A stretch of DNA of 39,736 bases, from IMG/VR virus record IMGVR_UViG_3300032322_000225, positions 1 through 39,736 of that record, one strand, 5' to 3'. The position numbers and the translations under genes are program-made. The notes below the pieces were generated by a model, which was not told the DNA's origin, did no database searches, and saw nothing but the letters and a program-made list of their open reading frames with translations. Shown one piece after another: positions 1 through 39,736 of this stretch. This stretch comes from a virus. Positions within the stretch are counted from its first letter, which is position 1. Every line of letters begins with the position of its first letter.

Positions 1-123
1 ACCACTGGGAGAACAGGCACCAAACGATGCTGCATTTATTGACCTTGTTAGTACCTTGTGCGTGTTTCTTACTGGTTCTCTTGCTGGCGTACTTGCAGGA
101 AATGGATTGAAGTCTAAGCCAAA
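1..123. repeat. Left copy of 123-bp terminal direct repeat
   Basis: These 123 bases are identical to 39614-39736. The repeat lies inside a coding sequence that reads without interruption when the ends are joined, so the window represents a circular or terminally redundant genome of about 39,613 unique bases. It may be an assembly overlap from a circular or circularly permuted molecule, or a genuine short terminal repeat. The sequence alone cannot decide. Confidence 0.95.
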
Positions 124-145
124 AGAAAAGAAAGATGGAGAATAA
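2..145 (+). CDS. Small two-helix membrane protein, holin-like (3' part)
   Basis: This is the 3' part of the gene that begins at 39483. Joined across the terminal repeat it encodes 91 residues. The first hydrophobic helix (about residues 16-40) is encoded at the right end of the window. The second (VSTLCVFLTGSLAGVLAG) lies here, followed by a charged Lys/Glu tail. Two short helices with a charged C-terminus, directly before an endolysin, suit a holin or antiholin. The stop codon overlaps the endolysin start in a TAATG arrangement, which suggests translational coupling. No specific holin family is recognised. Confidence 0.7.
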   Translation, partial: PLGEQAPNDAAFIDLVSTLCVFLTGSLAGVLAGNGLKSKPKEKKDGE

Positions 146-648
146 TGAAACCTGTAGTTAACAGAGCCACACCTGCTGCAATCGCAGTGCTGCGCCAAGC
201 AACAGCATTAAAACCACTTCGCAAGAAAGCCTCAGATGGGCTGCTTCCAAGTGCTGCTCATGTAAAAGCCAGCCCTAATTCAGACCACAACACAGGACTT
301 GCAGTTGACTTAACACACGACCCTAAGCAGGGCATTGATTGTGTTGAGATATTTGAAAAGTTAAAGGAAGATGCACGAGTTGACTATCTAATTTTCCAAG
401 GAAAGATTTGGTCAAAGGCTCGCGCTAAAGAAGGTAACCGCAAGTACACAGGTTCTAACCCACATAACAAACATCTTCATATTTCAATCAAGCCAGAACT
501 ATCTAAGGATACAAGCCCTTGGTTTTGGTGGCTTAACCAGCCAAAAATTATTAACCAGGTGGTATCAAAGGTGATGCCAGTACCTGCTAAAAAGGCGTAT
601 ACCGCCGAAGTTTGTACCTGTTGCAAGGTGCATAGCAAGACAAAATAA
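145..648 (+). CDS. Endolysin, M15-family zinc peptidase
   Basis: The 167-residue protein has the metal-binding signature of M15 peptidases (D-Ala-D-Ala carboxypeptidase and L-Ala-D-Glu endopeptidase type). There is an SDHNTGLAVD segment with H48 and D55, and a later HNKHLHISI segment with H107, H110 and H112. These enzymes cut peptide cross-links in peptidoglycan. The position between two holin-like genes makes it the likely lysis enzyme. No signal peptide is visible, so release would depend on a holin. After the catalytic domain a tail of about 40 residues ends in a CTCC cluster (157-160), perhaps a small wall-binding or metal-binding element. The start overlaps the preceding stop. The family is fairly certain, but the exact bond cut is not. 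Confidence 0.85.
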   Translation: MKPVVNRATPAAIAVLRQATALKPLRKKASDGLLPSAAHVKASPNSDHNTGLAVDLTHDPKQGIDCVEIFEKLKEDARVDYLIFQGKIWSKARAKEGNRKYTGSNPHNKHLHISIKPELSKDTSPWFWWLNQPKIINQVVSKVMPVPAKKAYTAEVCTCCKVHSKTK

Positions 649-659
649 AGGAGCAATAA

Positions 660-848
660 ATGAATCCACAGTTAAAGCAAGTTGTACTATCTTGGTTCCG
701 TGCAGCAGCAGCAGCAGCCGTTGCATTGTATGTAAGCGGAATTACTGACCCTAAGCAATTAGGAGCAGCAGCATTAGCAGGTCTTGCAGGACCAGTTCTT
801 AAGTGGCTAGACCCATCAGCAACAGAGTTTGGTCGTGGCTCTAACTAA
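660..848 (+). CDS. Holin-like small membrane protein
   Basis: This 62-residue protein has an Ala-rich hydrophobic helix (about 13-27), a short loop, a second hydrophobic stretch (about 35-48) and the C-terminal motif WLDPSATEFGRG. From memory of the family, this layout and tail resemble small holin-like proteins of actinobacteriophages that lie beside endolysins. A good Shine-Dalgarno (AAAGGAGCAATAA) precedes ATG 660. It lies 11 bases after the endolysin and just before a strong terminator, so it closes the late transcript. The holin role is inferred from size, helices and position. Confidence 0.75.
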   Translation: MNPQLKQVVLSWFRAAAAAAVALYVSGITDPKQLGAAALAGLAGPVLKWLDPSATEFGRGSN

Positions 849-864
849 GTAGTTTAAACAGATT

Positions 865-895
865 AGCCCCTCGCTTTTTAGCGGGGGGCTTTTTT
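865..895 (+). terminator. Rho-independent terminator ending the late (lysis) transcript
   Basis: A ten-pair stem (865-874 with 881-890, one G-T pair) closes a six-base loop and runs into six T residues at 890-895. It follows the holin-like gene. The stop codon of the opposing HNH gene (878-880) lies in the loop and stem, so the two convergent transcripts meet here. On the minus strand no T-run follows, so it should act mainly on plus-strand transcription. A GTTTAAAC copy (852-859) lies between the holin-like gene and the stem. Confidence 0.9.
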
Positions 896-1243
896 GCTTT
901 CCCAATCTCTATTGTCTTGAGTCTTTAGTCGGTGGCAGTTGGCACATAGTGTCTGTAGATTTGCCATGTCATTGTTCTGATGGTTGCCATCTATGTGGTC
1001 TATATCTAACTGACTACGGTGTATTGCTACAAAACCACAATCCTCACAGTAATCCTTTTTGTATTTAGATAACTTAACACGATTGACATTGGACTTGGTT
1101 CGACAAGACCAGTAGCCTCGTTGCTTTAACTTAAGTCTTGTGGGTCCACACACTGCACAGATACCCCATCGTTTGGCTGGGTTCTTGAGCAGCAGGCGAT
1201 GCTGCTTTGGTTTATCCGCCTGTCGAGTAGAAGCCAGAGGCAT
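878..1243 (-). CDS. HNH endonuclease
   Basis: This 121-residue protein has a classical HNH module. C66 and C69 start the treble clef, D82-H83 lie in LDIDHIDGN, followed by the Asn-rich NHQNNDMANLQTLC segment, then C100, C103 and H104. Extra cysteines C29, C32 and C47 suggest a second zinc knuckle near the N-terminus. Such enzymes nick or cut DNA. In phages they act in packaging or as free-standing homing nucleases. Here it lies at the end of a small minus-strand group, far from terminase, which favours a selfish or accessory role. The first residues overlap the end of the FmdB-like gene by 32 bases in another frame, so a slightly later start is possible. Confidence 0.85.
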   Translation of the reverse strand: MPLASTRQADKPKQHRLLLKNPAKRWGICAVCGPTRLKLKQRGYWSCRTKSNVNRVKLSKYKKDYCEDCGFVAIHRSQLDIDHIDGNHQNNDMANLQTLCANCHRLKTQDNRDWESKKAPR

Positions 1244-1388
1244 TGAACTTCACTGGTGGGCTACTCCAAATGCGAGACATTAGTTGACTGCAGCATGTAC
1301 ATATAGGGGCATCAGCCTCGGCATGCATCGAACGCTCAATCTCCACGACTATCTCACATTGTGGACACTTGTATTCGTACTTACTCAC
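1212..1388 (-). CDS. FmdB-like zinc-ribbon protein
   Basis: This 58-residue ORF starts at GTG. It opens with SKYEYKCPQCE (C8, C11) and has a second cysteine cluster at C30, C32 and C33. It ends RIWSSPPVKFNASGFYSTGG, which I recognise as the tail of FmdB-family zinc ribbons that are common in phages. The role is unknown, perhaps transcription regulation or metal-dependent protein binding. The start overlaps the stop of the preceding 47-residue gene by 8 bases, and the end overlaps the HNH gene. Translational coupling along the whole minus-strand group is likely. Confidence 0.8.
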   Translation of the reverse strand: MSKYEYKCPQCEIVVEIERSMHAEADAPICTCCSQLMSRIWSSPPVKFNASGFYSTGG

Positions 1389-1524
1389 GAGTATTAAGAA
1401 TCCTCTTTAATGCGTTTAAACGGCGTTGTCTGGCTTTTTGTTCACGATTTACTCCACGGCTAAAGCCAAGGCGGTAAAAAAAATATGCTTCAATCAAAGC
1501 AATCAGTATTAGAATTAGTTTCAT
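1381..1524 (-). CDS. 47-residue membrane protein
   Basis: An ORF starting at ATG 1524 encodes one hydrophobic N-terminal helix (KLILILIALIEAYFFY) followed by a strongly basic tail with many Arg and Lys. It starts inside the zinc-ribbon gene (overlap 35 bases) and its stop overlaps the FmdB-like GTG, so it fills an otherwise unexplained 100-base gap. Codons CGT-TTA-AAC in the tail contain a GTTTAAAC copy. The helix-plus-basic-tail layout would place the protein in the host membrane with the tail in the cytoplasm. No family is recognised. Confidence 0.6.
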   Translation of the reverse strand: MKLILILIALIEAYFFYRLGFSRGVNREQKARQRRLNALKRILNTRE

Positions 1525-1744
1525 TGTCATCCACTGGTGTAGGTACGGTAACTAATGCGCCACAGTCAGCACACTTAGCATCAGTAAACCATAGGCTAAT
1601 CTCGTTATCTTCAAACATGCATCCAACTTGGAATACAAGATGCCCACAATTCAGGCAAACACTTGAAGGTATACCACGCAAGTTCACTTGGGCTGGCTTC
1701 GCTCGCCTCTTGACGAGTCTCGCTATTACACCCTTACGCTGCAC
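1490..1744 (-). CDS. Small zinc-ribbon protein
   Basis: The 84-residue reading frame contains two CxxC pairs (C30/C33 in VCLNCGH and C58/C61 in KCADCGA) separated by an aromatic, acidic segment, then an acidic C-terminus. This is the pattern of small phage zinc ribbons of unknown function. The GTG at 1744 lacks a clear ribosome-binding site, and an internal GTG near residue 20 would remove the basic leader, so the start is uncertain. It is the first gene of the minus-strand group that runs to 878 and diverges from the exonuclease operon. Confidence 0.65.
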   Translation of the reverse strand: MQRKGVIARLVKRRAKPAQVNLRGIPSSVCLNCGHLVFQVGCMFEDNEISLWFTDAKCADCGALVTVPTPVDDNETNSNTDCFD

Positions 1745-1853
1745 GAACAGGAGTGTAGTAGTCGTTTAAACTACATGCTTGTAATTAGACTTCGGCGTGT
1801 CGCACAATAGAGCAGACTTTGTGCAGTAATCTCCTCTATTGAAAGGATAAACA
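1745..1853. promoter_or_regulatory. Divergent control region before the replication operon
   Basis: This 109-base gap separates the minus-strand zinc-ribbon group from the plus-strand replication genes. It holds one GTTTAAAC (1764-1771) and a perfect 8-base inverted repeat CAATAGAG / CTCTATTG (1805-1812 and 1834-1841, spacer 21) just before the exonuclease ribosome-binding site. A weak plus-strand promoter candidate is TTGTAA (1779-1784), an 18-base spacer, then CACAAT (1803-1808). That promoter is only a consensus guess. The inverted repeat could be an operator or an RNA hairpin. Confidence 0.45.
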
Positions 1854-2708
1854 ATGACACTTGAACAAGTAACAGGTAAGAATTATGTCAGCCACTCTGC
1901 CCTAAATACATGGCTCAGTTGTGGGTGGCAGTTCTACCTATCACGAATACAACAAGTTCCAGAACAACCATCATACTGGTTAGCAGGTGGTAAGGCAGTA
2001 CATGAGGCAACGGAGCAGTACGACCGTTTGTACCATGGACTACCTAACCAAGATGATTTCTCAGAGATTGCAGCATTTACAACTTTCTGGGATAACAACT
2101 TCAAGGGTGCCGACAACGGTATGCCTTGGCGTGCAGGTGGTCGTGCTACTAAAGCCAATCCGAATAAAGAGGATGCTGGCTGGTGGCTAGACAACGGACC
2201 AAAGATGATTAACTTTTGGACACAGTTCAGACAAGACAGTGGCTTCAATATGTATCAGTTACCTGATGGCAGTGAGGCTATTGAAACAGAACTTAATCAG
2301 GAAGTTGGGGGCGTACCTTTAAAGGCGTTCCTCGACCGACTAATGGTTGCACCGACTGGTGAGTTGATAGTAGTAGACATTAAGACAAGTTCTCGTGAAC
2401 CTGCCTCACTAACTCAACTAGGTATCTACGCAATTCTTGTGGAGAAAACCTTTGGTGTTCGCCCATCTCTTGGCTCTTACTTTATGGCTCGCACTGGGGA
2501 ACTTACTGCTCCTCAATCATTAGACCGTTACACTGAGGCTCGCCTTGGTTCATGGGCTAAGGGCTTTGAGTTAGCCATGGAAAATAAAATCTTTATCCCT
2601 CAAGTAACTAGCATGTGTGGCACTTGTTCAGTCAATGCTGCATGCTATGCCGTTGATGGTAAAGACTCCCATCTCTACCCTGAAATAACTATAGGAGAAA
2701 ACAAATGA
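1854..2708 (+). CDS. PD-(D/E)XK exonuclease, Cas4/RecB-like with Fe-S cysteines
   Basis: The 284-residue protein matches the RecB/Cas4/AddB-type nuclease family. It has a GGKAVHE motif with H50, D161 in FLDRL, D175 and K177 in VVDIKTS, and a QLGIYA motif (Q188, Y192). Four cysteines, C23 near the N-terminus and C255, C258 and C264 near the C-terminus, are spaced as in nucleases that hold a 4Fe-4S cluster. Such enzymes resect DNA ends for recombination-dependent replication. It begins the replication operon behind a good ribosome-binding site (GAAAGGATAAACA). The stop overlaps the next start in ATGA, linking it to the zinc-finger protein. Confidence 0.85.
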   Translation: MTLEQVTGKNYVSHSALNTWLSCGWQFYLSRIQQVPEQPSYWLAGGKAVHEATEQYDRLYHGLPNQDDFSEIAAFTTFWDNNFKGADNGMPWRAGGRATKANPNKEDAGWWLDNGPKMINFWTQFRQDSGFNMYQLPDGSEAIETELNQEVGGVPLKAFLDRLMVAPTGELIVVDIKTSSREPASLTQLGIYAILVEKTFGVRPSLGSYFMARTGELTAPQSLDRYTEARLGSWAKGFELAMENKIFIPQVTSMCGTCSVNAACYAVDGKDSHLYPEITIGENK

Positions 2709-3127
2709 GCACTACCGAAGCAGCAATTCAGATTAACTTCAAGACAAAGCGTGATGGCATGTTGATTAACCTTCGTGCTAACGATGCGATTGAACTTGAT
2801 GGTCTACTAGATGCAGTATCACAACGCCTTGCAACACTGCTTGATTTAGAATCAACAGTTGAATCAATGGCAGCACAGTCAGCACCAGCACAATCACCAG
2901 CAGCAGTTATTGCTGCAGCATTTCCAGGTGCACGCGAGGTACCAGCACAACCTCCAGTTGCAGGCTATAAGCCAGCAGGTGCAGGAGCACCACAGTGCAC
3001 ATGCGGTGCAGGACCAATGCGTTTGGTACCAGCAGGTATTGCGAAAGCAACTGGTCGCCCATACAAGGGCTTCTATGCATGTCCACAACCACAGGGTCAG
3101 GCTTGCCAAAACAAGGTACCTGCATAA
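2705..3127 (+). CDS. Zinc-finger protein, possible ssDNA-binding partner of the exonuclease
   Basis: The 140-residue protein has three parts. The N-terminal domain (about 1-55) is of mixed alpha/beta type. A Pro/Ala/Gln-rich linker (56-95) follows. The C-terminal zinc ribbon uses C98, C100, C126 and C134 and contains LVPAGIAKATGRPYKGFYACP. This finger resembles topoisomerase-tail or GRF-type fingers that bind single-stranded DNA. The ATGA overlap with the exonuclease and the helicase next door support a role in handling single-stranded DNA. The family is unconfirmed. The repetitive linker creates long false reading frames on both strands. Confidence 0.6.
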   Translation: MSTTEAAIQINFKTKRDGMLINLRANDAIELDGLLDAVSQRLATLLDLESTVESMAAQSAPAQSPAAVIAAAFPGAREVPAQPPVAGYKPAGAGAPQCTCGAGPMRLVPAGIAKATGRPYKGFYACPQPQGQACQNKVPA

Positions 3128-3130
3128 CCC

Positions 3131-3928
3131 ATGCGCCTACTCAGCCGTGCTATTAAAACTGCATCACAAGGGGGAGCGACACTACCTGTAGTGTGGCAAT
3201 CACTTGCAGCGCAGCAAATAGCAATCCGTTACGGCGAGGTAAGCATGATTGCTGGACCGCCAGGGGCAGGCAAGTCAACACTTGCTTTGTCCTTGGCAGT
3301 CCGTGCAAAAGTTCCAACCCTTTATATTTCTGCAGACACACACTCACATACGATGAGCCTTCGTCTACTTGCTTTGCTAACTGGCAAGCATCAGTCAGAT
3401 GTTGAACCATTGATGGAACAAGACAGAGACTGGGCAGCACAAATGCTCAAGCCTGCCGACCATATTATGTGGGAGTTTGATTCATCCCCAACGCTTAAAG
3501 ATATTGAAGATGCAGTCCTTGCATCTCGTGAGCGACTGGGCGAAGATGTGCGTTTAATCGTATTAGATAACGCAGTGGATGTAACGATGGACTCACAAGA
3601 TGAGTGGGGTGGACTGCGTACCTTGATGAAGGAATTGAAATGGTGGGCTAGAGAAACTGGAGCAGCCGTTGTTGTGTGTCACCACACGAGCGAAGGCGTA
3701 CCAGGAAATCCTTGCCCACCACAGAAGGCACTGCATGGGAAAGTGGCGCAGACTCCTTCGTTAATTCTTACCGTACATAATCAGATTTCTACAATGGGAG
3801 TCTGTGCAGTTAAGAACCGTTATGGTCCAGCAGATGCAACTGGTGGTACACCAGTGTGGTTGTCGTATGAACCAGCATCAATGCAAATCAACGATGTAAT
3901 TTCATACGAACCAATGCAGTTAATTTAG
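3131..3928 (+). CDS. DnaB/RecA-like replicative helicase ATPase
   Basis: This 265-residue ATPase has a perfect Walker A (AGPPGAGKST, residues 41-50) and a Walker B (RLIVLDN, 141-147). A following VVVCHH segment (180-185) resembles the sensor or motif-3 strand of RecA-fold helicases. It matches the short single-domain RepA / AAA_25 type found in phages that lack a full DnaB with its N-terminal primase-binding domain. It probably unwinds the replication fork with the split primase encoded downstream. It begins 3 bases after the zinc-finger gene, without an obvious strong ribosome-binding site, so coupling is likely. Confidence 0.8.
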   Translation: MRLLSRAIKTASQGGATLPVVWQSLAAQQIAIRYGEVSMIAGPPGAGKSTLALSLAVRAKVPTLYISADTHSHTMSLRLLALLTGKHQSDVEPLMEQDRDWAAQMLKPADHIMWEFDSSPTLKDIEDAVLASRERLGEDVRLIVLDNAVDVTMDSQDEWGGLRTLMKELKWWARETGAAVVVCHHTSEGVPGNPCPPQKALHGKVAQTPSLILTVHNQISTMGVCAVKNRYGPADATGGTPVWLSYEPASMQINDVISYEPMQLI

Positions 3929-3936
3929 GAGAACAC

Positions 3937-4254
3937 ATGTGGGAACTTACAGTAGTTGAAAATGCAGGAGAAATCCCAGCATCAAAAGTCAAAGATGAGA
4001 TTTCAGTTGAAACAAAACCTCTCCTCATAGACATCAAGGCACAGTTAATGATTGCTATGCCTAAGACACTTACATACACCGTTGGTTGGAGGGCAGTTGT
4101 TTGGCAAAATAAAGAGACTGGTCAGTTCAAAGACCTATCCGAAGCAGAGTACAATCAATATATTACAAGCGGGTCTGTCAATCCCACAGGGGGAGATGGA
4201 AAAGATGGTAAACAAGATGAAGTTACCAGCGGAGATGAAGGAAGCACTGCTTGA
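3937..4254 (+). CDS. Unknown protein in the replication operon
   Basis: This 105-residue protein opens with a short conserved-looking segment and has a middle region with Tyr-Thr and Trp strands (LTYTVGWRAVVW). It ends in a Gly/Asp/Glu-rich disordered tail. No family is recognised. A good ribosome-binding site (TTAGGAGAACAC) precedes ATG 3937. The acidic tail is encoded in a stretch that overlaps the first 50 bases of the next gene in another frame, so the tail composition may be constrained by that overlap. Confidence 0.65.
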   Translation: MWELTVVENAGEIPASKVKDEISVETKPLLIDIKAQLMIAMPKTLTYTVGWRAVVWQNKETGQFKDLSEAEYNQYITSGSVNPTGGDGKDGKQDEVTSGDEGSTA

Positions 4255-4507
4255 AGAACTGCCTCAAGTAATTGAGCAGATGGAGGAAGTAGCCAAGAAG
4301 GTTTACGACCCCCATCAGATATGGCTAGAAGCCATGCAGTTTGCAGATTATGTAACGCAACTATCCAACCATCTTAAGGATGACCACGGTAGAGATTGCA
4401 TACTAGACATAGCAGAGCAGTTAACTAATATGTCCAACTCGTTTAAACAAATGGGAGAGAACGCACTACGGGTTCTTGATGAAGCAGAAGGGGAACACAA
4501 TGGCTAA
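4205..4507 (+). CDS. Unknown helical protein
   Basis: This 100-residue protein is mostly alpha-helical and charged, with an acidic helix at residues 10-30 and a Met/Leu-rich second half. No family is recognised. The longer reading frame begins at 4052, but ATG 4205 has a GGGGGAG Shine-Dalgarno 9 bases upstream and matches the operon's habit of small overlaps (50 bases with the previous gene, 8 with the next). A GTTTAAAC at 4441-4448 encodes Phe-Lys. ATG 4217 is an alternative start. Confidence 0.65.
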   Translation: MVNKMKLPAEMKEALLEELPQVIEQMEEVAKKVYDPHQIWLEAMQFADYVTQLSNHLKDDHGRDCILDIAEQLTNMSNSFKQMGENALRVLDEAEGEHNG

Positions 4508-5231
4508 CAGTAATCAGGAAACATTATCTCTTGGTTGGTGCGACAACGGTATGGTAGATGGCAAGTTTGCCGAAGGCATTATGTACACCACCGTGACTGC
4601 ACCATCACACAAGATGGCGATTAACAACGCTATCCGTGTGCAAGGTAATCAGATTGGCAGACAACGCCAAGCCCTGCTTGATATGTGGTATGACAAAGTA
4701 AAGACAGACTGGTTATTATGGGTTGACTCTGACATTGTGTTAACCACTGATGTGCTTGCGATGTTATGGAAGATTGCTGATAAGAACACCAAGCCAGTTG
4801 TATGTGGCACTTACTTTATCTCCAAGCAAATGGAGTCATCGTTGATGCAACCTATGCCTGCTTTATTTCACGAGGTCAGTGAGTATGAGATTAAGTATCT
4901 CCACCCACTACCCAAGGATGAAGTGGTAAAGGTTGACTGTGCTGGTTTGGGTCTTACCCTGATGCATCGCAGTGTTGTTCCTAAGTTGCGTGCCATCTCA
5001 CCTGACTACTCAGTGTTTGCTGAGAAGGAAGGGCTAGGAGATAAGTATGTTGGCGAGGACATTGTGTTCTTCCGTAATTTAAAGAAGGCTGGCGTTGATG
5101 TCTATGCACACACTGGTGCAGTTGTTAAGCACATGAAGCGGTTTGCCTATGACGAGAACTACTATGCGTTGTATTGGCAGGCTGCTGCTGCAGCAGAGAG
5201 GCAGACAAATGGCGAGCCAGCAGCAGAGTAA
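4500..5231 (+). CDS. Glycosyltransferase, GT-A fold family 2-like
   Basis: The 243-residue protein has the layout of phage-type family 2 glycosyltransferases. An N-terminal nucleotide-binding region is followed by DWLLWVDSDIVL with a DxD-like metal site, a VVCGTYF strand, a CAGLGLTLMHRSV segment, and GEDIVFFRNLKKAG near the C-terminus, where the ED pair suits the catalytic base. It would transfer a sugar from a nucleotide-sugar to an unknown acceptor, perhaps phage DNA, a virion protein or a host wall polymer. The start at ATG 4500 follows AGAAGGGGA and overlaps the previous gene by 8 bases. Its place inside the replication operon rather than among tail genes mildly favours DNA or an early host target. 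Confidence 0.75.
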   Translation: MANSNQETLSLGWCDNGMVDGKFAEGIMYTTVTAPSHKMAINNAIRVQGNQIGRQRQALLDMWYDKVKTDWLLWVDSDIVLTTDVLAMLWKIADKNTKPVVCGTYFISKQMESSLMQPMPALFHEVSEYEIKYLHPLPKDEVVKVDCAGLGLTLMHRSVVPKLRAISPDYSVFAEKEGLGDKYVGEDIVFFRNLKKAGVDVYAHTGAVVKHMKRFAYDENYYALYWQAAAAAERQTNGEPAAE

Positions 5232-5574
5232 TAAGCGTAGAGGTGCAGCCTTTGAGATTGACCTTGCTGATTGGTTAATGCAACAGGGTTTAAACGCACA
5301 ACGCCTGCCTCGTGCAGGGCGTAACGACATTGGTGATGTATTTTTACCAGCAACCAATGACATTTATGTTATCGAAGCCAAGGCACCACGGCGTGACGGC
5401 AAGGTAGACCTATCGGGTTGGTTGCGTGAGGCGTATGTAGAAGCAGAGAACTACCGTAAGTCTAAGAAACTTGCGAGTGCACCTACACCATTGGTAATTA
5501 TCAAGGCATCTAACAAAGGAATTGAGGATGCCTATGTTGTGCAAAGGCTAGGTGACATCCTTGCAAAACTCTAA
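5209..5574 (+). CDS. Holliday-junction-resolvase-like PD-(D/E)XK nuclease
   Basis: This 121-residue protein looks like archaeal-type Hjc/VRR resolvases. It has an N-terminal RRGAAFE (E16), then an RAGRNDIGDVF segment with D40 and D43, then VIEAKA with E56 and K58, which together form the PD-(D/E)XK active site. It probably resolves branched DNA before packaging. ATG 5209 lies within the end of the glycosyltransferase gene (23-base overlap), behind GCAGAGAGGC. A GTTTAAAC encodes Leu-Asn at residues 28-29. The nuclease fold is well supported, but junction specificity is inferred. Confidence 0.75.
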   Translation: MASQQQSNKRRGAAFEIDLADWLMQQGLNAQRLPRAGRNDIGDVFLPATNDIYVIEAKAPRRDGKVDLSGWLREAYVEAENYRKSKKLASAPTPLVIIKASNKGIEDAYVVQRLGDILAKL

Positions 5575-5932
5575 GCACGACATAGTTAAAGTCCTTGAGC
5601 ATTACGGTTTTGATATACCGCACGGAAGGCGTGGCTGGTTCACACTGCGCTGCGCTTTCCACGGTGATAGAGTTAAGTCTGCCCGTTTAAACATAGACAA
5701 CGGTGGGTTTCGTTGCTTCGGATGTGAGATGGCTGGAGATGTGTATTCACTGATAATGAAGAAAGAAGGAGTGGGATTCAATGAGGCTAAGCAAATCGCA
5801 GAAGGAATTACTGGAGAAAGCAACGGAGAGTTACGCTCAAAACCTACAGGAAATAGTGCCGTACCTACAGAGCAGAGGTATCACAGAACAGACAGCGACT
5901 ATGTTTCGCCTCGGTTTCGTAAGAGAGCCTGA
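5552..5932 (+). CDS. DnaG-type primase zinc-binding domain (separate protein)
   Basis: The 126-residue protein carries the CHC2-like zinc finger of DnaG primases: C34 and H37 in LRCAFHGD, C55 and C58 in GFRCFGCEMAGD, and the usual SARLNID strand between. This finger recognises single-stranded template. After about residue 88 the sequence becomes low in structure and overlaps the first 152 bases of the TOPRIM gene in another frame. A zinc domain and a TOPRIM domain on separate reading frames suggest a split primase, or one joined by frameshifting. It starts at GTG 5552, overlapping the resolvase gene. Confidence 0.75.
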   Translation: MTSLQNSKHDIVKVLEHYGFDIPHGRRGWFTLRCAFHGDRVKSARLNIDNGGFRCFGCEMAGDVYSLIMKKEGVGFNEAKQIAEGITGESNGELRSKPTGNSAVPTEQRYHRTDSDYVSPRFRKRA

Positions 5933-6398
5933 GATGGGGCATGAACCTTATGTTGGTAAGTTAGCAATCCCTTACCTCACACCCACAGGAGTGATTGACA
6001 TACGGTTCCGCAGTTTAAACAGTGATGGCGGTCCGAAATACATGAGCAGACCAGGGGCTACGACTCACATCTATAACATCAGTGCGCTTGGTAATGATTC
6101 AGATGTACTTGCTATCTGTGAAGGTGAACTCGATACAGTTGTAGCCACACAAGCAGGGTTTAGTGCAGTTGGTTTGCCTGGGGCTAACAACTGGAAGTCC
6201 TTTTACAATCGTGTACTTGCTGACTGGTCAAAAGTTATCTTGTTGTGCGATGGTGACAACGCAGGGCGTGAGATGGCTAAACATTTAAGCAGAGAATTAG
6301 ACAATGTGTTTCCTGTATTCATGCCTGAGGGTCAAGATGTTAATGATGTTTACTTAGCCGAAGGCGCTGACGGTTTACGAAAGCGAGCGGGTGTTTAA
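5781..6398 (+). CDS. DnaG-type primase TOPRIM catalytic protein
   Basis: The 205-residue protein has the primase catalytic core. An N-terminal helical part (ESYAQNLQEIVPYLQSRGIT) is followed by a basic IDIRFRSLN strand and the TOPRIM motifs ICEGELD (E114, E116) and LLCDGDNAG (D157, D159), then VNDVY. It would make RNA primers. It has its own start at ATG 5781 with AAGGAG 9 bases upstream, inside the zinc-domain gene, so both proteins can be made from one message. The stop codon TAA is embedded in a GTTTAAAC that sits just before the next start. Confidence 0.8.
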   Translation: MRLSKSQKELLEKATESYAQNLQEIVPYLQSRGITEQTATMFRLGFVREPEMGHEPYVGKLAIPYLTPTGVIDIRFRSLNSDGGPKYMSRPGATTHIYNISALGNDSDVLAICEGELDTVVATQAGFSAVGLPGANNWKSFYNRVLADWSKVILLCDGDNAGREMAKHLSRELDNVFPVFMPEGQDVNDVYLAEGADGLRKRAGV

Positions 6399-6400
6399 AC

Positions 6401-6796
6401 ATGATGGTAAAGAACTCATCATTTGATTTGGACTTTGGCTACGGTCGTAAGGGCGAACAATTAGTTGAGGCTTTACTAACAGAAGGTAAGACAGTAGAAG
6501 TTAAGCGTGACCGTAAGTGGTGGGCAACTAACAACATTTATGTAGAGGTTGAGTGTTGGTTCAACAAGACTAAATCTTGGGAACCATCAGGTTTGATGGT
6601 TACTACCGCTGAGTATTGGGCGTTTGTTCTTGAGCGTGGTGTTGTCATGGTACCAACAGACCATGTGCACTACGCAATCAGGGAGTTTGGTAAGGAAATT
6701 ACTTGCGAGATACCACCGAACTGGAGTAAAGGCTTCCTAATTACTATCGAGGATTTACTAACAACAATGAAGGAACTTAAACATGGAGAACAATAA
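6401..6796 (+). CDS. Probable nuclease-like protein
   Basis: This 131-residue protein has an N-terminal FGYGRKGEQLVEALL helix with E19/E23, then KTVEVKRDRKWW, which gives an E-x-K motif followed by aromatic strands (IYVEVECWF). The order resembles small phage PD-(D/E)XK-type nucleases, but I cannot assign the full active site, so the function is tentative. It begins directly after a GTTTAAAC whose TAA ends the primase gene. No strong Shine-Dalgarno is seen, so coupling to the primase stop is likely. ATG 6401 and ATG 6404 are both possible starts. Confidence 0.6.
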   Translation: MMVKNSSFDLDFGYGRKGEQLVEALLTEGKTVEVKRDRKWWATNNIYVEVECWFNKTKSWEPSGLMVTTAEYWAFVLERGVVMVPTDHVHYAIREFGKEITCEIPPNWSKGFLITIEDLLTTMKELKHGEQ

Positions 6797-7433
6797 CGAA
6801 TTGTTATGGGAAAGCGTATACAAAGTGGCACGCTACAGTGCAACACGATGTGTGCGTATCCATCGCAACCTCGTATCTGTTGATGATGTATTCCAGCACC
6901 TAAACTTATGGGCAGTAGAGCACTGGCATAAGATTGAGGAGTGGGAAGGGCAGGATTCTTTAGTGTTTAAACTGCGCCGTACATTTAACAACGAGAGTCA
7001 GAAGTTTGCAGCCAAAGAGCGTGCGTATAAAACAAAGTCCATACCAAGCGATGCGTTTTACTATACTCACGAGATACTTCAAGAGTTACTGCGTGATGTA
7101 TGGAACTATGAGCAGTGGGTATCATCAGGTTCGCCAGCAGATGCAGAGTTTATTAGCAAGACAAGTAAACCTAATGAAGGCATGAACAGAGAAACAATGT
7201 TGTCAGATGTAAGCGGCTCACTTGCCCGTTTAAACGAGCAAGACAGGGACTTGTTGCGGCGTAGGTTTGACGGTGGCGGTACTGACTTCGATGTGCTTGC
7301 CGTTGAGTACAGTGCCAGCGAGGAAGCACTGCGTAAGCGTGTCTCTCGTGCACTTACTAAGTTACAAGACAGACTAGGTGGGGAACAACCTCAATGGAAC
7401 AATCGTAGATACAGGAAACCCGATAATGATTAG
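6783..7433 (+). CDS. Sigma-factor-like transcription regulator
   Basis: The 216-residue protein ends with a region-4-like helix-turn-helix (about 149-195): LARLNEQDRDLLRRRF, then a Gly-rich turn, then VLAVEYSASEEALRKRVSRALTKLQ. Before it lies a helical N-terminal half with aromatic residues that may be a diverged region 2. Such proteins redirect host RNA polymerase or act as late activators. The position at the end of the replication operon suits control of late genes. A GTTTAAAC encodes Leu-Asn inside the HTH, and another encodes Phe-Lys. No characterised relative is identified. Confidence 0.7.
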   Translation: MENNNELLWESVYKVARYSATRCVRIHRNLVSVDDVFQHLNLWAVEHWHKIEEWEGQDSLVFKLRRTFNNESQKFAAKERAYKTKSIPSDAFYYTHEILQELLRDVWNYEQWVSSGSPADAEFISKTSKPNEGMNRETMLSDVSGSLARLNEQDRDLLRRRFDGGGTDFDVLAVEYSASEEALRKRVSRALTKLQDRLGGEQPQWNNRRYRKPDND

Positions 7434-7587
7434 ACCTAAATACCAACGCATGAAACCATGGAACTGGATAGGACTGCCGTTGTACTACATCGGTATCTGT
7501 TTAAACGACATAGGGTATTATACTTACCTGGCTGGAAATAAAATAATTTGGTTTAAACGCAAACAGATTGGATACATAGATAAATGA
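7426..7587 (+). CDS. Small protein, possibly membrane-associated
   Basis: The 53-residue ORF starts at ATG 7426 (GGAAA upstream, 8-base overlap with the sigma-like gene). A moderately hydrophobic aromatic middle (WIGLPLYYIGICLNDIGYYT) is followed by a basic end. It could sit on the membrane surface. It contains two GTTTAAAC copies within 60 bases, encoding Leu-Asn and Phe-Lys. The stop overlaps the kinase start by 4 bases. No family is recognised. Confidence 0.6.
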   Translation: MIRPKYQRMKPWNWIGLPLYYIGICLNDIGYYTYLAGNKIIWFKRKQIGYIDK

Positions 7588-8117
7588 TTATTGGATTAAG
7601 TGGATACGCACAATCAGGTAAGGATACTGTTGCTGAACTGTTGTGTTTAAACTATGGGTTCAAGCGTATATCTTTTGCATTACCTATGCGTGATGCAATC
7701 TATACACTCAACCCTTATGTTGAAGGTGGCAATCGAGTTGTTGATTTAGTAGATGAGTATGGTTGGGATGTAGCCAAGGCTAACCCTGAGGTGCGCCGTT
7801 TACTTCAAGTGTTTGGTACTGAGGTAGGTCGCAATCTTTTTGGTGAAACCTTTTGGATTGACCAAGCGTTTAAACGAGCAGAAGAATACGAACGAGTAGT
7901 CTTTTCTGATGTGCGTTTTCCTAATGAAGCACATGCTATTCAAGCCAAAGGTGGTGATGTATGGCGTATCAATAGACACAATCACGCACCAGTTAACGCA
8001 CACAAGAGCGAGCATGCAATGGATATGTTCATGTTTAAACATGTGTTGTACAACGATGGAACGCTTAATGATTTATCTGATGAAGTGTTCATGCTTGCTA
8101 AACAATTAGGTTTGTAA
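7584..8117 (+). CDS. Deoxynucleoside monophosphate kinase
   Basis: The 177-residue P-loop kinase begins with IIGLSGYAQSGKDTVAELL (Walker A at residues 7-15), the hallmark of phage dNMP kinases similar to T4 gene 1. FSDVRFPNEA lies in the middle, and a helical C-terminus follows. It phosphorylates dNMPs to dNDPs so that host DNA breakdown products can feed phage replication. It is the last gene of the plus-strand early operon and overlaps the preceding gene by 4 bases. It contains three GTTTAAAC copies. A terminator follows 8 bases after the stop. Confidence 0.85.
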   Translation: MIIGLSGYAQSGKDTVAELLCLNYGFKRISFALPMRDAIYTLNPYVEGGNRVVDLVDEYGWDVAKANPEVRRLLQVFGTEVGRNLFGETFWIDQAFKRAEEYERVVFSDVRFPNEAHAIQAKGGDVWRINRHNHAPVNAHKSEHAMDMFMFKHVLYNDGTLNDLSDEVFMLAKQLGL

Positions 8118-8124
8118 AATGCAG

Positions 8125-8160
8125 AAGCCCCGCAAAGGACTGGAACCCTGCGGGGCTTTT
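8125..8160 (+). terminator. Terminator ending the replication operon
   Basis: A perfect ten-pair stem (8125-8134 with 8149-8158) closes a 14-base loop and ends in a short T-run (8157-8160). It follows the dNMP kinase and faces the convergent WhiB block. In the minus direction the stem is followed by a weaker T-rich stretch, so some bidirectional activity is possible. Confidence 0.8.
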
Positions 8161-8164
8161 GTAT

Positions 8165-8205
8165 GGGCACCTACTTTACGCTTCCCCTTCGTAAGGGAGA
8201 TGCCC
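8165..8205. other. Nested inverted repeat in the convergent gap
   Basis: Between the terminator and the WhiB stop lies a two-part hairpin. The outer stem is GGGCA / TGCCC (8165-8169, 8201-8205) and the inner stem is CCCTT / AAGGG (8185-8189, 8193-8197) with a 3-base loop. There is no T-run. It may protect 3' ends of the minus-strand message or be a remnant terminator. Confidence 0.4.
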
Positions 8206-8220
8206 AATAACTTTACTGTA

Positions 8221-8565
8221 TCACATGCCGAACCCTCGTGGGTCGCTGACCTGTAAGTTCAATGCCTTTCGTGCTGCGTGTCTGCGGTAAGGGGTAGTGC
8301 CACCCCACACACCGCTGCGTTCGTGGACTAGACCCCACTCAAGGCACATCTCCATGACTGGACACTCGGCACACATGCGAGCGAATATGCTTTCCTCCTC
8401 AGGTGTGAACACATCCCTGTCAGGGTAAAACAATTCAACATCTAACCCCTTACATGCAGCCTTCTCGGTTAGTTCACGATTCCATCGCAGTTTAAACGCT
8501 AGGTTATCCTTGCCTCGGTTGCGAACCTCTCGCTTTTCCATGACACGATGGTGTTTAATCTCCAT
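8221..8565 (-). CDS. whiB: WhiB-family Fe-S transcription factor
   Basis: This 114-residue protein has all WhiB hallmarks: four cysteines that bind a 4Fe-4S cluster (C38, then C65-x2-C68-x5-C74), the GVWGG turn (85-89) and a basic C-terminal DNA-binding segment (TTPYRRHAARK). WhiB proteins work by docking on the primary sigma factor, and some phage-encoded members are known to interfere with host WhiB function. The family is confined to Actinobacteria and their phages, so this gene is the best host clue here. ATG 8565 overlaps the transglycosylase stop (TGATG) behind AAGGGGTGG. A GTG 9 bases upstream is less likely. Confidence 0.92.
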   Translation of the reverse strand: MEIKHHRVMEKREVRNRGKDNLAFKLRWNRELTEKAACKGLDVELFYPDRDVFTPEEESIFARMCAECPVMEMCLEWGLVHERSGVWGGTTPYRRHAARKALNLQVSDPRGFGM

Positions 8566-9002
8566 CAGTACCACCCCTTAGCAAGGTGATGAGCGTATGC
8601 CTTGCAGATGCCACGAGATTTGCCGTATCTGTGGTCAAGATATTTCAAGCCAGCATCCACCTGTTTAAACCCATCTTTAGTTGGCTTAACCTTTATATTT
8701 ACCCATGTTGCAGGCATAAGTTGTGCAATGCCTGATGCCTTGCTTGATTTGTTCAATGCAGCAGGTCGCCAGTTGGATTCCTTTGTCCACAATTCATAAA
8801 GACATGGATACTGTTCAAGTTTATCTTGTTCAGTCAAGCGTTGGATAGCGTAGCGTTGGTACTCGTTGTCGTAGTAGGCAATCACCTCACCCTTGGGTGC
8901 GTGTGAAGTTATCTGTACTCGTGGGTTGAACACAAGAAAGATTCCGAGTATCACTACCGTAACAATCCATAGTCGAGCATGCGGGTGTATCTGTTTAAAC
9001 AT
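8565..9002 (-). CDS. Membrane-anchored lytic transglycosylase
   Basis: The 145-residue protein has an N-terminal membrane helix (LWIVTVVILGIFLVF, 11-25). A lysozyme-like SLT domain follows, with catalytic Glu75 in LWTKESNW, then ASGIAQLMPATW and a C-terminal RYGKSRGICKAYAHH segment. It cleaves peptidoglycan glycan strands. This version resembles transglycosylases of actinobacteria and their phages. It lies far from the lysis genes, beside WhiB, so it may act early, for example in wall remodelling, rather than in final lysis. The start codon ATG-TTT-AAA-C lies within a GTTTAAAC copy, and the start overlaps the preceding gene by 8 bases. Confidence 0.85.
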   Translation of the reverse strand: MFKQIHPHARLWIVTVVILGIFLVFNPRVQITSHAPKGEVIAYYDNEYQRYAIQRLTEQDKLEQYPCLYELWTKESNWRPAALNKSSKASGIAQLMPATWVNIKVKPTKDGFKQVDAGLKYLDHRYGKSRGICKAYAHHLAKGWY

Positions 9003-9357
9003 ACTCAGCCTCTAACTTTGCACGGTTACCACACACATGACTGATAAAAGTTAAGATGTCTTGAGGGATGTCGGTGTCATTGCCATGCTTGTCGGTTAGA
9101 CCAAGCACAATCATATTGCCCACGATGCTTGGTGTATTACCGAACATGAAAGATAAGGCGCTCGCTACTGTGTTGATTGATAAACCTTTGAGATACCCTT
9201 CCTCATTTACATAGCCTTGGCATACGCCAGCGCCGTAGAAGTCACGCATACCGATGGGTTCAATCAATCCATCAACTGCTGCTTGCATATCGGAGAGTTG
9301 TTTAAACTCCTTCTCCTCGTATGTTCCATCTGTGTATAGCACAACACCTTTAGGCAT
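8995..9357 (-). CDS. DUF3846-like protein
   Basis: This 120-residue protein resembles DUF3846 proteins, seen in many phages and plasmids. It opens with a strand-rich KGVVLYTDG region, has a central AAVDGLIEPI, then GYVNEEGYLKGLSIN and NMIVLGL. The role of the family is unknown. It is in the minus-strand block with 8-base overlaps on both sides, so translation is coupled. A GTTTAAAC encodes Phe-Lys near residue 18. Confidence 0.7.
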   Translation of the reverse strand: MPKGVVLYTDGTYEEKEFKQLSDMQAAVDGLIEPIGMRDFYGAGVCQGYVNEEGYLKGLSINTVASALSFMFGNTPSIVGNMIVLGLTDKHGNDTDIPQDILTFISHVCGNRAKLEAEYV

Positions 9358-9577
9358 AGTTGTTCTCCTTTAGTTGTCCGTTCTTGAACTCTCTACCTAC
9401 CTTGTACTCCTGCCCAATCTTGTTAATCTCATCGCTGATTTTATTCATGAACTCGTTGCGTTGAGACGGTGATAGGTGAGTAATCATGTCCTCTGTTACC
9501 TGTGCATACCATAAAATCTTTGGTTGCTTTGGTTTGGTATCAGAAGAAACTGCAGTGCGCCAGTTGCGTTTAAACAT
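9350..9577 (-). CDS. Unknown small protein
   Basis: The 75-residue protein is basic at the N-terminus (MFKRNWR) and has a helical middle (SQRNEFMNKISDEINKIGQEY) with a charged end. No family is recognised. It starts 0 bases after the next upstream gene, and its first codons ATG-TTT-AAA-C lie in a GTTTAAAC copy, as in the transglycosylase gene. No strong ribosome-binding site precedes it, so coupling is likely. Confidence 0.6.
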   Translation of the reverse strand: MFKRNWRTAVSSDTKPKQPKILWYAQVTEDMITHLSPSQRNEFMNKISDEINKIGQEYKVGREFKNGQLKENNYA

Positions 9578-9832
9578 TTAGTTCACCAGTCCTTTCATCA
9601 TTTCATTTAGTTCTCCGTAAGCAAGGTCGCTTGCGTTGTACTTGCATCCATCAATGGTTGCTTTGCCTTCGAGTCCAGCAATCTTTACCCAATCACGATA
9701 AGGCTTAGCACCTTCATAGTGTTTAATGAATAGAGTTGCTGATAAATAAAGGGCGTAATCGTTCTGAATCCACAACGCAATGTTCCATGTGTTGTAGTTT
9801 TTCCAGCCCTCGTATGTTGTTGGCTTGCTCAT
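9578..9832 (-). CDS. Small protein with YNTWNxALW motif (DUF7249-like)
   Basis: The 84-residue product starts at ATG 9832 behind an excellent AAGGAGGTG. A longer frame exists but would ignore this site. It holds YEGWKNYNTWNIALWIQND, typical of a small phage family I associate with DUF7249, followed by a helical C-terminal half. The function is unknown. Gene spacing is compact: the preceding gene stops 2 bases before the ATG. Confidence 0.7.
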   Translation of the reverse strand: MSKPTTYEGWKNYNTWNIALWIQNDYALYLSATLFIKHYEGAKPYRDWVKIAGLEGKATIDGCKYNASDLAYGELNEMMKGLVN

Positions 9833-9834
9833 GA

Positions 9835-10035
9835 TTACACCTCCTTGTTTTCTAATAGTTGAAGTTGCGCTTTGAGTCGAGCGATGCGCTGCTCGTTTGT
9901 TGGGTGGCACTTACCACCAAGGGCGATAACCTTTGCCCGATAGATAGCCTTGTACTCTGCGTTGTACTTATCAACGAGGTACTGCTTTGCTGCTGATGCT
10001 GCTGCTTGATGCAGGTTCTTTTTTTGTTTGCTCAT
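9835..10035 (-). CDS. Unknown small basic helical protein
   Basis: The 66-residue protein is rich in Lys, Ala and Gln and is probably all helical, with a possible coiled coil at the C-terminus (RIARLKAQLQLLENKE). It is the first gene of the minus-strand block that runs to WhiB and follows the 10036-10366 control region. ATG 10035 has AAGGACTGGT upstream. No family is recognised. Confidence 0.65.
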   Translation of the reverse strand: MSKQKKNLHQAAASAAKQYLVDKYNAEYKAIYRAKVIALGGKCHPTNEQRIARLKAQLQLLENKEV

Positions 10036-10366
10036 ACCAGTCCTTGTTAGGGGTAGCGAAGTTGCTACATGTCTGAGTATTCAGGAACGAACCTTTAAAG
10101 TCAAGGATTTATTCGCAGAAAGATTAACTATTTTTTTGTTTAAACAATAGCCTGCGTTTTGTTAGTTTTATCAACCTCGTGGTTGATAAAACCTATCTTA
10201 CCACACATGTCAACCTTACTGTTTAAACGCATGTCGTTAGCAATCTGGTGCTGTGAGTGCTAACTGTTTAAACATGCTGTCAACCAGACTCGCCAGGAAG
10301 AAGTGTCCACTTGTGTTTAAACACTTAACATTTTTCAGATGTAGATGGAATTACTATGATGGATAA
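10036..10366 (-). promoter_or_regulatory. Control region of the WhiB block, with four GTTTAAAC sites
   Basis: There is no gene here. Four GTTTAAAC copies lie at 10138, 10221, 10266 and 10315, the last within the longer palindrome GTGTTTAAACAC (10313-10324). A perfect 12+12 inverted repeat lies at 10165-10192. Read on the minus strand there are three TTGAC boxes. Two TTGACA boxes lie next to GTTTAAAC copies (near 10216 and 10284). One TTGACT box, near 10106, has AATACT 17 bases later and is the most promoter-like, about 40 bases before the first gene. The promoter calls are visual. The motif clustering is certain. Confidence 0.6.
10165..10192. repeat. Perfect 28-bp inverted repeat, probable operator or hairpin
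   Basis: GTTTTATCAACC (10165-10176) is the exact reverse complement of 10181-10192, with a 4-base TCGT loop. This is the longest perfect hairpin seen in the window outside the terminators. No T-run follows on either strand, so a protein-binding site (operator) or replication signal is more likely than a terminator. Confidence 0.75.
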
Positions 10367-10393
10367 AAGAAAAACCCCCGCCGAAGCGGGGGC
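10367..10393 (-). terminator. Terminator of the amidotransferase / amidoligase operon
   Basis: A seven-pair GC stem (10375-10381 with 10386-10392) closes a CGAA tetraloop. Read on the minus strand it is followed by TTTTTCTTTT. It lies 41 bases after the stop of the glutamine amidotransferase gene and isolates that operon from the next minus-strand block. Confidence 0.9.
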
Positions 10394-10433
10394 TATCTTT
10401 ATCGGATGATGCAGGTGCGCGACCAACCGAAAC

Positions 10434-11237
10434 TTAGAAGGCTAGTTCATCTTGGTCAGCCCAATACTTGTCGAGTTCTGCATCGGTTAATCTACCGAAC
10501 CCGCGCCAGTTGTTTGTATAGACCTGTCTAAACGGCTCGAAGTTCTGATGCTCCACAATCTTGCCGTTCTTGACCTTGAAGTATTCGCCCTCGTTGGCTG
10601 CGTATGACCAGTCAAGAGGTGAGTCCAGCATTACCGATGCGTTCTCGATAGTCTCCTCGGTTGAGCCATAGACCAGCGAACCTGTTGCAGTCTGACCAAT
10701 CCACAATGGCGATGAGTTGACACGAGCAAGGTGCAATGTGTTGCCCTTGCCCTGTTCAATCCAAGCCAAGGCAGCGGTGCCCTGTACACGAGAGAGTACC
10801 TCGGCAATAGGTGCAGCAGTGAAGGCGATTAGTGCAGCCACTGCCTCGCTATCCACTTGACCATGGCGTGCGACCTTGAGTTGTTTAAACAGTTGGTCAT
10901 CGTTGCTGATGTGTCCGTTGTGAGTGAGCACGATTTTGCCACGAGGAATTGGGTGGTTGTTGTCGTTAACCTTTGGTGAACCTTGAGTTGCCCAACGAGT
11001 GTGCAAGATGGCAGTGGTTGCGTTTAAACATAGTCGCTTACCTGCATCTGTTCTGATGAACTTGGTTGCAGCAACGGGTGCCTTGGTGATTACACGATTG
11101 CCTGACTTGGGGTTAATCCAAGCAGCGCCAGTGGCATGGTAGCCACGATGTTCGATGTCGAGCAGCATCTGTGCTGCAAGGTCGGTCTGATTCTGATTGT
11201 GCTTTGGGTTAAGGCAGAAGCCTGCGATTCCACACAT
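10434..11237 (-). CDS. Class II glutamine amidotransferase (Ntn hydrolase)
   Basis: The 267-residue protein begins MCGIAGF, with Cys2 as the N-terminal nucleophile once Met is removed. It has HRGYHATG, TRWATQG, LTHNGHISN and GQVDSEAVAAL, the signature blocks of class II glutaminase domains (GlmS/PurF type). It would release ammonia from glutamine. No synthase domain is attached, so the ammonia must serve a partner. The amidoligase-like gene at 11609 in the same operon is the natural candidate. Start ATG 11237 follows CTGGAG. Two GTTTAAAC copies lie inside. The operon ends at the terminator downstream. Confidence 0.88.
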   Translation of the reverse strand: MCGIAGFCLNPKHNQNQTDLAAQMLLDIEHRGYHATGAAWINPKSGNRVITKAPVAATKFIRTDAGKRLCLNATTAILHTRWATQGSPKVNDNNHPIPRGKIVLTHNGHISNDDQLFKQLKVARHGQVDSEAVAALIAFTAAPIAEVLSRVQGTAALAWIEQGKGNTLHLARVNSSPLWIGQTATGSLVYGSTEETIENASVMLDSPLDWSYAANEGEYFKVKNGKIVEHQNFEPFRQVYTNNWRGFGRLTDAELDKYWADQDELAF

Positions 11238-11263
11238 AATTTATTTCTCCAGTCTGCTAGTTG

Positions 11264-11410
11264 TTATTGGTTAAGTGTATCACATGGGCTGATAACTTTT
11301 ACCAGCCTGTTTAAACGGTCGGCTGCCAATAGGTAATCGGCATCCTCTTTGTTGTACATACCAGTGAAGCGCCGACCATAGAAGTCAATGCCCTCGATGA
11401 TGTATAACAT
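11264..11410 (-). CDS. 48-residue unknown protein
   Basis: It starts at ATG 11410 with AGAGAA upstream. The protein (starting MLYIIEGIDFYGRRFTGMYN) looks like a small beta-rich fold followed by a helix with ADRLNRLVKV. No family is recognised. The longer frame to 11479 would overlap the 31-residue gene and lacks a ribosome-binding site. A GTTTAAAC encodes Leu-Asn near the end. Confidence 0.6.
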   Translation of the reverse strand: MLYIIEGIDFYGRRFTGMYNKEDADYLLAADRLNRLVKVISPCDTLNQ

Positions 11411-11414
11411 TTTG

Positions 11415-11510
11415 TTATATTCTCTTTCCGTATAGATAGAAGCCGACCGCAAGCAGGGCAAGCAGTAACACTCGACCATCTACGATTGACCAGTAGTTGA
11501 TGCCGTTCAT
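11415..11510 (-). CDS. 31-residue single-helix membrane micro-protein
   Basis: An ORF from ATG 11510 to TAA 11415 encodes a short N-terminal polar part, one hydrophobic helix (VLLLALLAVGFYLYG, about 14-28) and a basic KRI end. It lies 4 bases before the 48-residue gene and 98 bases after the amidoligase gene. The composition and exact fit in the gap support translation, although the ribosome-binding site (GGAACT) is weak. It may anchor or regulate an enzyme at the membrane. Confidence 0.5.
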   Translation of the reverse strand: MNGINYWSIVDGRVLLLALLAVGFYLYGKRI

Positions 11511-11608
11511 AGTTCCAGTCCGTTCTGTTTAAACAGGTACCGATTTGGTACCAGTGCCTGCCGAGGGTAACGCTCCCTCGCTTACCCACTTGGGGCAGGC
11601 TGCGCTTG
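11511..11608 (-). promoter_or_regulatory. Structured gap after the amidoligase gene
   Basis: A two-level hairpin has outer stem GCCTGC / GCAGGC (11556-11561, 11595-11600) and inner stem CGAGGG / CCCTCG (11562-11567, 11575-11580). Next to it are two GGTACC palindromes five bases apart and the palindrome CTGTTTAAACAG (11525-11536) containing a GTTTAAAC copy. It could be an internal promoter with operator, or an RNA structure that sets expression of the downstream genes. Confidence 0.45.
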
Positions 11609-12310
11609 TTAGGCGCTGAGTTCGATTGCTCGCTGCTTGAGGTACTGGGCAGTCTCGACCTTGAGCGCATCGGTGATGGTCAATGTGTCGAGCAGGGCGT
11701 TGACATCGTTTAAACGATTGTCGGACAAGATTCCACCTGCGGTGCTGAATTGTGCGATTGCCTGCACAAACTCTGCCCATGCTTGGATTTTCTTGCCGTT
11801 GAGTGTGCCATGGTGTAGGCGAAACTCTACGGTGCCATGGCGTTGATATGAGTCGAGATTGAGGGAGCGATAGCGACCTTGCCCTGCGTTATCAATGCGA
11901 CCGTTGCGGATTGATTCTGTCCACTGGTCAATGATTGCCTCGCTGAGATTGTGTTGGCAGAAGTGATTGTTTAAACGAGACTTGGCAACGAGTGCACCGA
12001 TTGCCTCGTGAGCGGTGTACCAGTTGCGAACCAAGGCAGCGATTCCCTCAGCGCCGTAGTGGTCAGCACCAATGTGCACATGAAAACCAGTCTGCTTGTT
12101 AACGGTCGCGCCTGCCTTGAGCAGTGCTCGCGCTGCTGAGATTGACTCGTTTAAACTGCCATCGTTGAGGATTGGCGAGACTGCCTCAGCATCAACGCCA
12201 CGAGTTCCATCGGGCTTGCACTGCCAGTTTAAACCGACTGCATCGAGTGCAGATTGTGCGGTGCGGATTGAGATGCTGCTAGTTTCGAGTTCGATTCCGT
12301 AAGTTTTCAT
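11609..12310 (-). CDS. Amidoligase (COOH-NH2 ligase family)
   Basis: This 233-residue protein has the pattern of the phage and bacterial amidoligase_2 family, related to glutamine synthetase and gamma-GCS: a TYGIELET strand at the N-terminus, TGFHVHIGAD in the middle, and a C-terminal GTVEFRLHHGTLNGKKI with Glu and His ligands for Mg-ATP. Such enzymes form amide bonds with ATP. Pairing with a glutamine amidotransferase in one operon is a known arrangement and has been proposed to modify peptidoglycan or proteins. ATG 12310 follows GGAGG and begins 2 bases after the previous stop. Four GTTTAAAC copies, all coding Leu-Asn, lie in this gene. Confidence 0.82.
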   Translation of the reverse strand: MKTYGIELETSSISIRTAQSALDAVGLNWQCKPDGTRGVDAEAVSPILNDGSLNESISAARALLKAGATVNKQTGFHVHIGADHYGAEGIAALVRNWYTAHEAIGALVAKSRLNNHFCQHNLSEAIIDQWTESIRNGRIDNAGQGRYRSLNLDSYQRHGTVEFRLHHGTLNGKKIQAWAEFVQAIAQFSTAGGILSDNRLNDVNALLDTLTITDALKVETAQYLKQRAIELSA

Positions 12311-12312
12311 GA

Positions 12313-12867
12313 TTAAGCCTCCAGTACGAGTTGAGCGTTGCAGATTGGGCAGATTGGTGTGCCATAGGTGGCAGCGGTGTTGCGAGAGATTCGCACAATG
12401 TAGGCATCGTGTGCCTCGCCGTTCATCAAATCGCCGTAGCAAACTGCCTTGTTTAAACGGGTGGTTTGCTTGGGTGCTGCTGCGATTTCAAGGGCAGCGT
12501 GAGGGTAAGCGCCAAGATTGGCGAGGATGTCGTTTGCCCAAGATGGCAAGGTTTCGAGTGGCTTAGCAACGCTTGGTGCTGCTGAGCGCCAGTTTCCAAT
12601 GTGAGCCAGTTTTAGCAATGGCAGCACCAATTTTGCGACTGATTCAGTCGAGTCAATAATCGGGCTTATGAAAATCTCAGCAGTGAAATCATCACTGGCT
12701 GATGGAGGCACAATGGCTGCATCAGCAGCCTTGCGACCAGTTTTAGGGGTAAAGCCACAAGAGAGGCGAATTACTGCCTCCTCGTTGCCACCTAGTGGCA
12801 AATTGGCGGTGAGATGAGGCTTGGCAGCAGTAGCGAAATCTGCAAGCCATGATTCACGATTGCTCAT
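12313..12867 (-). CDS. SprT-like protein lacking the catalytic HExxH motif
   Basis: The 184-residue protein resembles actinophage SprT-like proteins in several blocks: N-terminal RESWLADF, the IRLSCGFTP strand, EIFISPIID, LGAYPHAAL, KQTTRLNKAVC and the C-terminal PICPICNAQL. In active members the segment after EIFISP contains HExxH. Here it reads VLPLLKLAHIGNW, without the HE pair. The first Cys pair of the C-terminal zinc ribbon is also reduced to one Cys. It therefore looks like a degenerate, non-catalytic relative. The alignment is from memory and needs a profile search. It is the first gene of the amidoligase operon, with GGAG 8 bases upstream. Confidence 0.6.
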   Translation of the reverse strand: MSNRESWLADFATAAKPHLTANLPLGGNEEAVIRLSCGFTPKTGRKAADAAIVPPSASDDFTAEIFISPIIDSTESVAKLVLPLLKLAHIGNWRSAAPSVAKPLETLPSWANDILANLGAYPHAALEIAAAPKQTTRLNKAVCYGDLMNGEAHDAYIVRISRNTAATYGTPICPICNAQLVLEA

Positions 12868-12950
12868 GAGTAGTGCTCCGTTTCCAGTCGGTAGTGGATT
12901 GTTCCACTGGGATAAAGGTAAACGAGTTTAAACAAAATTACAAGCACCCC

Positions 12951-13151
12951 TAAAACCCTTGATTTTAACTGACTTTAGGGCAGTTTAAACGATTTGATGT
13001 TGATGCGATTGCCTCCGATTGATGATGCAGTGGCAAGCGCCAAGAAAATAAATACTGATGAGTAACCCTTAAAAAACCTTGATTTTATTATGTTTTTTGA
13101 TGTGTGCGATTTATGAAAACCTCTAAAGTGATATTAAACAACTGACTTTAG
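12951..13151. repeat. Paired iteron-like repeats
   Basis: CCTTGATTTTA occurs at 12957-12967 and 13077-13087, each preceded by a similar CCC(T)TAAAA stretch. AACTGACTTTAG occurs at 12967-12978 and 13140-13151. CCCTAAA / TTTAGGG and CTAAAGT / ACTTTAG form inverted pairs around them. A related CTTTAAAGTCAAGG lies at 10092-10105 in the other control region. Such repeats suit binding sites of an initiator or repressor. Confidence 0.6.
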
Positions 13152-13426
13152 CGATGTTACTCGTGAGTAGTTTTTGCAGGCAATCCTGAGAATCTCACAT
13201 ATTGAGATGCCACGCATGCAGGCTGAGCCATCGGAAAGTAGTTGAAAGTTCAACTATGTTTAAACGAGGCTGCGATTGCTGCGATGCGTATGCAGGGGGG
13301 GCGAGATTGATACGAGCAGCGAGTCAGCGCCAAGCCAGTGCATAGTGCTGCTCAGCCCTAGTTTTGCGAGCAGCCAGTGCAGAATCAGCAAGCAAATGCA
13401 TGCAAGCAGAGCAGCAAGAAAATGTT

Positions 13427-13503
13427 TGACCCCAGGTTTTTAAATATCTGTGTGTCTGTGTGTCTGTGTATCTACCCACATAACTTTGATAGCCCTGGGG
13501 TCA
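13427..13503. repeat. 10-bp inverted repeat around a TCTGTGTG tandem repeat
   Basis: TGACCCCAGG (13427-13436) is the exact reverse complement of CCTGGGGTCA (13494-13503). Between them three 8-base units TCTGTGTG/TCTGTGTG/TCTGTGTA run from 13447 to 13470. The pair could form a large stem-loop or flank a protein-binding array. Its role is unknown. Confidence 0.65.
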
Positions 13504-13510
13504 CACTGCT

Positions 13511-13764
13511 CTGACCTGCGGTTTTACCTGAAAGGTAAACCGTTACAAGAAAGTTGTAAATAAAATGTCCAATAAGTGTCCTCTGGACACCTAATAGTAT
13601 ATGTAGGGCAAAATAATGGTCGCCCTACGGCAAAGCACATAGGCAGCCCAGAGGCTGCCCCCTAGTAATTGCCCTAACCTACGGCTTCCGCCTTAGGGCT
13701 ACAGCCTACGGTTAGGAAAGGATAAACTGCAGCGCTTCATATATCTCGCGCTGCTACTACGCCT
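13511..13764 (+). promoter_or_regulatory. Multi-hairpin leader of the late operon
   Basis: Several stems follow one another. A CGGTTTTACCT / AGGTAAACCG-type repeat begins near 13519. TTACAA / TTGTAA pairs 13543-13548 with 13554-13559, and GTGTCC / GGACAC pairs 13576-13581 with 13585-13590. GTAGGGC / GCCCTAC (13603, 13622) and GGCAGCC / GGCTGCC (13642, 13653) follow. Two exclusive pairings then compete: GCCCTAA 13671 with TTAGGGC 13693, or CCTAACC 13673 with GGTTAGG 13710. A last stem GCAGCGC / GCGCTGC (13729-13735, 13748-13754) separates an SD-like GGAAAGGAT (13715-13723) from the terminase ATG. A TAGTAT box at 13595 is a weak -10 candidate. Confidence 0.5.
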
Positions 13765-15630
13765 ATGGAAAGAAAAAGAGTTACTGCTGCATCCCATAAA
13801 TCGGATGCCATAAAGAAGCAGATTATAGATTTTCTCATGCAAGGCTACTCGGTCCAACGAGCCATGGATGCCGTTGGGAGAAGTGTCAAGACTTACGAGT
13901 ATTATCGTAAGACAGACCCTGACTTTGCTGCAGGTATAGACAAACTACGCTCTCTGACCGCCCGTGGAGAAGTAGGCGGTCCGACCGAAGAAGTACCCCC
14001 ATTTGAAATTTTTTCCGAAAAGTACCTTGGTGTTCAAGTATTTCCACACCAACGCCACTGGATTGATTTACTAGAGTCCAGAATACCTACGGATGTACAC
14101 CCTTCAATTATTTATGAGCCAGGCGATAAAGACCTACTCATCGTTAACACTCCCCCAGAACACGCCAAGTCAACGACTATTACAGTCAACTATGCCGTGT
14201 ATCGGATTTGCCAGAACCCTAACATCCGCATAATGGTTGTTTCTAAAACCCAGGCTATGGCGCAAAAGTTCCTGCTCTCCATAAAGAACAGACTCACCCA
14301 TCCTCGTTATCAGGACTTACACCTCGCCTTTGGACCTCCAGGCGGATTTGAAAAGAACTCTGATTCGTGGAAGCAGGACCTTATTTACCTATCATCCGAG
14401 GCTCGTGACTCTGGTGAAAAAGACCCAACGGTTCAGGCTATTGGTATTCGTGGACATATCTACGGTGCCCGTGCTGACCTAATCATCATGGATGACTGTG
14501 TTGACCACACCAATGCCCATGAGTATGAAAAACAGATTGACTGGATTCAATCAGAAGTTATGTCTCGTATTGATTACGATGGCGGTAAATTGCTGGTAGT
14601 GGGCACAAGATTACGCCCCAAGGATTTATATTCCGAACTCCGCGACCCCATGCGTTATCCAGACGAAACTTCTCCTTGGACTTATTTCGCTCAACCTGCG
14701 GTATTGGAGTTTGCCGATGAACCGAAGGATTGGGTTACCCTTTGGGCTAAAACCAATATGCCCCCAGTGTCTGGTAATGGTGTACCAGATGCTAATGGTC
14801 TGTACGACAAATGGACAGGTGAGGCGCTCACTAAGAAACGCAGTCGCATGTCGCCCAATCTCTGGGCTATGGTTTATCAGCAACAGCAAGTTCACGAAGA
14901 TAGCGCTTTCCCACAAGAAGCAGTCAAAGGTGTTATTAACGGTGCTCGTAACATTGGCATCATCCCCAAGAATAAGGCTGGCAACCGACATAACGGTATG
15001 GATGGTCTTATTGTGGTCGCTGGACTTGACCCCGCCATGGCTGGGTATACCGCTGCTGTGTGTATTGGCATTGATGTTTCTACCCAAAAGAGGTATGTGC
15101 TTGATGTGTCAAACCAACAGGGTATGAAACCTGATGACATTAGAACTTTAATTAAAGACTGGACAGACAAGTATTCGATTTCTGAGTGGCGTGTAGAGAA
15201 AAATGCATTTCAAGCAATGCTCACCCAGGACCGCGAGGTACGAGAATACCTACAAACAAGGGGTGCCACACTCAAAGAACATCATACTGGAAACAATAAA
15301 TGGGATACAGACTTTGGTGTGGCATCTCTTACTACATTGTTTCATGGTCATGAAGAAGGTTTAAACCTTATTGAGTTCCCATCTACACACCAGTCCGAAG
15401 GTTTAAAGGCTCTGATAGAACAACTGGTTACTTGGTACCCAGAAGCACCACGCAGCCAAAAGACCGACTGTGTTATGGCGTTCTGGTTTGCAGAACTAGC
15501 CGTACGAGACAGAGTTGCCAACGCAAGCATGTTTGCTCGTACACACAACTCGTTCAATATGTTCCAAACAAGACATGACAGAAGCCAGCAAATAACCGTT
15601 AACTTAAATGATTACGCATATACACAATGA
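13765..15630 (+). CDS. terL: Terminase large subunit with N-terminal HTH-like segment
   Basis: This 621-residue packaging motor has an ATPase with a Walker A-like PPEHAKST (130-137) and Walker B ADLIIMDD (237-244). A C-terminal RNase-H-type nuclease begins with VVAGLDPAMAG (about 416-426) and ends with a TDCVMAFWFAE acidic motif. Before the ATPase lies a helix-turn-helix-like stretch (about 15-50: KKQIIDFLMQGYSVQRAMDAVG). This resembles the DNA-binding part of small terminase subunits, none of which is found elsewhere. ATG 13765 is the only canonical start after an in-frame stop at 13723, yet no ribosome-binding site is adjacent. It opens the structural operon. Confidence 0.92.
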   Translation: MERKRVTAASHKSDAIKKQIIDFLMQGYSVQRAMDAVGRSVKTYEYYRKTDPDFAAGIDKLRSLTARGEVGGPTEEVPPFEIFSEKYLGVQVFPHQRHWIDLLESRIPTDVHPSIIYEPGDKDLLIVNTPPEHAKSTTITVNYAVYRICQNPNIRIMVVSKTQAMAQKFLLSIKNRLTHPRYQDLHLAFGPPGGFEKNSDSWKQDLIYLSSEARDSGEKDPTVQAIGIRGHIYGARADLIIMDDCVDHTNAHEYEKQIDWIQSEVMSRIDYDGGKLLVVGTRLRPKDLYSELRDPMRYPDETSPWTYFAQPAVLEFADEPKDWVTLWAKTNMPPVSGNGVPDANGLYDKWTGEALTKKRSRMSPNLWAMVYQQQQVHEDSAFPQEAVKGVINGARNIGIIPKNKAGNRHNGMDGLIVVAGLDPAMAGYTAAVCIGIDVSTQKRYVLDVSNQQGMKPDDIRTLIKDWTDKYSISEWRVEKNAFQAMLTQDREVREYLQTRGATLKEHHTGNNKWDTDFGVASLTTLFHGHEEGLNLIEFPSTHQSEGLKALIEQLVTWYPEAPRSQKTDCVMAFWFAELAVRDRVANASMFARTHNSFNMFQTRHDRSQQITVNLNDYAYTQ

Positions 15631-15642
15631 TAGGAGGTGAAC

Positions 15643-17457
15643 ATGGCACTATCCGTTGAAGAAGTTAAGAATTATTATGACCGTTATCGCCGTATGTATG
15701 ATGACCGCGACCAACGCATGAATCAAGTTCTTATGGTTCGTCAAGGTAAGATGCGAGATGTTTACCCAGACCTTTTCCCAGATGGTCCTTTCGAGAACCC
15801 TATTGTTGCGAACATGGTTGATATTGCAGCCCGTGACTTATCAGAGGTTATTGCACCATTACCATCGTTTTCATGCACATCTACATCAATGGCATCAGAA
15901 ACAGCACGCAAGAAGGCAGATAAGCGTGGAGAAATTGTTAACGGTATTGTTAACTTCTCTGACCTACAGACACAGATGTTTAATGCTGCAGACCGCTATG
16001 TAACCTATGGATTCGTTCCAGCACAGGTTGAAATTGACATAGATGACAATATGCCACGCATTAAGTTCTTTGATTCCCTAGGTTCTTACCCAGTTATTGA
16101 CCGTTATGGTCGTGTAACTATGTTCTTCCAGCGCATGAACAAGCCAACAGAAGAACTAATGGCTAAGTATCCAGAAGTAGCACATCTTATCTACGATAAG
16201 AACAACACTTCTACCATGTCCGAGATTGTTCGTTTCCACGACAAAGACCAAGACTTAATCTTTATGCCTAACAAGAACAATCTTGTATTGGATAGAGCGC
16301 CCAATGTAATGGGTGAGTGCATGATTCGTGTTGTAATGCGACCATCTATTGATGACCAATCCCGTGGACAGTTTGATGATGTCCTTGCTATTCAAGTTGC
16401 TAAAGCACGCTATGCGTTACTTTCACTTGAAGCAGCAACCAAATCAGTGCAAGCGCCTATCGCTATGCCACTCGACAGTCAGGAGTTAGCCCTTGGACCA
16501 GATGCAATTATGCGTTCAAGCAAGCCTAATGAGATTCGCAGAGTCCCACTTGAACTTCCTAATAATGTGTTCGCACAGTCACAGGTTCTTGAAAGCGAAC
16601 TCCGTCTAGGCTCACGCTTCCCAGAAGCAAGAACTGGTAATTCAGATGCTTCTATTATCACAGGTCAGGGTGTTAAGGCACTCATGGGTGGTTTTGATAC
16701 ACAAATCAAGACTGCACATGCAATGTTTGCCCGTGCCTTTACAGAATTGTTAGCACTTGCTCTTAAAGTTGATGAAAAAATCTTTAAAGACCAAGAAAAA
16801 CAACTACGAGGTGTCTATAACGGAACACCTTACGACATTAAGTACAAGCCAAGTCGTGATATTGCTGGTGATTACACCGTAGATATTCAATATGGCTTGA
16901 TGGCAGGACTTGACCCTAACCGTGCATTGGTCTTTGGACTACAAGCACGAGGTGACAAGTTGATTTCCCGTGATTTCCTACGCCGACAAATGCCTTTCTC
17001 CTTCAATGCAACCAATGAAGAACAAAAGGTAGAAACAGAAGAACTCCGTGATGCTATGAAACAGGCTATTGCCTCATACGCACAAGCAATCCCAGCCCTT
17101 GCAAGTCAAGGACAAGACCCATCCGACATCCTACGCAAACTTTCGTATGTAATTACTGAACGCCAAAAGGGAACTGCTATTGAAATAGCAATCCAAGATG
17201 CGTTTAAACCAGAGAATCCCGCACCTGCTGCAGCCCCAGGCTCAGTAAGTCCCGAATCTATGGGCATGCCTAGTGAGAGCGCAGCAGGTGACGGGCAACT
17301 TCCAATGGGCATGAGTGAATCAGGGCGTATGCAAGGCGTAGCGCCAGGACAAATCGCTCCAGGCGGTAGACCAGATGTTCAATCATTACTTGCATCTCTT
17401 GGTGCTCGTGGTGAACCTAATCTACAAGCAACAGTCGCACGGCGACTACCTATCTAA
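15643..17457 (+). CDS. Portal protein
   Basis: The 604-residue protein, encoded directly after terminase, has the length and composition of short-tailed phage portal proteins. The N-terminal third is rich in Tyr and Arg (NYYDRYRRMYDDRDQR). A middle part with alternating strands (VEIDIDDNMPRIKFFDSLGS) is followed by a long helical region (about 350-420), and the C-terminus is Pro/Ala/Gly-rich and disordered. It would form the dodecamer through which DNA enters and leaves. ATG 15643 is chosen because AGGAGGTG lies 5 bases upstream. An earlier GTG overlaps that site and is unlikely. The assignment rests on order, size and general pattern. Confidence 0.8.
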   Translation: MALSVEEVKNYYDRYRRMYDDRDQRMNQVLMVRQGKMRDVYPDLFPDGPFENPIVANMVDIAARDLSEVIAPLPSFSCTSTSMASETARKKADKRGEIVNGIVNFSDLQTQMFNAADRYVTYGFVPAQVEIDIDDNMPRIKFFDSLGSYPVIDRYGRVTMFFQRMNKPTEELMAKYPEVAHLIYDKNNTSTMSEIVRFHDKDQDLIFMPNKNNLVLDRAPNVMGECMIRVVMRPSIDDQSRGQFDDVLAIQVAKARYALLSLEAATKSVQAPIAMPLDSQELALGPDAIMRSSKPNEIRRVPLELPNNVFAQSQVLESELRLGSRFPEARTGNSDASIITGQGVKALMGGFDTQIKTAHAMFARAFTELLALALKVDEKIFKDQEKQLRGVYNGTPYDIKYKPSRDIAGDYTVDIQYGLMAGLDPNRALVFGLQARGDKLISRDFLRRQMPFSFNATNEEQKVETEELRDAMKQAIASYAQAIPALASQGQDPSDILRKLSYVITERQKGTAIEIAIQDAFKPENPAPAAAPGSVSPESMGMPSESAAGDGQLPMGMSESGRMQGVAPGQIAPGGRPDVQSLLASLGARGEPNLQATVARRLPI

Positions 17458-17473
17458 CGGGAGGAGGGAAACC

Positions 17474-17671
17474 ATGGCGAATACAAGCACAGCAAAGTAT
17501 CCAAACAACCAACCTGGTAAGGCATCAAAGCCTGCTAATCAGGGCAGCGCTGGAAACTCAAAGGCAGTTACACAGCAGCCACGCTACGATGGTATGCCAA
17601 AGGCTTCTAAGCCTGGCGCATCCGTCACAATGTTTACAGCACAACCATCAGGAACACACGGCTCAAAGTAA
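17474..17671 (+). CDS. Small Lys/Ser/Pro-rich protein
   Basis: The 65-residue product is rich in Ser, Lys, Asn, Gln and Pro, without predicted folded core. It starts at ATG 17474 behind a strong GGGAGGAGGG. It lies between portal and the next head gene, with which it shares a disordered, Gly/Ser-rich style. It may be a minor virion component or assembly factor. No family is recognised. Confidence 0.6.
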   Translation: MANTSTAKYPNNQPGKASKPANQGSAGNSKAVTQQPRYDGMPKASKPGASVTMFTAQPSGTHGSK

Positions 17672-17743
17672 GCCTTAAACCTGAGTAAGTTTAAAAACTG
17701 CTCACTAATTTTAAACACTGACCTTAAATGGAAAGGAGATAAC

Positions 17744-18214
17744 ATGGCGGTAGAAAACCGTGGCGGTAATCGCCCAACTGCTTCGCAGAATAATTATGCT
17801 GTTTCAGCAACTGGTGGTAGCGGAAATGCTGGCACTCAAGGTGCAAAGGCTATGACGGGTGGCGAATACGGCGATAATCAAGCAATGATGGAATTACAAA
17901 CATCTGCTCCAATGAACGCATCTCCTACAATGCCAATGTCTCCATCACAAGGTCGCCCTCAAGTAGCACCATCAATGCAGAAGTTAACACAGTTAGATGC
18001 CCCAACAGACCGCCCAAATGAACCAGTAACTACTGGTATTGATATGGGTGAAGGTGCAGGTAGCGAAGTTATGTACGCTAACGAGTCAACTCTTAACAAT
18101 GAGGACCGCCAGCGCATGCTTACAGCCTTGCCAACACTTGCTATTCTTGCAGAATCTCCATCCGCATCTAACGCCTTCCGCAACTATGTTCGTTATTTGC
18201 GGAGCGTTCTTTAA
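17744..18214 (+). CDS. Unknown head-region protein with disordered N-terminus
   Basis: The 156-residue protein has a Gly/Ala/Asn-rich first half, a Met/Pro-rich middle (APMNASPTMPMSPSQGRP) and a more structured helical C-terminal part (STLNNEDRQRMLTALPTLAIL, NAFRNYVRYLR). A strong AAAGGAGATAAC precedes ATG 17744. The stop overlaps the start of the 2,020-residue protein in TAATG, suggesting coupled synthesis and perhaps a partner or chaperone role for it. No family is recognised. Confidence 0.65.
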   Translation: MAVENRGGNRPTASQNNYAVSATGGSGNAGTQGAKAMTGGEYGDNQAMMELQTSAPMNASPTMPMSPSQGRPQVAPSMQKLTQLDAPTDRPNEPVTTGIDMGEGAGSEVMYANESTLNNEDRQRMLTALPTLAILAESPSASNAFRNYVRYLRSVL

Positions 18215-21200
18215 TGAGTTTTTTAGAAAACCTTGGTAATTGGGCAGATAAGTCAGTTAAAGACTTTGGTAATGACATTGGTTGGGCTACTGCAATGCAG
18301 GACCTTGCCTCTGTTACTACTAACGATAAATCTTGGGTAGGCGATGCCTTTCAATTACTTGGTAATACATTTAAAGTAACTGCAGCAGGTGCTACATACC
18401 TACCTCGTAAGGCTGTAGGTGGCATACTTAATAATGCAGTTCTTCCAGTATTTCAAGCATCTTATGAGACTGGTGGCAAACTCCTTCGTGAGCCATTATC
18501 TGCAGGTTTAACTGGTCTGGCTACAGGTAACTTCCAAGAAGCCTACGCCCAACGCAAAGAGATTTCAGCAGGTCAAGCACTTGCTTACTTGCAATCACGC
18601 TTTGACCCAATGAAGTCTGAACTTCGTGGCGATTTTAATATCTTTGACCCTAAAGACCGTGAAATCTTTGATACTAACTGGCAATATCGCACCATATCAG
18701 GTGCCTATGACACAGTTTTTACTACCGTAACTGACCCACTTGGTAAGGTTGCTAAAGGTGTTGGACTTGCTCGTAAAGCCTTAATTACACGCCCAATGGG
18801 TCCAGAAGATGCTAGTGCTACATCTCTTGCTAAAGATTTCTTTATGCCAAAGAGTATTCGTGGTGTAACAATCATCTCTCCTCAAACCTTGGCTACAAAA
18901 ATTAACGAGGGTCGTACAGCAGAAGGTGGTTTATACAACACACTTGAGTTCCTTGCTGATAATAAGGGATTAAAGATTCGTAATCACCCAGTAGTTGATG
19001 CATCTAATGATGCAGATACAATGACATATCTGCTTAGCGAAGTAAACACTGTAGATGATGTTGCGGACACACTACTTGCCGTCTCTGCTAAAGATACAGA
19101 AGCAATGGCTCGTCTTGTTGCAAAGCGTAAAGACTTGGCATTTGTATACGACAGACTTAAGACAGTATCTGAATTAGATAAGAAGATTGCCAACAACATA
19201 CCTACTAACGGTATTGTTCAGGATGAAAACTTACTTGAAGCAGCACAGGCTCTAGTTAAACTTGCTGACGAGGACCCATATATTCAGTATCTAACTAAGT
19301 TAACTGAAAAGGGTGCTGATTTAACTAAGCGTACCTTTGCACCATCCATTGCTGGAAAGAGTGCAATTCGCCAGGCTGAGCGTAAAACAGCCCGTGCTTT
19401 GGGAGAACAACCTTCCCCAACTTCATACCCAACTTTTGGTATTTTCCAACCAACTAAGTACCACCCAGTAGTTGCAGTAATTAACTTTGCTGAGCGCTGG
19501 GCAGGCGAGCGCCCTGCTGGTTATTTCAATGCTAACGATTCAGATTCGTTTAATGAAATGAAAGCCTTTGGTGGCATGCTGCGTAACCTAGTTGGTCCAA
19601 CTGCAGATACAACCATTACTGACCACTTTGATTTGTTTATTAAAGCAGGAGATATTCCTGAGGCTCGTGCTCGTGTAGCAACTTCTTTTGAAGATTTTGC
19701 TATAGCACAATTAAATCAGAGCCTAGGCATATCTGATGAAACCGCTGCTGTTATTTGGAACGCATATAAGGGTCGCCGTAAGGTGGGCATGGATGCAATC
19801 CGTGACCGTAAGTTCTTAATGACTGACGACAATGTTATTCTTAAGATTCCTTACCTAGAGCGCCAAGGTGCTAACGCACTGCCAATGGTTGACCTTGAAA
19901 ACTACGCTCGTGTTATGAAAGAAAACAAGGGATTGATTCAGGCTATCGAAGGTAGCCATGGCATCATTGACCCTGACCGCGACCGTTATGTTATGGGTTT
20001 ACTTAACGATGTGTGGAAGGCTTCTGTACTTCTACGCCTTGGTTATACAGTGCGTAACACTGCCGAAGCAACTATGTCTATCCTTGCAAAAGGATACGGA
20101 CTTGTCGCTGCTGCTGACCTAAGTAAAGAAGGCGCTGCAAATTGGTATCAAAACCGCATTATTGGTATTGAGCGCCTTACAGATAAGAACCTTGTTAAAA
20201 AGGGTATTCGTGAAGATTCAGTTGCACTTCGTCAAGAACTTACAAGAACTCAAGCAGAGCGTGCTCAAATCAATAGCCTTAATAAGGAAATTGATGACCA
20301 GATGGAAGCCGTTGAACTTGCGTTTAAACGAGGCAAGTTAACACAAGAACAGGCTCTTGAGTTTCTTACTATTTCCTCTTACCGCACAGGCGAGATTCTG
20401 CACCATGGTTCACCAGTAGGTCTTACTGGATTAAACCCTAACCGCCCATTGGCGATGACATACTCTGATGACATAGCAAACCGCTATGCCGAAGCAGGTA
20501 TAAAGACTATTTCAGCATCTGCTATTTACAAGCGCCAAACTGGGCGTGCGTACACAATGCCTAAAAACCTTCGTAATGCAGAAGGTGAACTTATTAGAGA
20601 AGGCGGAGTACGCAAGCCATCATTGGCTATGCAGACTATTGCTGCTGATATGCGTGATGGTTTCCGCAACAGTATTGCTAAGGGTAATAGAGTTGAACTT
20701 CTTAACCCACAGACTGGTTCATACCGTGCCATAGACCCAGATACAGTTTCTCAAAAAATGTTGGTTGAAGGACAGTTCCGTATTGTTAAGCCAGGTAACC
20801 AAGGACAGGTTGTTACCTCTAAAGTATTTGGTTTACCTGTTGACCTACGCACATTTGCTGGTTCACGAGTACGCCTAGGTTTAAACGATTACCCAGAACT
20901 TAAAGCACTTGGACTTGACATGCGTAAGCCAGACTCATGGAAGGGTAAAGAAGCAGAACTTCTTGAGTGGATGCGTGCCAACGGTGTTGGTAAGTTAACC
21001 CTTCCTGATACTAAGGCTAATGGTCGTGCAACAGTTCTTGTTGACCCTAAGATGGTTGAAACTGCTACACAAGACCCAGCAGCAGACCTTGCTCGCAAGC
21101 GTATTGAAACTATCCGTAACACTGAGGCACTTCGTAATAACGAGTCTCGCATTATGGACATACTTAAGACAACCATCCAAAATCAAGGTGGAACATTTGG

Positions 21201-24200
21201 GCTTCAAACAGGAGCCGTTCCTGTGGCTGGCTATTCAGTAGCCGTTCGTGGTGCTACTTGGCAGATGCAACTTGATGATGTAGTTGCAGATAGTAACGCT
21301 GCTCGTGAGTCGTTGATTCAGCATATTGAGGACAATCTTAACAAGTTCGAGGGTGCAGACCACTTTGGAACATGGGTTGCTCCTAACGATAATGGCGTAC
21401 TTACCGTATGGGCTGAGCCTGTCAATGTTATTAAAGACCGTGCCAAAGCAGTTAAGATGGGCAAGGGTCGTAACCAGCAAGCAGTTGCTGACCTTGATAG
21501 AATAGCCAAACAAGATTTTGATAATGCTTTTATTAACACAGGGGGTACAGGCGATGAAGGAGCCAGCGAAGGGTTTGCACTGGGTCAAGTCAGAAAAGCC
21601 AGTTCAGGAAATGACACCGCAGGAACGCAGAGCGTTCGCGGAGGATTTAGCCGACCAAGTTATAGCCAGAGCACAAGCGAACTCGCAGACCTCATTGCCA
21701 ACGGCAAATATCCCGCCGATGGCATAATTAACCTTGTCCGTGAATTAGCAGACAGAGGTTCATTAACCAAGGCTAAGCATGAAAATCTTTTACAAAGACT
21801 TGATGCTCGTGTTGTACAAGAAACTCGTTTAAACGCTCCAAAGGCACGAGTTGGTACAGGTATGCGTACAACAAGACTTTACGATGGAACAGTTATTGAA
21901 CATCCTGATGCAGCGCAAGGTGAATTGGGAGATATTCTCATGCAGCGTACAGATAACGCTGACACCTACAAGTTAATGGCTGATGCTCCATCTCAGTTGT
22001 TTGCTGCTCGATACGGTGGTATGGAAGAATTGCGTTTGTCATCTAATGACCCACGCTACTTCAATGGCTACGCTAACTACCTTAACAACATGTGGCGCTC
22101 ACCAAGCGAAAACAAGATTGACCCAATCATTGAAAAGTTTTTAGATAACCAAACTCCAGAGCAAGTTGTTAGATGGTTACGCACAACCCCTGAGGGTAAA
22201 GCGTATGCATCTAAGATGAACATTGATGACAGGGCTTTCAAGGTACCTAGCGAGCGCCTCAATGTGGGCACTGATGCTGAGGACTTTGTAGGAAACCTAC
22301 ACTCTGCCTATGCCCGTTACCTTCCAGATGCTGAGATTCAAGAAGCATTTAGAAATAACCAACTAGATGAGATGTTCCTTCGTACACACTTTGCAGACCA
22401 GCCATCAATGCCAGACATCATTGGTAGCGTAGTTCCTACATCACCTGGAATTGAAGGTATGGGCGGAGCAGCGCAGGCTTTTGTACAAAAGGCTTTCTAC
22501 TTCCTAGGTTCATTACCTGAGACAACACTTGCTCGTCACCCATTGGCTCGTGCTGTGTACCGTGCAGAGATGAAGCAGCGTGGAGACATTGCTCTTTCAC
22601 TTAAGCGTTCACAAACAGGCGACCCAAAGGCTGAACTTACTCTTGATGAGATTAACGCTTTCCGTAAGGATGCTGTTGAGAGTACTCGTAGAGAAGTTAA
22701 TAAGACTCTCTTTACAATCGTGCGTAAGTCATACGCTGGCGAAAAGATGCGCTATATGATGCCGTTCTTTAACGCTTGGGAAAACTCTGTACGCCGTTGG
22801 ACTACCCTTTCAAAGGAAAATCCAGTAGCAGTTGCTCGTGCTGGTCAGATTACTTCTTCCCTAAGCAATCAGAATAACTATGTTGATAAAGATGGCAACC
22901 CATCAACTACTTTTAGTTACGATAGCAAGTTAGTTCTACCTATGCCAGAAACTTTTATGAAGTCAATGGAGAAGGTTCCTGGCGGTAAAGGTTTGGCTGA
23001 GGCTATCCGAAGCGCAGGAAGCCAAGTAAGTATTCCTATTCGCTCACTTGATGTTATGTTCCAGGGTGAACTACATGCTGGCTTTGGTCCAGTAGTTGCT
23101 ATCCCTGCTCAGTACCTTGAGTTGTTGCGCCCTGACTTTGAATCAGTCTTGCGCCCAATAATTCCATTTGGTGCAGATGATTCGCCAATTAAAACATTAT
23201 TGCCGCCTGCACTACAAAAGGCTGCACAACTTTGGTCAGGAACTCGTGATGGTTCATGGTCAAGAACATTTAATACTGTTTACCGTTATGAACTAATTAA
23301 GTATCGCCTAGGCGAGCGTGAGACTGAACCTACATTTCAAGAAATCAATGACCTGACACAGAACATGTACAAGGTTAAAATGCTTTCTAATCTTGTCTTG
23401 CCTTTTGCTGCACAGTATGACTCACCTTTGGGTTGGTATACACAGCAGTACCGCAAGATTCAACAGGCTTACGGCGCTCAGGCAGATGCTTTGTTCTTGC
23501 AGATGTACCCAGAAATGGGTGAGGCTACAATCTCAGCATCACTTAATAACACTGGCGTAGATGCTACACAGGCTGCCGTTGCTAACCTTAAGAAGTACAA
23601 CGGTCTAATTTCAAAGATTGGTACTACTACACCTGAGATGATTGGCTTCCTAGTCAATGACCCAGATGGCAAGTATGACTTTAGCCAAGCAGCATACCAA
23701 TGGCAGATGCGTAACTCTCCAGTTCCTGGCTCAACAGAAAACTTCCGTGGTCAGCGTAATCCAGCACTTCTTAAGCAAGATGCTCAGAAAAAGATGGGTT
23801 GGATTGATTACCGCAAGGCTATGGATTATCTTGACCAGCAACTATTTGCCCAAGGTTACACAGCATATTCAGAGCGCGGTGCCGAAGAACTTAATCTTGC
23901 CAAGCAAGCATTTACACAGCAATTAGCAGCAACAAATAAAGACTGGGCTGCTGACTTCTACAGCGTTGACAAGGGTAAATGGATTTACCGTATGCAGTCT
24001 ATTGAGACAATTCTTCGTGACCCACAATGGATGCAAGATAACGGTAACCAACCAGTAGTTGGAGCACTTGCTACTTACTATGTAACCCGCAAACAAATCG
24101 CTAGAGAACTTGCAAGCCGTAAGGCAAGCGGTGCAAGTGGTACATTAACAGCAGAAGATAACTCAGACCTTGAAGGTTTGTGGAATCAAACCATTGCAAC

Positions 24201-24276
24201 ACTTAAGCAGGAGTCGTTAGAGTTCAGCAGTTTCTATAACCGCTTTCTTCAAAACGACCCAGTAACATTGGGATAG
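18214..24276 (+). CDS. Giant internal virion / ejection protein, 2,020 residues
   Basis: This single gene takes 15 percent of the genome. It is almost entirely helical and charged. Its size and position after portal recall ejected internal proteins of short-tailed phages (T7 gp16, N4 vRNAP) and polyvalent proteins. Around residues 725-755 the stretch ILHHGSPVGLTGLNPN followed by TYSDDIANRYAEAG looks like the start of an ADP-ribosyltransferase fold (HG-S, then Y-[ST]-DD-x-A-x-x-YA). Other parts, such as MRYMMPFFNAWENSVRRW (about 1511-1528), are typical of phage internal proteins but have no assigned role. A short Ser/Gly-rich region near 1110-1170 coincides with an overlapping ORF. It starts in TAATG overlap with the previous gene. 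Confidence 0.75.
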   Translation: MSFLENLGNWADKSVKDFGNDIGWATAMQDLASVTTNDKSWVGDAFQLLGNTFKVTAAGATYLPRKAVGGILNNAVLPVFQASYETGGKLLREPLSAGLTGLATGNFQEAYAQRKEISAGQALAYLQSRFDPMKSELRGDFNIFDPKDREIFDTNWQYRTISGAYDTVFTTVTDPLGKVAKGVGLARKALITRPMGPEDASATSLAKDFFMPKSIRGVTIISPQTLATKINEGRTAEGGLYNTLEFLADNKGLKIRNHPVVDASNDADTMTYLLSEVNTVDDVADTLLAVSAKDTEAMARLVAKRKDLAFVYDRLKTVSELDKKIANNIPTNGIVQDENLLEAAQALVKLADEDPYIQYLTKLTEKGADLTKRTFAPSIAGKSAIRQAERKTARALGEQPSPTSYPTFGIFQPTKYHPVVAVINFAERWAGERPAGYFNANDSDSFNEMKAFGGMLRNLVGPTADTTITDHFDLFIKAGDIPEARARVATSFEDFAIAQLNQSLGISDETAAVIWNAYKGRRKVGMDAIRDRKFLMTDDNVILKIPYLERQGANALPMVDLENYARVMKENKGLIQAIEGSHGIIDPDRDRYVMGLLNDVWKASVLLRLGYTVRNTAEATMSILAKGYGLVAAADLSKEGAANWYQNRIIGIERLTDKNLVKKGIREDSVALRQELTRTQAERAQINSLNKEIDDQMEAVELAFKRGKLTQEQALEFLTISSYRTGEILHHGSPVGLTGLNPNRPLAMTYSDDIANRYAEAGIKTISASAIYKRQTGRAYTMPKNLRNAEGELIREGGVRKPSLAMQTIAADMRDGFRNSIAKGNRVELLNPQTGSYRAIDPDTVSQKMLVEGQFRIVKPGNQGQVVTSKVFGLPVDLRTFAGSRVRLGLNDYPELKALGLDMRKPDSWKGKEAELLEWMRANGVGKLTLPDTKANGRATVLVDPKMVETATQDPAADLARKRIETIRNTEALRNNESRIMDILKTTIQNQGGTFGLQTGAVPVAGYSVAVRGATWQMQLDDVVADSNAARESLIQHIEDNLNKFEGADHFGTWVAPNDNGVLTVWAEPVNVIKDRAKAVKMGKGRNQQAVADLDRIAKQDFDNAFINTGGTGDEGASEGFALGQVRKASSGNDTAGTQSVRGGFSRPSYSQSTSELADLIANGKYPADGIINLVRELADRGSLTKAKHENLLQRLDARVVQETRLNAPKARVGTGMRTTRLYDGTVIEHPDAAQGELGDILMQRTDNADTYKLMADAPSQLFAARYGGMEELRLSSNDPRYFNGYANYLNNMWRSPSENKIDPIIEKFLDNQTPEQVVRWLRTTPEGKAYASKMNIDDRAFKVPSERLNVGTDAEDFVGNLHSAYARYLPDAEIQEAFRNNQLDEMFLRTHFADQPSMPDIIGSVVPTSPGIEGMGGAAQAFVQKAFYFLGSLPETTLARHPLARAVYRAEMKQRGDIALSLKRSQTGDPKAELTLDEINAFRKDAVESTRREVNKTLFTIVRKSYAGEKMRYMMPFFNAWENSVRRWTTLSKENPVAVARAGQITSSLSNQNNYVDKDGNPSTTFSYDSKLVLPMPETFMKSMEKVPGGKGLAEAIRSAGSQVSIPIRSLDVMFQGELHAGFGPVVAIPAQYLELLRPDFESVLRPIIPFGADDSPIKTLLPPALQKAAQLWSGTRDGSWSRTFNTVYRYELIKYRLGERETEPTFQEINDLTQNMYKVKMLSNLVLPFAAQYDSPLGWYTQQYRKIQQAYGAQADALFLQMYPEMGEATISASLNNTGVDATQAAVANLKKYNGLISKIGTTTPEMIGFLVNDPDGKYDFSQAAYQWQMRNSPVPGSTENFRGQRNPALLKQDAQKKMGWIDYRKAMDYLDQQLFAQGYTAYSERGAEELNLAKQAFTQQLAATNKDWAADFYSVDKGKWIYRMQSIETILRDPQWMQDNGNQPVVGALATYYVTRKQIARELASRKASGASGTLTAEDNSDLEGLWNQTIATLKQESLEFSSFYNRFLQNDPVTLG
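21554..21727 (+). CDS. Candidate nested gene inside the giant protein gene
   Basis: A 57-residue ORF lies in the +1 frame relative to the giant gene. It would encode a soluble helical protein (HWVKSEKPVQEMTPQERRAF, then a long amphipathic helix). A G-rich sequence precedes ATG 21554. In the host frame this stretch becomes Ser/Gly-rich and shifts to codons rare elsewhere in that gene (AGC, GGG, GTC, CTC, CCC, ACG), as expected if the nested frame is under selection. Comparative data are needed. It may also mark a former insertion or frameshift pair. Confidence 0.4.
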   Translation: MKEPAKGLHWVKSEKPVQEMTPQERRAFAEDLADQVIARAQANSQTSLPTANIPPMA

Positions 24277-24280
24277 GACT

Positions 24281-25516
24281 ATGACTAATAAAGAAAAAGA
24301 AGCGTTAGTAAAAGCAGCGTTCCCAGGTATTGAGGGCATGGACCTTTCTGTTGCCATTGGTTTTGTAGAAGATAATGATACCGTTACAACATATAAAAAC
24401 CGTGTTAAACAACCACCAAAGGTTTTGGCTGGCACAGTTATTACGCCAAAAGATGTAGTTAAACTTGGCGTTAAAGGTGGCAAGGCTGGTGTCGAATTAG
24501 TTAAGTCTGTGCTTGCTAAAAAAACTCCAGCCAAAGCAGCAGAAGAAGCAGCCAAGAAAAGCAAAATGAGCCTTAAGAAAAAGGCTGTTATTGGCGGCGG
24601 TGTTCTTGCGGTAGGTCAAGCAGGTTCAATGTTAATGAACCGACAGGGTGCAGAAATAGATGTTAATGCATCTGCTGCTGAACTCCAGGCTCAAGATTCA
24701 TTTGCTCAAGCCCTTGCTAATGCTGATGCTCAAGGTATAGATGTCACACAATTTTTACAAGGGAATACAGCCCAACAACTTGGACTAGGTGCCAACAACA
24801 TCGGAAACTTTATGGCAGCAAGAGGTTATGTAAACCCACTGCAAGGTTTAAACGGTATTGGTGTATTTACTGGAAAAGAAACAGAAACTTTAGTTCCTCG
24901 CCGTAAGTTTGGTGGAACCCTTGCAATTTCTAAGCCAGAGATTGTTGGTCTTGCTGATTGGAACAAAAGTTTTCCAGTAGACCTAGCAGGCATTGCTGCT
25001 GCTAAGCAAAAGTTTGTTTCCGCTGGAGTTCTTTCTCCAACTGCAGATTTGACTCAGGTTAAAACAGCATGGAATCAATATGGTCAGTTGTCACTAGACT
25101 ACTCTCGTGCTGGTAACAAGGTTAGCCCATGGCAACTCCTTGATATTCAAAAAGGATTAACAGGTAGCGGTAGCCAGACTAGCACCACTATTGATGTAAG
25201 TCCTATGGCTGAGGCTGATATTAGAACTACCGCAAAGCGACAACTTGCTCAATCACTTGGCTTGGCTACAGTTGATGACAAAATGTATAAAGAGATTCTT
25301 TCTATTGTTCGCAAGAAAGAAGCAAAGAATCCAACCAAGACAGTACGCACAACTACTGGTAATACAACTAGAGTTAAAACAACACCAGGTTATGGACCAA
25401 CAGATGTGCTTGCTGATGTCGAGGCTTATGCAAAGCAAGACCCACGATACGCAGAGTTCCAAACAGCAGATGTGTTTGGCAACGCTCTGGTCAAAGCGTT
25501 AGGACTTAAATCGTAA
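24281..25516 (+). CDS. Probable internal virion protein with membrane-like segment
   Basis: This 411-residue protein has a basic Lys/Ala region (about 72-102), followed by a Gly/Ala-rich hydrophobic stretch (AVIGGGVLAVGQAGSMLM, about 102-119) that could insert in a membrane. The remainder is Ala/Gln-rich, then mixed. It follows the giant protein gene by 4 bases and overlaps the next gene by 1 (TAATG). Together the three proteins from 18214 to 26520 look like an ejection set. No family is recognised. Confidence 0.6.
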   Translation: MTNKEKEALVKAAFPGIEGMDLSVAIGFVEDNDTVTTYKNRVKQPPKVLAGTVITPKDVVKLGVKGGKAGVELVKSVLAKKTPAKAAEEAAKKSKMSLKKKAVIGGGVLAVGQAGSMLMNRQGAEIDVNASAAELQAQDSFAQALANADAQGIDVTQFLQGNTAQQLGLGANNIGNFMAARGYVNPLQGLNGIGVFTGKETETLVPRRKFGGTLAISKPEIVGLADWNKSFPVDLAGIAAAKQKFVSAGVLSPTADLTQVKTAWNQYGQLSLDYSRAGNKVSPWQLLDIQKGLTGSGSQTSTTIDVSPMAEADIRTTAKRQLAQSLGLATVDDKMYKEILSIVRKKEAKNPTKTVRTTTGNTTRVKTTPGYGPTDVLADVEAYAKQDPRYAEFQTADVFGNALVKALGLKS

Positions 25517-26520
25517 TGGCAATGGAATCAATCGGCGGTATTCTTTACTCAAACGGCAAGCCATTTACTGGCGAATACGGTGGCAAAAAGTATAAGGCTG
25601 GTCTTGTAGAAACAGAAGCGCCTCCTATGGCAACCTGGATTATTACTGCGCTTCAAACTATTCCTGAACTTAACGCTGTCTATCAGAAAGTTCGTAACCC
25701 TGACGGCTCATTTAAATATGATGCTGCAACTATTGCAACAATGATTAACGACACTGAGTGGTACCGTTTAAACGGACCAACAGTGGCTCAAAAACTTCTT
25801 GACCGTATTAAAGGCGGAGAAAATAACTACCGTGAAGGCGTTAACGAATACCGTCAGATAGTCTCAAAGACTGCTACAGACCTTGGCTTAGATGCCACTG
25901 ACCCAGGTATTTCTCAGTACCTATCAGCCTTGGGCGAAAACGCATATCTTCATAACTGGACACCATCGCAACTTGAAGGCGTTATCACAAGCAACCCTGA
26001 AATTGTTAAGCGAATTAAGGGTGGGCTTTACTCAGCACAGACTCAGGATGTTGCTGATTGGGCACGGACCATGGGCATGGAACTTACTGCTGGTGATAGA
26101 ACAAACTTTACACAGCGCCTTATGGGTTTTACAGACAAGAACGGTGTTCGTGTTCGCTCCACTGTTGATGACATTAAAGCAGAGATTCGCAAGAACACTG
26201 CTACTAAGTATGGAGTCTTTGCAGACCAAATTAACGCAGGTGTAACCCTTTGGGACTTGACATCTAACTACCGTCAGAAGGCTGCAGACCTACTAGAGGT
26301 TGACCCAGACACTATTAAATGGGATGACCCACTGTTTAAAGACGGAAAGATTTTTCAGTCTGTTGACCCTAAGGACCCAAGCAAGATTATTGCTCGACCA
26401 TTATGGGAAGCAGCCAAAATGATTAAAGCAGATGAGCGTTGGCAATACACAAAAAATGCTGATGAGACTTACATGAATTACGGCAAAGCAATGTTGACTA
26501 AGTTTGGGATGGTGTCATAA
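25516..26520 (+). CDS. Probable internal virion protein
   Basis: The 334-residue protein has no recognised domain. It has aromatic and Gly-rich N-terminal strands (SIGGILYSNGKPFTGEYGGK) and a mainly helical remainder. The start shares an A with the previous stop, and the stop shares a base with the next start. The strict coupling in this run of genes suggests fixed stoichiometry in the particle. A GTTTAAAC encodes Leu-Asn. An alternative start is ATG 25522. Confidence 0.6.
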   Translation: MAMESIGGILYSNGKPFTGEYGGKKYKAGLVETEAPPMATWIITALQTIPELNAVYQKVRNPDGSFKYDAATIATMINDTEWYRLNGPTVAQKLLDRIKGGENNYREGVNEYRQIVSKTATDLGLDATDPGISQYLSALGENAYLHNWTPSQLEGVITSNPEIVKRIKGGLYSAQTQDVADWARTMGMELTAGDRTNFTQRLMGFTDKNGVRVRSTVDDIKAEIRKNTATKYGVFADQINAGVTLWDLTSNYRQKAADLLEVDPDTIKWDDPLFKDGKIFQSVDPKDPSKIIARPLWEAAKMIKADERWQYTKNADETYMNYGKAMLTKFGMVS

Positions 26521-27890
26521 TGGCAGTACCAGATAAAGCAAGACCTGATACAGCCGTTAGAGTTGAAAAAGGTGACACCCTTAGCGCTATTGCTAAAGCC
26601 AATGATTTAACACTTAAAGAACTTTATGCGTTAAATCCAAAGTTTAAAGAGGACCCTAAATACAAGGGTGGCAATTTAATTTTTAGCAACACACTGGTTA
26701 ACATTGCTCCATCAACAGGTATCAGCGCAACTGCTAAAGTTGAAAAACCTTTTGTTCCTCCAGTAGTTACTGTGCCACCCGTAGTTGTACCACCTGTTAT
26801 ACCAGTTGAGCCAGAACCGCCTGTAGTACCTCCAGTCGTACCTCCAGTGGTACCACCCGTAGTCCCACCTGTCGTGCCACCGTTTACATACACTGGTCCA
26901 ACAGGAGTAGCACCTGGTCAGGTAGATGGCGGAGGAGCCACTGGTGCTATGCCAGGAGGCGCTACAGGATTCTCTGGTGGATTTACTCAGGCTGACATTG
27001 ATAAGGCTTTTAAAGAAGGCGAAGCAACAGCAACTAAGGTTGCAGCAGATAATGCCTTTGCAGTAAAGATGAAAGCATCTGACAAGTTGATTAACTTGTT
27101 CAAGGCTCAGGGTATTGAGGACCCTAAGTTTGCTGAGTTTATTACTAACAACATTATCAACGATGTATCTGAGGCACAGACTCTTATTGAGATTTATGAC
27201 CAGCCAGCGTACAAACTACGCTTTCCTGGCATGGACTCACTTCGTAAGAAGAACCGTACTATTGATGAAAAGACATATATCGGACTTGAAAATCAGATAG
27301 TTCAAACTCTTAAGTTCTTTGACCTACCTAAAGGTTTTTATGATGACCGTGCAACTCTTGGAAAGATTATTGGTAACGAAGTATCTCCAAAAGAGGTACA
27401 AGACAGAGCACAGATGGCTCAAGACTTAGCCCGTGCTGCTGACCCAAATGTTCGCCAGTCACTTATGGACTTCTATAAAGTGGGCGAGGGTGGCATTACT
27501 GCTTACTTCCTTAACGCAGATGCTGCGTTGCCATTGCTTGAGAAATCTGCCAAGGCTGCTGAGATTGCAGGTATTGGTAAGACATACGGCTTTAATGAGT
27601 TTGGCATGTCAGAAGCAGAAGCACTTGGTGTTAAGGATTCCTATGCAAAACTTAGCCAGACAGATATGACTAAAGCCTTTGGTCGAGCAGCACAACTTGC
27701 TGCAACACAGTCACGACTTTCTTACCTTGAAAAGGGTCAATACTCAGATAGAGAAGCATTGGCTGCTACAATAGAAGGTGACCAGCAAGCAATACTTGCA
27801 TCAGAAAAACGAGCACAGCGAGAGCAAGCACGCTTCGGTGGCTCAAGCGGATTGAGCGCAGCCTCACTTCGCACTGGTTCCAACATATAA
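26520..27890 (+). CDS. LysM-domain virion protein with Pro-Val repeat linker
   Basis: The 456-residue protein has a LysM domain near the N-terminus (about 12-60: VEKGDTLSAIAKANDLTLKE and following), which binds peptidoglycan glycan. A Pro/Val repeat linker (about 77-120) made mostly of PPVVPPV units follows, then a Gly-rich stretch and a long helical C-terminal part. It probably contacts the cell wall during entry or anchors an ejected complex to the wall. It belongs to the coupled set of internal virion genes. The repeat is encoded by degenerate, not identical, codons, so it has been maintained as protein. Confidence 0.75.
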   Translation: MAVPDKARPDTAVRVEKGDTLSAIAKANDLTLKELYALNPKFKEDPKYKGGNLIFSNTLVNIAPSTGISATAKVEKPFVPPVVTVPPVVVPPVIPVEPEPPVVPPVVPPVVPPVVPPVVPPFTYTGPTGVAPGQVDGGGATGAMPGGATGFSGGFTQADIDKAFKEGEATATKVAADNAFAVKMKASDKLINLFKAQGIEDPKFAEFITNNIINDVSEAQTLIEIYDQPAYKLRFPGMDSLRKKNRTIDEKTYIGLENQIVQTLKFFDLPKGFYDDRATLGKIIGNEVSPKEVQDRAQMAQDLARAADPNVRQSLMDFYKVGEGGITAYFLNADAALPLLEKSAKAAEIAGIGKTYGFNEFGMSEAEALGVKDSYAKLSQTDMTKAFGRAAQLAATQSRLSYLEKGQYSDREALAATIEGDQQAILASEKRAQREQARFGGSSGLSAASLRTGSNI

Positions 27891-27949
27891 GAATCCCCAC
27901 CCTGACCGACTAGCCCAGGGGGGCGTACAAGACTAGGAGCGATAGCCAG

Positions 27950-27969
27950 CATGGTTTCCCCGAACCATG
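27950..27969 (+). other. Hairpin in the leader of the scaffold gene
   Basis: CATGGTT (27950-27956) and AACCATG (27963-27969) form a 7-pair stem with a 6-base loop. It lies in the 121-base gap between the LysM protein and scaffold genes, which also has a G-run. No T-run follows. The gap may hold an internal promoter or processing site that raises scaffold and capsid expression. Confidence 0.45.
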
Positions 27970-28011
27970 TTGTGGATTGCGAATACAACAACTAACAAGG
28001 GAGATAGGTAG

Positions 28012-28479
28012 ATGGCTACCAATTATGACGATGACGATTTCGATGAGGACTTTGAACCTCAAGATGTTGTCAAGCAATTACGCAGAGTAAACAAAACGCT
28101 AGAAAAGCGTTTGAAAGAACTCGAAGTAGAAGCAACAACTCTAAAGAATCAGACTCGTCAACGCACCGTAAAGGATGTGTTGACTGCAAAGGGTATTAAC
28201 CCAAAGGTCGCAGCGTTCATACCCCAGGACTTAGAGGCTTCGGAAGAAGCAGTTAATAACTGGCTTAATGAATATGGCGATGTATTCGGTGTTAACCAAG
28301 ATGCCAAAGAAGGCGAGAGCCAGGCATCGAACAACCCAGCACTACAAGCACAAAAGAGAATCAACGATGTTGTATCAACAGGTACTCCTCCAGGAGTAGA
28401 TGAAGATGCAATGGCAAAGATTCTTAACGCTACAAGTGCTGCAGAACTCAGCGCAATACTCGGTGTTTCAGTTCAATAA
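28012..28479 (+). CDS. Capsid scaffolding protein
   Basis: The 155-residue protein sits directly before the capsid gene. It has a strongly acidic N-terminus (a run of Asp/Glu in residues 4-17), a predicted coiled coil (about 18-48: VVKQLRRVNKTLEKRLKELE), and a small C-terminal domain. This is the common layout of scaffolds that guide procapsid assembly and then leave. GGGAGATAGGTAG precedes ATG 28012. The assignment rests on composition and position. Confidence 0.75.
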   Translation: MATNYDDDDFDEDFEPQDVVKQLRRVNKTLEKRLKELEVEATTLKNQTRQRTVKDVLTAKGINPKVAAFIPQDLEASEEAVNNWLNEYGDVFGVNQDAKEGESQASNNPALQAQKRINDVVSTGTPPGVDEDAMAKILNATSAAELSAILGVSVQ

Positions 28480-28512
28480 CTCAAACTACCAATCACCAGG
28501 AGGTGAACCCAC

Positions 28513-29682
28513 ATGGCATACACAGATTCGTCAGCACTCGCTGGCTTAGTCAAGCAAGCGTATGACCGCTATGTAGAGTTTGCGCTTCGTTCACAGCCAC
28601 TGATTCGTTCAGTAGCCGACAAGCGCCCTGCTCAACAGGCAATGCCAGGTTCAAGTGTTGTATTCTCAATTTACAACGACTTGGCACCAGCAACCGCATC
28701 ACTATCAGAAACAACTGACCCAGATGCAATCGCACTATCAGATGTAACAACAGTTGCAGTAACACTACAGGAATACGGAAACGCATCTCTTGTAACACGC
28801 AAGTTGCAACTATTCTCACTATCAGATGTTGACCCTGCAGTAGCAGACATCATCGCTTACAACATGGCTGACTCACTAGACCGTCTTGCAATGGATACTC
28901 TCCGTCAAGGCACAAATGTTATCTACGGTGGCTCACGCACATCAACAGCAACAATCACAGCATCAGATACAATTACTGCTGCTAATATCCGCCGTGCTGT
29001 TGCAAAACTTCGTTCAAACAAGGCTGTTCCTCGTGAAGGTTCACTTTACTGGACAGGTATCCACCCAGAAGTTTCACACGACCTTCGTGCTGAAACAGGT
29101 GTTGGTGGATGGAACGACATGCACAAGTACGCAGAGACAGGCACAGGAAACTTCTGGGCTGGCTCAATCGGAACCTACGAAGGCGCTTTCTTTGTTGAGA
29201 CACCTCGTATGTACCGTGCTGCAGATGGTGCAGACCAGACAGCACTTGCTACAACAGCAGTAACTGTTGCTGGCGCATCAGGTGGATTTACACTTGGTGT
29301 TGCTTCTTCATCTGTAATCGCTACTTCTGCAGAAGCAGGAGATAAGATTTCAGGTACAGGTATTGCATCAGGTGCTCTAATTACAGCACTTACAACAGTA
29401 GGTTCAACAACAACAATCACTGTAAACCTTGCACACACTGCAGCAGTTACAGCGACAACAGTTGTAACAGTAACTCCAGAAACACCTGTCTACCGCACAA
29501 TTATCTGTGGTAAGCAAGCACTTGCTGAGGCAGTTGCACAGGAGCCAAATGTTGTCATCGGACCAGTTACAGACAAGTTGCTCCGCTTCCGACCAATCGG
29601 TTGGTACGGCGTACTTGGCTTTAGCCTTTACCGTCAGGCAGCACTTTTCCGCATTGAGACAGGTTCTTCAATCGCTGGATAA
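28513..29682 (+). CDS. Major capsid protein, N4-gp56-like, with inserted beta domain
   Basis: This 389-residue protein fits the N4-gp56 family of HK97-fold capsid proteins: an N-terminal arm, TLQEYGNASLVTRKL, ADSLDRLAMDTLRQGTN, and a C-terminal block (about 327-389) with YRTIICGKQALAEAV and GWYGVLGFSLYRQAALFRIE. Between about residues 243 and 324 lies an inserted Thr/Ala/Val-rich segment (containing GDKISGTGIASGALITAL) that looks like a surface beta domain. An excellent AGGAGGTG precedes ATG 28513. Codon use is biased to A/C-ending codons more than in neighbours, consistent with very high expression. Confidence 0.88.
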   Translation: MAYTDSSALAGLVKQAYDRYVEFALRSQPLIRSVADKRPAQQAMPGSSVVFSIYNDLAPATASLSETTDPDAIALSDVTTVAVTLQEYGNASLVTRKLQLFSLSDVDPAVADIIAYNMADSLDRLAMDTLRQGTNVIYGGSRTSTATITASDTITAANIRRAVAKLRSNKAVPREGSLYWTGIHPEVSHDLRAETGVGGWNDMHKYAETGTGNFWAGSIGTYEGAFFVETPRMYRAADGADQTALATTAVTVAGASGGFTLGVASSSVIATSAEAGDKISGTGIASGALITALTTVGSTTTITVNLAHTAAVTATTVVTVTPETPVYRTIICGKQALAEAVAQEPNVVIGPVTDKLLRFRPIGWYGVLGFSLYRQAALFRIETGSSIAG

Positions 29683-29695
29683 AGTAATTGTAGTT

Positions 29696-29723
29696 GAGGG
29701 GGCGGTGCATGTGCCCGCCCTCT
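29696..29723 (+). terminator. Hairpin after the capsid gene, possible attenuator
   Basis: GAGGGGGCGG pairs with CCGCCCTC with a two-base bulge and a loop of about 8 bases. It follows the capsid stop by some 14 bases. No true T-run follows (TCTCTCT), so full termination is doubtful. A weak terminator or 3'-end stabiliser that keeps capsid message above downstream messages would fit. Confidence 0.5.
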
Positions 29724-29747
29724 CTCTACACCAATAAAGGAGAAACA

Positions 29748-30020
29748 GTGGCAGAGTATTTATTTGTAACACCCAGTGTTGAAGAAACACCTATGGGCTG
29801 GCACCGACTCCTTGAGCGTTATTCTATTGCTCGTGGCGTAACAGTAATGATGATAAATGGTATGTATTCCTCTTATCGCTACCCCGCACAAACTGAGATT
29901 GCTACAGCAACAGAAGTCTACTTAGGTGGACACAGATATATTATTGACGAAGCAACTAAGAATCGTCTAACAAACCCAAGCATCGGGGGCAACTATGGGG
30001 AATACATTACAGAAGTATGA
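29748..30020 (+). CDS. Small virion-assembly protein after capsid
   Basis: The 90-residue protein starts at GTG 29748 behind AAAGGAGAAACA. It has strand-rich segments (RGVTVMMINGMYSSYRYP, EVYLGGHRYIID) and suits a head-completion or head-tail joining protein by position. No family is recognised. The next gene starts within its end (26-base overlap). Confidence 0.6.
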   Translation: MAEYLFVTPSVEETPMGWHRLLERYSIARGVTVMMINGMYSSYRYPAQTEIATATEVYLGGHRYIIDEATKNRLTNPSIGGNYGEYITEV

Positions 30021-30432
30021 TTGCTCAGTTCAAGGGCACAAGAGTAAAGTAGTAAAAGACGGATACGATTTAGTAGACGGACAAATGATTTTTAAGGTTG
30101 AGTTGTTTGGCTGCACAGAGTGCAATGCGACCTCACCAGAACCATGGTCAGACATGGGTGTAGTTACCCCTAACCCAGACCACATTGATTCAGAGTTTTG
30201 TTTATGCTTTGGGTGTAAGGCTCGTACTCTCCAACTATCCCCAGGAGATGCTGCAAGCAATAAAGGTATGTCCCAAAAAAAATGGGATAAGGAGTTAGAC
30301 CTTTACAGGTCTGCTCGCAGTCAAGGAATCCAGCCAGCAGGAACTTCCACTAGGCAAGTACAAAAAGCAATAGATGATTCAAACAAAGTAGGCAAAGCCT
30401 ACGATGCAAACACCAATAGTTTTAAGGGGTAA
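29995..30432 (+). CDS. Zinc-binding protein in the head region
   Basis: The 145-residue protein has cysteine pairs C40/C43 (FGCTECNAT) and C69/C71/C74 (CLCFGC), plus C10 and H15, consistent with one or two structural zinc sites. A Lys/Gln-rich helical tail follows. The role in the particle or its assembly is unknown. ATG 29995 follows GGGGG and overlaps the previous gene. Confidence 0.6.
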   Translation: MGNTLQKYDCSVQGHKSKVVKDGYDLVDGQMIFKVELFGCTECNATSPEPWSDMGVVTPNPDHIDSEFCLCFGCKARTLQLSPGDAASNKGMSQKKWDKELDLYRSARSQGIQPAGTSTRQVQKAIDDSNKVGKAYDANTNSFKG

Positions 30433-30434
30433 AC

Positions 30435-31136
30435 ATGACTGCCATCGTAGGTATTCAGGGAAAAGGCTGGGCAGTAATAGCAGCAGATTCCATGACTACC
30501 TATGATGACAAACCCTACTACGCCAAGGGTATGGATAAGGCAGTACGCAAGGGTGATTATGTGTTCGCCTTTGCAGGAGATGCCGTTGCTGGCAACATAG
30601 CAGAGTTTCTATGGACTCCACCTAAACTTATTAAGACGATGCCACTGGATGCTTTTATGCAAGTTAAAGTGCTTCCATCTCTACGAGAAGCAATGAAAGA
30701 ACATGGCTACGAGCCAGATGCAATCAAAGACCCCAACGCTGGGTTTGATGCACTTATGTGTTTAAACGGTGTTATCTATGAAATTGACGAGGAGTACATG
30801 TGGTCACGAGATGACCGTGGACTCTACGCAGTAGGCAGTGGTGGGCAGTTAGCACTAGGTGCATTAGCCACTGGCTTTAGTAAGAACTCAATGAAGGCAG
30901 CAGAGTTTGCTGCTCGTAGAGCAATCAAGATTTCCGCTGACTACTGCATAGGTGTTGGTGGGGATGTCAAAGTAATCACTCAAAAGGGGAACAACATGCC
31001 AGCAATGAAGAAGAAAGCAGTATCACCAGCCATGAAGAAGAAGGCTTATGCAATGGCTGAAAAGGTTGAATCAAAGTCTGCAAAGGCTAAAGAACTTAAG
31101 AAGGGCATGTCAATGCTCAAGAAGAAGGCGATGTAA
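30435..31136 (+). CDS. HslV/proteasome-like Ntn peptidase with Lys-rich tail
   Basis: Residues 1-185 align with HslV and proteasome beta subunits. The N-terminus is MTAIVGIQ with Thr2 as nucleophile after Met removal, an Asp at mature position 17 (VIAADS), a KGMDKAVRKGD segment near the catalytic-lysine position, FAFAGDAVAG, and YAVGSGGQLALGAL. No HslU-like ATPase is encoded. The gene lies among head genes, so it may be the capsid maturation protease. A Lys/Ala-rich tail (about 188-233) resembles the small basic proteins encoded downstream. An internal ATG at 30996 has AAAAGGGG upstream and could make this tail alone. Confidence 0.75.
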   Translation: MTAIVGIQGKGWAVIAADSMTTYDDKPYYAKGMDKAVRKGDYVFAFAGDAVAGNIAEFLWTPPKLIKTMPLDAFMQVKVLPSLREAMKEHGYEPDAIKDPNAGFDALMCLNGVIYEIDEEYMWSRDDRGLYAVGSGGQLALGALATGFSKNSMKAAEFAARRAIKISADYCIGVGGDVKVITQKGNNMPAMKKKAVSPAMKKKAYAMAEKVESKSAKAKELKKGMSMLKKKAM

Positions 31137-31138
31137 TT

Positions 31139-31261
31139 ATGTGCGTATCATGTGGCTGCGGGACTAAAACCGTCAACGCAGATGACAACTTTGGAACTAT
31201 TAACCCGTACGGCATCCCTGCCCCTGCGGTCAATAATCCAACTACTCTTGGTGAAAAGTAA
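31139..31261 (+). CDS. 40-residue Cys-containing small protein
   Basis: The ORF begins MCVSCGCGTKT, with three cysteines in the first seven residues, and continues with an Asn/Pro/Gly-rich tail. It fills the gap between the HslV-like gene and the next mini-gene, with its stop overlapping the next start in TAATG. Small CxxCxC proteins of this kind occur in phage head regions, but no role is known. Confidence 0.6.
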   Translation: MCVSCGCGTKTVNADDNFGTINPYGIPAPAVNNPTTLGEK

Positions 31262-31422
31262 TGCCGAAAGGCATGGGGTTCCAAGCAGCCCAGAAATCAA
31301 TAGCCAAGAAACAAGGTATCCCGATGAAAAATGCGGGTGCAATTCTGGCTGCAGGTGCACGCAATGCAAGTGCAGCAGCAAAGAAGAAGAATCCAAATCT
31401 TAAGAAGGTTAAAGGAAAATAA
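31261..31422 (+). CDS. 53-residue basic protein
   Basis: The ORF encodes a Lys/Ala/Gly-rich protein (AKKQGIPMKNAGAILAAGAR, then a Lys-rich end). High positive charge and lack of hydrophobic core suggest DNA or RNA binding, or a virion filler. It belongs to a run of three such genes (31261-31841), each joined to the next by direct or one-base-overlapping junctions. Confidence 0.6.
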   Translation: MPKGMGFQAAQKSIAKKQGIPMKNAGAILAAGARNASAAAKKKNPNLKKVKGK

Positions 31423-31680
31423 ATGTCAGACCCAAGGCTAAAGCGAGCAGGAGTGTCAGGCTTTAACAAGCCTAAGCGCACACCAAGTCATCCAACAAAG
31501 TCACATGTAGTTGTGGCTAAGGAAGGCGATAAGGTCAAAACTATTCGCTTTGGTCAACAGGGTGTTAGTGGAGACAAATCTCCAACAGCAAGACAAAAAT
31601 CGTTCAAGGCTCGCCATGCAAGCAACATTGCCAAAGGCAAAATGAGTGCTGCATATTGGGCAGATAAGGTGAAATGGTAA
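31423..31680 (+). CDS. Basic protein with KSFKARH / AAYWADKVKW motif
   Basis: The 85-residue protein has a basic N-terminus, the strand TIRFGQQGVSGDK, and a C-terminal half with ARQKSFKARHASNIAKGK ending in AAYWADKVKW. I recognise this tail from small phage proteins near portal and head genes (perhaps the DUF5872 group, from memory). It is probably a minor virion or packaging-related protein. The stop overlaps the next start. Confidence 0.7.
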   Translation: MSDPRLKRAGVSGFNKPKRTPSHPTKSHVVVAKEGDKVKTIRFGQQGVSGDKSPTARQKSFKARHASNIAKGKMSAAYWADKVKW

Positions 31681-31841
31681 TGGCTAAAAAGGAAGTATGG
31701 GATAAACCAAACCCTAAGAAAAAATCAACACCGCTATCACCCGCTGCTAAAGCATCAGCAAAGGCTGCTGCTAAAAAGGCTGGCAGAAAGTATCCCAATC
31801 TTGTGGACAACATGAGAGCAGCACAAAAGAAAGGCAAGTAA
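31680..31841 (+). CDS. 53-residue basic Lys/Ala-rich protein
   Basis: Starting MAKKEVWDKPNPKKK, the protein is dominated by Lys, Ala, Ser and Pro (SPAAKASAKAAAKKAG) and resembles histone-H1-like tails. It shares the style of the tail of the HslV-like protein and of the 31261-31422 product. A packaging or DNA-condensing role is possible but not shown. Confidence 0.6.
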   Translation: MAKKEVWDKPNPKKKSTPLSPAAKASAKAAAKKAGRKYPNLVDNMRAAQKKGK

Positions 31842-31843
31842 TT

Positions 31844-32119
31844 ATGGCTACAGGTTATGACGGTTCAACACTCGTTGCTGAGTTAAATAGACTTGCCAAT
31901 GAAGGCACTTATCCAAACCGAACTGTTTTCTTAGATGCACCAGGTGCTGCCAATAAATGGGCTGGAACTACTGGTAAAGATTTATTAGGAGCGCTGAACT
32001 ACAAGGCTAGTTCATCTCGCCAACCAGATAACTTTAAAGGTTTAAACGCAGTATGCAATGAACTTGCTGGCACAACAAACAAGTCGGCAGTATCAGCATT
32101 GAGGAGCATTGACCTGTGA
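31844..32119 (+). CDS. Small head-tail region protein
   Basis: The 91-residue protein contains NYKASSSRQPDNFKGLNAVCNELAGTTNKSAVSALRSI (start of this stretch near residue 52), with AVCNELAGTTNKSA as the clearest block. Similar short repeats of NELAGT type occur in phage structural proteins. It directly precedes the adaptor gene and overlaps its start by 4 bases. The position suits a connector or tail-completion protein. A GTTTAAAC encodes Leu-Asn. Confidence 0.6.
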   Translation: MATGYDGSTLVAELNRLANEGTYPNRTVFLDAPGAANKWAGTTGKDLLGALNYKASSSRQPDNFKGLNAVCNELAGTTNKSAVSALRSIDL

Positions 32120-33039
32120 GCACACTTGAACAACTTACTGACCGTGTAGATACACTTCTTCACGGCTACAGTTTAAACATGGAATCAACCACATGGTTGA
32201 CTGGTGCTATAACAACTACCACTCAGACTACTATTTCTGTTTATGATTCTAATGTTGTAAGCCGTGGCTTCATCCAAATTGGCGATGAGATTATGTATGT
32301 TAATACTACAAATAACATTGACAATACCCTTACCCTTGCACCATGGGGTCGTGGGCAGCGTGGCACAATAGCAACAACGCATGACAACTCATCTAAGGTA
32401 ATGGTATCCCCACTGTTTCCTCGTTTTGAAATCAAGCGTGCTATTAACGACACACTCAATGCAATGTATCCAGATATATTTGCCATTGGTCAATACCAGT
32501 TCCCGTTTATTGCTGCTCGTACAACTTACGATGTTCCAGATGTAATTCAAAACATCTTGTCCGTAACTCACCATGTCATTGGTCCATCTCAAGAGTGGCT
32601 ACCAGTGCGTGCATGGCAATTAGATAGAACAGCAAACCCAGCACAGTATGGCACTAACGGTGCCTTTGGACATACCCTTGGTATTTACTCATCAGTAGTT
32701 CCAGGGCGTATTGTCAATGTGGCTTACTCAAAGCGCCCAACACTTTTTGACATCACACAATTACCATCAGTTACACAAGAATACTCAACGGTAACTGGCA
32801 TGCCTGACTACTCAGAAGATGTAGTTATCTATGGCGCAGCCTTCCGTATGATTTCTTTCCTAGACCCTTCACGCCTTGGTGCGCTATCTGCAGAAGCAGA
32901 TGTGCTTGATAACCAGCGTGGAGCACGAAGTGGTGAGAACGCAGCACGCTTCTTGTTCAATGTTTACAACACTCGTCTTAAGGAAGTGGCGGAGAACCAA
33001 CGCCGTCAGTTCCCTATTCGTTCACACTATCAGAGATAA
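32116..33039 (+). CDS. Head-tail adaptor / tail tubular protein-like
   Basis: The 307-residue protein starts at GTG, with a strand-rich domain (about 25-105, including GFIQIGDEIMYV and PWGRGQRGTIATTH) and a mainly helical part with RFEIKRAINDTLNAMYP and VVIYGAAFRMISFLDPSR. This mix resembles gp11/gatekeeper-type adaptors of short-tailed phages. It would close the portal and dock the tail. The evidence is layout and position. No close relative is identified from sequence alone. Confidence 0.6.
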   Translation: MSTLEQLTDRVDTLLHGYSLNMESTTWLTGAITTTTQTTISVYDSNVVSRGFIQIGDEIMYVNTTNNIDNTLTLAPWGRGQRGTIATTHDNSSKVMVSPLFPRFEIKRAINDTLNAMYPDIFAIGQYQFPFIAARTTYDVPDVIQNILSVTHHVIGPSQEWLPVRAWQLDRTANPAQYGTNGAFGHTLGIYSSVVPGRIVNVAYSKRPTLFDITQLPSVTQEYSTVTGMPDYSEDVVIYGAAFRMISFLDPSRLGALSAEADVLDNQRGARSGENAARFLFNVYNTRLKEVAENQRRQFPIRSHYQR

Positions 33040-33051
33040 GGTAACCCCACC

Positions 33052-34650
33052 ATGGCAGCAGGCGACCCAGGCGCACTCAAGCGGAACTTTTCCGCCACAG
33101 CGATTGAAACAACACTCGTTAACTCTATTTCATCAGCAGCAACTGGCGACACAACTACAAGCGTTTCTGTTGTATCTGTTAGCGGTTACCCTGCTGTTCC
33201 ATTTACGCTCATCCTTGCACCAGATACAAACAAAGAAGAAGTTGTTACCTGTATATCTGTAGTTGGAACAACGCTTCAAATTGTCCGAGGTCAAGACCAA
33301 ACTCTTGCGGTTTCTCACACCGCTGGTACATCTGTACGCCATGGCGTATCTGGTCGTGACTTTAAAGAAGAACAGACTCACATTGCAGCCCGTGGCTATG
33401 ACATTGATTCAGGTATTCTTTCTAACGCTTCACAAACACATGTTCACGGACTTGTAGCAGGCGATGGTTCAGTAGTTGGTGCAGACCAATTAGTAACTCT
33501 TACTCGCAAAACTCTTACAACGCCTACAATCAATGGCGCTACTCTTACTGGAACAGTAACTGCATCTGCAGCCACTATTGCCAGCCCTACAATTACTAGC
33601 CCTACCATTTCAGGCAGCCCAGTTATTACTGGTCTTTCATCTGCTGGTATGTCATCATCATCGGCTGCGCCTAAGTCTTATGTAGATGCACTGATTACTA
33701 CCAACCAAGCCTCTGCTACCGCAGCAGCAACAAGCGCAGCAAGTGCTGCGACTAGCGCTACTGCAGCAGCCACAAGTGCAACATCGGCTGCTACAAGTGC
33801 AACTGCTGCTGCTACCTCGGCAACCAGCGCTGCAGCAAGTGCAACAGCAGCAGCAACTTCTGCTGCTAGTGCTGCTGCATCTACTTCTGCTGCTGCTGCA
33901 AGCGCATCCGCTGCAGCAACATCAGCCACAAGTGCTGCTGCATCGGCTACCGCTGCTGCTACTAGCGCTACAAGCGCATCTGCTTCTGCATCAACTGCAG
34001 CCTCATCTGCAGCCACTGGTGTAACCGCTGCTACTAACGCAGCAACCTCTGCAACTTCTGCTGCAGCCAGTGCAACGGCTGCTGCTACAAGCGCCACAAG
34101 CGCTGCTGCTAGTGCATCTGCTGCTTCTGGAAGTGCTACAAGTGCAGCAACTTCTGCATCTAATGCTTCTGCTTCATCTGCTCAGGCTGCTATCTCTGCT
34201 TCAAGTTCTGCTACATCTGCTACCTCTGCAGCAACTAGCGCATCAAGTGCTGCTGCTTCTCTTGTATCAATTACTGGACAAACAGGTTCTGGTCTTGTCC
34301 GTGACATGGGTGAAATTACAAGCGCAGATACAACATCAACAACATATATCAACATTGCAACCGTTACCGCTGAGGCGCAGGCTGCTGCTACCTCTGCCAC
34401 AACAAGTGCAACCAGCGCTGCTACTAGCGCTACTTCTGCTGCAGCAAGTCAAACTGCTGCTGCAACATCTGCAACATCAGCAGCAGCATCTGCTACTGCT
34501 GCTGCTACATCCGCTGCATCTGCTGCTGCAAGTGCAACCGCTGCAGCAAGTGCTGTTCCCGCCGTCACCGCAGGTGTCAGTGGGTATTTCTTATCAAACA
34601 ATGGAACAACCGCTTCATGGACTAACCTCTCAGATTGGGGAACCGTATAA
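33052..34650 (+). CDS. Tail fibre with Ala/Ser/Thr repeat shaft
   Basis: The 532-residue protein has a globular N-terminal domain (about 1-215) that would attach to the tail, with FKEEQTHIAARGYDIDSG and HVHGLVAGDGS. A long shaft of ATSA/ASAA-type repeats follows (about 225-405 and again 440-505), broken by one ordered segment (VRDMGEITSADTTSTTYINI). It ends with a short YFLSNNGTTASWTNL cap. Such shafts form coiled coils or beta helices in phage fibres. The DNA of the shaft is a degenerate repeat that gives long artificial reading frames on both strands. Confidence 0.8.
   Translation: MAAGDPGALKRNFSATAIETTLVNSISSAATGDTTTSVSVVSVSGYPAVPFTLILAPDTNKEEVVTCISVVGTTLQIVRGQDQTLAVSHTAGTSVRHGVSGRDFKEEQTHIAARGYDIDSGILSNASQTHVHGLVAGDGSVVGADQLVTLTRKTLTTPTINGATLTGTVTASAATIASPTITSPTISGSPVITGLSSAGMSSSSAAPKSYVDALITTNQASATAAATSAASAATSATAAATSATSAATSATAAATSATSAAASATAAATSAASAAASTSAAAASASAAATSATSAAASATAAATSATSASASASTAASSAATGVTAATNAATSATSAAASATAAATSATSAAASASAASGSATSAATSASNASASSAQAAISASSSATSATSAATSASSAAASLVSITGQTGSGLVRDMGEITSADTTSTTYINIATVTAEAQAAATSATTSATSAATSATSAAASQTAAATSATSAAASATAAATSAASAAASATAAASAVPAVTAGVSGYFLSNNGTTASWTNLSDWGTV
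33721..34260 (+). repeat. Degenerate coding repeat of the fibre shaft
   Basis: Short units encoding ATSA, ASAA and TAAA motifs are repeated dozens of times with varied codons. A smaller second block lies at 34378-34555. Codon variety reduces recombination, yet the region remains a likely hot spot for length change. Confidence 0.8.
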
Positions 34651-35216
34651 TGTCATTTGCATTTCAACGCCGTAGAGGAACAACCGCTGCACACGCATCC
34701 TTTACAGGTCTACTAGGAGAACTTACAGTAGACACAGATAAGGACACAGTAGTAGTCCACGATGGTGCAACTGCAGGTGGTTTCCCACTTGCTAGAGCAC
34801 AGGGTGGAAGCCTTGCTGATGCAACCACAAGAGGACTAGAAGAAGATATAAATGTTGTGGCTTCTGCTGCAACTGGAACTATTAACTTTGAAGTTGCTAC
34901 AGCATCTATCTGGTATTACACAACTAACGCATCAGCCAACCACACTCTTAACTTTAGATACAGCAGTAGCGTGGCTCTTAACACATCACTGCCAGTAGGT
35001 GACACGATTACCTTGGTATGGCTAAACACCAATGGGGCAACTGCTTACTATCCAAACACTATTCAGATTGACGGAACAACCGTTACACCAAAGTGGCAGG
35101 GTGGAACTGCGCCTACTACTGGTAATGCATCATCTATTGATGCCTATGTGTTTACAATTATTAAGACAGCATCTGCTACTTATACAGTCCTTGCATCACA
35201 AACAAGATTCGCTTAA
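34650..35216 (+). CDS. Tail fibre / receptor-binding protein with Mtd-N-like start
   Basis: The 188-residue protein begins with RRGTTAAHASFTG, then LLGELTVDTDKDTVVVHDGA and TAGGFPLAR. This matches the N-terminal module seen in many phage fibre and tropism proteins (major tropism determinant N-terminal type). A beta-rich remainder with many Thr and Asn follows. ATG 34650 overlaps the preceding stop (TAATG). It probably sits at the fibre tip with the preceding shaft protein. Confidence 0.75.
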   Translation: MSFAFQRRRGTTAAHASFTGLLGELTVDTDKDTVVVHDGATAGGFPLARAQGGSLADATTRGLEEDINVVASAATGTINFEVATASIWYYTTNASANHTLNFRYSSSVALNTSLPVGDTITLVWLNTNGATAYYPNTIQIDGTTVTPKWQGGTAPTTGNASSIDAYVFTIIKTASATYTVLASQTRFA

Positions 35217-35228
35217 TAGGGGGTAGTC

Positions 35229-35783
35229 ATGCCGTTGCTTACAACGCAATCTGCTAAAGGTTATGGGTTTGGTTCATTAGTTGCACCGAGCATCTCAACA
35301 TCCTATGTATCTTTAGGTTCTGTAAAACTTGCATCAAATCAAACATCAGTAACATTTTCAAGCATACCTGCAACCTATAAACATTTAGAGATTCGACTCT
35401 TTCAAAGAAAATCTGCAGGCGGAAATGATGCTTTGCTTATGCATTTGAACGGAGATTTTACAAATGGAAACTACGCATACTATTCTTTTGGTGGAGATGG
35501 AACGGCGTTTGTTCAATCTATTGTAGATAATGCAGGCATTGGTTCTACTAGAAGTAATGGCTGGAACACAACAGTAATAACAATTCCAGATTATGCATCT
35601 ACCGCTAAAGTTAAGTCTTATCAATCTTTAAGCGGAAGTTCTAGCCAGACCGAGAGTTGTATTTTTTATGTTGGAACTGCGTGGGATAACACATCTGCTG
35701 TCAACACAATTAGATTAACGGTAAGTGACGGAAATCCTTTCATAACTGGCTCTGTCTTTGCACTATATGGAATTAAGGGGTAA
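35229..35783 (+). CDS. Tail-tip beta protein, YGIK paralogue 1
   Basis: The 184-residue protein is made of Ser/Thr/Asn-rich beta strands. It has SVKLASNQTSVTFSSIPATYKHLE and ends FALYGIKG. Two neighbouring genes encode proteins with the same plan: an N-terminal strand, a TFxSIPxTYxxL block and a terminal F-x-LYGIK. They are diverged paralogues, probably receptor-binding or fibre-tip subunits. It starts 12 bases after the previous gene behind AGGGGGTAG. Confidence 0.7.
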   Translation: MPLLTTQSAKGYGFGSLVAPSISTSYVSLGSVKLASNQTSVTFSSIPATYKHLEIRLFQRKSAGGNDALLMHLNGDFTNGNYAYYSFGGDGTAFVQSIVDNAGIGSTRSNGWNTTVITIPDYASTAKVKSYQSLSGSSSQTESCIFYVGTAWDNTSAVNTIRLTVSDGNPFITGSVFALYGIKG

Positions 35784-35785
35784 TA

Positions 35786-36328
35786 ATGCCAATAACAATT
35801 TCGCCAACAGGCACAACAACCGAAGCAGATGCTTACTTTCCTATTGCAACTTACATATTTCCAAGTGCTGCTAACTCTTATACCTTTACAAGTATTCCTG
35901 GAACTTATGATGATTTAGTTCTTATTGTTGCAAATAGCACTTGTAGTTCTGGTCAGACCATTGAAATGCAATTTAATGGCGATACTGCAAACAACTATGC
36001 TTACGCTAACATAACAGCACCAAATGGTTATGGTATTCCTACAGTAAGTGGGGTTAGCACCAGCCGAGACAAAATACCAGTAGGCTCGACATATTCTGGT
36101 GAAAGTTCCACAAAGGCTGCTATTTTAGTATTGCATATAAACCAATACTCTCAATCATCTTATCCAAAAACATGTGCTTCAACTTATGGACAAGCAGATA
36201 TTGAAGCAAATGCATGCACTGGTTCTTGGACAGGAACTGCGCCTATAACTTCTATAAAACTTGGTCTTTTTTCTGCTAACTTTCAAACTGGAACACAATT
36301 TACTTTATACGGAATTAAGAGAGGTTAA
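35786..36328 (+). CDS. Tail-tip beta protein, YGIK paralogue 2
   Basis: The 180-residue protein shares the family plan: IFPSAANSYTFTSIPGTYDD near the start, a middle domain with few residues in common with its neighbours, and FTLYGIKRG at the end. It starts 2 bases after the previous stop. The middle domains of the three paralogues differ far more than their ends, as expected for host-contacting surfaces. Confidence 0.7.
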   Translation: MPITISPTGTTTEADAYFPIATYIFPSAANSYTFTSIPGTYDDLVLIVANSTCSSGQTIEMQFNGDTANNYAYANITAPNGYGIPTVSGVSTSRDKIPVGSTYSGESSTKAAILVLHINQYSQSSYPKTCASTYGQADIEANACTGSWTGTAPITSIKLGLFSANFQTGTQFTLYGIKRG

Positions 36329-36330
36329 TT

Positions 36331-36834
36331 ATGCCAGCAACTTATACACTTATTGCCAGCACAACCATACCAAGTGCTACTGCTGCATATACATTTAACA
36401 CTATACCTGGAACATATACAGACTTGAAACTTATATGGTCAGTAAAGGCTTCAAATGGTTGTGATGGTAGTATCACTTTTAACAGTGTTACATCTGGCTA
36501 TAACTATCGTTCTATTTTTGATGTTAATCGAACAACTGGTTCTCCAGAAACCTATGGTGGAAATGTTACTAATAGTTGCGTAGTGCAGTATTTTCAAAGC
36601 AATCTTTTTAATGCTGGTGCTATGTATGTCACTAACTATGCTACTGCAACCCAAAAATCAATATGGACAGATAGCACTCGCCCTAACTTAACATCTACCA
36701 GCGACTTCTCTCTTGTTCCAATGTCACATAACTGGAATAACACAGCAACTATTACTAGTTTAACATTTACATTAAACTCAGCAAATATAGAACCAAACTC
36801 ACAATTTTCATTATACGGAATCAAAAACTCATAA
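36331..36834 (+). CDS. Tail-tip beta protein, YGIK paralogue 3
   Basis: The 167-residue protein has TIPSATAAYTFNTIPGTYTD near the start and FSLYGIKNS at the end, which places it with the two upstream paralogues. It is closest to paralogue 2 in the N-terminal block. It is the last of the tandem set. A receptor-binding role is inferred from position, composition and divergence. Confidence 0.7.
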   Translation: MPATYTLIASTTIPSATAAYTFNTIPGTYTDLKLIWSVKASNGCDGSITFNSVTSGYNYRSIFDVNRTTGSPETYGGNVTNSCVVQYFQSNLFNAGAMYVTNYATATQKSIWTDSTRPNLTSTSDFSLVPMSHNWNNTATITSLTFTLNSANIEPNSQFSLYGIKNS

Positions 36835-36843
36835 GGAGAAATA

Positions 36844-37077
36844 ATGACACAACTAAAAGAAATAATCCACAACTGTGAAACTGGCGAGATTACAGAAAGA
36901 TTTTTAACAGCAGAAGAAGTTGCTGTAAGAGAAGAAATGGCTGCTCAAGCAGCAGCAGAAAAGCAAGCCAGAGAAGATGCAGCAGCAGCATTTGCTGTTC
37001 TCAAAGAATCTGCTAAGGCTAAGTTGGTAGCAGGCACACCGCTTACAGAAGAAGAAGCAGCAACAATCGTTTTTTAA
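36844..37077 (+). CDS. Small coiled-coil protein in the tail module
   Basis: The 77-residue protein has a short N-terminal part (KEIIHNCETGEITERF), then a long Glu/Ala/Lys-rich helix (about 22-58) and a short end. It lies between the fibre genes and the large tail protein and may act as a fibre-assembly factor or small tail component. GGAGAAATA precedes ATG 36844. A GTTTAAAC lies in the gap after it. Confidence 0.6.
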   Translation: MTQLKEIIHNCETGEITERFLTAEEVAVREEMAAQAAAEKQAREDAAAAFAVLKESAKAKLVAGTPLTEEEAATIVF

Positions 37078-37103
37078 TTCCGTTTAAACAATAAGGAGAA
37101 ACA

Positions 37104-39134
37104 GTGGCTAGTCGTTCCCCCGATATTTCCGAGCGCACGATAATTGATTTATCTGGTCGCCTTTCTACATACTATGATTTAAACGGTAACGCTTTTGACA
37201 TGGCTATTGGTGGCTTGCCATTTATTATGGCAGTAACAGACAGTACCCCTTACCGCCGACAGACTGCAGAGTTTCGTGTTCAGCGTGTAGACCAGATGCG
37301 TGACCCAGGCGAGCATACCCTTGGTGGCTCAGGCTACTGGACTCGTGCACAATCATCATGGCACTATGGTGAGGGTGTTCTATTTGCTGAGCCAATGGAA
37401 GGTAATGAGAACGAAGTTCGCTTCCGCTTCCGTGATTCCTATGGCATAGATGTATGGACTCCAGGTGAGATAAGCCTAATTAAAAGAAGTAGCCTTGTTC
37501 AGGCTTTTACTGGCAAGTGCAAGATAGATACGGGTGCCAGCAGTGCAGGCGTTGCCTTCCTTGTAGCAACCGATATGGCACCACGCACCTCACAAACTAC
37601 AGCAATGTATAAGATTACAAGTTCTGGCTCATCTACACCTTTGGTTAACTTCTCATCATTTACTAATGAAACTATCCTTGCTACCACATCTGATGGCACA
37701 TACATGTATGTTGCTACAACTGCTGGCATTTACGATGTTCAACTATCTGATGGAACCACCCATAAACATTATGGTTATGATGGTTTAACGGCATCAAATG
37801 TAGTTCTTAAGTATGCCAAGAATCGTGTTATTGCTGCGTTTGGATTTACTGATGGAACTTTCTCAGCCTATGAACTTACATTTGCATCCCATGGTGGTGC
37901 GCCTGTTGTTCAAATTAAACCAGGGATGAGCGCTTCCCAAGGCGACCTTATTAACGGGTCAACTTTAATGCCTGCATTGTGGCAATGGGCAGGCATTACC
38001 GAAGGAACTAACGCTATCTATTTTGGTGGCTACGCTGGCGACCACTCTGTTATCTTTAAATTACAAGTAGATAATACTGCCAACCTAGGCACTCTTATTA
38101 CTGCTGCCACCATGCCACGAGGCGAAACTGTTTTATCTTTGTATACATACCTTGGCACCTTTCTTATGCTTGGCACAAACAAGGGCGCTCGCATTGCAAC
38201 CTTAGACCAAAACGGTGACCTGACATACGGACCATTGGTATTTCACAATGAGAACGGTGTCTATGACTTTGAAGGGCGTGACTCTTATATCTGGGCTGGC
38301 AATACTAACCAAGTAAATACTAACTCAGGTACTACACGCATTAACCTTGGTCAGCCATTGACCCTTATTGGCTATGCTCAACCTATTTCTAGTGGTGTGT
38401 ATGCTCGTGCAACGGATGCCTATGCAGACGGTATCTTCGGTACAGTAAATGCCGTTCGTATTTTAGGTGCTGATAACCAAGTTGCTTTTGCAATCAATGG
38501 TTCAGGTGTCTGGCTACAACATCCAACCGAGTTGGTTGAATCTGGACAAATCCGCACTGCCCGTATTCGTTATGACACCATGGAAAACAAAGCATGGAAG
38601 CGTATTCGTGTTCGTACCACCAATGACATAGCAGGTGGTGATATTGAAATCTTTAAGATTGGTCCAACAACAGACACTGTTATCACTACTCTTTATGAAG
38701 GCAATACCACTACTGCTGATATTGATTTAGGTGATGCTTACCAAGCAGCAGGACCAGATGCATCGTTTAAACTTACTCTTACTCGTAACTCTACTAGCGC
38801 AACCACTGGTCCAGTAGTGGTAGGTATTGCTGTTAAGGCTTTGCCAACACCCACTCGTGCTCGTGTGTTACAGATTCCTTTGTTCTGTTATGACAAAGAA
38901 ACAGACAAGACAGGCAACATCATTGGCTACGAAGGCTACTCAAGAGAGCGTTTAAACGCACTAGAAACTATTGAAGCCAACGGGCAAACAGTTATTCTTC
39001 AAGACTTTAATCAAGGTGGAGAGCCAACCGAAGTCATCATTGACCAAGTTACCTTTACTCGCTCTACCCCTGCTAACCGTAACTACACAGGCTTTGGTGG
39101 AATCATCACACTCATTGCCCGTACTGTCGTATAA
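37104..39134 (+). CDS. Large tail protein, probable tail hub / tubular protein B-like
   Basis: The 676-residue protein starts at GTG 37104 behind TAAGGAGAAACA. Residues about 165-420 hold repeated four-strand patterns (ATTSDGTYMYVATTAGIYDV, TEGTNAIYFGGYAGDHSVIF, LSLYTYLGTFLMLGTNKG), suggesting a beta-propeller. The C-terminal 200 residues form another beta domain. In short-tailed phages such a protein forms the tail nozzle or hub next to the adaptor. The assignment is by size, strand pattern and position between the fibres and lysis genes. Confidence 0.65.
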   Translation: MASRSPDISERTIIDLSGRLSTYYDLNGNAFDMAIGGLPFIMAVTDSTPYRRQTAEFRVQRVDQMRDPGEHTLGGSGYWTRAQSSWHYGEGVLFAEPMEGNENEVRFRFRDSYGIDVWTPGEISLIKRSSLVQAFTGKCKIDTGASSAGVAFLVATDMAPRTSQTTAMYKITSSGSSTPLVNFSSFTNETILATTSDGTYMYVATTAGIYDVQLSDGTTHKHYGYDGLTASNVVLKYAKNRVIAAFGFTDGTFSAYELTFASHGGAPVVQIKPGMSASQGDLINGSTLMPALWQWAGITEGTNAIYFGGYAGDHSVIFKLQVDNTANLGTLITAATMPRGETVLSLYTYLGTFLMLGTNKGARIATLDQNGDLTYGPLVFHNENGVYDFEGRDSYIWAGNTNQVNTNSGTTRINLGQPLTLIGYAQPISSGVYARATDAYADGIFGTVNAVRILGADNQVAFAINGSGVWLQHPTELVESGQIRTARIRYDTMENKAWKRIRVRTTNDIAGGDIEIFKIGPTTDTVITTLYEGNTTTADIDLGDAYQAAGPDASFKLTLTRNSTSATTGPVVVGIAVKALPTPTRARVLQIPLFCYDKETDKTGNIIGYEGYSRERLNALETIEANGQTVILQDFNQGGEPTEVIIDQVTFTRSTPANRNYTGFGGIITLIARTVV

Positions 39135-39147
39135 GGAGAACCATGTA

Positions 39148-39351
39148 ATGACTGCTGCAAATTGGGCTGGACTAATCGTATCTATCATCGCAGTAGTGTC
39201 TGCATTTACAGGCTCTGTTAGATGGTTAGTCAAGCATTATCTTGTAGAACTTAAGCCCAATTCTGGCTCAAGTCTAAGAGATTCCGTTGATAGATTGGAG
39301 CGACAAGTTGAAGAAATATATCGCATCCTTCTTTCTCGCAATAACTCTTAG
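39148..39351 (+). CDS. Small membrane protein with coiled-coil tail (spanin- or holin-like)
   Basis: The 67-residue product has one N-terminal membrane helix (WAGLIVSIIAVVSAFTG) and a helical tail with heptad-like Leu/Val spacing (SLRDSVDRLERQVEEIYRIL). ATG 39148 has AAGGAGAACC upstream. An ATG at 39143 is followed at once by a stop. The 3' end overlaps a lipoprotein gene in another frame, the layout of Rz/Rz1 pairs in phages of Gram-negative bacteria. A holin-associated role is the alternative. Confidence 0.65.
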   Translation: MTAANWAGLIVSIIAVVSAFTGSVRWLVKHYLVELKPNSGSSLRDSVDRLERQVEEIYRILLSRNNS

Positions 39352-39499
39352 CGGTTGCGGTTACCAAGGCTGGGTTAGATACCCATGTCAAGAGTTTGAA
39401 AATTGGGAAAAGCCTGAGTGCAACCCACCTCAATGTATTCCAACTGGTACTTGTACTAAAGATATTTTGCCTGGAGTAACTGATGAACCAAAGAAATAA
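39308..39499 (+). CDS. Small lipoprotein (Rz1-like position)
   Basis: The 63-residue product has a clear lipoprotein signal: KKYIASFFLAITLSGC, with lipobox LSGC and Cys17. The mature part has GYQGWVRYPCQEFENW, then two more Cys pairs and TGTCTKDILPG. From memory it resembles small lipoproteins common in marine phages of Gram-negative hosts. TTG 39308 is preferred because GGAG lies 7 bases upstream. A longer TTG start at 39287 exists. It overlaps the upstream membrane gene by 44 bases and the downstream gene by 17. Confidence 0.65.
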   Translation: MKKYIASFFLAITLSGCGYQGWVRYPCQEFENWEKPECNPPQCIPTGTCTKDILPGVTDEPKK

Positions 39500-39736
39500 A
39501 CTAAGCCCAGAAGAATTACATGCAAGGTTAATTGTAACTATTGGAATTATCTTAGCCATTGTATTTGCTGGCTCTGTATTTGCGCTGCTCTATGCATTGC
39601 TATTTATCACACAACCACTGGGAGAACAGGCACCAAACGATGCTGCATTTATTGACCTTGTTAGTACCTTGTGCGTGTTTCTTACTGGTTCTCTTGCTGG
39701 CGTACTTGCAGGAAATGGATTGAAGTCTAAGCCAAA
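39483..39736 (+). CDS. Small two-helix membrane protein, holin-like (5' part)
   Basis: This is the start of the 91-residue gene completed at 2-145. After a polar N-terminus (NQRNKLSPEELHAR) comes a first hydrophobic helix (LIVTIGIILAIVFAGSVFAL), a short loop with QPLGEQAPND, then the second helix, which is encoded in the terminal repeat. ATG 39483 lies within the lipoprotein gene (17-base overlap). It belongs to the lysis module that continues with the M15 endolysin. Confidence 0.7.
   Translation, partial: MNQRNKLSPEELHARLIVTIGIILAIVFAGSVFALLYALLFITQPLGEQAPNDAAFIDLVSTLCVFLTGSLAGVLAGNGLKSKP
39614..39736. repeat. Right copy of 123-bp terminal direct repeat
   Basis: This is identical to 1-123. 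It joins the right end of the lysis module to the endolysin at the left end of the window without breaking a reading frame. Confidence 0.95.

Follow-up and report, generated by a model that had tools for sequence, protein, structure and literature searches.

An Iterated Palindromic 8-mer in a Viral Genome Follows a Phage-Encoded SprT-Like Zinc-Ribbon Protein, Its Candidate Reader

Introduction

What reads a short palindromic word that is repeated throughout a phage genome? The question is raised by a stretch of viral DNA of 39,736 nucleotides (the window; IMG/VR record IMGVR_UViG_3300032322_000225, positions 1 to 39,736), in which an earlier note had described the iterated word GTTTAAAC and had considered that no reader protein was evident. 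The latter view could not be maintained, as the SprT-like gene at 12313-12867 on the minus strand goes with the word, both inside one phage family and between families, and also on a plasmid. From sequence comparison we propose, with a probability of about 0.7, that GTTTAAAC is the recognition word of this phage-encoded SprT-like zinc-ribbon protein, which would act as a many-site, stoperator-like silencer. Correlation strongly supports the assignment of the protein as the reader; direct binding and silencing we infer. No paper on the word itself, and none tying the SprT-like family to a DNA word or to a repressor role, was found in a search of open-licence PMC articles.

Count and Placement of the Word in the Window

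Direct counting over the whole window gave 49 exact copies of GTTTAAAC, the first at 852 and the last at 38950 (Table 1). The expected number is 0.86 at order 0, 1.15 at order 2, 2.1 at order 3 and 4.8 at order 4; the recount and these low-order Markov models confirm the previously claimed excess over about one copy. Models of orders 5 and 6, a check suggested in the earlier note, predict 22 and 41 copies, but they are uninformative because they are fitted largely to GTTTAAAC itself, which contains 49 of the 66 TTTAAA and 49 of the 53 GTTTAAA of the window. GTTTAAAC is the most frequent 8-mer, the runner-up palindrome having 8 copies, and its one-base variants occur 0-3 times each per strand, which bears out that the full 8-mer is what is kept. 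Chance or base composition as the source of the word was ruled out by the expected counts and by control words, which were enriched in none of 80 loci (see below).

The early-region bias also held, with 33 of the 49 sites and a density of 3.35/kb versus 0.54/kb elsewhere in the window; five genomes, in which the early region is split by contig ends, were left out of the density comparison. By our gene list 11 of the 49 sites are not wholly within a gene, compared with the 12 outside genes or on a stop codon of the earlier note. Gene ends are not favoured: 8 of the 49 sites lie 25 bp or less from one, versus 5.0 expected randomly. Coding constraint was ruled out, in line with the earlier note, by the sites outside genes together with the exchange of the word at the same position in relatives.

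Table 1. Coordinates of the candidate reader, the early region and the word sites in the window.
Feature	Position	Strand	Basis
Candidate reader, SprT-like zinc-ribbon protein, 184 aa	12313..12867	-	phrog_6361 match, co-occurrence with word, AlphaFold2 model
Early region, helicase to terminase; 33/49 sites	3926..13764	.	density count
GTTTAAAC, 58 bp upstream of candidate reader's start codon	12926..12933	.	word count
GTTTAAAC, 115 bp upstream of candidate reader's start codon	12983..12990	.	word count
GTTTAAAC within Holliday resolvase gene; kept in 12/12 A relatives	5288..5295	.	relatives compared
GTTTAAAC within primase zinc-finger gene; kept in 12/12 A relatives; GTCTTAAT there in 8/12 B relatives	5685..5692	.	
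GTTTAAAC within Toprim gene; kept in 11/12 A relatives	6013..6020	.	relatives compared
GTTTAAAC at Toprim gene end; kept in 12/12 A relatives	6393..6400	.	relatives compared
GTTTAAAC within sigma-like gene; kept in 12/12 A relatives	6965..6972	.	relatives compared
GTTTAAAC within dNMP kinase gene; GTCTTAAT there in 11/11 aligned B relatives	7645..7652	.	
GTTTAAAC at 852, 1414, 1764	852..1771	.	word count
GTTTAAAC	4441..4448	.	word count
GTTTAAAC at 7228, 7499, 7551	7228..7558	.	word count
GTTTAAAC at 7868, 8033	7868..8040	.	word count
GTTTAAAC at 8490, 8663, 8993, 9300, 9568	8490..9575	.	word count
GTTTAAAC at 10138, 10221, 10266, 10315, 10883, 11022	10138..11029	.	word count
GTTTAAAC at 11309, 11527, 11708, 11969, 12149, 12227, 12451	11309..12458	.	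word count
GTTTAAAC between candidate reader gene and terminase	13258..13265	.	word count
Sparser GTTTAAAC outside early region: 15359, 17202, 20322, 20879, 21827, 24846, 25766, 30760, 32040, 32171, 37082, 38765, 38950	15359..38957	.	

Word and Reader Types within the Phage Family

Near relatives of the window phage have one leading word apiece, GTTTAAAC, TGTCTTAA or GTCTAAAC. Among 81 loci (the window and the best 80 helicase loci) 42 were of type A, 34 of type B and 5 low, and none was rich in both GTTTAAAC and TGTCTTAA. Twelve A relatives carry 28-58 copies of GTTTAAAC, whose sites hold conserved positions in A, and the B word occupies positions 5685 and 7645 (Table 1). The copies were also checked for loss in near relatives without replacement: the B relatives have largely lost GTTTAAAC, but carry a different word in its stead. 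The word differs even between phages whose helicase proteins are about 93% identical.

A total of 159 family loci, some from one contig, were examined for the SprT-like protein; 88 were callable, 6 had a reader with too few words, and 65 had no reader in the available stretch. Reader type agrees with the word in all 88 callable loci (50 A-A, 37 B-B and one A-type reader with GTCTAAAC), the A-type ribbon being KQ[ST]TRLxK with rare variants and the B-type ribbon [GS]RNTNL[IL]K. Inside the family, the distribution of the word is matched equally well by the amidotransferase and amidoligase genes, and nearly so by DUF3846; the cross-family tests alone single out the SprT-like gene. These three candidates were rejected as they were not found to span other word-bearing groups. 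A WhiB or sigma-like protein was likewise rejected, since both are present in A and B and are closer between near-A and near-B than between near-A and far-A phages (this comparison covered protein clusters in at least 14 genomes).

Tests across Phage Families

In a protein-first test, 74 of the best 80 viral loci with the SprT-like protein were enriched in GTTTAAAC/GTTTACAC, and five control word pairs were enriched in none of these 80. At 60% identity the proteins form 15 clusters, of which 12 have an enriched member and 10 are fully enriched. Among the best 80 DNA polymerase I loci the word was found in 6 of 6 with the SprT-like protein versus 2 of 74 without it (Fisher 9e-8, a value that ignores relatedness, the six positives being close relatives). 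Relatedness confounds this control: all six are among the 10 loci at 59-86% polymerase identity, and the other four of these include a 5.8 kb fragment (L580) and a locus from a 35 kb contig (L584) with the word and without a detectable reader. An all-against-all comparison by phmmer of 35 records in 16 groups, displaying families found in at least 4 groups, revealed that the SprT-like family alone spans 9 groups, including temperate Arthrobacter and Microbacterium phages without a known repressor, and that the second-widest family spans 5, word-less phages included. Conversely, a reader was found in only 54 of the 119 word-cluster loci listed, 43 of which are shorter than 6 kb; of the 42 at 10 kb or more, only 26 have it.

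The residue X of QxTR in the ribbon and the word's first base vary together. The share of ATTTAAAC is 0.77 with P (4 loci), 0.44 with A (5), 0.17 with G (21), 0.16 with T (19) and 0.05 with S (29), in loci having QxTR; of these 78 loci, the 68 in which the word occurs 4 or more times entered the shuffle. These results bear on the proposal that a small, highly divergent repressor reads the word and the SprT-like gene only travels along. Short divergent proteins would be missed by the all-against-all phmmer comparison, further early genes show the same segregation with the word in the window's family, and L584 has the word with no detectable SprT-like gene. Against this, the link extends to phages and plasmids in which no other protein family shared with most groups was detected, and the ribbon residues themselves covary with the word, which makes a travelling gene quite improbable.

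Named Phages and Plasmids

The SprT-like protein was matched in 177 phage records and 70 plasmids, of which 20 named phages and 7 plasmids were examined. QxTR is present in 16 of the 20 phages, which were chosen for encoding the protein, and all 16 have the word: the leading word occurs 13-40 times in 15 of them and 4 times in Mano. It is absent from Katzastrophic, Brahms, Celaena and Epa5, none of which has the word; for the first three, a search gave no convincing word of any kind. One record, G037, has no QxTR yet carries 16 GTTTAAAC. Two Streptomyces Beephvirinae, the nearest by terminase (50%) among the matches listed, showed no enriched word (one stray GTTTACAC) and no reader.

On a Magnetospira plasmid, the SprT-like protein, reading QSIR at the ribbon, is accompanied by 18 GTTTAAAC versus 0.4 expected, and 12 of 19 sites lie outside the listed genes versus 4.4 expected, the gene table being incomplete. 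Six sphingomonad plasmids with the protein have 8 copies in one and 3-4 in five, versus 0-2 copies of the reversed control word in four of these.

Could the word instead be read by a host factor or a methyltransferase, in the manner of HIP1? The full symmetry of the 8-mer and its low tolerance of variants would suit a methylase or a nucleoid protein. Nevertheless, near relatives change the word together with their own reader gene, and the same word is found in phages recorded from Arthrobacter, Microbacterium, Streptomyces, Dinoroseobacter and Achromobacter as well as on the Magnetospira plasmid, i.e., with recorded hosts in Actinomycetota and Pseudomonadota. Moreover, none of 396 Actinomycetota genomes matched the reader profile at 1e-12, where a positive control recovered 5 of 6 records, the missed one being B type. 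Since the word switches between phages with about 93% identical helicase proteins and is shared across host phyla, the host-side options raised in the earlier note are disfavoured, and we regard them as very improbable. When genome contigs were scanned for triple sites, 100 stretches came up, and many of these were regular repeat arrays.

The Candidate Reader and Its Sites

The candidate reader gene opens the leftward early operon of the window. Its product matches phrog_6361 (E 2.8e-8), as do both A-type and B-type readers, and the B-type reader also matches PF10263 at its cut-off (25.6 bits); the window protein itself has no Pfam match at E 1. The AlphaFold2 model (pLDDT 90.8) comprises an SprT-like domain and a small C-terminal ribbon. 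Neither model had a Foldseek match in the PDB at E <= 1e-3, the second match of the modelled candidate reader being CapP (E 0.096), and PDB sequences searched with a profile yielded no match at E 1. The window protein has lost HExxH and kept KQTTR and the C-terminal Cys residues. No integrase was seen among the window proteins searched.

It is conceivable that the protein reads the word for a purpose other than silencing, marking the phage DNA, for example, to guide the protease to DNA-stuck proteins, for compaction or partition, or for transcription activation. In one set of 33 records, 28 retain the zinc site HExxH (it is missing in the window member and three A/C relatives), the SprT-like gene adjoins parA on four sphingomonad plasmids, and the window sites are mostly inside genes. 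On the other hand, HExxH is missing in 77 of 195 family members, and the 60 itemised, mostly window-family loci, still keep their words. By an uncorrected count, 19 of the 30 word-bearing records have a word between -150 and +35 relative to the reader's start, and the other 11 have none there. Of the 245 sites of asymmetric GTTTACAC in 11 related Arthrobacter and Microbacterium phages, 170 are on the + strand; in the five of these phages with available gene tables, this strand carries nearly all annotated genes. Furthermore, PMC8758107 describes Powerpuff (cluster AZ) lysogens as immune (homoimmunity) with no identifiable repressor, and we counted 27 copies of the word in this phage. Taken together, we consider a purpose other than silencing unlikely.

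In the window family, a site near the reader's start probably follows from the dense early region alone.

Proposed Mechanism and Implications

For the preferred reading, silencing by the SprT-like protein, the following mechanism is suggested. The C-terminal ribbon (KxQxTRxxK..C...C) most likely contacts the word, variant ribbons giving variant words. Many genomic sites would be bound, most densely in the early region and also just upstream of the reader's own gene, and the likeliest effect of such binding is to silence transcription at many points, in the manner of the repressors of cluster A mycobacteriophages and their stoperators. For temperate relatives (clusters AZ and EH), in which an immunity repressor is missing, the SprT-like protein is then a good candidate for that role; in the window phage it would rather shut down early genes. 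The protease domain, whose HExxH is lost in the window group, may have a part of its own.

More tentatively, SprT-like zinc-ribbon proteins may form a class, so far unrecognised, of global regulators that control mobile elements in a sequence-specific way and in which the ribbon sets each element's word, the same protein serves as immunity repressor in temperate phages, and the protease domain is a possible built-in off-switch lost in some lineages. A protein annotated as a protease becomes a candidate DNA-word reader, and a testable candidate is offered for the repressor reported in PMC8758107 to be lacking in cluster AZ and EH phages. The word also provides a simple route to such phages and plasmids in metagenomes, and the natural specificity variants (A, B, C and ATTTAAAC) could be used for learning how a ribbon reads DNA.

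Comparison with Known Systems

HIP1 of cyanobacteria is a highly iterated palindromic 8-mer, chromosomal and linked to a methyltransferase. The present word is likewise an iterated palindromic 8-mer, but it was found on phages and plasmids, where it goes with a gene that the element itself encodes. In metalloprotease-controlled repressor systems such as CapP/CapH and ImmA/ImmR (for ImmA, PMC9030533), the protease cleaves a separate repressor. Both resemble the present case in that a metalloprotease fold is tied to the control of a mobile or defence element, and differ from it as here the protease-like fold and the presumed DNA reader are one protein. Membership of the SprT-like protease family (PF10263, phrog_6361), to which annotations of Arthrobacter and Microbacterium phages refer, was found through phrog_6361, the window member differing from the SprT-like metalloproteases in having no HExxH zinc site.

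A further parallel is that of stoperators. PMC6550527 and PMC13313380 report 20-30 copies of a short word per genome in cluster A mycobacteriophages (L5, Bxb1) and in Rhodococcus cluster CA, the words differing between related phages together with the reader and lying mostly in one orientation to transcription. The cluster A reader is described in PMC9283540 as a monomeric repressor with helix-turn-helix and Stoperator domains and a 13-bp asymmetric site. The present word is 8 bp, symmetric in the window group, and its candidate reader is an SprT-like zinc-ribbon protein. Classical sites are mostly in small intergenic gaps, whereas in the window those not fully in genes are a minority, as in DrManhattan, where 8 of 26 lie outside genes (enriched over the 2.2 expected), and the word and the SprT-like protein also occur together on a plasmid. 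The palindrome GTTTAAAC has no orientation, and GTTTACAC has the strand bias given above. The likeness drawn in the earlier note has nevertheless proved useful: tens of copies are spread genome-wide, in the window and its 12 A relatives alike, and relatives' words change with the candidate reader in every callable locus.

Iterated Word and Its Variants

The window, 39,736 bases long, contains 49 copies of the palindrome GTTTAAAC where about one is expected, and near-variants of the word stand only at background level; the recount reproduces the number in the earlier note and bears out its view that the full 8-mer is what is kept. The window, a virus record from IMG/VR, encodes a WhiB protein, a sigma-like factor, a split primase, a DnaB-like helicase and a Holliday junction resolvase, while no integrase was seen among the proteins searched. 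With Streptomyces Beephvirinae the terminase shares 50% identity; the two Beephvirinae genomes examined do not carry the word. The annotation of Streptomyces phage Immanuel3 likewise has two overlapping primase genes.

Among the best 80 helicase loci (85–100% identical), stretches mostly carry either 20–42 copies of GTTTAAAC or almost none, some being intermediate, often on shorter stretches. Most of the GTTTAAAC-poor relatives examined have iterated TGTCTTAA instead, with the palindrome-like tGTCTTAAGACa as extended form, and one has GTCTAAAC; the phages are termed types A, B and C after GTTTAAAC, TGTCTTAA and GTCTAAAC. Of the window and the best 80 loci, 42 are A, 34 are B and 5 are low, and none combines abundant GTTTAAAC with abundant TGTCTTAA. 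Helicase relatedness alone does not account for the switch, because some B relatives (91–95% identity) are nearer to the window than some A relatives (85%).

A scan for three GTTTAAAC copies inside about 180 bp returned at least 119 viral stretches; GTTTAAAC ranks first among 8-base palindromes in 117 of these. Many clustered matches in bacterial genomes (L120–L199), many of them from cyanobacteria, are evenly spaced and look like CRISPR-type repeat arrays rather than phage words.

Features of the window related to the word
Feature	Position	Strand	Remark
Early region	3926-13764		helicase to terminase
Word sites	5288, 5685, 6393, 6965		identical in 12/12 A relatives
Word site	7645		
Primase as two overlapping genes	5552-6398		zinc-finger and Toprim
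Amidotransferase, amidoligase and DUF3846 genes	8995-12442	-	accompany the A/C word, absent from B relatives
Candidate reader gene	12313-12867	-	184 aa, SprT-like with zinc ribbon

Conservation and Placement of the Sites

By the alignments, the word sites are under selection and retained in position. Four sites are invariant among A relatives of 72–87% nucleotide identity to the window, in which just 10–44% of all aligned 8-mers are identical, and each A genome retains 8–38 aligned GTTTAAAC sites against 1.9–18.6 expected. Eleven of the 12 B relatives retain 0–2 out of 14–22. The twelfth, G020, retains 8 of 22, mostly beyond the early region. This B-type phage (L421, L422) has 10 residual GTTTAAAC, mostly beyond that region, and resembles a recent mosaic involving an A-type phage. 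The earlier note had set against its own reading a loss of sites in near relatives with no replacement; the loss is found in 11 of 12 B relatives, the lack of replacement is not, as the B word GTCTTAAT occupies the position of site 5685 in 8/12 B relatives and that of 7645 in 11/11 aligned ones. The B sites of G016 are retained in 11 other B genomes at 1.4 to 3.2 times the aligned-8-mer rate.

Word density in the early region is 2.0–3.7 per kb against 0.2–0.6 elsewhere in A, B and C alike. The early-region bias first noticed in the window holds in all 21 measurable genomes, five further ones having been left out as contig ends split the region.

Gene Tracking the Word

Comparison of gene content in 26 near-complete contigs revealed that the amidotransferase, amidoligase and 184-aa protein genes, all in the leftward early operon, are present in 13/13 A phages and the C genome and in 0/12 B phages. 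A 213-aa SprT-like protein lies at the same place in 11/12 B phages, and a 58-aa protein is also found in 11/12. The 184-aa and 213-aa proteins both match phrog_6361 and have the C-terminal ribbon in common, which marks them by sequence as distant relatives; the A form lacks HExxH, the zinc site of the protease domain. The type of this candidate reader agrees with the word in 88/88 callable loci (159 family loci, some from one contig). The earlier statement that no reader protein is evident is superseded by this candidate, which tracks the word within and across families. The amidotransferase, amidoligase and DUF3846 products could form a peptide-modifying pathway.

Arthrobacter and Microbacterium phages (Azeevirinae, Zetavirus and three unplaced records) have 14–33 copies of GTTTACAC, and Pan1 and R5C carry 16 and 17 GTTTAAAC against 0.02 and 0.04 expected. 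Three more distant reader-bearing phages were picked before their words were known: with an intact ribbon, LazerLemon has 40 GTTTACAC and 1 GTTTAAAC, and Mano has 4 GTTTAAAC, one of them 17 bp upstream of the reader gene; Epa5, which lost the ribbon, has no word. Among 20 named phages, all selected as reader-bearing, the word is present in all 16 with the ribbon motif QxTR and in none of the 4 without. The contig G037 breaks this rule, having 16 words and no QxTR. The protein of the Microbacterium phages Katzastrophic, Brahms and Celaena (L433, L434, L458), in which HExxH is retained and both QxTR ribbon and word are absent, is possibly a retired or re-aimed reader.

The ribbon reads KQ[ST]TRLxK in A, with rare variants, and [GS]RNTNL[IL]K in B. 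Across 78 loci, the base that opens the word covaries with the amino acid at x in QxTR, P going with ATTTAAAC. Shuffling of the 68 loci with at least 4 copies reached the observed difference in 0/20,000 trials, with relatedness ignored and the four P loci being two near-identical pairs. In L523–L526 and L508 the leading word is ATTTAAAC or mixed, and QxTR holds P or A. Pas43 of Actinoplanes phage phiAsp2 (L660) resembles a B-type reader (33%), and the whole locus has its own longer iterated word, with 10-mers such as TGAAGTGTCA and TGACTGTGAA present 10–14 times.

Tests across Phage Families and Plasmids

The reader family is the only one to span 9 groups (35 records, 16 groups), the next-widest spanning 5 and including phages without the word. 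A profile search found the reader in 33/45 records; the other 12 are 10 word-bearing fragments of 4.5–15 kb and the two Streptomyces phages named above. In the reverse test, based on the best 80 IMG/VR loci found from the protein alone, GTTTAAAC plus GTTTACAC was enriched at 74/80 loci and each of five control word pairs at 0/80. The word of L524, one of the six unenriched loci, is ATTTAAAC. Clustering of the proteins at 70% identity gives 30 clusters, of which 26 contain an enriched locus.

With DNA polymerase I as control (best 80 loci), the word was found in 6/6 loci with the reader and 2/74 without (Fisher p 9e-8, relatedness ignored). All six reader-positive loci are within the ten nearest to the query (59–86% identity) and the word occurs in two of the remaining four; therefore, the control mainly shows the absence of reader and word in more distant polymerase-bearing phages. 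Of the two word-bearing loci where no reader was found, one is a 5.8 kb fragment and the other lies on a 35 kb contig.

A tblastn search with the DrManhattan protein matched 70 plasmid records, mainly of sphingomonads. A Magnetospira plasmid has 18 GTTTAAAC against 0.4 expected, with one copy 69 bp upstream of the reader gene. The count is 8 against 0.04 in a Sphingobium yanoikuyae plasmid and 3–4 in five others. When three of these plasmids were set against the phages, 8 groups had a match to the reader; matches to a recombinase-region frame and to one unannotated frame were confined to AZ/EH, clusters of temperate Arthrobacter and Microbacterium phages.

The word lies inside −150 to +35 of the reader start in 19/30 word-bearing records, a raw count that may include chance placements, with starts predicted by script wherever annotation was absent. 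Seven Arthrobacter and Microbacterium phages have it at −26 to −45, and the window has two sites upstream of the start. In 11 such phages 170/245 GTTTACAC sites are on the + strand (p 6e-10, overstated because the phages are related), the bias being weak or reversed in GardenState, Honk and Percival.

Structure and Proposed Mechanism

In the predicted models of two candidate readers (pLDDT 95 and 91), a small ribbon comes after a SprT-like domain. For the first model, the nearest PDB structures, both weak matches, were a metallopeptidase zymogen (E 0.006) and CapP (E 0.096); the model of the window reader gave no PDB match below E 1.

According to PMC8758107, lysogens of the cluster AZ phage Powerpuff are immune to its relatives, yet none of its proteins is recognised as a repressor. 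Cluster A repressors silence transcription at many stoperators, repressor sites repeated along the genome, whose word varies between relatives (PMC6550527, PMC9283540). On these grounds we propose that the reader would be a many-site silencer binding its word, in which the protease may also play a part. The presence of the word, its conservation and its link with this gene are observed, while binding, silencing and the role of the protease are inferred. The likeness to the cluster A stoperator systems lies in the many sites along the genome and in the word that differs between relatives.
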